Origin: a virus
DNA: 39,931 nucleotides
Virus record (IMG/VR): IMGVR_UViG_3300020202_000151
Location: 1-39,931 of that record
Direction: 5' to 3' (one strand)
Position numbers and translations under genes: made by a program. Under the pieces are notes generated by a model. That model worked only from the letters and a program-made list of their open reading frames with translations. It was not told the origin of the DNA and made no database searches. The stretch's first letter is position 1. Each line of letters opens with the position of its first letter. Shown in pieces: positions 1-39,931 of this stretch.

Positions 1-476
1 GTGAAGATGTCAGAAGCCGCCGTGGCGACAAGCGTAGCGGCCACCAGAGCCCGCTTGTTCGCCATCTTCAGGATGGTGTTGTAGGTATCGGCCAAGTTCT
101 CATTGACCGACCCATCCCTACGGACGGAAAACTTGCGCTCATGGGTGGAGCACAGCCCTTCCCCGGAGCCGATCACCTGCCCGCTCGGAATGTGCGTCAG
201 GATGCACTTGGACTTGACCGTGTAGTGCATCCCCTCGTACCGCTCCTGGGTATCGAAGGCCGGGGAGAGCCGGAAGAGGAGGCAGAGCTTCTCCGCGCCG
301 CTCTTGTAGAGGGACGGCTTCTTGCATCCGGGGATGACTCCGAAGTGCTCATCCTTCTTCATGACCGATCCCATGACATCCTGAATGAGCTTGACCTGGG
401 CGATGACATCGTTAGCTGTCATCGCCGTAGTCAGGAATCCGTTGGTTGCCTTCTGTACTGAAAGTTCCTGATTCAT
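1..476 (-). CDS. Conserved phage protein linked to recombination modules (C-terminus outside window)
   Basis: The start is ATG at 476, preceded by a good ribosome site (AAAGGAGA at 481-488), and the frame stays open to the window edge, so 158 residues are visible and the C-terminus is missing. The sequence has the features of a widespread prophage family: a VMKKDEHFGVIPG segment, then KPSLYKSGAEKLCLLFRL, a central THIPSG stretch, and near the end ANKRALVAATLVATAASDIF. From memory these proteins often sit beside single-strand annealing proteins and exonucleases; their biochemical role is not established. The start codon overlaps the stop of the upstream zinc-ribbon gene (ATGA), which implies translational coupling. 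Family recognition is by motif only. Confidence 0.8.
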   Translation of the reverse strand, partial: MNQELSVQKATNGFLTTAMTANDVIAQVKLIQDVMGSVMKKDEHFGVIPGCKKPSLYKSGAEKLCLLFRLSPAFDTQERYEGMHYTVKSKCILTHIPSGQVIGSGEGLCSTHERKFSVRRDGSVNENLADTYNTILKMANKRALVAATLVATAASDIF

Positions 477-658
477 TCCGATCTCCTTTCTACCTGTCCG
501 TCCTCACACATGGGGCAAGGATCGTTATTCACCCATGCGGTTCCCTCACATTGAGGGCAGCGGACGAGTTCCACTTCATCGGGCGGGTCTAGCCTGCGAT
601 CCTCGCAAGCCTTGAGCACTTTCATAAGCGCCCATGCAAGGCTGTCGGCGCTGTCCAT
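473..658 (-). CDS. Small zinc-ribbon protein
   Basis: This is a 61-residue protein with a strong ribosome site (AAAGGAGAT). A hydrophilic N-terminal helix of about 30 residues is followed by two CxxC pairs, RCPQC at 34-37 and PCPMC at 48-51, which would form a four-cysteine zinc ribbon. Its stop overlaps the start of the next gene by ATGA, so the two are translated together. The function is unknown. It is one of about twenty small cysteine-rich proteins encoded on this strand. Confidence 0.8.
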   Translation of the reverse strand: MDSADSLAWALMKVLKACEDRRLDPPDEVELVRCPQCEGTAWVNNDPCPMCEDGQVERRSE

Positions 659-690
659 GGTCTATCTCCTTTCAGAGTTGGGTTTTAAGT

Positions 691-798
691 TGGGGCCCCT
701 TGCGGGGCCCCCAGGAGAGAGTGGGGCGAGGAGTGGCTCCTCGCCATATTAGGGTCAAGGGAGTGGGGCCGGGGGGAGGGTGCATCCCCCCGGGCCCC
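691..798. repeat. Three tandem GC-rich hairpins downstream of the integrase
   Basis: Three separate inverted repeats fill the 163-bp gap between the integrase stop and the next gene. The first is GGGGCCCC/GGGGCCCC around a TTGC loop (692-711). The second is GGCGAGGAG/CTCCTCGCC around TGG (725-745, nine perfect pairs). The third is GGGGCCGGGGGGA/TCCCCCC-G-GGCCCC (765-798, one bulged G). None is followed by a U-run on either strand, so they are not standard intrinsic terminators. They may slow or process leftward transcripts leaving the integrase. Confidence 0.7.
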
Positions 799-821
799 GC
801 TATAGGGGAGGAAAGATCAGC

Positions 822-1697
822 TTAGATAGCCGGTGGGGTGGGGATCTTGAGCAGTTCCCGATGCACGTAGTAGTTTGTCACCGCAGAACTACCGTGTCCC
901 ATGACGGCCATCAAAGCCCGTTCAGGCATGACTCTCGCTGCATTGGTCCCGAAGTAATGCCGCAATGAGTACCACGTGATATGCGGTACTCCAGCCTTTC
1001 GGGATCTCCGCTTGAGATTCTTGGACATCGAATCCGTTCCTGCCGGGGCTTTTTCTTCCCACCAAAGCCATTTGCGCTCCAGCGCCCACCGTTTCCAGCG
1101 AGACACGATCTGCATGGCTACGCTGTTGAGCGGTATGCTGCGTTCCTCGTTGTCCTTCAGGGGATTCTCGGGTCTATTTCGCACGTGGAGCATCCTGGCT
1201 TGCAGGTCTATATCTCCCGTGTGAAGGTAGATGAGTTCCCCCAGCCTGAGCCCCGTATTCATGGCGAGCCTTACCAAGTCTGAATAGAACAGGTCTTCCT
1301 GCTTGGCAAGGTAGAAGAGAAGCTTCAGGATCTCGGAGTCGGAAGGCATCGGCTTTCTTGTCCGAAGCACCTTGAGGGGGCGAATCCATGAGCACGGGTT
1401 ATCCGCAACCATTTTTCTGCGGATAAGCCATGTGAAGATCGATTTGATTTGCCGAACGTGTCGATTGACGTTGGCTGGACTCGATCCTCTTGCCAGCATG
1501 GATTGGATGTAGGTCTCTACGGTTTCTTGCGTAATCTCGCGTAAGGGCATGGGTGTCTTTGGAAGGTGTTCCCCGAACATTCGGATGATCCCTTCCAGGT
1601 TACATCGGGTACCCGCCCTGTGGTACAACCGCGAGTGCAAGCGCCGATACAGCACAACCCCCTCCCCCCACGTCGTTACAACGTGGGTACTCGGCAT
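822..1697 (-). CDS. int: Tyrosine-family site-specific integrase
   Basis: This 291-residue recombinase should integrate and excise the phage at the adjacent attP. The N-terminal half (about 20-105) resembles a SAM-like core-binding domain. The catalytic half shows Arg151 (NTGLRLGEL), a candidate Lys181 (NPLKDNEERS), Arg246 and His247 in WYSLRHYF, Gly-His at 267-268 (MGHGSS), and the nucleophile most likely Tyr277 (NYYVH). The usual first His of the HxxR box is Tyr243, a tolerated but less common variant. The start ATG at 1697 has an excellent ribosome site (AAGGAGGG). The tRNA-derived attP core lies about 110 bp upstream of the start, so integration separates the gene from the upstream operon. 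Its own promoter was not identified. Confidence 0.95.
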   Translation of the reverse strand: MPSTHVVTTWGEGVVLYRRLHSRLYHRAGTRCNLEGIIRMFGEHLPKTPMPLREITQETVETYIQSMLARGSSPANVNRHVRQIKSIFTWLIRRKMVADNPCSWIRPLKVLRTRKPMPSDSEILKLLFYLAKQEDLFYSDLVRLAMNTGLRLGELIYLHTGDIDLQARMLHVRNRPENPLKDNEERSIPLNSVAMQIVSRWKRWALERKWLWWEEKAPAGTDSMSKNLKRRSRKAGVPHITWYSLRHYFGTNAARVMPERALMAVMGHGSSAVTNYYVHRELLKIPTPPAI

Positions 1698-1807
1698 CTA
1701 GAACCCTCCTTTCGTACCCGTAAGCACACAGTACTTATCGGGGTTGAGAACCGGAAAGTTTAGTGCCGTATCGGGTTCAGCCGTTCGAGCCGATGCCTTT
1801 ACTGCTT

Positions 1808-1854
1808 CCAGCTTGTCACGCTGGAGGTTGCGGGTTCGAGCCCCGTCACCCTCG
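1808..1854 (+). other. attP: attP core: 3' half of a tRNA-Asp(GTC)
   Basis: The sequence folds exactly as the 3' part of a tRNA. The anticodon stem is CCAGC/GCTGG (1808-1812, 1820-1824) around loop TTGTCAC, anticodon GTC. It is followed by the five-base variable region AGGTT, T-stem GCGGG/CCCGT around TTCGAGC (1830-1846), the seven-base acceptor strand CACCCTC (1847-1853) and discriminator G1854. No matching 5' acceptor (GAGGGTG) or D-arm precedes it, and no CCA follows. A half tRNA beside an integrase gene is the hallmark of an attachment site that restores the host tRNA after insertion. The exact core length cannot be set without attB. Confidence 0.85.
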
Positions 1855-1879
1855 TTACGAACGAGATGGGAGGTACGTG

Positions 1880-2095
1880 GTGAAGTGGTTGATGACGGTG
1901 GCGCTCGTTGCTCTTGGGGCTTGCAGCTCCCGCCCGTGTTCCGATGGAACCCGAACGAGCGGGTGGCTCTTTTCTCAGTCTACGAGCTATTACGGCTGCT
2001 CAAAGCCCTGCTGCGAGCCTGATGACACACGCGGATGCGGATGCACCAAGAGGTGTCCTTGCTGGGAGCAGCATTCGGCTAGAAGTGGGAAGTAA
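1880..2095 (+). CDS. Small cysteine-rich lipoprotein, candidate lysogeny (moron) gene
   Basis: Starting from GTG at 1880, with ribosome site GGGAGG at 1868-1873, the frame encodes 71 residues. It opens with a textbook lipoprotein signal: basic K2, a hydrophobic core, and lipobox LGAC with Cys15. The mature part has nine cysteines, including the acyl-acceptor Cys15 and a dense cluster C40, C44, C45, C53, C55, C59, C61, which suggests disulfides or metal binding in the envelope. It is the only plus-strand gene inside the leftward block and begins about 25 bp after the tRNA-Asp half. It is followed by a terminator-like hairpin. Such placement is typical of prophage-expressed genes altering the host envelope, for example superinfection exclusion, but the actual role is unknown. 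Confidence 0.65.
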   Translation: MKWLMTVALVALGACSSRPCSDGTRTSGWLFSQSTSYYGCSKPCCEPDDTRGCGCTKRCPCWEQHSARSGK

Positions 2096-2115
2096 CTCTC
2101 TTACTCTGCGTTCTC

Positions 2116-2168
2116 CCGGCCCCCTGGGTTTGCTTGCGAGGCTGGACCTGGGGGGCCGGTTCTGTTTT
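2116..2168 (+). terminator. Probable intrinsic terminator of the lipoprotein gene
   Basis: CCGGCCCCC (2116-2124) pairs with GGGGGCCGG (2151-2159), and the stem is followed by the T-rich TTCTGTTTT. It lies 20 bp after the lipoprotein stop on the same strand. Confidence 0.6.
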
Positions 2169-2186
2169 CCAAAGAACCGGCTACAG

Positions 2187-2216
2187 CTATCCTAGTCGGG
2201 CCGCAAGCCCGGATAG
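2187..2216. repeat. Bulged hairpin in convergent intergenic region
   Basis: CTATC (2187-2191) pairs with GATAG (2212-2216), and CGGGC (2197-2201) pairs with GCCCG (2207-2211) around loop CGCAA, leaving a five-base bulge (CTAGT). On the plus strand no U-run follows. It sits between the lipoprotein terminator and the interlocked repeats. Confidence 0.5.
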
Positions 2217-2224
2217 GTCATATC

Positions 2225-2338
2225 AAAAAAAGCGCCGTGATGTTCCCCGCGAGCACTCGGTATGCTGGTTGTGTGACGGCCAGAATACGGAAGGGCCCGG
2301 CGGGGAACATCGAGAAGCTTTACTTTCCTGGCCGTCAC
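2225..2338 (-). promoter_or_regulatory. Interlocked inverted repeats with U-run between XRE gene and integrase
   Basis: Two perfect inverted repeats are interleaved rather than nested. Repeat A is GATGTTCCCCGC (2239-2250) with its complement at 2300-2311 (12 bp). Repeat B is GTGACGGCCAG (2273-2283) with its complement at 2328-2338 (11 bp). The order is A, B, A', B', so a transcript could form a large pseudoknot or choose one stem. On the minus strand the last arm of A is followed after seven bases by seven U residues (2225-2231), giving a terminator-like end. It stands downstream of the XRE gene and upstream of attP and the integrase. Confidence 0.6.
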
Positions 2339-2369
2339 GGTATCGAACATATCACACGAAAATAGAATG

Positions 2370-2588
2370 TCAAGCCTGATTCATCTTTTCGTTGTCAAAT
2401 TTCTTGAAAGCTTCCAGTAGTTTTCTGATGGTCTTGACCTGCGGGACGCGCTTTCCTGCCTCGTAGGTTTTGATCGTCTCGAAAGACACCCCGGAGAGCC
2501 TGGACAGCTCGAGGACCGAGAGCAGTCGATCCTCCCTCATTTGCTTGATAATCTGTCCGCTGGGGAGGGTCATTTGTTCATTCGTCAT
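2370..2588 (-). CDS. XRE-family helix-turn-helix regulator
   Basis: This 72-residue protein is essentially one Cro/CI-type DNA-binding domain. It contains a helix with LSVLELSRLSGVS, the recognition helix FETIKTYEAG, then KRVPQVKTIRKLLEAF, the standard XRE layout. There is no dimerisation or cleavage domain, so it resembles Cro-like or antirepressor-controlled regulators rather than a full CI. It is the only clear DNA-binding regulator in the window and probably acts on phage promoters, perhaps at palindromes in 6747-6826. It lies in the leftward operon upstream of the integrase, separated from it by the interlocked repeats and attP. Whether it supports lysogeny or lytic growth cannot be told. 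Confidence 0.85.
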   Translation of the reverse strand: MTNEQMTLPSGQIIKQMREDRLLSVLELSRLSGVSFETIKTYEAGKRVPQVKTIRKLLEAFKKFDNEKMNQA

Positions 2589-2645
2589 AGCTCGAGTTCC
2601 TCTAGCACGTCAAGCATTGAAGTTCTCATCTAGTCAGATCAAATC

Positions 2646-2849
2646 TTATATGTCCCATCTACACCAAAGCTCTTGCGATCCATTCAGCATGGCGGATCTC
2701 ATCTTGTCGCCGCAATCCAGGCAGACAGAATCTCCAGCAACCCTAATCGTCCATCCTGAAGGGAGTCGAAAGACCTGATCTGTCCTAAGAAACGGCCTCT
2801 TGCACGTCGGGCAAATGAGGCACTCAATTGGCTTACGTTCGTTGCTCAT
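2646..2849 (-). CDS. Small zinc-ribbon protein
   Basis: This 67-residue protein has CLICPTC at 10-16 and VCLDC at 42-46, enough for a four-cysteine zinc ribbon with a 26-residue spacer (LPSGWTIRVAGD) that reads as beta strands. The ribosome site is weak. The ATG lies six bases after the stop of the upstream gene, so translation probably follows from it. No function is recognised. Confidence 0.7.
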   Translation of the reverse strand: MSNERKPIECLICPTCKRPFLRTDQVFRLPSGWTIRVAGDSVCLDCGDKMRSAMLNGSQELWCRWDI

Positions 2850-2855
2850 TTCAGT

Positions 2856-3038
2856 TCATCCGTGCTTTCTGACATACTCCGCATTCGCTTCCTCTTGCGT
2901 CACTTGCGGGTCATAGGTAAGGCACCCGGCACGGGAGCAGAGGTAGCGAGACTCGTAGACCGTTCTCGGCTCAGGCCACGGCGAGAACATCCGCTCCCCG
3001 CATTGCGGGCACAGCTTATTGCTTAATTCGTGGGCCAT
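2856..3038 (-). CDS. Small zinc-ribbon protein
   Basis: The 60 residues carry LCPQCGERM (C10, C13) and YLCSRAGC (C34, C39), a rubredoxin-like or zinc-ribbon arrangement with an aromatic spacer. The C-terminus is charged and helical. It is part of the tightly spaced leftward series. No specific family was recognised. Confidence 0.7.
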   Translation of the reverse strand: MAHELSNKLCPQCGERMFSPWPEPRTVYESRYLCSRAGCLTYDPQVTQEEANAEYVRKHG

Positions 3039-3047
3039 ATACTCGCC

Positions 3048-3179
3048 TCAATGATTCTTCTGGCAGTCCAGCTCTCCACAGTCTGGACATTCATCGCATG
3101 TCGGGCAAGTCAGAGCCGTTGAAGCCTTCGGCTTTCCGCAATCGCAATGGAACGCGTCGCGCTCGTCATCAGGGTTCAT
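3048..3179 (-). CDS. Very small cysteine-rich protein (43 aa)
   Basis: The start ATG at 3179 has a good ribosome site (AAGGAGAGG). The product has seven cysteines (12, 14, 25, 28, 31, 34, 39), with TCPTCDECPDCGE in the middle, so one zinc site with overlapping CxxC pairs is likely. It is acidic. Spacing to both neighbours is short, consistent with the operon. Function unknown. Confidence 0.65.
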   Translation of the reverse strand: MNPDDERDAFHCDCGKPKASTALTCPTCDECPDCGELDCQKNH

Positions 3180-3207
3180 GCGCCTCTCCTTAGTCTCAAT
3201 ACCTGAT

Positions 3208-3387
3208 CTATGACTTCAGGATCTCAGCCAGCTTATCGGCGGCTCTCCTGTACCCAGCCGCCTCGCCCAAGCTGAACTTGTAGGCTTCCCACGCCTCGCC
3301 CCTCAGCATCTTCCCGGCCATGCGGTTTGCCGCGCCCTCTTTGGCTCGTAGGCTACGCAGCAAAGCTTCCAGCTTCTTTCGCATCAT
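3208..3387 (-). CDS. Small helical protein, unknown function
   Basis: Starting at the ATG-ATG at 3387, the frame encodes 59 residues, rich in Arg, Lys, Ala and Glu, and predicted to be mostly helical (KKLEALLRSLRAKEG and GYRRAADKLAEILKS). It has no cysteine, unlike its neighbours. A TTG eight codons upstream is an alternative start. The gene follows the stop of the upstream frame at 3395 by only seven bases. Confidence 0.6.
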   Translation of the reverse strand: MMRKKLEALLRSLRAKEGAANRMAGKMLRGEAWEAYKFSLGEAAGYRRAADKLAEILKS

Positions 3388-3394
3388 GCTTGTT

Positions 3395-3616
3395 CTACGA
3401 AACGTTCCCAAACCCCATTCTCCGCTCCTCTTCGTTGGTGAGCCTTTGACGAACTAGAGCAACGGCTTCCGCTTTGGCGATGAGCGGGTCCAAGTCAAGC
3501 GAGACCTGATCCACTTCTGCGCTAACAGTGACCCCATTCCTTCGGCCAAACAGAACGATGACTGGATGGCCTAAGCGCAGTTGCGTCTCGGCCCAAAACT
3601 CTATGTCCTTGTCCAC
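3395..3616 (-). CDS. Small protein, unknown function
   Basis: The frame is open further upstream, but that part runs through the tRNA-like RNA. GTG at 3616 behind GAGG is therefore the best start, giving 73 residues. The sequence is acidic at the N-terminus, then has a beta-like stretch (GHPVIVLFGRRNGVTVSAEV) and a C-terminal helix. No family was recognised. A start inside the RNA would be odd. Confidence 0.5.
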   Translation of the reverse strand: MDKDIEFWAETQLRLGHPVIVLFGRRNGVTVSAEVDQVSLDLDPLIAKAEAVALVRQRLTNEEERRMGFGNVS

Positions 3617-3645
3617 CTTGTCCTCGACGTCAGAAAGAAGAAAAA

Positions 3646-3760
3646 GCCCCGGGCCGGATTTGAACCGGCACCTCCAGCGGGGAAAGCCGCTGGCGTACTT
3701 CCGTTGGGCGTTCGCTCGCGGTGGCGACCCGCCAGATACTTGCCCTATCACGACCGGAGC
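3646..3760 (-). ncRNA. tRNA-like RNA with canonical T-arm and acceptor but aberrant centre
   Basis: On the minus strand the 3' end has T-stem GCCGG/CCGGC around TTCAAAT (the GGTTCAAATCC consensus). It then has an acceptor strand CCGGGGC that pairs in all seven positions with GCTCCGG at the 5' end (one G-U). AGGT precedes the T-stem, preceded by a hairpin CCAGCGG/CCGCTGG, as after an anticodon arm. A U-run (TTTTTCTTCTTTC) follows directly and would end transcription. However, 60 bases separate the acceptor from that hairpin where about 19 are normal, and the hairpin loop (CTTTCC) is not a usable anticodon loop. It could be a tRNA mimic, a tRNA carrying an insertion, or a decayed gene. Confidence 0.6.
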
Positions 3761-3778
3761 ATTTCGTCATTTGGTACT

Positions 3779-4174
3779 TCAGCGACTCCCCAGGGCTTCG
3801 TCGCTCCACTTGAGATCCTCGCATCCAGGGAATCCATGAGCCATGTGCGCCCCGCAATGGTTCGGCTCCCGGATGCACCGAATACCGCCCGCGTTGAGAG
3901 AGGTGCATTTTAATGCCTCCTTGGCGACGGTCGGAGTGTCACAGCCATAGGTGCAACAACCGTTGCCAGAGTCGTACTTTGCGATTTCCTCCAACGCCTT
4001 CCGATGTGACTCTGCCTGTATTTCTAGTCTGTAAAGTTTCACGCGAAGTTCAATGCACTCATCCCAGTAATGCTTGCGCTCCTGCCATGCCGTTTCAGAT
4101 TCACAGATCGGGCAGGGCGCTTGGTTGCTTACTTGGCTCTGACCCCACGCCAGATGATTCGGGCACAAATTCAT
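3779..4174 (-). CDS. Cysteine/histidine-rich protein, paralogue of the 35755-36519 product
   Basis: The 131-residue product starts at ATG 4174 with ribosome site GGAGG. It has an N-terminal CPNH and CPICE pair, a short helical segment, then two blocks nearly identical to the larger protein encoded at 35755-36519: EEIAKYDSGNGCCTYGCDTP, and NAGGIRC followed by HCGAH and GFPGCE. The second block has the Cys-His spacing of a metal site. It lacks the long coiled coil and the roughly 25-residue cysteine insertion present in the paralogue. The DNA of the first block is also about 88% identical by eye between the two places, pointing to recent duplication or exchange. Function unknown. Confidence 0.75.
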   Translation of the reverse strand: MNLCPNHLAWGQSQVSNQAPCPICESETAWQERKHYWDECIELRVKLYRLEIQAESHRKALEEIAKYDSGNGCCTYGCDTPTVAKEALKCTSLNAGGIRCIREPNHCGAHMAHGFPGCEDLKWSDEALGSR

Positions 4175-4186
4175 CGAATCCTCCTT

Positions 4187-4315
4187 CTACGTACAGCTCT
4201 TGCCGGTCGCATGTCTACACCAGCAGAGCAGACAAAGATATGTGCAACACTTATCGGCAGCCCCCTTTTCGGGGTGGCCTGAGTTGCATCGGGAGCAAAA
4301 CCAGTCACGCCTCAT
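4187..4315 (-). CDS. Very small cysteine-rich protein (42 aa)
   Basis: ATG 4315 overlaps the end of the upstream gene by eleven bases. The 42 residues contain FCSRC, KCC, YLCLLCWCR and a final SCT, eight cysteines in all, plus two histidines, so zinc binding is likely. A longer frame from further upstream exists but overlaps the more convincing 4305-4457 gene. Confidence 0.5.
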   Translation of the reverse strand: MRRDWFCSRCNSGHPEKGAADKCCTYLCLLCWCRHATGKSCT

Positions 4316-4457
4316 CTTCGTCATCCCAGTATCCGCCCTTCGCATGACACGGGCAGTAACACGGCTGATGGTGTTGCGGCTCATCGGCCATCCTGGGGCG
4401 CTTCTGTTCGCACTCCCATTCGTCCGGATCGACGCAACCACAAGGGGGAGGGTGCAT
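4305..4457 (-). CDS. Very small Cys/His-rich acidic protein (50 aa)
   Basis: The start is ATG 4457, with GAGGG just upstream, inside the end of the preceding gene. The product begins MHPPPCGCVDPDEWEC, then has HHQPCYCPCHAKGG and ends in an acidic tail. Six cysteines and four histidines suggest a metal site. It overlaps the next gene by 11 bp. Confidence 0.55.
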   Translation of the reverse strand: MHPPPCGCVDPDEWECEQKRPRMADEPQHHQPCYCPCHAKGGYWDDEDEA

Positions 4458-4461
4458 TGCT

Positions 4462-5052
4462 CTAGCCCTCAATCGGCTTTAGAAGGTGAAGCTCGACCCG
4501 GAACGGATGGCCCCCGTCATAGCCGGATTCAAGCGTTGCGGTCTTCTTGTTGACCTTCAAAACCTTGAACGGGCGACCCATCCAATCCGCCATCTTTCCG
4601 GGGGACAGCTTGGCGCGGACTTCCGCGTCCTTGGCGTCGTGGGCCCGCTGGGCGTCACCAGCCACGCGGACATGTCGGAGACGGTCGGCCTTCTCGCGGA
4701 AGCTCTGGGCGACGTTCAGGCTCTCGTATGCCCGGTCATCCTGAGCGATGAGACGAGCCCGGAAAGGGATGTGTCCCGGCTGGGTGTTGAAGGCGATATC
4801 GCTACGGATGTCCTTGTGGCTGTTGAGGACTGCGGTAGCCCGCTCCTCGCGCTTCGACGCCCATTCCTCATAGCGGTCGGCCCGCCGATCTGCGGCTTCC
4901 TGGCGCAGCTCGCGGATGGCCTCGGGATCGGTCGGGGCGCAGGATACGCAGAAGATCCCGACCCGCTTTTCATAGATGGCCTGGGCCCCCTCGGGGATCT
5001 GTGCATTGCACTTCCGGCATTCCCCGGCGTACTTCACGGTGATGGGTCTCAT
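4462..5052 (-). CDS. DUF3560-like protein with N-terminal zinc ribbon
   Basis: The chosen start is ATG 5052, which has GGGAGGAAG, rather than an upstream ATG without a ribosome site; this gives 196 residues. Residues about 9-40 carry CRKC and CVSC, a zinc ribbon. The middle (DRRADRYEEWASKREERA, then PGHIPFRARLIAQDDRAYE) matches the look of DUF3560 domains common on plasmids and phages: an RADRLE helix, then a conserved loop and a second charged helix. The C-terminus (WMGRPFKVLKVNKKTATLE) is a short beta domain. DUF3560 has no agreed function. The call rests on pattern memory. Confidence 0.65.
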   Translation of the reverse strand: MRPITVKYAGECRKCNAQIPEGAQAIYEKRVGIFCVSCAPTDPEAIRELRQEAADRRADRYEEWASKREERATAVLNSHKDIRSDIAFNTQPGHIPFRARLIAQDDRAYESLNVAQSFREKADRLRHVRVAGDAQRAHDAKDAEVRAKLSPGKMADWMGRPFKVLKVNKKTATLESGYDGGHPFRVELHLLKPIEG

Positions 5053-5080
5053 ATCTTCCTCCCTAGTCCTTTCGAGTCTT

Positions 5081-5290
5081 CTACGAAATTGCCCCACCGA
5101 TTCTTTTGAGTACGGCTAGCGCATTGTCGATGTCCATCAGCAACTCGGTCATGGCCTCGGTTTCCTTGAGAAGGGTTGGGAAAGCGTTCGGGTCACACTC
5201 GAGCCCAACCATCTCGCTACCACGCGCCATCAGCGCATTGGAGGCGGCATCCCTTAGCGCCCTGGCCCGTTCAAGAAGCGGTGCGTCCAT
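5081..5290 (-). CDS. Small helical protein, unknown function
   Basis: ATG 5290 with GGAAGA gives 69 residues, mostly amphipathic helix (LLERARALRDAASNALMARG and KETEAMTELLMDIDNALAVL), with one cysteine. It resembles small phage helical bundles but no family is recognised. The upstream extension of the frame has poor codon character and overlaps the 5302-5475 gene. Confidence 0.6.
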   Translation of the reverse strand: MDAPLLERARALRDAASNALMARGSEMVGLECDPNAFPTLLKETEAMTELLMDIDNALAVLKRIGGAIS

Positions 5291-5301
5291 ATGTCTTCCG
5301 A

Positions 5302-5475
5302 TCAGTCCCCGAGCAAGTCCCGACCGCCCTCCATCGGGCATCCAGCGCCAGCATCCTCGGGCCGGTTGAGATCCCTCTGGCGGCCCTCTTCGCATTGCAC
5401 CTTTCCGCAGGTGATGTGGCCGTCGAGGGCGTAGTCCCCGCACATCGGGCATCGGGGCCAGTTCGTCGGGTACAT
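5302..5475 (-). CDS. Small zinc-ribbon protein (57 aa)
   Basis: ATG 5475 is preceded by GGGAAG. The sequence has RCPMCGDYAL (C9, C12) and HITCGKVQCEEG (C23, C28), a single zinc ribbon, then a disordered acidic tail. It ends 12 bp before the next start. Function unknown. Confidence 0.65.
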   Translation of the reverse strand: MYPTNWPRCPMCGDYALDGHITCGKVQCEEGRQRDLNRPEDAGAGCPMEGGRDLLGD

Positions 5476-5506
5476 GTAATCTTCCCTAGTCCTTTGTCCC
5501 ATCTGT

Positions 5507-5734
5507 CTAGTGGCGTTCCACCTTCAATCCGCAGTTGTAGCACTCCCCGTACTTCTGGACGGGGCCGTACTGATCCCGGCAACCGTCGATCTCCCCGAGA
5601 CACTCGTTGCAGATACGGGAGCCGTCGTCGCACGCGATAAACAGCTTGACGGTATACCCGAACCGGGACGGCTTCACGATTCTATGCCGGGGAGCCATTG
5701 ACCAACCACTCTTGACCGCGTGCAGGTAAGGCAT
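5507..5734 (-). CDS. Small zinc-binding protein (75 aa)
   Basis: ATG 5734 has an excellent GGAGGAA site. The N-terminal half is basic and beta-rich. The C-terminal half has ICNECLGEIDGC and YGECYNCGLK, two cysteine pairs for one zinc. The upstream extension of the frame overlaps the 5761-5976 gene and is rejected. Confidence 0.7.
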   Translation of the reverse strand: MPYLHAVKSGWSMAPRHRIVKPSRFGYTVKLFIACDDGSRICNECLGEIDGCRDQYGPVQKYGECYNCGLKVERH

Positions 5735-5760
5735 ATTTCCTCCGCAAAAGTTCCGAAGAG

Positions 5761-5976
5761 CTATCTCGAGTATTTCCGAATGAAGGCGCGGAGCGCGGCG
5801 GCATTCCCGGAAGGGGCCGCGCCATCCTGCTCCTCCTCGATCATGTCCAGTTCGTGCCGAGCGCACCAGACGAGATCCGCGACAGTTTTATGGGAAAGCG
5901 GGTCGAAGTTCCCAAAGGCACAGATCGGCAACTCCTTCTTAGCCTTGTCGAACTTCCGGCCTTCCACCACTTGCAC
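5761..5976 (-). CDS. First gene of the leftward operon, unknown function
   Basis: The start is GTG 5976 behind GGGAGG. The 71-residue product is mixed alpha/beta with VWCARHELDMIEEEQDG in the centre and a basic C-terminus. It is the first gene after the AT-rich control region, so it would be the first translated from a leftward promoter. Confidence 0.65.
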   Translation of the reverse strand: MQVVEGRKFDKAKKELPICAFGNFDPLSHKTVADLVWCARHELDMIEEEQDGAAPSGNAAALRAFIRKYSR

Positions 5977-6172
5977 AAATCCTCCCTATCAGTCATTCCA
6001 ACCGTCACACACCTATTAGACACCACAGAACACTAATAAGTTTTAATATTCGTAAAAATACTTCAAATAGTTGTAACTAGTATGAAATCAATGATTTAGA
6101 GGGGTAGGAAGATTTTTCCTATGCGGGTATCGAGCTAACCTACTGCGTCCTTCCACTATATTGGGGGATATT

Positions 6173-6244
6173 GTCCTACGGACCGTCCGTACTCTTGTCC
6201 GTAGGACGGTCCTACGGACAGTCCTAACGACAGTCCTACGGAAT
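6173..6244. repeat. Six 12-bp iterons, consensus GTCCTACGGACA
   Basis: Copies start at 6173, 6185, 6197, 6209, 6221 and 6233, exactly 12 bp apart: GTCCTACGGACC, GTCCGTACTCTT, GTCCGTAGGACG, GTCCTACGGACA, GTCCTAACGACA, GTCCTACGGAAT. The unit is itself nearly palindromic (GTCCtacGGAC). Head-to-tail iterons beside AT-rich DNA are typical of replication origins bound by an initiator, or of operator or partition sites. Confidence 0.85.
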
Positions 6245-6292
6245 GACAGGTAAGGAAAGGACAGGATAGGACAGGTAAGGAATAGGGATAGG
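6245..6292 (+). repeat. Purine-rich direct repeats next to the iterons
   Basis: GACAGGTAAGGAA occurs at 6245-6257 and 6270-6282, with a related GACAGGATAGG at 6260-6270. The 48-bp stretch is almost all purine on the plus strand, which favours strand opening or single-strand binding beside an origin. Confidence 0.7.
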
Positions 6293-6486
6293 TATTTGGC
6301 CAAGCGTAGCGCAGGCCCACCTAATCGGCCGGCCCTGGATCTATGCAAGCTCTCTCGACATTATAATTCTGTCTGACATGCCTATTTTTCAGACATTTCG
6401 CACATGTACCTTACTAAATACTGCTCTGCGTAAGCAGGCAGAACCAATCTGTGTCATTTTGTCTCACTAAACTACACTACCTGGAA

Positions 6487-6651
6487 TTGTATTAAACCAC
6501 TTGTACTGAACATGTTAGGATGAAATGCACAGATGATACATGATGCGGGGATTAGATATCTCCCGTTCCCTACATACCGATATAACCCCTTCCCCTCCAA
6601 TATCTTATATATGTTATCTGTATTGTATTGATATCCATGGAGTTGTATTGA
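6487..6651 (+). repeat. Dispersed TTGTATTGA-type repeats
   Basis: TTGTATTAA (6487), TTGTACTGA (6501), TTGTATTGA (6623) and TTGTATTGA (6643) occur as two pairs, 14 and 20 bp apart. They could be protein-binding sites in the control region. Confidence 0.4.
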
Positions 6652-6667
6652 CACAGACATGCACGTA

Positions 6668-6694
6668 CCCCACTCGCCCCCGAAGGGGGTGGGG
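6668..6694. repeat. GC-rich hairpin in the control region
   Basis: CCCCC(GAA)GGGGG with flanking CCCC and GGGG (one asymmetric ACTCG bulge) forms a stable hairpin within AT-rich DNA. No U-run follows. Confidence 0.45.
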
Positions 6695-6746
6695 CCTATT
6701 AAGATTCCTCTAATCCCCCCAGACAAAATTGCCATTCCAGCTTTTC

Positions 6747-6764
6747 TAGTAGCAATCGCTACTA
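6747..6764. promoter_or_regulatory. Palindrome, candidate operator
   Basis: TAGTAGC-AATC-GCTACTA is a perfect 7-bp inverted repeat about 200 bp upstream of the rightward promoter. A regulator half-site pair is plausible; the bound protein is unknown. Confidence 0.4.
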
Positions 6765-6811
6765 AACCAGCCTAAGTCTGATAATTTCCCTTCTGTTGCA
6801 AAATGGGGGTG

Positions 6812-6826
6812 TTGGCAGGTTGCCAA
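6812..6826. promoter_or_regulatory. Palindrome, candidate operator
   Basis: TTGGCA-GGT-TGCCAA is a perfect 6-bp inverted repeat with a three-base centre, typical of helix-turn-helix dimer sites. It is 122 bp upstream of the rightward -35 box. Confidence 0.4.
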
Positions 6827-6947
6827 TGGCCTCTAGGAATGCGTAGGATTCGATTCTAGGCACTCAGATGGATGTGAACGTCTTCGATCTCATTGTTCCT
6901 GTTTGGATGCGTCAGAAAGAATTTGTGTGCGAATTCATCTTTTCTAG

Positions 6948-6976
6948 TTGACAAGGTCCAGGGAGCGGTGTATTAA
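6948..6976 (+). promoter_or_regulatory. Sigma70-type promoter for the virion module
   Basis: A perfect -35 TTGACA (6948-6953), an ideal 17-bp spacer and -10 TATTAA (6971-6976) lie just before the first rightward gene. Transcription would start near 6983, giving a leader of about 25 bases. A host RNA polymerase origin of late transcription fits the absence of a phage RNA polymerase gene. Confidence 0.8.
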
Positions 6977-7008
6977 TTTGCAAGTTGCGAATGGAAGGGG
7001 GCAAACAG

Positions 7009-7632
7009 ATGGGACAGTCTGACACACCTGCGCGGAAGAACTATTTCATCCCTCCGGTCAAGAAGGTGGAGAAGGTCCGTCCGAAGCGGGTGATTCTTCG
7101 GGGCGGGGTGAGAGAGATCGTGACGGGGATGCAGGACGGGAAGGTGGACTTCCAGGGGGAAGGCCAAGCGGTGGCGGGGGTTTTCACTCGGACGCTGAAG
7201 GTTGATCCTCCTGGGGCGTTGATCTTCGAATGCGTCTGTGGTCACAAGCGTCGGGTGTTGCACTCGGAGAAGACCTTCCGGTGTGAACGCGGAGGGTGGC
7301 CGAAGCCGGATTGCGACATCCTCTGGACCCGCAGGCAGAAGATGTCCAATGAGTTTGACGAGGAGACGGGTCAGCCTCTTTGGGAGGATGAGACTGAAGA
7401 GGTTGAGCTGGAAGTCATCGAGGAGTTTACCGGCAAGCGGAAGAAGGCGATGGTGCCGTGTCCGATCTTTGAAGGCCGGAAGCTGTCGGAAGTGAAGCGC
7501 GAGGAATACGCCCGGCGTCGGAGCCTGGGGCTCGTGGAATCCGATCAGCCTCAGAATGCCGATGCCTTCGGCGTCCATGACGGGCCGGTGGCGAAGCCTG
7601 CGGCGGCTCCTGCCCCTGAGAGCCAGGAGTAA
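7009..7632 (+). CDS. First gene of the virion operon, unknown function
   Basis: ATG 7009 with GGAAGGGGG upstream is preferred over in-frame TTG or ATG codons nearer the promoter. The 207-residue product has a basic N-terminus, a central region with CVCGHKRR and FRCERGGWPKPDC that can bind one zinc, an acidic stretch (EDETEEVELEVIEEF), and a low-complexity Ala-Pro tail. It precedes the terminase genes, where DNA-packaging accessories often lie, but no family is recognised. Confidence 0.7.
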   Translation: MGQSDTPARKNYFIPPVKKVEKVRPKRVILRGGVREIVTGMQDGKVDFQGEGQAVAGVFTRTLKVDPPGALIFECVCGHKRRVLHSEKTFRCERGGWPKPDCDILWTRRQKMSNEFDEETGQPLWEDETEEVELEVIEEFTGKRKKAMVPCPIFEGRKLSEVKREEYARRRSLGLVESDQPQNADAFGVHDGPVAKPAAAPAPESQE

Positions 7633-7640
7633 CCCTCGCT

Positions 7641-7979
7641 GTGAAGATGCTCAAGAAGCTCTTCCGGTGGATTCTGGGCAAGCCTGCCTATCCGGCCTCC
7701 GCTTGCCAGGACTGCGGCTCGACGTTCTTCCTCATGGCCCCCCTGGTGGCGACCGCTCGGGATGGTCGGAGCTTCATCTTCGGGGCCGATCCGCGGTTTC
7801 CGTACATCATGGGCTTTCGGTGTTTCCGCTGCGATGCCCGATACATTTTCCCTGACAAGATGAGGTCGAAGGGCGCTCTTCTTTGCCCCACTTCCAAGAC
7901 TGCCCTCGACCTCATTCTTCAAGATGCCCCGGATGTCGAACACGATATGTCCCATCAGCAGGTGGAAGTGAAGCTCTAG
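7641..7979 (+). CDS. Zinc-ribbon protein of packaging region
   Basis: The start is GTG 7641 or ATG 7647, giving about 112 residues. Near the N-terminus ACQDCGSTFFL and later FRCFRCDARYIF give a CxxC...CxxC ribbon with an insert of about 35 residues. The C-terminus is helical. It follows the preceding gene by eight bases. Function unknown. Confidence 0.65.
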   Translation: MKMLKKLFRWILGKPAYPASACQDCGSTFFLMAPLVATARDGRSFIFGADPRFPYIMGFRCFRCDARYIFPDKMRSKGALLCPTSKTALDLILQDAPDVEHDMSHQQVEVKL

Positions 7980-7983
7980 CCAT

Positions 7984-8322
7984 ATGAATGCTTCCTTGTG
8001 GGTCGTCCTGGGGTTTGGTTTGGTGGCGAGCCACGCCGCCATGTTCTGCCTCGGAGCCCTGACCTACCACGCCATTCGCTGGCTCGCCGCTAGGCCGTTC
8101 TACAAAGTCGGCGGGACCATGACCGACGACAAGCTGCAGCGCATGGCCGATCAGATGCTCAAGAAGCAAATGGCCGACAGCCAATTGGCTCACCTGCAAG
8201 CCCAGGCGTCCCGCGGGGTCCATGAGGAGTTGATCCCCGAGGGGGGCCTTGGACTCTACATCCCGAAGCCTTCGGCGGGGAAAAATGGAGAGACGGCCTT
8301 TGCGCCGTCCGCCAAGAAGTGA
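7984..8322 (+). CDS. Small membrane-anchored protein
   Basis: The 112-residue protein has one N-terminal transmembrane helix (about residues 5-30, WVVLGFGLVASHAAMFCLGA) followed by a helical, charged domain (DDKLQRMADQMLKKQMADSQ). The orientation is probably N-out or N-in, single pass. It overlaps the next gene by GTGA, so the two are coupled. A membrane protein just before the terminase is unusual; no family is recognised. Confidence 0.65.
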   Translation: MNASLWVVLGFGLVASHAAMFCLGALTYHAIRWLAARPFYKVGGTMTDDKLQRMADQMLKKQMADSQLAHLQAQASRGVHEELIPEGGLGLYIPKPSAGKNGETAFAPSAKK

Positions 8323-8603
8323 ACGACGAATCCGCCTTTCCTGGGGATGAAGCCGTACCCAAATCCTACATCCGCAGGATGTTCAAGGAAGTCATCGATA
8401 GTCCTGATGCGTCTACCGAAGATCGTCTCCGGGCGCTGGACTTGCTCTCGAAACTGGAAGGCTATACCGGCCAGGCCGGGACTTCCAAGCGTGACGAAAT
8501 GCGGGTCGGGGTCATGATCGTCCAGACAAGCAAGCTTCCGGAGAATGGTGCCAGAGCGAGGAAGACTGTGACCGAACATCTCGACGCCAGCGGACCGTCC
8601 TAA
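8319..8603 (+). CDS. terS: Candidate small terminase subunit
   Basis: GTG 8319 overlaps the previous stop. The 94-residue product has an N-terminal helix (SYIRRMFKEVIDSP) followed by STEDRLRALDLLSKLEGYTG. That segment resembles the oligomerisation region of small terminases, where a stretch ending in ALxLLxKxxG is common. Position directly before the large terminase supports recognition of packaging DNA as its role. It is shorter than most small terminases and no clear helix-turn-helix is seen, so the call is tentative. Confidence 0.55.
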   Translation: MNDESAFPGDEAVPKSYIRRMFKEVIDSPDASTEDRLRALDLLSKLEGYTGQAGTSKRDEMRVGVMIVQTSKLPENGARARKTVTEHLDASGPS

Positions 8604-8748
8604 CGATCCAGAACGAGAAAAGCCGCAACTCGGGCAAGCTGCGGACCTGACCCCTGAATCCGGGGCGACGGGTAATTCCTCGCTCTCCCCCGCCCCGGAT
8701 TCTAAAAATCTCCCCCTCCCGCCTAGAAAGCCCAGGAAGCGTCCCCAG

Positions 8749-10587
8749 GTGGATCTCAAAGGGCCTGTCATCGTCCACCTGAAACGCGGGACGGGGACGC
8801 GGCCCAACAAAGACTACAAGGCTCCCACCCCGGGAGCCCCGACCAAGCACGTCAAGCTGGACCACTTGATCGACGAATTCCCCTCCCACGACCGGGGGAA
8901 GTCCGATGGCGTGGACCGGAAACTCGTCGAGATCCATTACGAGCCGCACCCCAAGCAGGACATCTTCTCCCAGGCCATCGAACGCGGCGCGAAGATCATC
9001 TTCTTCCTCGCGGGCATCCGAAGCGGGAAGACCTTCGCCGGGGCTTACGAATGCCTGAAGCAGCTTTACACCTACGACCGCACCCCCAATCTCGCCTACA
9101 TGGTCGCCCCGACCAATGCCATGACCCGTACCCCGCGGCGCATCTTTGAAATGGTTGCGGGGGATGCGCTGGTGACCTCAAAACGGGCCAGCGATGCCGG
9201 GCCTGCGCACTTCCTCATGCGTCCTACGCGGTCCATCCAGAAGCACTACTTCATCATCGAGCACCATACCGCCGAACATGCCGACCGCATGAGAGGCCCG
9301 ACCATTGCCTTCGCGTGGCTCGATGAAGTCCAGCTCATGAAGAGCGAAGTCATCGACGTCATCCGCGGTCGCGTCATGGAATCCGGCGGGATCATCTTCA
9401 TGACGGGCACCCCGGCCTTTCCTTCCCACTGGACGAAGACCGAAGTCCTCGACCGCGCGTATCGCTGCGGCAAGTGCGGCACCTGCGTCTACGACCATTA
9501 CGAACTCGCCAAAGGCCCCGATGGGGAGCCGGAACGCGACAAGTACGGGAAAGAAACCCGGCGGTACATTCCCATGGATCACGAACCGGAGCAATGCTAC
9601 GGCGATCCGCGGGTGGCCGTCATCACGTGCTCCAGCTTCGACAACACCTTCCTCTCGAAATCCCAGATCGACGAGTTGAAAGCCGATTACGCCGCGAAAG
9701 ATCCTGTCATCGTCCGCCGGGAACTCCATGCGGAATACGCAGGCTTTGAAGGCTTGGTGTACTCCCACTTCGACCGCAAAACCCATGCGTCGGAATACAC
9801 CCCGGCGACCGTGCCGCATGATGCGCTCGTCGTTGCAGGCTTGGACTTCGGCTTGAACGATCCCTTTGTCTGCACGTTCCTCGCCCGGATCGGGGATGCG
9901 TGGCATGTCGTCGCGGAATACTACTCCCAGGACAAGGGCAAGCACCTCTCCGAACACGTCCGAGGCATCCAGGCTGCAGCGGGACCGCTCTGGAAACGAG
10001 TGAAAAACTGGTGGCATGACCCGTCCGGTCGCATCATTGCCATGGAGCTGTCCCGCTACGGCTTGCGTCCCATGAAGTCCGCTCGGCGCAGGATGTCCAC
10101 CGGGAAAAACTGGCTCACCTACCGGATCGAAGTCGTCACGTCGCATCTCATGGCCCGCGATGCGCAGAATAAGCCGCTCCTTCGGCTTTCCCCGAAGTGC
10201 CCGAGGACCATCATCGACTTCGAATCCCGCAAGTGGAAACGCTACACCTCGAAAGGCGAAGACGGCATCGCCCGCATCATCGATCTCAAGGGCCATGAAG
10301 TCGACCGGAACGCAGGCGATGAGCCTGCCCCGGGCAACGATCACGGAACGGACGCCACGGAATACGCCCTCTGCTCGGAATTCGTGAAGGGCCTCTACAA
10401 GATCAAAGGCTCCGCCCAGGCGAGCGCCTCGGACGGGATGATCGAAGAGCGCCTCAAGCCCCTTTCCCCCGAAGAGTGGTCCTTGGGACAGCATTTGGCT
10501 TCCCAACTCGCCGGGCATCAGAAGGAAGTCCTCGCCACGAAGCCCGAACGACATGCCGGAAGGATGTTTCCCGGGTGGCTCGCATGA
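8749..10587 (+). CDS. terL: Large terminase subunit (packaging ATPase-nuclease)
   Basis: This is the DNA-packaging motor protein, 612 residues from GTG 8749. Walker A is GIRSGKT at 89-95, Walker B is WLDEV near 190, and the coupling motif is TGTP near 218. The C-terminal nuclease begins with GLDFG near 364, and a late acidic motif DHGTDATEYA lies near 530. A cysteine cluster CGKCGTC near 240 may hold zinc in the linker. The frame is open back to about 8572 with plausible protein sequence but no ATG, so the true start is uncertain; GTG 8749 has AGGA 11 bases upstream. It is followed by a coupled ATGA overlap. Confidence 0.95.
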   Translation: MDLKGPVIVHLKRGTGTRPNKDYKAPTPGAPTKHVKLDHLIDEFPSHDRGKSDGVDRKLVEIHYEPHPKQDIFSQAIERGAKIIFFLAGIRSGKTFAGAYECLKQLYTYDRTPNLAYMVAPTNAMTRTPRRIFEMVAGDALVTSKRASDAGPAHFLMRPTRSIQKHYFIIEHHTAEHADRMRGPTIAFAWLDEVQLMKSEVIDVIRGRVMESGGIIFMTGTPAFPSHWTKTEVLDRAYRCGKCGTCVYDHYELAKGPDGEPERDKYGKETRRYIPMDHEPEQCYGDPRVAVITCSSFDNTFLSKSQIDELKADYAAKDPVIVRRELHAEYAGFEGLVYSHFDRKTHASEYTPATVPHDALVVAGLDFGLNDPFVCTFLARIGDAWHVVAEYYSQDKGKHLSEHVRGIQAAAGPLWKRVKNWWHDPSGRIIAMELSRYGLRPMKSARRRMSTGKNWLTYRIEVVTSHLMARDAQNKPLLRLSPKCPRTIIDFESRKWKRYTSKGEDGIARIIDLKGHEVDRNAGDEPAPGNDHGTDATEYALCSEFVKGLYKIKGSAQASASDGMIEERLKPLSPEEWSLGQHLASQLAGHQKEVLATKPERHAGRMFPGWLA

Positions 10588-10766
10588 CGGAGAAGGATTT
10601 GGAAGTCGGCAAGCGCGTCCGCACCAAGGACGGCAAGCAAGGCTACTTGCTCGATTGGTTTCTCGCCACGGGCGGGAAGACCATGGGCGTGGTCTGTCGC
10701 ACCACGGCCTCGTTGAACGTCGGTTGGAACATCCCGATTGACGACCTTGAGGAAGTGAAGGAGTAG
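10584..10766 (+). CDS. Small beta-rich protein, unknown function
   Basis: ATG 10584 overlaps the terminase stop (ATGA). The 60 residues read as a small beta barrel (VGKRVRTKDGKQGYLLDWF, then VGWNIPIDDLEEV), KOW- or SH3-like by appearance only. It is probably coupled to terminase translation. Confidence 0.6.
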   Translation: MTEKDLEVGKRVRTKDGKQGYLLDWFLATGGKTMGVVCRTTASLNVGWNIPIDDLEEVKE

Positions 10767-10772
10767 CGGGAG

Positions 10773-11129
10773 ATGCCGGTCTATACGTTCTACCACGGAA
10801 AGCACCAGACAGAACGGATGGCCCCCATGGAGGCCATCCCCAAGCGCGTCAAGTGCTCCGTCTGCAAGCGCGGTTGGGCGAAGCTTGGGATGTCCCTCTT
10901 GGCCGATCAGTTCGTCCGCGGTCGCGCCATGAACGACAAGACCAAGAAGCAGTTCCGCTACGTCTTCGGGAAGAAGAAATACCTGCGGAACGAAACCACG
11001 CGGGACATCGACGCCGCGTTTGAGGATTTCCACCGCCGGTATCCACACCTGTCTCCTCCGGGGGCTTCCCGGCGCGATCCCGACCCTGGCGTCCGCATCA
11101 CTGAAGGCTACGACACCCACAGGGAGTAG
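10773..11129 (+). CDS. Small basic protein between terminase and portal
   Basis: The 118-residue product opens with MPVYTFYHGKHQTERM, followed by VKCSVCKRGWAKLG (one CxxC), then basic, helical sequence. The N-terminal look is reminiscent of FmdB-type ribbons, but only one cysteine pair is present, so metal binding would need a dimer. It ends two bases before the portal gene. Confidence 0.6.
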   Translation: MPVYTFYHGKHQTERMAPMEAIPKRVKCSVCKRGWAKLGMSLLADQFVRGRAMNDKTKKQFRYVFGKKKYLRNETTRDIDAAFEDFHRRYPHLSPPGASRRDPDPGVRITEGYDTHRE

Positions 11130-11131
11130 GA

Positions 11132-13060
11132 ATGGCTGAGATCGTCACCAATCCGGTTGAGTACGGCGCGAAGGGAGATCCTTCACAGGAGATCATGAAG
11201 GACACCCCGGAAGACGAGGCGGAGATCGTCCGTGCGACCTGGAAGGGCCTCGAGGATTCCCGGGCTTACAAGTATTCCCAGGTCAATCCCCGGGATTGGA
11301 AGCGGTACGCCTCGCTCTACATGTGCAACCATTGGGACGGTCAGACGAAATCCTGGCAGTCCACGCCGACCATTCCGCTCACCTTCTCGGCCGTCAACGC
11401 CATCAACTCCGTCATCACCGACAACAAGCCGCAGATTGCCGTCGTCCCTCGGGAGCCCAACGATTCCCAGATTGCCGACGTCCTCCGGGCGGTCATCGAA
11501 TGGCTGTGGGAAGAGAACGATTGCGACATCAAGCTTCCCTCGACCATGCTGAACGCCCTCATCTTCGGCAACGGCTTCTGGAAGATCCTGTGGAATCCCG
11601 CCGCGAAGAAAGGGTTGGGAGACATCCAGATCATCAACGTCGATCCCACGGGGATGTTCTTCAACCCCGAAGCCACGTCCATCGAGGACGCGGAATGCAT
11701 CTACCACGTCGAGCAGATGTCCCTCCGCAAGATCGAAATGCTCTGGCCTGACAAGGCCCACTTGGTCAAGCGGGACATGAAAGACCCGGATGTCGTCGTG
11801 AATCGCCCGCAGGTTTCCCAGCGCCCTGGGGGCGGCAGCCGGAAGGAATACGCCGTCCAGACCACGACCGGAAGCGATGTCTGGATGTACCCCGCCGGAA
11901 GCGCCACTCAGGATAGCCGGGGCCCGAAGGATTCCGCGACCGTTTGCGAAAAGTGGGAGCTGGACAAGGAATCCAATCGCTGGAAGCGGACGCTCGTGGC
12001 CGGGAACGTTCTCCTCGAGCCCGTCGAGCTGACGGACTTCGATACCCCGCCGTTCGTCCACTTCATGGACTACAAGAATCCGTGGTCCATTTGGGCGATG
12101 GGCGAGATCCAGCCTGTCGAGAACCTCCAGTACGAAATCAACAAGCGCCGCGGGATGATCCTCGACATCCTCCGGTTCTGCGCCTCCCCGATGCTCGTCT
12201 ACGATCCCGGCGCAGGAACGGATCTTGAGAACATCGTGGCCGAACCCGGCATTTCCATCCCGGCGGAAGGCGGTCCGTCGGCGCTGTCGTGGCTCCTCCC
12301 GCAGATGGACTTGGGCGGCCTTTTCGCCGTGAACGACCGCGACAAGCAGGACTTCAACGATTCGCTCGGCAACGTGGACATGATCCAGGGCAAGCGCCCC
12401 GTGGGGGTCGAAGCGGGAATTGCCCTCGAGATGCTCTCCGAAGCGGCCAATACCCGTCTGCGCCTCAAGGTTCGCTACTTGGAAGCCTCTCTCCGCCGGG
12501 CGGGAAAGCTCATCATCAAATTCATCCAGAAGCATTACACGTCCCAGAGGGTGTTCCGGATCGTCGGGAACGAATTCACCCAGGGGATGCCGTTCGTCTC
12601 CCAAGGAACTCCGCGTCCCATGGGCACCCAGGATTTCTTCGCCATCAACCAGCCGACCGGCATGGCCCCCCAGGGGGTCGGCCCCGATGGGATGCCCACG
12701 ATGGCTCCTGAATACGGCGAAGGCTCGAACTTCATCCCCCCCGATGCGGAATTCGACGTCCGCGTCGGCGCAGGCTCCACCCTTCCCGTCTCCCGTACCG
12801 CCAAGTTCCAGCAGGCCATCACGCTCTACGACCGTGGAGCCTTGGACATCTACGAGCTGCTCAAAGCCGCCGGGTGGGACCGCTACGAGGAAGTCGCCGC
12901 CAAGATGGAACAGAAGCTCATGATGGCCCAGATGGGTGGAATGCCTCCCGGCGGCGGGATGGGCGGCGCTCCGACCCCTGAAGATTTAGCCATGATCCCC
13001 GAAACGGTGGGCGAGGAAACCGGCGAGGAGGTCTTGCCGGTCGGTTCGCCAGTTGGATAG
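11132..13060 (+). CDS. Portal protein
   Basis: This 642-residue protein is expected to form the dodecameric ring through which DNA enters and leaves the capsid. It sits between terminase and scaffold as portals do. Family-like features include an N-terminal helical segment with DWKRYASLYMCNHWDGQ, then PLTFSAVNAINSVITDNKPQ. The NALIFGNGFWKILWNP segment is characteristic of podovirus-like portals. A stem-like region follows at IWAMGEIQPVENLQYEINKR. The C-terminus is rich in Gly, Met and Pro, which is usual for a flexible barrel tail. Length is within the 500-750 range of such portals. Confidence 0.9.
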   Translation: MAEIVTNPVEYGAKGDPSQEIMKDTPEDEAEIVRATWKGLEDSRAYKYSQVNPRDWKRYASLYMCNHWDGQTKSWQSTPTIPLTFSAVNAINSVITDNKPQIAVVPREPNDSQIADVLRAVIEWLWEENDCDIKLPSTMLNALIFGNGFWKILWNPAAKKGLGDIQIINVDPTGMFFNPEATSIEDAECIYHVEQMSLRKIEMLWPDKAHLVKRDMKDPDVVVNRPQVSQRPGGGSRKEYAVQTTTGSDVWMYPAGSATQDSRGPKDSATVCEKWELDKESNRWKRTLVAGNVLLEPVELTDFDTPPFVHFMDYKNPWSIWAMGEIQPVENLQYEINKRRGMILDILRFCASPMLVYDPGAGTDLENIVAEPGISIPAEGGPSALSWLLPQMDLGGLFAVNDRDKQDFNDSLGNVDMIQGKRPVGVEAGIALEMLSEAANTRLRLKVRYLEASLRRAGKLIIKFIQKHYTSQRVFRIVGNEFTQGMPFVSQGTPRPMGTQDFFAINQPTGMAPQGVGPDGMPTMAPEYGEGSNFIPPDAEFDVRVGAGSTLPVSRTAKFQQAITLYDRGALDIYELLKAAGWDRYEEVAAKMEQKLMMAQMGGMPPGGGMGGAPTPEDLAMIPETVGEETGEEVLPVGSPVG

Positions 13061-13083
13061 GCAGCGCATAGAGGAGGTTTCAC

Positions 13084-13278
13084 ATGGGACTCGGCAAGAC
13101 TCCGCGTGGCTTCAAGATCCCCAGCGAGACGGGTGGGATGGGGCTTCCCCCGAAGATGGGTGGCAGCTTCCGCAAGTCTTCCAAGTCGGGCGGCATCTCG
13201 TCTCCGGTTGAGTTCGGGCAGAAGGGGATGCCCGTCCACAAGCGGCCCAGCGGGAAGCACGACCCGAGGATGGACTAG
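13084..13278 (+). CDS. Small basic glycine-rich protein
   Basis: The start ATG 13084 follows GAGGAGG. The 64 residues are rich in Gly, Lys, Ser and Pro and probably disordered. It lies between portal and scaffold genes, so it may be a minor virion component. No family recognised. Confidence 0.6.
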   Translation: MGLGKTPRGFKIPSETGGMGLPPKMGGSFRKSSKSGGISSPVEFGQKGMPVHKRPSGKHDPRMD

Positions 13279-13281
13279 CCT

Positions 13282-13506
13282 ATGGGACTCAAGAAGGCTT
13301 GGAAGAAGTACTCCCGGCCTGTCCTTGGCGTCCTGACGTCGGGGATCTCGGAAGGCTACTACCAGAAGCGGGACCGCGACAACGCCAAGAAGGCTGACAA
13401 GAAGTGGAAGAAGAGCCTCTTCGGAGGCTTCAACGACGCTACCGGGATGGTCCGGAGATCCAGAGATGCCGGGGAAGGCATCGTGGACTTCGATTCCCAG
13501 AGCTGA
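13282..13506 (+). CDS. Small basic protein, unknown function
   Basis: The 74-residue product is strongly basic (KKAWKKYSRP, KKADKKWKKSLFGGF) with an acidic C-terminus. It starts three bases after the previous stop and is followed by GAGGAGG for the next gene. It may be a DNA-contacting or internal virion protein; this is inference from charge. Confidence 0.6.
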   Translation: MGLKKAWKKYSRPVLGVLTSGISEGYYQKRDRDNAKKADKKWKKSLFGGFNDATGMVRRSRDAGEGIVDFDSQS

Positions 13507-13515
13507 GGAGGAGAC

Positions 13516-13755
13516 ATGGAATTCGTCGCGTCCATCCTGGCGAAGCGGATGAGAAATACCGCCAAGCAGGAGCTTCGGGACATCGGAGGCTTGGAGGCCA
13601 ACGGCAAGCTCGCCCCGCTCCCGAAGGTCAAAGGCGGTGACAACAAGGGTTCCGATGAGGACGACTTCGCCATGCTCCGCGAGGCCGCCGGGAAGGCCCA
13701 CGGGAAGCGGAAGGAAGCCTACGAGAAAGCCCTGAAGCACAAACGGAAATCCTAG
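13516..13755 (+). CDS. Small charged helical protein
   Basis: ATG 13516 with GAGGAGG gives 79 residues, alternating basic and acidic helices (LAKRMRNTAKQELRD; EDDFAMLREAAGKAHGKRKE). It is the third short gene between portal and scaffold. No family recognised. Confidence 0.6.
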   Translation: MEFVASILAKRMRNTAKQELRDIGGLEANGKLAPLPKVKGGDNKGSDEDDFAMLREAAGKAHGKRKEAYEKALKHKRKS

Positions 13756-13766
13756 CAAGAACGGTG

Positions 13767-13791
13767 TGCCCCTTCCCGGTGAAGTAAGGGG
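13767..13791 (+). repeat. Hairpin upstream of the scaffold gene
   Basis: GCCCCTT (13767-13773) pairs with AAGGGGC in the 74-bp gap before the scaffold gene. A short T-run (GTTTTTAA) occurs 20 bases later. It may partly terminate transcription or set the high capsid-gene expression level. Confidence 0.45.
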
Positions 13792-13829
13792 CGATAGCGC
13801 GAGTCAGGAGTTTTTAAGGGTTTACCCAC

Positions 13830-14660
13830 ATGGGTCCAGGCGAAGAGACGACGGGCAACGAGGCGGCCCAGGAGGTCCAGGCAGATGCCGGACAGGCCGG
13901 GGCGACAGAGGTTGCCGCCGCCGCATCTCAGACCGGGAATGCCAGTGATGCCGTACAGGTCACGGGCACCCCGACCTGGAAGATTGGCGACACGACCTAT
14001 TCCAAGGCGGATGAGATGGCCGAGGCGTTCCGGAAATTCTATGGGAAGTTCACCCAGACCCACCAGGAGGCGGCTCGCCTTCGGGAAGAGAACAAGGCTG
14101 GACAGCTTCTCATGGACATCATCCGGTCTGATCCGAGGTTGCTGAACGAAGTCCAGATGCGGATGAACGCAGGGGCGACGAAGCAACAGGCGGTTCAGCA
14201 GACTGCCCAGGCGCATCAGAACGATCCGGCCCTCGTGGACCGCTTGAATGCCGTGGAGGAGAAGTTGATCCTCCGCGAGCAGGATATGGCCCAGGAGGAG
14301 TTCAGAAAGGCCCATCCGGACGTGAACGATTCGGAGTGGTCCGCCATGGCTGAATGGCTGGCCGACAACGCCGAAGCCATGGAGTACTACAAGGACAACC
14401 CGAAGTTCATGATCGAGATGGCCTGGAATCAGGTGGTGCTCCCGAAACGGTTCACTTCGCAAGGCCCGAAGCTCCTGGAGCAGGGCCAGCGGATGAAGGA
14501 AGAGGAGATCAAGAAGGGGAAACAGAGCGCCTTTCTTGGCTCTCAGGCTCCCACCGCAGGCGCGAAGTCAACCCCGTTGGGAAGGCCCAAGGGAAAACTG
14601 ACGGACGCCCAGGAACGCGCTTATGCCTACAAGGTCTGGGAGCAGACCAAGGGCAAGTAA
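13830..14660 (+). CDS. Probable capsid scaffolding protein
   Basis: Position just before the major capsid gene, and composition, indicate a scaffold. The 276-residue protein has a disordered Ala/Gln/Gly-rich N-terminus (1-45), a conserved-looking WKIGDTTYSKADEMAEAFRK segment, then a long helical, charged region (QEAARLREENKAGQLLMDII; LVDRLNAVEEKLILREQDMA). The basic C-terminus (GRPKGKLTDAQERAYAYKVW) would suit capsid binding. The ATG at 13830 has its best purine tract (AGGAG) about 19 bases upstream, so the start is moderately certain. Confidence 0.75.
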   Translation: MGPGEETTGNEAAQEVQADAGQAGATEVAAAASQTGNASDAVQVTGTPTWKIGDTTYSKADEMAEAFRKFYGKFTQTHQEAARLREENKAGQLLMDIIRSDPRLLNEVQMRMNAGATKQQAVQQTAQAHQNDPALVDRLNAVEEKLILREQDMAQEEFRKAHPDVNDSEWSAMAEWLADNAEAMEYYKDNPKFMIEMAWNQVVLPKRFTSQGPKLLEQGQRMKEEEIKKGKQSAFLGSQAPTAGAKSTPLGRPKGKLTDAQERAYAYKVWEQTKGK

Positions 14661-14710
14661 GTAAGGCGCAGTCCTGGCCTGAGATGTACTGACGGAAAGA
14701 AAGGCCAGTT

Positions 14711-15658
14711 ATGGCTCTTCCCTTTACCAGTCAGGTTGAAGCCACCACGCACAACCTGATTGAGTCGGGCTCGGAAGATAACATCTACGGGTCCGCTCCG
14801 CTCTTCTACCATCTCCGTGAAACCGGGCAGATCACGGAGCAGGGGGGCGCGGCGATCCAGTCGGGCGTGATCTATCAGAAGATTGCCGCGGGCGGCTCGT
14901 ACAGCGGCGCGGACCTTCTGAACACCAATCCGACCGACACGGATACCGCCCTCAAGGCCGACTGGAAGCTGTACTACACCCACGTCGTCCTGACGCATCA
15001 CGACCTGATCCGGAACTCGGGCGAGAATGCGGTGGTGGACCTGATCCAGTCGAAGACGAAGAACGCCCATCTCAAGATGGGGGATCTCCTCTCGACGGAC
15101 ATCTTCTCCACCAACGGCGACTCGGCCACGGGGATCACCGGCCTGCGGAACCTCGCGTCGACGTCCACCACGCATCACAGCATCACGACCACCGACTTCA
15201 CCGGCTGGGTGGCGGATGTGGATGCGGCCTCGAGCGCCATCGCCCTGTCCACCCTGGAAGCGGGCTACCTCGACGCCACGATTGGCTCGGACATGCCCGA
15301 CATCATCGTGGGCAACAAGGCGATCTACAAGAAGTACTGGGCGCTCCTGCAGTCGAACCAGCGGTTCGGCGGAGAGATGACCGCCTCGGGCGGCTTCAAG
15401 TACCTCCTCTTCAACGACGTGCCCGTTTTCTTCGATTCCCACTCCCCCGGGACCGGGGCGGGGACGGCGGACAACTGGCTGTTCATGCTGAACTCGCGGC
15501 ACCTGAACCTCGTCGTTCACAAGAACGACAACTTCCTTGTCGAGAAGATCCCGCCCCCGGCCAACCAGAACATCCGGATTTGGCGGCTGACCTTCTCGGG
15601 TAACCTGATTTGCCGCAACCGGCGGACGGTGGCGGCGTTCTCCGTGCTCAAGCCGTAA
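14711..15658 (+). CDS. Major capsid protein
   Basis: This 315-residue protein follows the scaffold and is preceded by a strong leader with GAAAGAAAGG. It contains stretches typical of HK97-fold coats of the 300-330 residue class. An N-terminal arm is followed by GSAPLFYHLRETGQITEQGG, which resembles an E-loop entry. Next come THHDLIRNSGENAVVDLI as a spine-helix candidate, GSDMPDIIVGNKAIYKKYW in the P-domain, and a final LTFSGNLICRNRRTVAAF strand. It would assemble the icosahedral shell. Many Ser and Thr residues (ASTSTTHHSITTTDF) are potential O-glycosylation sites. Confidence 0.85.
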   Translation: MALPFTSQVEATTHNLIESGSEDNIYGSAPLFYHLRETGQITEQGGAAIQSGVIYQKIAAGGSYSGADLLNTNPTDTDTALKADWKLYYTHVVLTHHDLIRNSGENAVVDLIQSKTKNAHLKMGDLLSTDIFSTNGDSATGITGLRNLASTSTTHHSITTTDFTGWVADVDAASSAIALSTLEAGYLDATIGSDMPDIIVGNKAIYKKYWALLQSNQRFGGEMTASGGFKYLLFNDVPVFFDSHSPGTGAGTADNWLFMLNSRHLNLVVHKNDNFLVEKIPPPANQNIRIWRLTFSGNLICRNRRTVAAFSVLKP

Positions 15659-15674
15659 CAGGAGGTGAACAGCT

Positions 15675-16235
15675 ATGGCTGGACGCATTTGCACGGCTCT
15701 GACGTTCACGGACGAGACGAACACGACCGGAACGACGGATGCCAAGTACCCGCTCGGAACGCTCCGGATCGAGGAGACGTCCGCGGCGGTGGGCGCTGAG
15801 ACGTACCGTTACGTCAAGTTCGACAACGGTTCCGGCAACGTTGCGGCGGTGGCCGGTGGCGTTTGCTATCGCGGTGTGACCCAGGCTCGGCCTTGGGAAG
15901 TCACCAGCGACGTGTCCACGGTGGATTCCGCCTTCGCGGCGGGGATCTTCCAGTCCGTCCTCACGGACGCCAATTACGGGTGGGTCAAGACGAAGGGCTA
16001 TCAGTCCAACGTCAAGAAGCACACCGGAACCGGCTTCGCGTGGGTGAAGGGCGACTACATCTATGCCTTCGGCTCTTCCACGGCGGACCAGAAGGCCGTC
16101 AACATCAAGCTCGCGGCCACGACCAAGGTGTCGGGCGCGGAGCTTCGGAAGGCTCTGGAGAGGGGCATCGGATGGGCTGCGGCTGCCGTGTCTTCCACGA
16201 CCGGCACCGGGGCCGCCTATATCGACCTGGAGTGA
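15675..16235 (+). CDS. Probable capsid decoration protein
   Basis: This gene lies directly after the capsid gene with ribosome site AGGAGG. The 186-residue product is rich in Thr, Gly, Ala and Val and reads as all-beta (TALTFTDETNTTGTTDAKYP; NGSGNVAAVAGGVCYRGVTQ). Location and composition suit a shell-stabilising or decoration protein. It would be the most exposed Ser/Thr-rich head protein and so a candidate glycosylation target of the two following enzymes. No specific family is recognised. Confidence 0.6.
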   Translation: MAGRICTALTFTDETNTTGTTDAKYPLGTLRIEETSAAVGAETYRYVKFDNGSGNVAAVAGGVCYRGVTQARPWEVTSDVSTVDSAFAAGIFQSVLTDANYGWVKTKGYQSNVKKHTGTGFAWVKGDYIYAFGSSTADQKAVNIKLAATTKVSGAELRKALERGIGWAAAAVSSTTGTGAAYIDLE

Positions 16236-16277
16236 TATAGGGCGAGATCGGGTAGGGGCAACAGCCCCTACCCCTTC

Positions 16278-17054
16278 ATGTTCTATATCGTGAACCCGAA
16301 AAAGCTCGGGTCCAAGAAGCTCAGGCTTCTTCTCAGGGAAGGCGATACCGTCGAGCATGACGTCTGGCCGAACCTGATCCGGATTGACTCATGGGAACGG
16401 GTGAACTCCAGGCACCCCGGAAACCCGTGGAAGCACATGTCGGACCTCTACGGGAAACATGAAGGGGAAACCGTCCTCATCACCGGAAGCGGTCCCAGCT
16501 TGAAGGACTGCCCGGTACGTCCTCCGGTTACCACGCTGGCGATCAACCGATCCATCCGGAGAATCCAGGCGGATTACTGGCTCTCTCACGATGCGGATTG
16601 CTACCTGGACGCGAAGGACCATCCTCACGCCCAGGCGGCCAAGAAGGTCTTCTCCATCTCCATGCACGAAACCCTGAAAGGCGTTCCTTGCACCATGATC
16701 GAATCCAACTGGCGTCCGGAGCGGTGGAAAGACCCGAAGACGCGGCCTCTCTACTGGAACGAAACCACCCTCGGATGGGCGATCACCTTGGCGATGCGGA
16801 TGGGAGCCAAGCGGATCGTGACGATTGGGACGGACCTGTCGAGCGCCGGGTATTGGGACGGCTATCTGCAACCCGGGAAGGACAAGGCGTGGCTGTCCTC
16901 CCAGCACTACGGCGTTGCCAGCCGCATGAAGGAAATGCTCTCGGATGACGAGCGGCCCCATTGGATGGACCGCCCGGTGGAGATCGTGGATTCGTCCTTC
17001 GGCGCGATGCCCGTCCCGAAGCTGAAACTGGAGGATGCCCTTGCCCCTGGCTAA
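16278..17054 (+). CDS. DUF115/Maf-like (glycosyltransferase-type) protein, copy 1
   Basis: The 258 residues show the layout of DUF115/MptE-like and Maf proteins. A nucleotide-binding-type motif LITGSGPSLKDCP sits at 68-79. Then come LAINRSI and DYWLSHDADCY (99-109), and later the segment TLGWAITLAMRMGAKRIVTIG ending in TDLS (164-188). Known Maf proteins transfer nonulosonic acids to flagellin Ser/Thr. It is paralogous to the next gene, which has the same motif order. Its place between head and tail genes suggests action on virion proteins, and the window also encodes NeuB- and NeuA-like enzymes. An alternative is a structural protein with a Rossmann-like fold and no catalytic role. Confidence 0.7.
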   Translation: MFYIVNPKKLGSKKLRLLLREGDTVEHDVWPNLIRIDSWERVNSRHPGNPWKHMSDLYGKHEGETVLITGSGPSLKDCPVRPPVTTLAINRSIRRIQADYWLSHDADCYLDAKDHPHAQAAKKVFSISMHETLKGVPCTMIESNWRPERWKDPKTRPLYWNETTLGWAITLAMRMGAKRIVTIGTDLSSAGYWDGYLQPGKDKAWLSSQHYGVASRMKEMLSDDERPHWMDRPVEIVDSSFGAMPVPKLKLEDALAPG

Positions 17055-17751
17055 AGACCTCTACGGAACCGGGCGCGGTCACTTGGCCGTCATCATCGGC
17101 ACGGGGCCTTCCATCTCCCATGCTGTCCGGAACGTCATGGAGCCCAATCCGAACGTCCTCCGCATCGCTCTGAACGATGCTATCGCCACGATCCCCGCGG
17201 AATACTGGTTTTGGATCGACGGAGACGCCTACCTGCGCCAGAAGGACCATCCGAACGCGAGGAAAGCCGTCAAGGTCGGCGTCGAGCACTTCCAGCACCT
17301 TTACGAGCCGTCTGTCTACGTTTGGGAGCGATGCCTGAAGGATCTCGCGGGCGATCTTGAGAAAGGCAACCTCGTCCACCGGTCGACGAGCCTGATTGGC
17401 GCGATCTCCTTCGCCATGCGTCTCGGATGCTTCCGGGCCGTCACGGTCGGATGCGACAACCGGGTATCCGAAGAGCAGATCGTGGCCCGTGAAAAGACCG
17501 ATCCGTCCAAAAACTGGCGGGACATCTACACCTTCACGTTCGCCAGGATCAACGAAGCCATCGCCAACCGGAAGAAATGGCTTCCCGATGATTTTGCCCT
17601 CGTGGATGCGAGCTTCCGGAAGGACACCTTGGAGCACGGGGCGCTCCTCCTTCCGAAGACGACCTTGGCCCGCGAGCTGGCGCTTCTCAGGGAATTCAAA
17701 GAGTGGGAATCCAAGCGGAGACTAAGCTATGGCGGCGCTCTCGGCGCTTAG
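17035..17751 (+). CDS. DUF115/Maf-like (glycosyltransferase-type) protein, copy 2
   Basis: This 238-residue protein overlaps copy 1 by 20 bp and shares its motif order: VIIGTGPSI (19-27), LRIALNDAI, EYWFWIDGDAYLRQKDHP (56-73), and SLIGAISFAMRLGCFRAVTV with GCDN (119-142). The KDHP.A.KAVKV segment also matches copy 1 (KDHPHAQAAKKV). Tandem duplication and divergence are evident, perhaps for different acceptors or sugars. The start ATG has GGAGG immediately before it, with unusually short spacing, so reinitiation from copy 1 is possible. Function as in copy 1, by inference. Confidence 0.7.
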   Translation: MPLPLAKDLYGTGRGHLAVIIGTGPSISHAVRNVMEPNPNVLRIALNDAIATIPAEYWFWIDGDAYLRQKDHPNARKAVKVGVEHFQHLYEPSVYVWERCLKDLAGDLEKGNLVHRSTSLIGAISFAMRLGCFRAVTVGCDNRVSEEQIVAREKTDPSKNWRDIYTFTFARINEAIANRKKWLPDDFALVDASFRKDTLEHGALLLPKTTLARELALLREFKEWESKRRLSYGGALGA

Positions 17752-18574
17752 AACCGATTTCCAGCGGCGGTTTCAGGACAAGAATGCCGGATTCCTTTCG
17801 GCGACCCCGGCGAATCTCTACCTGAACATCGCTTGCGAGGAATTCCAGAACGACGTGCAGCCCATTTGGCGGGAGTACGGGTATTACGTCACCGCCAAAC
17901 AGTTCCGGTACGACCTCCCCAGCGATCATATCCACACCTTTGCGGTCATGTGGTATCAGCAGGGGCAGTTCCAGCCCATCGAGTACCTATCTCCCCAGGA
18001 ATTCAAGGACCGCGGCTATCTCAACAAGCGATACACCGTCTCCACCCCGGAAGCTTACACGATGATGGACAACGACCTCTATCTCGGGCCTGCCCCGGGA
18101 TCGAGTTCCAACACGTCCACCCTGAACGGGGCTCACAACACGACCGTCACGACCATTTCCGTAGCGGATGGGACGAAGTTCAACAGCCCCTCCGGAATCG
18201 TGAAGATCAACAGCGAGCAGATTGCCTATCAGAACGTCTCGACGAACGATTTGACGCTGGCGATCCGGGCGCAAGGGGGCACCTCGGCGGCGAGCCACTC
18301 GAACAGCGATACCGTCTCCAGACTGGATCTCGTCATCACCTACGCCTTCTCCCACGCCTACATGTCGGCGGATACGGATACCCCGGCGTTCTCGGCGCGG
18401 TATCACCGACTGCCCATCCACTACGCGATGTATCTGGCGCTCAAGCAGGACAGCCGGGACGAGCAGGCCAAGGAAGAGTACGAAGTCTACATGCTGGAGA
18501 AACAGAAGGCCAAGGCGGAAATCCGCAGGCTTTCAAGGGACCGCAGGAACCGGAAGATTGCGACGGCTTACTAA
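17729..18574 (+). CDS. Head-tail adaptor (podovirus-like) with beta insertion
   Basis: The 281-residue protein overlaps the upstream gene by 23 bp and has a good ribosome site (GGAG, 10 bases upstream). It begins with helical sequence typical of adaptors (LRTDFQRRFQDKN; LYLNIACEEFQNDV), then FRYDLPSDHIHTFAVMWYQQ. A Ser/Thr-rich beta insertion (about 115-200, NTSTLNGAHNTTVTTISVAD) follows, and a helical C-terminus. The position before the stabilisation-like protein parallels gp4/gp10 of P22-type phages and gp11/gp12 of T7-type phages. The insertion may be surface-exposed. Confidence 0.7.
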   Translation: MAALSALRTDFQRRFQDKNAGFLSATPANLYLNIACEEFQNDVQPIWREYGYYVTAKQFRYDLPSDHIHTFAVMWYQQGQFQPIEYLSPQEFKDRGYLNKRYTVSTPEAYTMMDNDLYLGPAPGSSSNTSTLNGAHNTTVTTISVADGTKFNSPSGIVKINSEQIAYQNVSTNDLTLAIRAQGGTSAASHSNSDTVSRLDLVITYAFSHAYMSADTDTPAFSARYHRLPIHYAMYLALKQDSRDEQAKEEYEVYMLEKQKAKAEIRRLSRDRRNRKIATAY

Positions 18575-18576
18575 CC

Positions 18577-20010
18577 ATGGCGATTGAAGACAACAAAGTC
18601 TCGGTCAATCTGGGAAGGCTAGACGGCGGCTTGGTGACCCGGCTTCCGGCTCACATGATCGACGCCAATCAGTCTCCGAGCTGCCAGAACATCGACCCTT
18701 CGGAGCACGGGGCGCTCAAGAAGCGGAAGGGATACATCAAGTTCACGTCCGCCGCCAAGGTGACTCCCACGGGAACGTTCGTGAGTGGCCTGTACGCGGC
18801 GGCGACCTCGGGCGGCACCGCTTACGTGCTTGCCGCCGAAGGAACCGTCCTCCACGACATCACGGCCGGGAATTGGTCGACCACGGTTTCAGGAGTCACG
18901 ATCACCGTAGACACCATGGTCCGGATGCGGATGTTCAATGACAAGTTCATCATCTGCAACCAAGGCGGCGGCCCATTCAAGTGGACCGGCTCTGGCGCTG
19001 CGGCCTCTCTGGGAGGCACTCCCCCGGCGAATGCTAGGAACGTCGAAGTTCACAGGGCCCGAGTATGGCTTGCCGCCAATACGTCGGTCCTCAGTTTTTC
19101 GGCGCTCTCGAACGAAGAGGACTACACCACCGCCGACAACGCCGGGTCCATCACCATCAACAAGGGCGACGGGATGGTGATTAACGGCATCATCTCAGGC
19201 GGGGATTTCCTGATCGTCTCAAAAACCGCTCCATCCTCTGGCGGTAAGGAAGGGAAACTCTACGTCATCACCGGCTCCAGCGTCTTCGATTTCTCCGTCA
19301 AAAAGGTGGCGGATGTCGGAGCAGTTGGGCAAGAAGGCATGGTGGCCTACGACAACTTTGTTGCCGTGGCGACCGAGAGGGGGGTGGTTGCGATCCGTGG
19401 CCGCGAGCCGTTCAAGCTGTCGGAGCCCGTGGACGTAACCTATGTGACGATCCCCAACAAGGGGACCATCGCCGCAGGCCGGTACAAGACCACTCTCCGG
19501 TTTGCCTACCCGGCTACGGGATCTCAGAACAACCGGGTTCTCAATCTTGATGTCGAGCGGGGGGTCTGGAGCAACGACACCGGGAAGACAGCTCGTATCT
19601 ACGCCAATCATCCGGATGGCAGACTCCTCTTTGGAACTTCCGGAACGTCCATCCTTGTCTGGGAAGATGAAAACGGCACCAACGACGACGGCTCCAACAT
19701 CAGCATGATTTGGGATACCCCGGATCTCGACTTCGGGGAATGGGCGGCCCCGAAGCGCCTCCAAGCAACCGACATCCACGCGGAGAATACCGGGGCTACG
19801 CTGACCTTGGAGCATCTCATCGACGGAACGCTTCAAAGCTACTCTCAGACCATGGCGACGGCGACGGAAGGGCCCGTCAAGAGAATGCCCCTGCACCAGA
19901 ACATCCGTGGGAAGTTCCATCGGCTGAGAATCTCGAACAATTCCACGACGGCGGTGACGGTCTATCAGCTCAAGTGCTTCGCTCAACTCTTTGGCATTGG
20001 GTCAAAGTAG
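18577..20010 (+). CDS. Tail stabilisation / tubular protein (P22 gp10-like)
   Basis: ATG 18577 begins a 477-residue all-beta protein; the open frame upstream is out-of-frame overlap with the adaptor gene and is not used. Repeated strands such as GALKKRKGYIKFTSAAKVTP, TVDTMVRMRMFNDKFIICNQ and ARVWLAANTSVLSFSALSNE are typical of the beta-propeller stabilisation proteins that plug the podovirus tail. The order adaptor-then-stabiliser supports this. It should form a hexamer below the portal and carry the fibre or needle. Confidence 0.7.
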   Translation: MAIEDNKVSVNLGRLDGGLVTRLPAHMIDANQSPSCQNIDPSEHGALKKRKGYIKFTSAAKVTPTGTFVSGLYAAATSGGTAYVLAAEGTVLHDITAGNWSTTVSGVTITVDTMVRMRMFNDKFIICNQGGGPFKWTGSGAAASLGGTPPANARNVEVHRARVWLAANTSVLSFSALSNEEDYTTADNAGSITINKGDGMVINGIISGGDFLIVSKTAPSSGGKEGKLYVITGSSVFDFSVKKVADVGAVGQEGMVAYDNFVAVATERGVVAIRGREPFKLSEPVDVTYVTIPNKGTIAAGRYKTTLRFAYPATGSQNNRVLNLDVERGVWSNDTGKTARIYANHPDGRLLFGTSGTSILVWEDENGTNDDGSNISMIWDTPDLDFGEWAAPKRLQATDIHAENTGATLTLEHLIDGTLQSYSQTMATATEGPVKRMPLHQNIRGKFHRLRISNNSTTAVTVYQLKCFAQLFGIGSK

Positions 20011-20019
20011 GAGGATGCC

Positions 20020-20502
20020 ATGACCAGCGTGTTCGGCCTGTACTTCCAGAGGCAGATGCAGAGGAACAACAACTCCCTGCAAAAGCGCGGCCTACGGTTT
20101 GGCTTGGATCAGGCCAGGAGAAACCGAGAGACGACGGAAGAGCAAGCCCCCCTCATCCCTCGCCGGGCCGAGGAAGACTTTGCGGCCCGCGGGGTTGAGG
20201 ATTCCACCTTCCAGAAAACCGGAGTCAATCGGGCGTCCAACCTCGCTAGCCGCATGGTTGAAGGAGCCCGCGGCCGCGAGAACCTCGCCGCCAAGGCGCT
20301 TTCCACCTACAAGAAGAACCTCAAGTATCAGCGGTACGCCTACTACGCGGCCATCGTCTCGGCGCTCATCAACAACGCCGCGGCGGTGTCCGGAGCTGGC
20401 GGCGGAAGCATGGGCCAACAGGCCCAGCTTCCTAGTGGGGGTGGCGGGGGTGGATACGCCTCGGTGGGTGCTGGTGACTACACCTGGGGAGGCGGGGCGT
20501 GA
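20020..20502 (+). CDS. Small virion-module protein with Gly-rich tail
   Basis: ATG 20020 follows TAGGAGG. The 160 residues comprise a basic, helical N-terminal half (QRQMQRNNNSLQKRGLRFGL) and a hydrophobic helix (YYAAIVSALINNAAAV, about 107-122). The C-terminus is Gly/Ser-rich (GSMGQQAQLPSGGGGGG). A single hydrophobic helix and disordered tail resemble small ejection proteins of T7-like phages. The role is inferred from position. Confidence 0.55.
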   Translation: MTSVFGLYFQRQMQRNNNSLQKRGLRFGLDQARRNRETTEEQAPLIPRRAEEDFAARGVEDSTFQKTGVNRASNLASRMVEGARGRENLAAKALSTYKKNLKYQRYAYYAAIVSALINNAAAVSGAGGGSMGQQAQLPSGGGGGGYASVGAGDYTWGGGA

Positions 20503-20720
20503 ACATCTTTGACGGATACAACAAGCGCAGACTCCAATCCGGAGAACTGGAAGAGCCCGACCAGATGTTCCCAGAAGAAGAACCCCCCGACCTTGGGGAA
20601 GACGGCGCGGCTCCTTGGCTCGACGTGGTGAAGAAGAACAAGGAAGACGCGATGGGTTTGTTCAGCAAGATGCGGAAGAAGCAGCAGGATCAGGAGGGGG
20701 ACTATGGCGCTCCAGAATAA
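20499..20720 (+). CDS. Small acidic protein
   Basis: GTG 20499 overlaps the previous stop (GTGA). The 73 residues are acidic and Pro-rich (EEPDQMFPEEEPPDLGEDG), then basic at the end (FSKMRKKQQDQE). It overlaps the next gene by 17 bp. Function unknown. Confidence 0.55.
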   Translation: MNIFDGYNKRRLQSGELEEPDQMFPEEEPPDLGEDGAAPWLDVVKKNKEDAMGLFSKMRKKQQDQEGDYGAPE

Positions 20721-22221
20721 CCTTTTCCAAGGCATGAAGGCCCCGGCGGCTACTCCAAACGCCCAACAGATCCTCATGCAGCTCTTGGAGCAGCAGCAGG
20801 CGAACGATCCTGAGCCCAGGCCCCCTACTCCGCAGGAGATGGCCCAGCTTCAGCAGAAGGCCCAAGAGATGCTCGGGCAACAGAAGGGGCCCCAGCCTGC
20901 GGCGGCTCCTCCACCTGCCCAGCCTCCCCCTCCAAGCCCCGCCCCGGGGGACCAGAACTTCATGGGCCCCGTTCAGCCCCCGGAGGATGCGAAAGCCTCT
21001 GAGCGGGAAGCTCTCATGAAGCGGCTGAAAGAGCTTGAGCCGCCACCCAAGGCGGCGCAGCCGGGTCTACCCTCTCCATTCGGAACGCCGACGACGGTGG
21101 CGGGCGGCTTGGCGGCAGCCCATCGAATGGTGGGTACGCCCGCCCCGCAGATGCCCGGCGCTCCTGGCAATCTAGCCAAGAACCTTGAGCAAAGGGTGTA
21201 TCAGCCGTTCATCAAGCCCGCGTTGGAAGCGGATTCCGCGTTGACCCAGAAACTCTTTGACGCCGACTCCAAGGCGACTCAGGCCACCCAGAAGTGGGTC
21301 AATGAGTGGTTTGAAGATCCAGACAAGAAGCAGCCTACCGTTGCACCCGCCGCAAAGAAGGAGCTTCCGAAGGTAGAGCCTGAGATGGGCCCCCCTCCCA
21401 GCATGGGCCCTCAATCTCCTATAGAGCGACCCCTGTCCGATGAGGCCCTCGAGCTTGGCGAGCGCCAGATTAGCGAGGGGACCGCCAAAGATCAGGTTAT
21501 GGACAAAATGGCCCAGGAGGCAAGGGCCGCCGCGGACGAGCTTGCCAAAGGCGTCGAGAACGACGTGCAGGCCGATGCCCGGATGCGGGCTGAGTTCGGA
21601 AACGATCCGGAGTTGGAAGAGGCCATCAAGGAAGCCAGAGCGACCTACGAAGGGCTCCAGAACCGCCCCGGCCCGAATGTCGGTCAGTACATCCTCCACG
21701 TCCTCATGGTCCTGGCAGGAGCCAATCCCTTCCAGGCGGCGGAAGTTGCCTTCGGACGCGGCAGACGCTTCCAAGAGGAGCAGGCTGCCGGGGACAAGCT
21801 CTTCCGCCTACAGATGGCGAAGATCGGTCAGCGTCAGCGTGGCCGGGAAATGGACATTCAGGACCAGAGAGCCGAAAAGCGATTCGCCCAGCAGATGAAG
21901 GTGATGGACGCCAAGGATAAGCTGTCCGCGCAGACGGCTGAATCCCGTGAAGGAATGGCTCGTCTGAAGGCCATCCTCCAGGCCAACCAGACGGAGGCCA
22001 ATCGGGATAGTCGTCGCCTGGACATGATGCCCCAAGGGCAAGAGCGGAAGGATCTCCAAAAGAAACTGGCCGAACGCGAGAAGGTCATTCAGAGGCTCAA
22101 GAACATCTTGGGCGAAGATGCGCTTCTCAATCCTCCGAAAGAGGATATAGGGGGACCGCAGAGTTACGTTTCTCCACAGGTGAACCGACTCCTTGGGATC
22201 GGTGGCGGGGGTAATGCCTAG
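20704..22221 (+). CDS. Pro/Gln-rich internal virion (ejection) protein
   Basis: The 505-residue protein starts at ATG 20704 with AGGAGGGGG. Residues 1-170 are low-complexity Pro, Gln and Ala (QQQANDPEPRPPTPQEMAQL). The rest is helical and charged with possible coiled coil (EEAIKEARATYEGL; REMDIQDQRAEKRFAQQMKV). It precedes the very large ejection-type protein, as in podovirus internal-core operons. Such proteins leave the capsid with the DNA and build a channel across the envelope. No family domain is recognised; assignment is by position and composition. Confidence 0.55.
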   Translation: MALQNNLFQGMKAPAATPNAQQILMQLLEQQQANDPEPRPPTPQEMAQLQQKAQEMLGQQKGPQPAAAPPPAQPPPPSPAPGDQNFMGPVQPPEDAKASEREALMKRLKELEPPPKAAQPGLPSPFGTPTTVAGGLAAAHRMVGTPAPQMPGAPGNLAKNLEQRVYQPFIKPALEADSALTQKLFDADSKATQATQKWVNEWFEDPDKKQPTVAPAAKKELPKVEPEMGPPPSMGPQSPIERPLSDEALELGERQISEGTAKDQVMDKMAQEARAAADELAKGVENDVQADARMRAEFGNDPELEEAIKEARATYEGLQNRPGPNVGQYILHVLMVLAGANPFQAAEVAFGRGRRFQEEQAAGDKLFRLQMAKIGQRQRGREMDIQDQRAEKRFAQQMKVMDAKDKLSAQTAESREGMARLKAILQANQTEANRDSRRLDMMPQGQERKDLQKKLAEREKVIQRLKNILGEDALLNPPKEDIGGPQSYVSPQVNRLLGIGGGGNA

Positions 22222-25200
22222 TGGTCGGTCCCCTCAGTCCTCAAGATCCGATCAAGCCTATCTCTGGGTTTGAAAGCGGAGCGCCGAACGCCCAGGGCCC
22301 CAGGGTCCAGGGCATGAATGCGCCCAAGCTCAAGCCCATGGGCGGGGTTCCGAAACTGCCCCCCCTTCCCAAGCTGCCGCCTATGGGGGAGATCCCCCAA
22401 GGACCGCAAGCTCTCCCTGGATACCTCGCCCCTCCCCCTCGGGATGCCATGTCCGCGGCGTTCGACGAGCCTCCCGTGGTTGAGCACAAAAGCCTGGGCG
22501 GCTTCATCCGCAACTTCGGGAAGGATGTCAGTCAGTTCATCGAAGGCATCCCGGCGATGATCCGCGTGGCTTGGAATTCCGGTGCGGAGATCGTCAAGAA
22601 CCGCGAATGGATCGGAGAACTCTTCAAGCATCCTGAATACCTCACTAAAGAGCTTGAAGAAACATGGACCCAGGTAGTGAAGAGCTTCACCGACACCTAC
22701 AAGGACGGCTTGTGGGAAGGCTTCTACAAGCATCCCTTTACGGTCCTCTTGGATGCCACGACCGTGGCAGACGTGGCGGGAGTCGGCGTCAAGGCGGCGG
22801 GCAAGGTGGCTCTCAAGGCAGGCTCCCAAGAAGCCGCTATGAAGATTGCCAAGCTCGGGGACGACATCCAAAGGCTACCCGGCAGGATCATGAAAGCCCC
22901 CTTCACGATGGCGGGTAATACCGCCCTGAAAGTCCCCATGGTCCGGAGCATCGCGGAGAATCTCGCCCTGACTCCTCTGGGGCTTACGGAGAAGAACGCC
23001 TTGGGCTCTCAACTCCTTCAAGCTACCGGCATCGGGGCTGGGGAGGCCAAAGGGCTCATCCAGAAGGGGCTTTCCAAGATCGAAGCCAAGGAACTCTGGG
23101 ATGTCATCGACGGGGAAATCCCGCTCGACATGGCGAAGTCCCCCAAGGTGAAGGCGAGAGCCGAACTCTGGCACAAGTACATTCAGGACGACGAACGCCT
23201 CTTCATGGAGCTTGGGGCGAAGAATACGGACGAACTGGCGGACGCGCGGCTCAAGCCTCTCGCCAACCGGATGAAGGCGGATGGACGCTTTGACGGAGAA
23301 CTCCACCGGCTGAACGAAAAGGGTGAACTGGTTTATACCCGCGAAGCCCTGGACGCCGCCAAGAAGTGGGCTTCCGGGGAGAATCCGTATGGCCGTCCCA
23401 CCAACCCGGATTACCACCCCTTCTTCCATCAAAGGACGCTGGACCTCTCTGAGCTTCTCGAATCCTTGAAGTCAGAGAGCCAGAGCCTTCAGTACATCTC
23501 GAGGTTTGAAAAGAAGACCGGCCTTGGACCTGGGATCATTGACGATCCCGATGTTGTCATGGCCCGGAACCGGCTCCAAATGGCGCAGTTCAAGGGCATC
23601 GTCAACTATACGATGGACGCCATCGGGCGTCTCGGGGTGCCCCTGAAAGGCGTCCAGGCTCCTCCCGGCTATAAGGTCTTCAACCCCATTCTTCTCAAGT
23701 ACATCGAAGGCGGGCTCATCAACGGCTACGAGCTTCTCACCAAGAACGCCTTGGAATACATCGCGGGAGCCGCTCCGGGGAAACGCGGGCAAGCCTTCCT
23801 CCAAGCTATCGGAAAGACTCAAGACGACCTCATGAAGTCGAACGTCTGGAAGGAAGCCCTGGCGGAAGCGGACAATCCTGCCGCCTGGAATCTGGCGATC
23901 CCGAATGAAGTAGCCTATCTGATCGAAAGCCAGCTCAAGGGCGTATCCGGCCCGCTCCGGTTCTACGACAACATCATGAACACGTGGCGGACCACGGTGC
24001 TGACCCTCATGCCCCGCTACTACGTCAACAACATCTTGGGGAATGCGGTGCTCCTCATGTTCGGCGGCGTGACGCCGTTCTCCAAGAGCATGGCTCCGCA
24101 CAAAGGGGCGATGCCTGGAGAAGCGATGTCCAGCGCCTCGCTGGCCATGGAGGCCGACCGGACCAACAACCTGTTCGCCAACATCCCCGGCATGAAGAAG
24201 GTATTCCGGGCGGCGGACACCCTCGGGGACATCACCGATACCCGTCCTCGGCAAGTCTTGGTGACGAAGAATCTGGCGGAAGGGTTAAGGTCCGATGCCG
24301 CGATGGGCGATGCCGTCGCCCAAGCCCAGCTTGCCGGGCGGACCATGACGGAAGCGGTACAGAGCGCCTTGGAAGCCCGTCGGGAGCTTCTCTCCCTCGG
24401 AACGGAACAGGCCGTTACCGCCAAGCGATACGTGGCTTCAAAGCAGCAGGGGGAATTGCTGGCGGGCTTCGACAAGCAAATGGTGGACATCCAGAAGAGA
24501 ATCCAGCAGCAGAAGGCGCTTTCCAATGCCTCGATTCCAAGCGCCGATTCCACCAAGATCATCGACGACCTGGAGCAGCAGCTAAAGGCCCTGGCCGACC
24601 GGAGACAAGCCCAGGTGGGCAGCTTCCCCTTCCCCGCCAAGGCCGGGGATGACATCGCCCGCTTGGAGGAGATGCGTCTACGGCGGGAAGCCCTGGCCCC
24701 TGTTTCCGCCAAGGTAGAACGTGCCGTTACCGAAATGGAACGCTTCCTGGGGAATTACGGAAGGCTCCATCCCATCGAGCGTGAATGGATCAGGAGGGTG
24801 ATTCCCTTCTGGACGTTCGCCAAGACGATGAATCAACTCCTCTTCCAACTCCCCTTTGTCCGCCCCAAGACGGCGTTCCTCTGGCATCACTACTCCAAAC
24901 TGATGCTCGACGCCGCCAATGACGACCGGCTTCCCTATCGCTTTCGGAACATGATCCCGATTGGCGGGACGGAAGACGGCCACATGATCTTCATGCGGAT
25001 CGGAGGCTTCAATCCCTTTGAAGCGGTCGGCACCTTTGAGATGGCCGGGCAGACGCTTCCCAAAATGGCCGATCCCGCTCAGAATCCATTCGTCAAGGTG
25101 TTCTTGGAAACCCGCGGTGGATACGACACCTTCCTTGAGCGCCCCTTCACGGAGCCCACGGATTTCGTTTCCCTGAACGGGACGGTCTGGAGATACGACC

Positions 25201-25580
25201 CCACCGGGAAGGTACTGGAGCCTGTCATCCCCCAGAAGCCCCTCATCGAATCACTCTACAACCAGATCCCGCACGTCAAGCTGGTGATGGAAGCCCTGGA
25301 TGCCTTCAGCACGACGAGGGATCTTGCCGGGAACACCCGCCGCGATCCGGAAGGCAACTACATCTACGACCGGCAATGGTGGTATGCGGCTTCCCGGGCC
25401 ATGGGATTCCCTGTATCCGTCCAAGATCCCCAGAGAGTGGCCCAGCAACACCACATGCTGGTTCAAGGGATGGTCAAGCGGTATCGCTCGGCCGCTCGCC
25501 GGGTAGATCCGGAGACGCGAGCCCAACTGGAGCACATCCTGAACGACTTGGCTAACGGCGGCTGGGAGATTCAGGAATGA
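22221..25580 (+). CDS. Large internal virion / DNA ejection protein
   Basis: At 1119 residues this is the largest gene. GTG 22221 directly abuts the previous stop. The N-terminus is Pro-rich, then long helical stretches follow with hydrophobic patches (VLTLMPRYYVNNILGNAVLL near 595-615; LLDATTVADVAGVGVKAAGK near 177). A coiled-coil segment lies near 740-800 (QMVDIQKRIQQQKALSN). Size, helical content and position after the adaptor and before the fibre match podovirus ejection proteins. The expected peptidoglycan hydrolase motif was not seen. It ends in an ATGA overlap with the next gene. Confidence 0.6.
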   Translation: MVGPLSPQDPIKPISGFESGAPNAQGPRVQGMNAPKLKPMGGVPKLPPLPKLPPMGEIPQGPQALPGYLAPPPRDAMSAAFDEPPVVEHKSLGGFIRNFGKDVSQFIEGIPAMIRVAWNSGAEIVKNREWIGELFKHPEYLTKELEETWTQVVKSFTDTYKDGLWEGFYKHPFTVLLDATTVADVAGVGVKAAGKVALKAGSQEAAMKIAKLGDDIQRLPGRIMKAPFTMAGNTALKVPMVRSIAENLALTPLGLTEKNALGSQLLQATGIGAGEAKGLIQKGLSKIEAKELWDVIDGEIPLDMAKSPKVKARAELWHKYIQDDERLFMELGAKNTDELADARLKPLANRMKADGRFDGELHRLNEKGELVYTREALDAAKKWASGENPYGRPTNPDYHPFFHQRTLDLSELLESLKSESQSLQYISRFEKKTGLGPGIIDDPDVVMARNRLQMAQFKGIVNYTMDAIGRLGVPLKGVQAPPGYKVFNPILLKYIEGGLINGYELLTKNALEYIAGAAPGKRGQAFLQAIGKTQDDLMKSNVWKEALAEADNPAAWNLAIPNEVAYLIESQLKGVSGPLRFYDNIMNTWRTTVLTLMPRYYVNNILGNAVLLMFGGVTPFSKSMAPHKGAMPGEAMSSASLAMEADRTNNLFANIPGMKKVFRAADTLGDITDTRPRQVLVTKNLAEGLRSDAAMGDAVAQAQLAGRTMTEAVQSALEARRELLSLGTEQAVTAKRYVASKQQGELLAGFDKQMVDIQKRIQQQKALSNASIPSADSTKIIDDLEQQLKALADRRQAQVGSFPFPAKAGDDIARLEEMRLRREALAPVSAKVERAVTEMERFLGNYGRLHPIEREWIRRVIPFWTFAKTMNQLLFQLPFVRPKTAFLWHHYSKLMLDAANDDRLPYRFRNMIPIGGTEDGHMIFMRIGGFNPFEAVGTFEMAGQTLPKMADPAQNPFVKVFLETRGGYDTFLERPFTEPTDFVSLNGTVWRYDPTGKVLEPVIPQKPLIESLYNQIPHVKLVMEALDAFSTTRDLAGNTRRDPEGNYIYDRQWWYAASRAMGFPVSVQDPQRVAQQHHMLVQGMVKRYRSAARRVDPETRAQLEHILNDLANGGWEIQE

Positions 25581-25759
25581 TCGGCCTACTTATGAGAGCG
25601 TTCGTAGATGGTTTTGAGGGCAGACCATCCAAGAATTACCAGGATGAGCACCCCCACAACCGTTACGCACGGGCCGCTCGCCCGATCTCCTCTTTCTTCA
25701 TCAAGGGGCGTGTCTTGGTGTCGGTTTGGGTAAACCTGCACAAAGAGCTTCATGCGTGA
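25577..25759 (+). CDS. Small basic protein, unknown function
   Basis: ATG 25577 overlaps the preceding stop (ATGA), giving 60 residues with a basic middle (RYARAARPISSFFIKGRVLV) and a hydrophobic beta-like end. It fills the gap before the tail fibre. It has coupling but no independent ribosome site, so it is moderately likely to be real. Confidence 0.45.
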   Translation: MIGLLMRAFVDGFEGRPSKNYQDEHPHNRYARAARPISSFFIKGRVLVSVWVNLHKELHA

Positions 25760-25762
25760 AGT

Positions 25763-28330
25763 ATGGCTGAAGAAGAAGAAAAAGACAATAAGCCCTACAT
25801 CGTTCTGAACGGGGAAACCCTGGCGGGCATCCCCAAGGAAATCTACAAGACCGCCGATTACAACGATCTTGTCAAACCGTGGAATGAAGTGGACGATGCC
25901 ATTCGGGACGGGCAGGTCTATAACTACGTCCTGCCTGACCCCATCGACAATAAGCGGATCTTGCTTCAGGACGGATCGGCTGGAGCTCCCTCTCTCGCCT
26001 TCCACAACGACACCGATACGGGGCGCTATCTCATTGCCGCCGGGAACGTCGGAGAATCCATCAACGGGAGCCTTGTCTACGACTGGAATTCCACGCGGCT
26101 TCTGTCGGCCATTATCATTCATCACCCGAACGGGACGGTTGCCGCCCCGGCCTTGGCCTTCTCGAGCGAAACCGGCACGGGCAGGTACTTGATCGGCGCA
26201 GGCAATCCAGGGGAAGCCATTGGCGGGGTGGCCGCTTATGACTGGAATGCCACACGCCTTTTCTCCGCTACCCTGGGGGTGTATCTCGGTACGGGCACTC
26301 CGGTTACGTCCGCCGATTGGCTGAGTGTCCTCAAGTCTTCCAACGGGATTGTCCGGAACTCCGTCAAGAACTCCAATGCAGGGGCTTCCGCTCTGGCAGA
26401 GTGGTACGCCGAGAACAACGCGGGCAACATCCTTACCATGGGTGTTCGAGGCTCGGGGTGGAGTGGCTCTCCCTTCAATGCCGGGGATGCCTATATCGCT
26501 TGCGGCTCCAGCACCGACCTTCAAATCTACACTCCCACGAACTCAAGCATCTTCTTCCTGACCGGGAACACCTGGCGGGGCACCTGGGACAGCGGCGGTG
26601 ATCTTGAGCTTTTCTATGACCTGAAATTCAAGGTCACTTCCAGCGGATCGTTCGTCTCTGAATTCACCCTTCCCTCCATTACGGCAAACAGGACCGTTAC
26701 CATTCCCGATTGGAGCGGCACCTTAGTCCTCAATGAGGACCTCGCCGTTCAAGAGGGTGGAATCCTCTTCGGGATTGTCGGCGGTGGCCCGGCTAAGACC
26801 AACAACTCCATCTTGTATTTCGAGGAAGCAACCTCCGCCCTGTCGGTTGGTGGAAACTACATCTGGAAGAGTGGGACTTCCTTCAAGGGCACTCTGGATC
26901 ACGCCAATACCGCCGACCGGGTTTATACCTTCCCCGATGCTAGCGGAACCATCCCGTTCGGCACCGGAGCGGCCAATCGAGTTGCATTCTGGAGCGCCAC
27001 AAGTGCCCTGACCAGCGAAGCGGGCTTTGAATACAACGCCACCACCAACTATCTAACTGTCGGCGGCTCAATCGGGGTGGGCGGCATCACGCCCCCGCAG
27101 GATTTCCTCGTTATCGTCCAATCTGACTCTACCAACCCCCTGAACGACCCCCCGCGAATCGCTCTCTACGATGCTGGGCAAGCTCTGGACACGAAGGCGT
27201 GGGCCTTCGCCATGCAAGGCTCGGACTTCATCGGCCTTGCGATGGACGATGCCTTTACCACGGCGTCGGGGAATGAATGGGTCCGCGTTACCCGTTCGGG
27301 TCAGGCGATCCAGCTAGTCAAGCTGGCGAACGCGGCATACACACTCTCGGCCGTCGCCGGGACGAGCACGTTCAATGCGACGAACCTGGACATTGACCAC
27401 CAATTCCGGGGAGTGAATGCCAACGGCTTGCTCCTTCTGGACGCCGGGACAGACCGCATTTCCTCCACCGTCAGCGATGCATCAACTACCCCCATCTATG
27501 ACTTTATCCAGTCTTCTACTGGGGATGCTGCAATCCGGTTTGCCATTGGAACCACCCAGAGCTACGCCATCGGTATTGATAACAGCGTCTCGGACAACCT
27601 TGTGATTTCTGGTGCGGCAAGCGGTTCGGCAGTGCTTGGAACCGGAAATCTTCTAAGCATGACCACGGGCGGTATTACGACGATGGCGGGCGTTATTCGT
27701 GGCCCCGATGCATCAGTTAGCGCCCCCAACTGGTCTTGGAGTTCGGAAACGAACTCAGGAAGGTATTTTGTCACCACCGGAACCTTTGCGGAAGTGACAG
27801 CGGGCGTTGCTCGATGGGCGTGGAACGCATCTGGGTTTTCGATGGGTAGCGGTTATGCAATGGGCTGGTCCTCTAATACCAACCCCACGGCGGCGGCCCT
27901 TGAAACGACCCTGTTCAGAGATGCCGCCTACACCATCGCCCAGAGAAGCGGCGCAAACGCCCAGGAATTCCGGGTTTACAACACGTTTACATCAAGCACC
28001 AATCACGAATTCGGAAAGCTGGAATGGGTGTCGAACGTGTTCAATGTCGGCACCGAGAAAGGCTCTGGCGGTGGAACGGCTCGGGCGATGGCTTTCCTTA
28101 CGGACAACACGGAAAGGATGCGCCTCCTCGCAGATAAGCCGGTCCTCGTCATGGACGAGGCCGACGCAGATCCTAGCACGACAGACTTGGACGCTTCGGA
28201 TTCCGTTGCAATCTACACCAAGTCAAACAAACTCGTTTTTGCCTATAACCTCGCTGGGGTTATTAACTACCTGACGATTCCCTTGGACGGCGCTACGACC
28301 ACTTGGACACAAGGAACGACGGCCCCCTAA
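25763..28330 (+). CDS. Tail fibre / receptor-binding protein
   Basis: This 855-residue beta-rich protein should contact the host receptor. After an N-terminal virion-anchoring segment (1-70) it has two adjacent 48-residue repeats (about 71-118 and 119-167). Both share APxLAF, a (D/E)TGTGRYLI-type core, GNxGE and YDWNxTRL. A third diverged copy lies near 648-697 (APNWSWSSETNSGRYFV, then WAWNASGF). The middle has further Gly/Ser/Thr strands; the final 60 residues are more polar. These repeats are typical of trimeric fibre shafts. The many Ser/Thr residues are possible glycosylation targets. The next gene starts on its stop codon (TAATG). Confidence 0.85.
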   Translation: MAEEEEKDNKPYIVLNGETLAGIPKEIYKTADYNDLVKPWNEVDDAIRDGQVYNYVLPDPIDNKRILLQDGSAGAPSLAFHNDTDTGRYLIAAGNVGESINGSLVYDWNSTRLLSAIIIHHPNGTVAAPALAFSSETGTGRYLIGAGNPGEAIGGVAAYDWNATRLFSATLGVYLGTGTPVTSADWLSVLKSSNGIVRNSVKNSNAGASALAEWYAENNAGNILTMGVRGSGWSGSPFNAGDAYIACGSSTDLQIYTPTNSSIFFLTGNTWRGTWDSGGDLELFYDLKFKVTSSGSFVSEFTLPSITANRTVTIPDWSGTLVLNEDLAVQEGGILFGIVGGGPAKTNNSILYFEEATSALSVGGNYIWKSGTSFKGTLDHANTADRVYTFPDASGTIPFGTGAANRVAFWSATSALTSEAGFEYNATTNYLTVGGSIGVGGITPPQDFLVIVQSDSTNPLNDPPRIALYDAGQALDTKAWAFAMQGSDFIGLAMDDAFTTASGNEWVRVTRSGQAIQLVKLANAAYTLSAVAGTSTFNATNLDIDHQFRGVNANGLLLLDAGTDRISSTVSDASTTPIYDFIQSSTGDAAIRFAIGTTQSYAIGIDNSVSDNLVISGAASGSAVLGTGNLLSMTTGGITTMAGVIRGPDASVSAPNWSWSSETNSGRYFVTTGTFAEVTAGVARWAWNASGFSMGSGYAMGWSSNTNPTAAALETTLFRDAAYTIAQRSGANAQEFRVYNTFTSSTNHEFGKLEWVSNVFNVGTEKGSGGGTARAMAFLTDNTERMRLLADKPVLVMDEADADPSTTDLDASDSVAIYTKSNKLVFAYNLAGVINYLTIPLDGATTTWTQGTTAP

Positions 28331-28983
28331 TGGCTTGCAAAATGTACGTCATGGACGTGATCTTGGACGAGACGGCTTGTGATGCCGTTAGGCCGAGATA
28401 CTACGTCTGCGATGTGGAGAGCTTAGACCGTCCAGCCAGTGGATCAAGAGAAGGGGATATCTGCTACTGCAAGGATACTAGGAAAACCTACACTTGGACG
28501 AGTCAGGCGGCTTGGGCGCAAACGGGTGGCTCAGGCAGCAGCGGTAGTGGGGCTAAAGCCACTTATATCCCGCTCATCCATCACTTCACCACGCTGGAAT
28601 TGACCACCTCAGCCAATGCGCTTTGGAAGATCCCGGCGGCCACCACCTACGGGCAAGCCGGGGTGCTTCTGGACATGTCGAAGCTGGGCACCCCTAATAG
28701 CGCAACGCTCGCCATCGTCTACACCAATACCGCAACAAGCGGAGTGAATCAGCTTGGATTGGTCCTCAGCAATTCCCCGGTCGCGGCGGGGACTACCGTG
28801 GTGCCGGTAACGTCCAGCATCGTGACGACGGTCAACTCGTCCACCTACCCGCAGCTTATTGAACAGTCCATCTTGATCGCGGAACTCGGCACCGCCAAGA
28901 AGTGGGCACAGTTGGCTTTGAATCTCGTTACCAACTCGGTTGGCCCCAACGTGTTTGCCGCCGATTTGATCCTGTACTACTAG
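28330..28983 (+). CDS. Tail-fibre-associated beta protein
   Basis: ATG 28330 shares its A with the TAA stop of the fibre. The 217-residue protein has an N-terminal region with RPASGSREGDICYCKDTRKT, resembling a carbohydrate- or fibre-linked module. A Gly/Ser linker (GGSGSSGSG) and a beta-rich C-terminus (ATLAIVYTNTATSGVNQLGL) follow. It is likely a second fibre component or a fibre cap; no family is recognised. Confidence 0.6.
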   Translation: MACKMYVMDVILDETACDAVRPRYYVCDVESLDRPASGSREGDICYCKDTRKTYTWTSQAAWAQTGGSGSSGSGAKATYIPLIHHFTTLELTTSANALWKIPAATTYGQAGVLLDMSKLGTPNSATLAIVYTNTATSGVNQLGLVLSNSPVAAGTTVVPVTSSIVTTVNSSTYPQLIEQSILIAELGTAKKWAQLALNLVTNSVGPNVFAADLILYY

Positions 28984-28991
28984 GAGCACCC

Positions 28992-29249
28992 ATGCCTGAC
29001 ATTCAGATTACGGGCCTGACCGCAGCGCAGCAAGCTGAGATCGTCGCGGCCTTTATATCCGTACACGGTGCCGTGCCGCTGGACAAGGATACGTCCTTGC
29101 CCATCATGACCAACGCTCAATGGGCCAAGAGCAGAATGTTCAACTACATCAAAAGCACGGTGCAGGAGTACAGGCGCAAGCAAGTCAGGGAAGCCCAGAT
29201 GGACAGCATAGACGGTGCTGTAAATACTGAATTTGGGGAGATTACATAG
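28992..29249 (+). CDS. Small helical protein, unknown function
   Basis: ATG 28992 follows TAGGAGCACCC. The 85 residues begin ITGLTAAQQAEIVAAFIS and contain a basic helix (MFNYIKSTVQEYRRKQVREA). Position between fibre and lysis-like genes may suggest an assembly chaperone, but this is inference. Confidence 0.65.
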   Translation: MPDIQITGLTAAQQAEIVAAFISVHGAVPLDKDTSLPIMTNAQWAKSRMFNYIKSTVQEYRRKQVREAQMDSIDGAVNTEFGEIT

Positions 29250-29254
29250 AACCT

Positions 29255-29350
29255 GTGAAGCGAGTAGTACGGCTCATTCCGTTCTGGTTCTGGCTGTGGC
29301 TGGTGTTCGGTATCGGCTGGTTCATGGGAGCTTGGTTTGGATTTAGATGA
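29255..29350 (+). CDS. Tiny single-span membrane protein (31 aa)
   Basis: GTG 29255 to TGA 29350 encodes a basic start (KRVVR) followed by a Trp/Phe-rich hydrophobic helix (PFWFWLWLVFGIGWFMGAWF). A purine tract GGGGAG lies 14 bases upstream, farther than ideal. Small pinholin-like or lysis-accessory proteins look like this. It is short, so coding is plausible but unproven. Confidence 0.45.
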   Translation: MKRVVRLIPFWFWLWLVFGIGWFMGAWFGFR

Positions 29351-29363
29351 TAGGAGGTGAGAA

Positions 29364-29663
29364 ATGAAGTTGGTCAAGGTTCCTGATCCGGTGAAGGTTG
29401 AGGGGGTGAAAGAGATCCCCTTCAAGGAATGGCTGGTGACTCACATGGATTCGTTCGAAGGGGTGAAGACCCCTTCTCAGGTGAGACAGGCCGCCAAGAT
29501 CGTTGATGTCATCGAGAAGTCCAACGGGGAGATCGCTTTTGAAGACGCCGATTATGAGGTCATGAAGGCGGCCATTCAGAAGACTCCCTATTTCCCCAAG
29601 ATTGCAAGGCAACTGGTTGGGTATTACGACGCCTTTGACAAGGCTGAGGAAGTGAAGAAGTAG
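29364..29663 (+). CDS. Small protein in lysis region, unknown function
   Basis: ATG 29364 has a perfect AGGAGG. The 99-residue soluble protein is mixed alpha/beta (EIPFKEWLVTHMDSFEGVKT; YEVMKAAIQKTPYFPKIARQ). Proteins of this shape occur near tail or lysis genes in several phages, but none is recognised with confidence. It has no signal peptide. Confidence 0.7.
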   Translation: MKLVKVPDPVKVEGVKEIPFKEWLVTHMDSFEGVKTPSQVRQAAKIVDVIEKSNGEIAFEDADYEVMKAAIQKTPYFPKIARQLVGYYDAFDKAEEVKK

Positions 29664-29723
29664 GTAAACGCGACCGGGGTAGTTGGGAAAGGATAGGAAA
29701 AGGTGGGTAAGGAGGACTACGAC

Positions 29724-29948
29724 ATGAGTGTGGTGGATCTCCTCAAGAAGATCCACCCTAGAACGGTCATCTGGTTTTTGCTTACGGCGATCTTCTGTCT
29801 CATCGCCTTTGTGGGCAAGCACTATGACACCCGTTTGGGGGCCCTTGAGGAATACAAGAAGGAGCAGAACGGGCACCTGCGCCAGATTGACATTAGGCTG
29901 GAGAGGATTGATACGTCTCTGCAACACATCAAGGAGAAGGTGAAGTGA
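29724..29948 (+). CDS. Membrane protein with C-terminal coiled coil (holin/i-spanin-like)
   Basis: ATG 29724 has GGAGG eight bases upstream; an in-frame GTG at 29703 is less likely. The 74 residues have a transmembrane helix (about 14-31, VIWFLLTAIFCLIAFVG) and a coiled coil with regular Leu/Ile (LEEYKKEQNGHLRQIDIRLE). This resembles XhlA-type lysis proteins or an inner-membrane spanin. The following gene encodes a lipoprotein, as in spanin pairs. Confidence 0.65.
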   Translation: MSVVDLLKKIHPRTVIWFLLTAIFCLIAFVGKHYDTRLGALEEYKKEQNGHLRQIDIRLERIDTSLQHIKEKVK

Positions 29949-30190
29949 TGAAGTATTTCTACGTCGTCCTGGCTCTGGGGATGGGGGGATGCGCTGGTCT
30001 GTCTCGAGGGGCTTCCGATGTCGTCAGCGGCACGGTGGCTTCCGTCAACCCCTTCACCGATACGGCCAACTGGCTGGGCTATGCCTTGGCTACGACCGTG
30101 GGCGCTGGCGTGGTGGCTACCGTCCGCGGGTATGTCCGCGGCAAGCTGTCGGACAAGCTGGGGAGTGATTCCGAAGAGCCGAAGATCTAA
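29948..30190 (+). CDS. Small lipoprotein (candidate outer-membrane spanin partner)
   Basis: The previous stop and this start overlap (TGATG); GTG 29945 is an alternative start. The 80-residue product has a lipoprotein signal ending GMGGC (Cys15), then a Ser/Val-rich stretch. It also has a second hydrophobic segment (NWLGYALATTVGAGVVATV, about 42-60), unusual for a pure o-spanin. The C-terminus is basic then acidic. With the coiled-coil membrane protein it may form a spanin-like lysis pair, but a second hydrophobic helix argues for caution. Confidence 0.55.
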   Translation: MKYFYVVLALGMGGCAGLSRGASDVVSGTVASVNPFTDTANWLGYALATTVGAGVVATVRGYVRGKLSDKLGSDSEEPKI

Positions 30191-30198
30191 ACAATCAG

Positions 30199-30303
30199 TC
30201 CCAGCCCTGGGCATCATGTGGAAGGACCACAGCGGGGGTATACTGTATCCCTCTCTCTTCCCTAGAACCACAACCTATCATCAGCCGATGCCTGGGGCTG
30301 GGA
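30199..30303. terminator. Long inverted repeat between convergent operons
   Basis: TCCCAGCCCTGGGCATC (30199-30215) pairs with GATGCCTGGGGCTGGGA (30287-30303), 15 of 17 positions, across a 71-base loop. It fills the gap where the rightward and leftward operons meet, so it may act as a two-way transcription end. The long loop and absence of a clear U-run make it atypical. Confidence 0.5.
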
Positions 30304-30307
30304 AATA

Positions 30308-31168
30308 TTAATCCCTGAAGAGCTTGAGCTTCTTGACCATGCCTGCCTCGCATGGTAGAATGCCAGTTCTTTCCCTCCAAGCCTCTGAAACGGCCTTCAC
30401 GTCTCTGACCAGTTTGGCGAGCCCTTGCGGCTCAAGACTTGCGCTCTGATCGGTCCCCTTCCAAGTGCGGTTCAGGGTGAAGTGGCGCTCGAGGTAGCTA
30501 GCCCCCAGCGTAACCGCGGCGATGTCCAAGGCAATCCCGTTGTGGTGTCCGCTAAAGCCGACCGCCTGGAGAGATCCCCACGAATGATCCTTGAGAAGCC
30601 TGGGGATGTCCAAGAGGCATACATCCGACATCTCCGCAGGGTACTTGCTGGTGCAAGCGTAGAGGACCAACTGGCGGGATCTTCCGGCTTTTAGCCAGCG
30701 GAGTTCGGCTTCCCTTCCGCACATGCCGTTGGAGATATGGACGTCCCCTTCCCATTCGTGGAACACAGTTTCCAAGAGTCGGGAATCCTCGTTGTGGGCG
30801 CTGGGGATCTTGAGAAACGGCGGGTCCAGTAGTGCAATCTGCCGGAAGCTGGAGACATCCCAGACGGAGCAGGCGTACAGGATACCCTTAGCCTGGGCGT
30901 AGGCTTGGAGTTCCGCATGTTGGTCTACGGTGAACTCCAGCTTTTCCCGATGCTCCCCATACGTGTCTCCAAAGCTATTCTCGCTGTTGTAAGGCTCGTC
31001 ATATCGAGCGGGAGTAAGACATTCCCTCGGATTCCTCTTCTGGAACTTGATGGCCCAAGCACCACATTGGGCGGCCACGGAGATCATCTCCCTGGCGATC
31101 TTCATACTGCCCATGTGGTTGCAGCAGGCTTCCGCGATCACCTTCGCATCAATCTTCTCCGGATGCAC
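30308..31168 (-). CDS. neuB: NeuB-family nonulosonic acid synthase lacking the SAF domain
   Basis: NeuB enzymes join phosphoenolpyruvate to a hexosamine derivative to make a sialic-acid-like sugar. The 286 residues cover the catalytic TIM barrel: VIAEACCNHMGS (10-21), AIKFQKR (39-45), YACSVWD (98-104), LKIPSAHN (119-126), YACTSKYP (170-177), VGFSGHHNGIALD (203-215, where classical enzymes have SDHT) and ERHFTLNRTWKGTDQSAS (227-244). The C-terminal antifreeze-like SAF domain of typical 340-residue NeuB is absent. The SGHH and TWKGTD motifs recall a SAF-less subfamily. The substrate cannot be predicted. The start is GTG 31168. Confidence 0.9.
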   Translation of the reverse strand: MHPEKIDAKVIAEACCNHMGSMKIAREMISVAAQCGAWAIKFQKRNPRECLTPARYDEPYNSENSFGDTYGEHREKLEFTVDQHAELQAYAQAKGILYACSVWDVSSFRQIALLDPPFLKIPSAHNEDSRLLETVFHEWEGDVHISNGMCGREAELRWLKAGRSRQLVLYACTSKYPAEMSDVCLLDIPRLLKDHSWGSLQAVGFSGHHNGIALDIAAVTLGASYLERHFTLNRTWKGTDQSASLEPQGLAKLVRDVKAVSEAWRERTGILPCEAGMVKKLKLFRD

Positions 31169-31198
31169 TCCTCATGTCCGTTTCCCCTCGCTCTGAGT

Positions 31199-31546
31199 TC
31201 ATTCTGATTCCTTCTTTGCAAGCTCAAAGAACTTATCTGTATGGATCAGCGCGTAATGCCGTGTCCCAAGCAGTTCGTCGGCATTCTTCAGATGGACAAC
31301 TGGGACCCCTCTTACTAAGAGGTTTTCAAAACTAACTAGATCGGAGGCATATCGGGGGTGGACCGTAAGAGCGTCCCAAAGCTCCCTCCAATCTTCCTTG
31401 CGGATCAGGAAGAGATACCCATTCTCAGACTTCGCTCTCATGAGCGCATGCAACAGCGAATCCGCCTGAGCCTTGAATTCAAGCGGGATCTGAGTTGATG
31501 CCGCAAGAGCAGCAAGAGCGCCTAGAAAGCCTCGGCGTGTAAGCAT
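31199..31546 (-). CDS. Protein with twin-arginine-like signal, unknown function
   Basis: The 115-residue product begins MLTRRGFLGALAALAAS, a Tat-like twin-arginine signal with hydrophobic core. The remainder (GYLFLIRKEDWRELWDALTV; VPVVHLKNADELLGTRHYAL) is mixed alpha/beta without cysteine. It lies between the NeuB and methyltransferase genes, starting seven bases after the latter's stop. A folded export substrate is suggested. The link with the sugar genes may be coincidental. Confidence 0.65.
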   Translation of the reverse strand: MLTRRGFLGALAALAASTQIPLEFKAQADSLLHALMRAKSENGYLFLIRKEDWRELWDALTVHPRYASDLVSFENLLVRGVPVVHLKNADELLGTRHYALIHTDKFFELAKKESE

Positions 31547-31552
31547 TGCGAT

Positions 31553-32176
31553 CTATTCCTTTGGATTCTTGCAAGCCGCAGCCATCGCCGGGCCTGCCCC
31601 GATGATCTCCTGAATCTGCACGTCATGGAACAGCTCGGATAGGAAGTCCCCCAATTCGCTCGGTTGCCACTCATGGACGTGCCAAGGGTTCTGTGGGTTC
31701 ACGCCGTCATTGGTGGTCGCAATAGGGGTGGTAATGTAGAGCACTCCGGACGGCTCTAGGGCCATGTGAAGCACTTTGATGATGTGCTTGGCTGTCTCTA
31801 TCGGCATGTGCTCGATGACCTCGATGCAGGTGATGAAGTCAAAGGGGCCGTGCAAAGCCCATTCTGCCCCGGTGCAGTAGATGGATTCCCCGCGGCTGTG
31901 CATCTTCTTGGCGTAGGCGATGGCTCCCAGGTTGGAATCCACCCCTACGGTCTTCTTGAAGTACAGGGACAGCATCTCCGTCCCATAGCCTGATCCGCAG
32001 CCGTAGTCCAAGGCAATCTGACGGTTCTCGGCGGGGAGATCGGTGGCGTAGGTTAGCGCCGTCATGTACCGGTAGAGGTGCCTGAACTTCTTGGAAGGAT
32101 CTTCCGTCTCGGTCTTCTTGACGCCCAATTCCTGGCAATCAAACAGGAAGAGGTTCTCCGTTTGGTGTTCCGACAT
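31553..32176 (-). CDS. Class I SAM-dependent methyltransferase
   Basis: The 207-residue enzyme has glycine-rich motif I ALDYGCGSGYGTEML (55-69), an acidic post-I residue in VGVDSN, and motif IV-like DFITCIEVIEHMP, then YITTPIATTNDG and HVHEWQPSELGDF. This is the pattern of small-molecule or glycan methyltransferases. It overlaps the NeuA gene by 38 bp and so belongs to the sugar operon. It could methylate the nonulosonic sugar or its precursor; a nucleic acid target is less likely because no target-recognition domain is present. Confidence 0.85.
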   Translation of the reverse strand: MSEHQTENLFLFDCQELGVKKTETEDPSKKFRHLYRYMTALTYATDLPAENRQIALDYGCGSGYGTEMLSLYFKKTVGVDSNLGAIAYAKKMHSRGESIYCTGAEWALHGPFDFITCIEVIEHMPIETAKHIIKVLHMALEPSGVLYITTPIATTNDGVNPQNPWHVHEWQPSELGDFLSELFHDVQIQEIIGAGPAMAAACKNPKE

Positions 32177-32810
32177 TCTGTTTCCCTCTCATATGGTTGT
32201 ACACAGCCTGGGCGACTACCCAATCTGTTTCCGTGTCGATGTCAATATACGGGGGTGGGACTTCCAGCCACGTTCCGCGGTTGACCTTGCCGTAGAGCAT
32301 GAGTTGGCCTAGTTGTAGGAACGCCGGGACGCTGACGGCGTAGATGCTGCCGGTGACTACCATCTTGGGAACCCGGTGTTGCCGATTCAGATTCTGATAC
32401 ATCGCCCCTTCTGGGACGGTATAGCTGTAGTCCCTCCGGACTGCCGTGCAGCTCGGGAATCCGTTGTCCGTCACCGCCTTGAGGCATAGCTTGATGTCCT
32501 CCACCCTTCTGAATGGAGTGGTTGGATTAAGGAGCACGAAAGCGTCGTATCGCTTGTGTTCCAAGAGAACGGCTCTAATGGTGTCCTCGATGGGGCTGGA
32601 ATCCGTAGCCAACTCTGGGGGCCTCCGATGCAGGGATTCCATGGCCGTGTCGATTTCAGGGTCGTCCGTAGAAACCACCACGTCACACCCTGCCTCAATT
32701 CCTTGCATCAAGGCCAGCCTCCAGAGGGGCATACCACCAAGCCGTAGCTTGTTCTTCCCTGGAAGGCCCTTGGAGCCTGCCCTGGCCGGGACGATGGCGA
32801 GAGTCTTCAT
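32139..32810 (-). CDS. neuA: NeuA-family CMP-sugar (acylneuraminate) cytidylyltransferase
   Basis: NeuA activates the sugar with CTP to a CMP-nonulosonate donor. The 223-residue protein has the signature PARAGSKGLPGKN (8-20), which binds CTP, then VVVSTDDPEI, LLNPTTPFRRVEDI (usually LQPTSPLR), and a late acidic metal motif DIDTETDW. These fit the family well. It lies nine bases after the upstream zinc-protein stop and overlaps the methyltransferase. Together with NeuB it gives the last two steps to an activated donor; the earlier sugar steps would be host-supplied. Confidence 0.9.
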   Translation of the reverse strand: MKTLAIVPARAGSKGLPGKNKLRLGGMPLWRLALMQGIEAGCDVVVSTDDPEIDTAMESLHRRPPELATDSSPIEDTIRAVLLEHKRYDAFVLLNPTTPFRRVEDIKLCLKAVTDNGFPSCTAVRRDYSYTVPEGAMYQNLNRQHRVPKMVVTGSIYAVSVPAFLQLGQLMLYGKVNRGTWLEVPPPYIDIDTETDWVVAQAVYNHMRGKQNVGTPNGEPLPV

Positions 32811-32819
32811 TGCTCAGTT

Positions 32820-33035
32820 CTATGTAACCTCGGAGACTTCTTTCAAGGTGGCCTCTGCCACTCTAACCATCCCTGGGCTAAAGTCTGCCGCGTTGCTTGC
32901 CTTGTATAGCCTGACGATCTCTTCCAAGGCAGCCTTATACTTATCGCGTTCCCATATTAGGCGTTTTGTCGGATGGCTGTAGCTGCAACGATGGGGCATA
33001 TCCACAATCCCACAGAAACCGCACTTGTATTTCAT
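32820..33035 (-). CDS. Small zinc-binding helical protein
   Basis: ATG 33035 has a strong GGAGG site. The 71 residues begin MKYKCGFCGIVDMPHRCSYSH (C5, C8, a His and C17), a zinc-finger-like cluster, followed by a helix (WERDKYKAALEEIVRLYKAS). The upstream extension overlaps the neighbouring gene. Function unknown. Confidence 0.65.
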   Translation of the reverse strand: MKYKCGFCGIVDMPHRCSYSHPTKRLIWERDKYKAALEEIVRLYKASNAADFSPGMVRVAEATLKEVSEVT

Positions 33036-33049
33036 GCGTTTACCTCCGG

Positions 33050-33196
33050 TTATGCGAAAAACCGCCCACGGTTGAAGAAGTAGGTAAACCACAAACCAAA
33101 GAAATCAGCCGATACTCGATCACCGTCAAGTAACGCCTCAAGATAGATGGAATGGAGAGCGTATAGCCACGCTTCGCGTTCTCTGTCTGTCATCAT
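33050..33196 (-). CDS. Small aromatic-rich protein (48 aa)
   Basis: ATG 33196 with AGGTAAG upstream gives 48 residues including EREAWLYALHSIYLEALLDG and DFFGLWFTYFFNRGRFFA. The many Phe, Tyr and Trp residues suggest a peripheral membrane or core-packing peptide. It is too short for family recognition. Confidence 0.5.
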   Translation of the reverse strand: MMTDREREAWLYALHSIYLEALLDGDRVSADFFGLWFTYFFNRGRFFA

Positions 33197-33203
33197 TTGA
33201 TTC

Positions 33204-33368
33204 TTACCTGTAATCCGCCGCCAACTTCCCGCTTGGACATTCGCGTATTCCGCCCGTGATGCTCAGGTATCTGTGTTTTGAAAAGTGCAGCTCGCAGTAA
33301 TCGTAGCCACAATGGGGACACGCCTTTGCCTTCCGTCCGCACTTCATGACGGAGCATCGCTTTTTCAT
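33204..33368 (-). CDS. AN1-like small zinc finger protein (54 aa)
   Basis: Start ATG 33368 with AAGGATAG. The sequence has C5, C10, KACPHCGYDYCELHFSKHRY (C17, C20, C25, H28, H32) and C44, an arrangement that recalls AN1/A20-type fingers. It lies directly downstream of the 118-nt inverted-repeat RNA, so its expression could be controlled by that structure. Function unknown. Confidence 0.6.
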   Translation of the reverse strand: MKKRCSVMKCGRKAKACPHCGYDYCELHFSKHRYLSITGGIRECPSGKLAADYR

Positions 33369-33383
33369 CGTGCTATCCTTCTA

Positions 33384-33501
33384 GTCACCCTAATGGTGTG
33401 CGCGATGCGCCAGGGCGTCGGGCTCTGCCTCCCGACTTTAGGCATCTAGCTACCCAGTGGGACCAGCGCATACTAGCCCCCGCGCACACCATTAGGATGA
33501 C
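33384..33501 (-). ncRNA. Long-stem structured RNA element with internal pseudoknot
   Basis: Arms 33384-33404 and 33481-33501 are inverted repeats of 21 bp with one mismatch (core CCTAATGGTGTGCGCG). ATGCGC/GCGCAT extends the stem inside. On the minus strand the centre contains TGCCT-AAA-GTCGGG-AGGCA-GAG-CCCGAC, interleaved 5-bp and 6-bp stems that fit an H-type pseudoknot with short loops. A small CCC-ACT-GGG hairpin precedes it. It sits 15 bp upstream of the AN1-like gene. It could be a regulatory leader RNA or a miniature mobile element. Confidence 0.6.
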
Positions 33502-33502
33502 G

Positions 33503-33601
33503 TTAGTTAAAGCACATGCGAAACATGGGCCGCTCAGTGGATAGGTTGAGTACGACCACCCACCAAACGCCATTGAGTTCGGCGCAAATCTCGCTCGTCA
33601 T
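33503..33601 (-). CDS. Possible tiny protein (32 aa)
   Basis: ATG 33601 to TAA 33503 encodes MTSEICAELNGVWWVVVLNL followed by a short tail. It abuts the structured RNA and has no clear ribosome site; it may be coupled to a still shorter frame upstream. Plausible, weakly supported. Confidence 0.35.
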   Translation of the reverse strand: MTSEICAELNGVWWVVVLNLSTERPMFRMCFN

Positions 33602-33617
33602 AGATCGTTTGGTTGGA

Positions 33618-33848
33618 TCATTTGTAGGTCACCCACCACTTAGGCTCGGTACGCCACCGCTTCCAGTTCTCCTCGTTCCTACGCTTCGCCTCGGGGATGC
33701 ACTTTGGGCACACGCCGACGCCGCTGTGTGGTGTAGTGGCTAGGCTGGTGTCTCCCCATTCGTGACCTCCGAAGTTCTTCCCGCAAATAGGGCACGGTTC
33801 CCAGAAGTAGCCTCCAAGCCTAGCCCTAAGCCAATGCCACAGCCTCAT
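33618..33848 (-). CDS. Small zinc-ribbon protein
   Basis: ATG 33848 overlaps the upstream stop (ATGA). The 76 residues have PCPICGKNFGGHEW (C19, C22) and GVCPKCIPEA (C47, C50), a zinc ribbon, then a Trp/Lys-rich tail (ENWKRWRTEPKWWVTYK). Function unknown. Confidence 0.7.
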   Translation of the reverse strand: MRLWHWLRARLGGYFWEPCPICGKNFGGHEWGDTSLATTPHSGVGVCPKCIPEAKRRNEENWKRWRTEPKWWVTYK

Positions 33849-34090
33849 TTCCCCTCCGGGCTCTTAACGCTGGAACTATGGCTCCTCACCACAAAGTCCC
33901 GATTCTTCATGTCCTGATACTGCGTGATGCACAGATCCCCCGGTAGGCCAAGGACCATCTCCTCCGAGATCCGCACCACGCCGCCACGGTCACGGACGAG
34001 GACCGCCAGCAGCTTGCGGAGGCGGATGTTCTCCTCCCCAACGCAGTCGGGGCACCTATCTACGGGGTACCTGTGGGGGCAGATGGTCAT
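33845..34090 (-). CDS. Small Cys/His protein with helix
   Basis: ATG 34090 has AGGAAAAGAG and overlaps the preceding stop (ATGA). The 81 residues start ICPHRYPVDRCPDCVGEENI, a Cys/His metal site, followed by IRLRKLLAVLVRDRGGVVRI. The remaining upstream frame is out-of-gene. Function unknown. Confidence 0.65.
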   Translation of the reverse strand: MTICPHRYPVDRCPDCVGEENIRLRKLLAVLVRDRGGVVRISEEMVLGLPGDLCITQYQDMKNRDFVVRSHSSSVKSPEGK

Positions 34091-34269
34091 AAGCTCTTTT
34101 CCTTCGAATCGTGCATCCTGTCCAGCCGATCCATGACCCACCAGAGGGCAGCAACGTAGCCGTCCTCCCACCGGGCCGCAGCAACCGAGCCGGTCTTCAT
34201 CAGCTTCTCGGACTCGTTTCGGTGAAACTTCAACGCAGCCCGGATGCGCTTCTTGAGCTTATCCTTCAC
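34087..34269 (-). CDS. Small helical protein, unknown function
   Basis: GTG 34269 overlaps the upstream TGA (GTGA) and has GAAGGG upstream, giving 60 residues. The sequence is basic and helical (KKRIRAALKFHRNESEKLMK) with a Trp-rich end (YVAALWWVMDRLDRM). Confidence 0.6.
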   Translation of the reverse strand: MKDKLKKRIRAALKFHRNESEKLMKTGSVAAARWEDGYVAALWWVMDRLDRMHDSKEKSL

Positions 34270-34451
34270 GCCTTTCGCCCTTCTTGGGGACTGTGCCCCA
34301 CTCCAGCCGAGGCTAGCAGGGCCTTGTGAAGCTGTATGACTTTCTGAGCCCACACGGCCCCCGCAGACTCCCACGGCGGCACAAATTCAATGTCGTAAAG
34401 GAACTTCTGGACGGCTTCCTGAAGATCCTTCAACTTGTCGGCATCCGTCAT
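34266..34451 (-). CDS. Small helical protein, unknown function
   Basis: ATG 34451 overlaps the upstream stop (ATGA). The 61 residues include LKDLQEAVQKFLYDIEFVPP and VWAQKVIQLHKALLAS. No cysteine. Function unknown. Confidence 0.6.
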   Translation of the reverse strand: MTDADKLKDLQEAVQKFLYDIEFVPPWESAGAVWAQKVIQLHKALLASAGVGHSPQEGRKA

Positions 34452-34708
34452 GGCTTGCTCCGATGCTGAGATTCATGAATAGGCCCTGCCGGGCACGCGG
34501 CGGACGGCTCCCCGTTGTGGTAGTGGAGCCATGCAGGGATATCTGGCTCGCGCCTCACTTCAACGCCATTCTTGCAAAGCGAGCAGATCGCATAGATGCA
34601 TAGCTTCCGCTCGTTCTCCACGCCGCTCTCGTATCCCACTTGACGCCCAGCGATGTACGAATCTAGTTCCTTGGCGGTCGGCTGTTTCTTCCGCTTCGCT
34701 TTTGTCAT
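34448..34708 (-). CDS. Small Cys-containing protein
   Basis: ATG 34708 is chosen because upstream sequence overlaps the neighbouring zinc-ribbon gene and is Ser/Arg-rich; it has a weak ribosome site. The 86 residues carry a basic start, YIAGRQVGYESGVENERKLC, then ICSLCKNGVEVRREPDIPAW and SAACPAGPIH. One zinc site is possible. Confidence 0.55.
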   Translation of the reverse strand: MTKAKRKKQPTAKELDSYIAGRQVGYESGVENERKLCIYAICSLCKNGVEVRREPDIPAWLHYHNGEPSAACPAGPIHESQHRSKP

Positions 34709-34733
34709 TGCTTCGAACCCCGATTCTGCGCCT

Positions 34734-34931
34734 TCACTTTCTGTCCTCCGGGTGAAGCGGTTTCCCAAATCCACGTAACCGCAGTAACTTTTCCTCTTCA
34801 CAGATCGTGAACGCCTTCCGGCAAATTCGACACTCGACCTGCGCGACGAGCCGCTCGCTTTCCGGGCTGACGACCTCCTTATCCTCGATTGGGATCTCTT
34901 GGGCACACAGGGGGCAGTACATCGAGGTCAT
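34734..34931 (-). CDS. Small zinc-ribbon protein
   Basis: The 65 residues have MYCPLCAQEIP (C6, C9) and VECRICRKAF (C34, C37), spaced for a four-cysteine zinc ribbon with an acidic linker. A second ATG three codons on could be the start. Function unknown. Confidence 0.7.
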   Translation of the reverse strand: MTSMYCPLCAQEIPIEDKEVVSPESERLVAQVECRICRKAFTICEEEKLLRLRGFGKPLHPEDRK

Positions 34932-34938
34932 GATCTGC

Positions 34939-35175
34939 CTATCCCTTTAACTTCGACGCTTCGCAACCTGGGCAAGAACAGTTGCACGTTTCATTGCAGT
35001 TCCAGCACGTCTTAGCCGCGTCATTCGCGCAATGGCGGCTCTCCCCCCAATAGGCTTCCACAACCGACACGTCGTAGCCGCGATGACACGGGCATCGGCA
35101 CGGGTCAGTCTGCCTTGCCGTTTCGGTTCTTAGTTCGACGTGGCCACATGACCCGCATTCGTTCGTATTACTCAT
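34939..35175 (-). CDS. Cysteine-rich protein with several metal motifs
   Basis: ATG 35175 overlaps the upstream stop (ATGA). The 78 residues contain ECGSCGHVE, DPCRCPCHRG, HCANDAAKTCWNC, and NCSCPGCE, twelve cysteines in all with two or three His. This is enough for two zinc sites. Function unknown. Confidence 0.65.
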   Translation of the reverse strand: MSNTNECGSCGHVELRTETARQTDPCRCPCHRGYDVSVVEAYWGESRHCANDAAKTCWNCNETCNCSCPGCEASKLKG

Positions 35176-35513
35176 CGTCCGCGCCTTTCGGCCTCCCAAA
35201 GAAGCTCTTTCTTCTGACCGTCGATCAGTTTGTCCAGCCGACGCGCCGCCGCCCTAGCAAGCTTCCGAACGCCGCCCTTGGTCCTTTTAGCGAGCGAAAG
35301 GAGGGCGTCTACCTCCAGAGCCAAGGGGATGGTCAGCGACTCACACAGCCCCGTGCAGAACGTCTTGATGTGCGGTTGCGCGTTCGGACCCTGGACCTGA
35401 TGTTCGGGAGCCTCCGACAAGTTCTTGGTCTTCTCGTCGAAGACGCATTCGTAGAGGATCTGTGGTAGGTTGCAGATCGGGCAGCAGATGAGCTTGCGTT
35501 TCACCTTTTTCAC
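35172..35513 (-). CDS. Zinc-ribbon protein with helical C-terminus
   Basis: GTG 35513 overlaps the upstream TGA (GTGA) with AAAGAGAG before it. The 113 residues start basic, then LICCPICNLPQILYECVFDE with a CxxC pair, and later FCTGLCESL. The C-terminus is helical and basic (RKLARAAARRLDKLIDGQKK). Nucleic acid binding is possible from charge; not recognised. Confidence 0.6.
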   Translation of the reverse strand: MKKVKRKLICCPICNLPQILYECVFDEKTKNLSEAPEHQVQGPNAQPHIKTFCTGLCESLTIPLALEVDALLSLAKRTKGGVRKLARAAARRLDKLIDGQKKELLWEAERRGR

Positions 35514-35758
35514 GAACGGACTCTCTTTCTTTTCTTGGTAAGCGGGATACCACACCGATTGAGCATCTTCAGGATGTCCAGGCTGTCCTGTCGGCTGAAC
35601 GGGGCCTTGATGTCCCGCTCACCGATCCGCCTCAGCAGAAGCAATGCGTCGTCAAGGGCCGACGAGGCGCAAGTCCAGCAGAGCCCATGCATCGGAGGCT
35701 TCCGGTCCTCCAGGCCCATCGGAGCGAAACACCCCTTGCAGATTTCGTCGTCGTTCAC
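35510..35758 (-). CDS. Zinc-ribbon protein, small
   Basis: The 82 residues have ICKGCFAPMG (C7, C10), GLCWTCASSA (C27, C30), then a helix (LDDALLLLRRIGERDIKAPF) and a basic end. The stop overlaps the next start. It follows the larger protein by ATGA overlap. Confidence 0.7.
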   Translation of the reverse strand: MNDDEICKGCFAPMGLEDRKPPMHGLCWTCASSALDDALLLLRRIGERDIKAPFSRQDSLDILKMLNRCGIPLTKKRKRVRS

Positions 35759-36519
35759 GAAAGATCCTTTCCGGCATGGTCAGGGCAGGGCTTCAGGAAG
35801 GCGCAGCGGCCGCCGGGGATCGGCAAGCCACAGGACTGCTTTTCGATGCCACCGAACCGGACTTCCTCCAAGACCTTCTGATACTTGCAGTTCGGGCAGG
35901 GAGTCACGGGCGGCCCCCAGAATGGTTTCATATAATCCGGGCCGAGGCGCTTATGCTCGACACACGGACCGGTGGCCATCCAAGTCTCTCGCCCATGCCT
36001 ATCGGTGCTCCACGTCAGCGGCTCACACCCGGGGAATCCCTCCGCGTAGTGCGCCCCGCAATGATCCTTCTCGCGGGCGCACCGAATTCCGCCCGCGTTG
36101 ACAGCCTTGCAGATGCATTTCCCGAGATGGTCCGTGTACCAGCCGCACTTACAGAACGGGCCAGTATCCTTCTGGCCGAGCGCCGCCTTGGCGATGGTCG
36201 GAGTGTCGCAGCCATAGGTGCAACAGCCGTTGCCAGAGTCGTACTTTGCGATCTCTTCCAGAGCCTTGCGGTATGATTCGACCTGAAGTTCTGCGGCTTC
36301 GGCTCGCTTCTCGGCTTTGTCGGCCCGCTCAAGCGCCTCCTCCAGCCGGTTCGATACACCGATCCTGTTCTGGTTCAGGATGTCAATGCGAGCTTGCGCG
36401 TTCTCGAGCAACCGTGCCTTCTCGGTCAGCTCGGCGCGGAGCTTGCCGTTTTCTTCCTTCAACGTCTCCGTCGCTGGGCACCCTTGGCAGTAAGGACTTC
36501 CGCAGTCGCATAGGCTCAT
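35755..36519 (-). CDS. Coiled-coil, multi-zinc protein; larger paralogue of the 3779-4174 product
   Basis: The 254-residue protein has an N-terminal cluster CDCGSPYCQGC (4-14), then a coiled coil (about 20-85, LRAELTEKARLLENAQARID). It then has the segment shared with the 3779-4174 gene: EEIAKYDSGNGCCTYGCDTP, an insertion CKCGWYTDHLGKCICK absent from the other copy, and NAGGIRC with HCGAH and GFPGCE. C-terminal cysteines (PCPNCKYQ; PGGRCAFLKPCPDHA) complete further metal sites. It overlaps the next gene by ATGA. Function unknown. Confidence 0.75.
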   Translation of the reverse strand: MSLCDCGSPYCQGCPATETLKEENGKLRAELTEKARLLENAQARIDILNQNRIGVSNRLEEALERADKAEKRAEAAELQVESYRKALEEIAKYDSGNGCCTYGCDTPTIAKAALGQKDTGPFCKCGWYTDHLGKCICKAVNAGGIRCAREKDHCGAHYAEGFPGCEPLTWSTDRHGRETWMATGPCVEHKRLGPDYMKPFWGPPVTPCPNCKYQKVLEEVRFGGIEKQSCGLPIPGGRCAFLKPCPDHAGKDLS

Positions 36520-36959
36520 TGGGCAACCTTCCGAAATGGTGAACGCCTCAGATTCTCTTTTTGAGTGACAGGCTCAACATGTTCTGGATTCACACAAGCG
36601 TGGACCCTACACAAGTGGTCGTATACCATTCCCGTGGGTAAGGGCTTCCCGGCTAATTCGGCCGCGTAACGATGGGCGCGAACGTGTCGCCCATCCGGCA
36701 AGGCGTACTGCCCGTATCCGTTCCAGTAAAGCGACCCATTCCACAGCCAGCACGGGCCAAGGTCCGGACGGTGCTCCGGAGTGGGTCCATTCCTGTCCAC
36801 CATCTGGGTAAACCGAACCTCGGTCGGCACGCCTCTGCTAGAAAGGACCCCGCAATCTACGCATCGCCTGTACCCGAGGGCTGTAACGTAGGTGTCGTGG
36901 TGAGACGGACGCCTACCAGTTGGGCACAGTACCTTGCCCGACCCACGTACAGCTCTCAT
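36516..36959 (-). CDS. HNH homing-type endonuclease
   Basis: The 147-residue protein has a zinc pair CVDCG and a standard HNH_3-like core: CWLWNGSLYWNGYGQYALPD, then AHRYAAELAGKPLPTGM, and YDHLCRVHACVNPEHVEPVT with the catalytic His and Asn. Such enzymes nick or cut DNA and often move between phage genomes. It is between the zinc-protein series and the second recombinase, with ATGA overlaps on both sides. Whether it is mobile, or used in packaging or recombination, is unclear. Confidence 0.9.
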   Translation of the reverse strand: MRAVRGSGKVLCPTGRRPSHHDTYVTALGYRRCVDCGVLSSRGVPTEVRFTQMVDRNGPTPEHRPDLGPCWLWNGSLYWNGYGQYALPDGRHVRAHRYAAELAGKPLPTGMVYDHLCRVHACVNPEHVEPVTQKENLRRSPFRKVAQ

Positions 36960-37606
36960 GCCATCACCGGGAGCTTGGCAAGAGTCTCCCGCACGTCACA
37001 CAGATGGGCATACCGCTCCGTAATGGTGCTGGACGAATGCCCGGCGAATACCTGAGCAAGCCGAAGATCCTTGGTCACGTTGTAGACGTTCGTAATGGCA
37101 ACGTGCCTCATGGTGTGGATTCCACGGCCATACAGGTAGAGGTCAAGGGCCTCCAGCGCCAGTCTCAACGCCTCCTGAATCGACCGCAGGGAACAATGGC
37201 CCCCGATGCATACCTGTTCTTCCCTGGGCCCGTCTTTCTTGCTCTGCCGATGGATGATGCAGGGCTTGGCTCGACCCGGGAAGATATACCCCTCTTCCAC
37301 AGCCGCAGCCCGGCGCTTCAGGATCTCATGCACATGCGGCATGACATCAATGGGGGTTGGATGAAGGGTCTTCTTCTTCCGGCGAGTCACCATGACCCGC
37401 TCAGGGAGAATGTCCCCCTTCTCAAGATGGGCGACCTCCGACAGCCGCAGACCCGTACCTACGGCAATCGTGTAGAAGTCGTAATCCCGCTTGAACATCT
37501 CGTCCGTTTCTCCGAGTTTCTTAGTCCTGTCCAGCAACGCCTTGACCTGCTCCGGGGTCATGATCTTGGCATCCGCCAACGTCCAGTCCGACACTCCTTT
37601 TCCCAC
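36956..37606 (-). CDS. Tyrosine recombinase catalytic domain only
   Basis: The 216-residue protein has Arg54 (TGLRLSEVAHLE), a basic strand with the expected Lys (RRKKKT), HTMRH (164-168), AGHSSS (189-193) and Tyr199 (ERYAH). The N-terminal SAM-like core-binding domain of integrases is absent; the protein begins just before the catalytic domain. The GTG 37606 start is weakly supported. It could act as an auxiliary recombinase, resolve multimers, or be a truncated integrase. Overlap with the HNH gene (ATGA) shows expression as part of the leftward operon. Confidence 0.85.
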   Translation of the reverse strand: MGKGVSDWTLADAKIMTPEQVKALLDRTKKLGETDEMFKRDYDFYTIAVGTGLRLSEVAHLEKGDILPERVMVTRRKKKTLHPTPIDVMPHVHEILKRRAAAVEEGYIFPGRAKPCIIHRQSKKDGPREEQVCIGGHCSLRSIQEALRLALEALDLYLYGRGIHTMRHVAITNVYNVTKDLRLAQVFAGHSSSTITERYAHLCDVRETLAKLPVMA

Positions 37607-37641
37607 GGCTCACCATTACGTCCCCCTTCCTCGCAAATACA

Positions 37642-37667
37642 AAGCCGCATCTCCTCCCAGCGGCTTT
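37642..37667 (-). repeat. Hairpin containing a ribosome-site-like loop
   Basis: On the minus strand AAAGCCGC pairs with GCGGCTTT around a loop holding GGGAGGAGAT. It lies between the upstream replication gene and the second recombinase and might control entry of ribosomes. Confidence 0.4.
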
Positions 37668-38241
37668 ACGCTACGCTGTCCTTCAACACAAACTTCCTAA
37701 CCACCTTCTTCTCTTCCTTCCCAGCAATCAGGCACAGCTTTTGAATGAATTCATCCGGAATCTTCCATTCGCTGTTCTGGATGATGGACAAGGCATACTT
37801 GGCCCATTGGGGTTGCATGAGGTCCCAATCGAGTTCCTGTCGGGTCTTAATGGGCAGTTCTGTAATCCCATCAGGCATGGCAGACAGGCCCCGGCAGGTA
37901 GGGCACGGCTTGACGGCATCGTGTTCGATGTCGTTTCTGAGGATGCGGGTAAAGACGTACTTCAAGCCGCTGCAAGTGGAGCATTGGGCGGCTGTTCTAT
38001 CTTCCGCCCAACCCTTCTCCTTCCTCATCCCGTTGTATGCGTCCTTGAACTGTCCCGGCTTGAGCCGCCAATTGGTCTTCAGGTTCTTGCACAGCTCTTG
38101 ACAGACGGCATCAAAGCGCAGGCCATCCATCCAGCCGCAGGCTTCTAGGATGGTCTGGGTATAGGTAATCTGCTCCTCCGGACCGATGTTCTGGAGGATG
38201 AAGATTCTCTTCAGGGCATCAAAGCATTGCTCTTTGTTCAT
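37666..38241 (-). CDS. Putative replication accessory protein with CxxCxG-type motifs
   Basis: ATG 38241 overlaps the initiator stop (ATGA). The 191 residues have an N-terminal helical domain (about 1-80, ending WRLKPGQFKDAYNGMRK), then CSTCSGLKYVF and PCPTCRGLS, two CxxCxGL pairs resembling DnaJ-type zinc fingers, then a C-terminal helical region. Position after the initiator-like gene suggests a helicase-loading or replication accessory protein. This is inference; no loader family was matched. Confidence 0.55.
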   Translation of the reverse strand: MNKEQCFDALKRIFILQNIGPEEQITYTQTILEACGWMDGLRFDAVCQELCKNLKTNWRLKPGQFKDAYNGMRKEKGWAEDRTAAQCSTCSGLKYVFTRILRNDIEHDAVKPCPTCRGLSAMPDGITELPIKTRQELDWDLMQPQWAKYALSIIQNSEWKIPDEFIQKLCLIAGKEEKKVVRKFVLKDSVA

Positions 38242-38882
38242 TTGCTGGCGTCCTTCAAATCCTTCACGTCGGCAAACAGTTTCTTGGTAGTGCCGTTGCC
38301 GTTGGGGAAGATCATCTTGTGAATGCCCACGACTGTCTTGTCAGGAGAGTTGTGGATAGCGGCTTCCGCCTTGGCGTATCCGGCGCTCTTGAGCCAGCCT
38401 TGAACCCATTTGCGTTGAGTGAGCGAGTCGTTGGGGCAGCCGAGTTCATCCAAGAGTTGCAAGAGCCGCCTTTCGCGTTCTTCATCGGGGCCGAATTCTT
38501 TGGGAGCTTCTCCCTTTAGGGCCATCTTGGCGAGCGCCCTTTCTTCCTGTTTGCGTTGCTGATCGTAGGACAGCTTCTTCACCAGCGTTCCTTGGTGCTC
38601 CGTCCAATCGTGGACGGTGTACTGATCTCCGTCCTCATCCAGCAGCCTGGAGTCAACCAAGGCGGATATGAACGTCTCGGGCTGTCCCGACCAACCGCAT
38701 TCGCGGGCGATGAAGGACGGGCTCTTCCTGAGCTTCCCGTCGTACTTCTGGTAGGCCCAAGGGATGATCCAGAGCCGCACCATGTAGCCGAAGGCGTGGA
38801 CAGGATCAATCTTCAGGAACTTCGCCAAGCAATACACCTTGTCGTCCTCTGCGGCTTTAAGTTGGACTGCGCAATGAGCCAT
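38238..38882 (-). CDS. Replication initiator-like protein (winged helix N-terminus)
   Basis: ATG 38882 with AGGGGAG gives 214 residues. The N-terminal region (about 1-110, from VYCLAKFLKIDPVHAFGYMV to YTVHDWTEHQGTLVKKLSYD) has the arrangement of phage replisome-organiser or initiator proteins: a wHTH-like domain, an ILA-type middle, and HDWxxHQGxLVKK followed by a basic helix. The C-terminal part (ELGCPNDSLTQRKWVQGWLK) may bind a partner. It could act at the iterons 6173-6244. No DNA polymerase or helicase genes are seen nearby, so the host replisome would be used. Confidence 0.65.
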   Translation of the reverse strand: MAHCAVQLKAAEDDKVYCLAKFLKIDPVHAFGYMVRLWIIPWAYQKYDGKLRKSPSFIARECGWSGQPETFISALVDSRLLDEDGDQYTVHDWTEHQGTLVKKLSYDQQRKQEERALAKMALKGEAPKEFGPDEERERRLLQLLDELGCPNDSLTQRKWVQGWLKSAGYAKAEAAIHNSPDKTVVGIHKMIFPNGNGTTKKLFADVKDLKDASK

Positions 38883-39183
38883 GGCCGATTCTCCCCTCTT
38901 CCTCTTCCGCGGGTAGCGGAGTACAAAACGGACAGCACCCGATTCCAGACCAGCCGCCGCACGGGCAGTTCTCCATCCGCCATGCAGCAATTTCAGGGGA
39001 CAGTTCGATATGCGTATTCACCGGCTCTTTACCCGGACTTCCCGGTGGCAACGCTATCGGAGCCGTCCCGTACTTCTTCCTCTGCCTAGGCTTTCTCCCA
39101 GCCTGGGCATCCGCCAGTTTCTTCACATCGTCAGGAAGATCCCGGTAGTGGATCACGCGAAGATTCCCACTTGGGGCTCGCAT
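38857..39183 (-). CDS. Small Cys/Pro-rich protein
   Basis: The 108-residue product has a basic N-terminal region (DDVKKLADAQAGRKPRQRKK), then ENCPCGGWSGIGCCPFCTPL with five cysteines near 73-87, and an acidic tail. It overlaps the initiator start by 26 bp. Function unknown. Confidence 0.65.
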   Translation of the reverse strand: MRAPSGNLRVIHYRDLPDDVKKLADAQAGRKPRQRKKYGTAPIALPPGSPGKEPVNTHIELSPEIAAWRMENCPCGGWSGIGCCPFCTPLPAEEEEGRIGHGSLRSPT

Positions 39184-39335
39184 CGCCTCACGGACGTAAA
39201 CTCATTCCCCATACCGCGCAACCCCAAGGGGTCTGAATGGAGATAGATTCCCATGCGAATTTTGGTAGGGATGGGCTCCCCACCTAGGGAAGCCCCATCC
39301 CCGATAACCCCAGTCACCATTGCCCCTCTCACCAT
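39153..39335 (-). CDS. Possible small protein overlapping a hairpin
   Basis: ATG 39335 with a weak AAAGGG gives 60 residues, Gly and Val rich (VRGAMVTGVIGDGASLGGEP), ending within the next gene. The frame runs across a strong hairpin, so it may be fortuitous. Confidence 0.35.
   Translation of the reverse strand: MVRGAMVTGVIGDGASLGGEPIPTKIRMGIYLHSDPLGLRGMGNEFTSVRRCEPQVGIFA
39268..39301 (-). repeat. Strong hairpin in a leftward leader
   Basis: On the minus strand GGGATGGG/CCCATCCC continues into CTTCCC/GGGGAG with one bulged G and a TAGGT loop, about 14 base pairs. It lies in the 186-bp space between two genes and is not followed by a U-run, so it is more likely an RNA processing or attenuation element than a terminator. 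Confidence 0.5.
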
Positions 39336-39369
39336 GGCCCTTTACCCTTGATCCCCCGAAGCTGTCCGT

Positions 39370-39876
39370 TTACTTGATCTCATCCACTTCGATGTCCAGC
39401 ATGGGAAGGCCCTCTTTCGTGACGGTCTTCTTCTCGGTGCATTCAGCGAGAGCCTTCATAATCTCGTCGCGGCTGTCGAAGAGAGCGACCAGCTTCTCGA
39501 TGAACTTGTCGTAGTCCGTACTGGTACGGCTGGTGTCGGTGACGGTGATGATGGCCTTGCCAAGCTGAATAGTCCCTCTCGTCTTCTTGATGTTCTTAAT
39601 CATCTGGATGCGGAGGTCCTTGAGCAGCTTGGTCTTGTCATTGACTTCATCTTTGAGCTTCTTGTATTCAAGGGCCTGCTCCTCGCACAGCTCCTTCCAT
39701 TCAAGGGCTCCATAGCCTGCCTCCTCCACGGGGACAGGCTTCTCCGCCTTGGGCTCTGAGAAGGGAAGCACCGTGGCTTCCGCTTCGATCTCATGAAGTG
39801 GCTGTTTGAAGTGCTCGACCATCTTCTGAAGGTTCTCTTCCACGATGGGGTCTTGCTTGGCCTTGAACGTTCTCAT
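39370..39876 (-). CDS. Coiled-coil phage protein near recombination genes
   Basis: The 168-residue protein is strongly charged. The N-terminus is acidic; a coiled coil follows (CEEQALEYKKLKDEVNDKTK), then a beta-like segment (RGTIQLGKAIITVTDTSRTS) and a helix. Its start overlaps the stop of the next upstream gene (ATGA). The arrangement next to a recombination-type gene may suggest a nuclease inhibitor or accessory protein, but this is not recognised. Confidence 0.7.
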   Translation of the reverse strand: MRTFKAKQDPIVEENLQKMVEHFKQPLHEIEAEATVLPFSEPKAEKPVPVEEAGYGALEWKELCEEQALEYKKLKDEVNDKTKLLKDLRIQMIKNIKKTRGTIQLGKAIITVTDTSRTSTDYDKFIEKLVALFDSRDEIMKALAECTEKKTVTKEGLPMLDIEVDEIK

Positions 39877-39931
39877 GCGTTGGCCTCCTCATACTTGGGC
39901 AGGACTTCATCGAGCCAGCCGCCGAAGGACT
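39873..39931 (-). CDS. C-terminal fragment of an unidentified protein
   Basis: Only the last 19 codons are inside the window, ending SFGGWLDEVLPKYEEANA. The stop overlaps the next start by ATGA. The upstream part is outside the window, so no function can be given. Confidence 0.5.
   Translation of the reverse strand, partial: SFGGWLDEVLPKYEEANA

Follow-up and report, generated by a model that had tools for sequence, protein, structure and literature searches.

The tailed phage analysed here probably makes an activated sugar of the nonulosonic acid type and uses a pair of paralogous proteins, DUF115a and DUF115b, to place this sugar on a protein of its own virion. The window, i.e., the whole stretch of DNA that was analysed, is an IMG/VR virus record of 39,931 bases which encodes a P22-like portal, a terminase and a major head protein, in addition to the two DUF115 proteins and a sugar cassette (Table 1). 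Maf proteins attach nonulosonic acids to flagellin, and the enzymes NeuB and NeuA build and activate such sugars. That the phage encodes the supply of a CMP-nonulosonate-type donor serving Maf-like transferases is well supported, while virion proteins are our best inference for the acceptor. Overall, the computational analysis supports the enzyme families, the fold, the synteny, the linkage and co-occurrence of the genes, and the placement of the DUF115 pair in the structural operon.

Table 1 Positions, strands and profile matches of the window features relevant to the proposed virion glycosylation.
Feature	Position	Strand	Match or basis
Major head protein; candidate acceptor	14711..15658	+	PHROG 9953, E 4e-40
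186-aa protein right behind the head protein; candidate acceptor	15675..16235	+	"decoration" by position only
DUF115a, 258 aa, single-domain Maf/MptE/GT42-like protein, putative nonulosonate transferase	16278..17054	+	PF01973, E 1.5e-5; PHROG 4603
DUF115b, 238 aa, paralogue of DUF115a	17035..17751	+	PF01973, E 0.013
NeuB-family synthase, short form, GTG start	30308..31168	-	PF03102, E 2e-59
Small ORF with TAT-like signal	31199..31546	-	PF10518 (TAT_signal), E 0.012, below cut-off
SAM-dependent methyltransferase	31553..32176	-	PF13489, E 1.5e-13
NeuA-family CMP-sugar synthetase	32139..32810	-	PF02348, E 6e-14

Both DUF115 proteins are encoded by intact ORFs right behind the genes for the head protein and the 186-aa protein, in agreement with a first-pass annotation of this DNA that had described two Maf/DUF115-like proteins behind the capsid and decoration genes (the term decoration referring to position only). 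The DUF115a and DUF115b genes share 20 bp, and the DUF115b gene has a further 23 bp in common with the tail gene behind it, a gene order which suggests that the pair is expressed late. Neither protein contains strongly hydrophobic segments, and they are predicted to be soluble transferases encoded within the late structural operon. Their scores for PF01973 (MptE-like/DUF115) were 25.3 bits (DUF115a) and 15.8 bits (DUF115b), both below the Pfam cut-off of 34.6 bits, which is a point against the main explanation. DUF115a additionally matched PHROG 4603, annotated as "alpha-2,3-sialyltransferase" (E 4e-4). When DUF115a was used as a single-protein query, no relatives were recovered from viral contigs or annotated phages, and the sole match of the DUF115 profile among PDB sequences was a weak one to MptE (E 0.28). 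Both proteins have a GxGxS loop and an invariant Asn (N90 in DUF115a, N47 in DUF115b); the possible resemblance of the GSGPS and Asn motifs to CstII was not used as evidence.

AlphaFold2 models of both proteins were built from 10-12 homologues (mean pLDDT of 83 for DUF115a and 92 for DUF115b) and compared to the PDB with Foldseek, after which the matches were given a second look based on Z scores. The best fold match of both models was the Maf flagellin glycosyltransferase 5MU5 (Z 14.7, 4.3 A and 197 aligned for DUF115a; Z 15.2, 4.6 A and 200 aligned for DUF115b), with MptE/HPPK 8SD5 in second place (Z 12.6 and 13.3, respectively). These were followed by the cell-division regulator SteA, the GT42 sialyltransferase CstII (1RO8; Z 9.9 and 10.2, sequence identity 13-14%) and other sialyltransferases, while thiamine pyrophosphokinases trailed at Z scores of about 7-9 and unrelated folds started below 5. 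For both models, the alignment spans only residues of about 247-520 of 5MU5, and the three-domain build of Maf is absent from proteins of 258 and 238 aa, compared to 632 in 5MU5. The central domain of Maf corresponds to PF01973 and resembles CstII (PMC11339370). Because DUF115a and DUF115b have the central fold of Maf in common, but neither its sequence cut-off nor its three-domain build, they are best named minimal Maf/GT42-like proteins rather than Maf. The match to CstII ranks behind those to Maf and MptE, and a shared fold is no proof of function; that the fold is common to MptE and thiamine pyrophosphokinases is another point against the main explanation. Since the fold alone cannot tell a transferase from a pyrophosphokinase, it is the genomic context that favours the former, and we predict that DUF115a and DUF115b are active transferases.

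The sugar cassette is a leftward operon (30308-32810, minus strand) of four intact ORFs. The NeuB-like, NeuA-like and methyltransferase genes had already been recognised in the first-pass annotation, which had omitted the small ORF with the TAT-like signal. The NeuB protein scored 201 bits against PF03102 (cut-off 22.1) and aligned with solved sialic acid synthases across the catalytic barrel; a Pfam search gave no match to a C-terminal SAF domain, and the score for the N-acetylneuraminate synthase equivalog TIGR03569 was 169.9 bits, below the required 399.65. Short NeuB proteins without SAF domain were found at 75 of 78 sampled phage loci and at 55 of 79 in cells, including a capsule locus of Dyadobacter. 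NeuA scored 52.8 bits against PF02348 (CTP_transf_3; cut-off 22.6), with the CMP-Neu5Ac synthetase 1QWJ as its best solved match (E 4e-14); it missed the model of the pseudaminic acid cytidylyltransferase PseF (TIGR03584, 53.8 bits versus 205.7) and matched KdsB-type models as well. Orthologues of the methyltransferase lie between NeuA and NeuB in L002 and L171, and the small cassette ORFs between NeuA and NeuB, including the TAT-like ORF of the window, were unrelated between phages. Two features of the cassette count against the main explanation, namely its location 12 kb from the DUF115 pair on the opposite strand, and the absence of precursor-making genes from the window, where only the last two steps and the methyltransferase are encoded.

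Relatives of the phage were identified by scanning with no other query than the capsid protein, a procedure that does not presuppose the finding, which returned six contigs; these were counted as five distinct phages, as those of samples 3300021061 and 3300021062 have identical match values. In all five, the DUF115 pair follows the 186-aa protein and precedes the tail gene, with each orthologue sharing 40-57% identity across the five other phages, and this conserved synteny argues that the arrangement is more than chance. In a phylogenetic tree, the split between all "a" and all "b" copies was fully supported, suggesting that the DUF115 duplication predates the spread of the lineage. NeuB was present in each of the five phages for which sufficient sequence exists (G001, G003, G004, G056 and the window); the two relative contigs without NeuB are fragments of 15 and 18 kb. 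Directly upstream of the terminase block, and on the same strand, the cassette was found in G001, G003 and G056, in the order NeuA, methyltransferase, NeuB in G001 and G056 (the G003 contig ends within the methyltransferase). The overlap between NeuB and the gene that follows amounts to 4 bp in G056 and 1 bp in G003. The window and G004 carry their sugar genes downstream, with the structural genes on the opposite strand. The cassette thus moves, yet its absence was not observed in any adequately sampled member, which argues for a function tied to the lineage.

The fullest sugar pathway was found in G004, in which the genes for a PF02719 4,6-dehydratase, a NeuD-type acetyltransferase, a DegT aminotransferase, NeuA and NeuB adjoin each other and are joined by the gene for a NeuC-type UDP-GlcNAc 2-epimerase, in convergent orientation, and by that for an unannotated protein. 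Its NeuD-type acetyltransferase lies just above the TIGR03570 cut-off and the other enzymes miss their equivalog cut-offs; judged from these genes, the nonulosonate route of G004 is apparently complete. On the basis of established pathways, the gene set fits a nonulosonate of the legionaminic acid type, the stereochemistry of which cannot be read from sequence. Compared to the bacterial Neu/Leg/Pse pathways, the window has NeuB and NeuA in common, and G004 adds the dehydratase, the aminotransferase, NeuD and the NeuC-type enzyme; the window differs from these pathways in its restriction to the final steps and in its NeuB without SAF match. The NeuB proteins of G004 and the window share only 27% identity, suggesting that G004 swapped in a different set for the same purpose. 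A chimeric assembly of G004 was considered unlikely, as the cassette is flanked by an integrase and a RecT-like ORF (recognised by eye) on one side and by genes of the tail side on the opposite flank. In L004, a protein related to the unannotated one of G004 (30% identity) is encoded between the two DUF115 genes.

Co-occurrence was then surveyed in 50 viral contigs picked for NeuB and in 45 contigs that had been selected with an arbitrary 15-mer and retained on the basis of their length; a 46th record in the random draw was the relative G056 and was left out. PF01973 was detected in 33 of the 50 NeuB contigs, never more than 10 kb from NeuB and within 2.5 kb in 21 of them, compared to none of the 45 random contigs, which likewise lacked NeuB (Fisher's exact p 4e-13, to be taken as a guide only given near-duplicates and a NeuB sample skewed to larger contigs). 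Most of the PF01973 matches in NeuB contigs fall below the curated cut-off, with 8 of the 50 records above it. The profile also missed G056, whose DUF115 pair was found by tblastn, and therefore undercounts. NeuA accompanied NeuB in 47 of the 50 contigs, and a 2-epimerase was present in only one, so that most such phages must use a host precursor or a common sugar. The first-pass annotation had proposed that the phage makes a CMP-nonulosonate and puts it on its own virion, and had named structure prediction and a search for conserved co-occurrence as checks. The Maf/GT42-like fold of both DUF115 products and their association with NeuB and NeuA, which relatives maintain and which shows strong enrichment among viral contigs, support the donor and transferase part of this proposal together with the enzyme families, while a virion protein is the probable acceptor.

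In the proposed mechanism, NeuB would catalyse the condensation of phosphoenolpyruvate with a sugar precursor from the host, NeuA would activate the resulting sugar with CMP, and further decoration may come from the methyltransferase. DUF115a and DUF115b would then act in the cytoplasm to transfer the sugar to a virion protein, the likeliest being the neighbouring head protein or the 186-aa protein, and the benefit could lie in shielding, adsorption or stability. The major head protein, which shares 67-71% identity with its orthologues in relatives, is a candidate acceptor by virtue of its gene position. The 186-aa protein gave no convincing family match in Pfam and PHROG profile searches and has orthologues in all relatives (45-68% identity). 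Selection of the acceptor by Ser/Thr content was abandoned, as an 855-aa protein (25763) and a 226-aa protein (28303) are as rich in these residues as the 186-aa protein.

The main alternative explanation, which we consider unlikely, is that the sugar is added to flagellin or to a glycan of the host surface (LPS, capsule) during infection or lysogeny, leading to superinfection exclusion or serotype conversion, and that the position of the DUF115 genes within the structural operon is incidental. Glycans of the cell surface are among the acceptors that CstII-type enzymes can use, which speaks for this explanation, as do the two tyrosine recombinases encoded in the window and the integrases present in relatives. 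The recombinases make lysogeny possible, in itself a point against the main explanation, and the phage may be temperate; an alignment of the capsid against the genome collection found no prophage. Phage enzymes that alter capsule nonulosonates are moreover known in Acinetobacter (PMC12053666, PMC6586298). However, the transferase genes of every relative are part of the late structural operon and overlap structural genes, the sugar genes lead into the packaging block in three relatives, none of the scanned genes was recognised as encoding a flippase or polymerase, and the lack of strongly hydrophobic segments in DUF115a and DUF115b likewise argues against action at the host surface. A second alternative, part of which the first-pass annotation had raised, assigns the DUF115 proteins a role in structure or assembly, or as MptE-type nucleotide-binding enzymes, with no relation to the NeuB/NeuA cassette. 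Their placement among structural genes would fit, and MptE was both the second fold match and the sole sequence-level PDB match, whereas Maf ranked above MptE in both models, PF01973 is strongly enriched in NeuB contigs, and no pterin-pathway gene was seen within the window; we thus regard this alternative as very improbable. It is more improbable still that the cassette makes another CMP-activated keto sugar (KDN- or Kdo-like) from common host sugars for the same transferases, an idea compatible with the short, SAF-less NeuB, the KdsB-type matches of NeuA and the rarity of the 2-epimerase, on which the Maf likeness does not decide because Maf can reportedly also use Kdo (PMC11339370), and against which the dehydratase, aminotransferase, acetyltransferase and epimerase of G004 point to an N-acylated nonulosonate in that phage.

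We therefore favour glycosylation of the phage's own virion, for which partial precedents exist. Maf (5MU5; CbMaf, PMC11339370) shares its central-domain fold with DUF115a and DUF115b and works, as they presumably do, with CMP-nonulosonates from NeuB and NeuA; it is a three-domain protein encoded beside flagellin, whereas the DUF115 proteins are single-domain, paired and encoded beside capsid genes. Phage-encoded virion glycosylation has been demonstrated on the capsid and tail tube of mycobacteriophages (Freeman et al. 2023, via PMC12619734). The text consulted (PMC12619734) describes no phage-made CMP-nonulosonate or Maf-like enzymes in that system, and the modification was demonstrated there, whereas here it is proposed. 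Our literature search, which had most subscription journals outside its reach, retrieved no phages with nonulosonate virion coats. Phage virion glycosylation and Maf-type nonulosonate transfer are each known, and no report that combines the two in a phage turned up in the literature searched. Virion glycosylation is established for few phages. A broader reading, which we regard as evenly balanced, is that a lineage with a P22-type portal has joined a CMP-nonulosonate supply to a minimal Maf-like pair that coats its own capsids, and that, as the set recurs in many environmental phages, sialic-acid-like coats may be common. If true, this would hint at what the numerous unnamed MptE-like proteins in environmental phages do, would link viral NeuB and NeuA to the virion and not to the metabolism of the host, and would offer minimal single-domain nonulosonate transferases for glycoengineering.

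Among the sampled phage NeuB loci (L013-L090), 75 of the 78 proteins were of the short form that lacks a C-terminal extension, and a 2-epimerase accompanied NeuB/NeuA in just one of the 50 viral contigs chosen for NeuB. The two unannotated proteins, from loci L004 and L096, were found to be related to each other (30% identity) and neither matched Pfam or PHROG; read by eye, both look like a putative small sugar-nucleotide transferase. A beta-barrel-like pattern, likewise read by eye, was seen in the protein encoded immediately upstream of NeuA in the relative G056 (locus L171); this protein could be an outer-membrane protein.

Features in the window and in loci of other phages
Feature	Location	Strand	Remark
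Unannotated protein	L004:10753-11388	+	between two DUF115 genes
Unannotated protein	L096:16605-17177	-	adjoins NeuC-type epimerase
Protein with apparent signal peptide	L171:11784-12437	+	directly 5' of NeuA, relative G056
Small protein, TAT-signal-like start	window 31199-31546	-	within sugar cassette
Small phage protein, TAT-signal-like start	L096:6801-7232	+	
Tyrosine recombinase	window 822-1697	-	
Second tyrosine recombinase	window 36956-37606	-	61% identical to L171:5106-5756 of G056

That the window phage has two tyrosine recombinases, different from each other, suggests a temperate or resolvase-using lifestyle.
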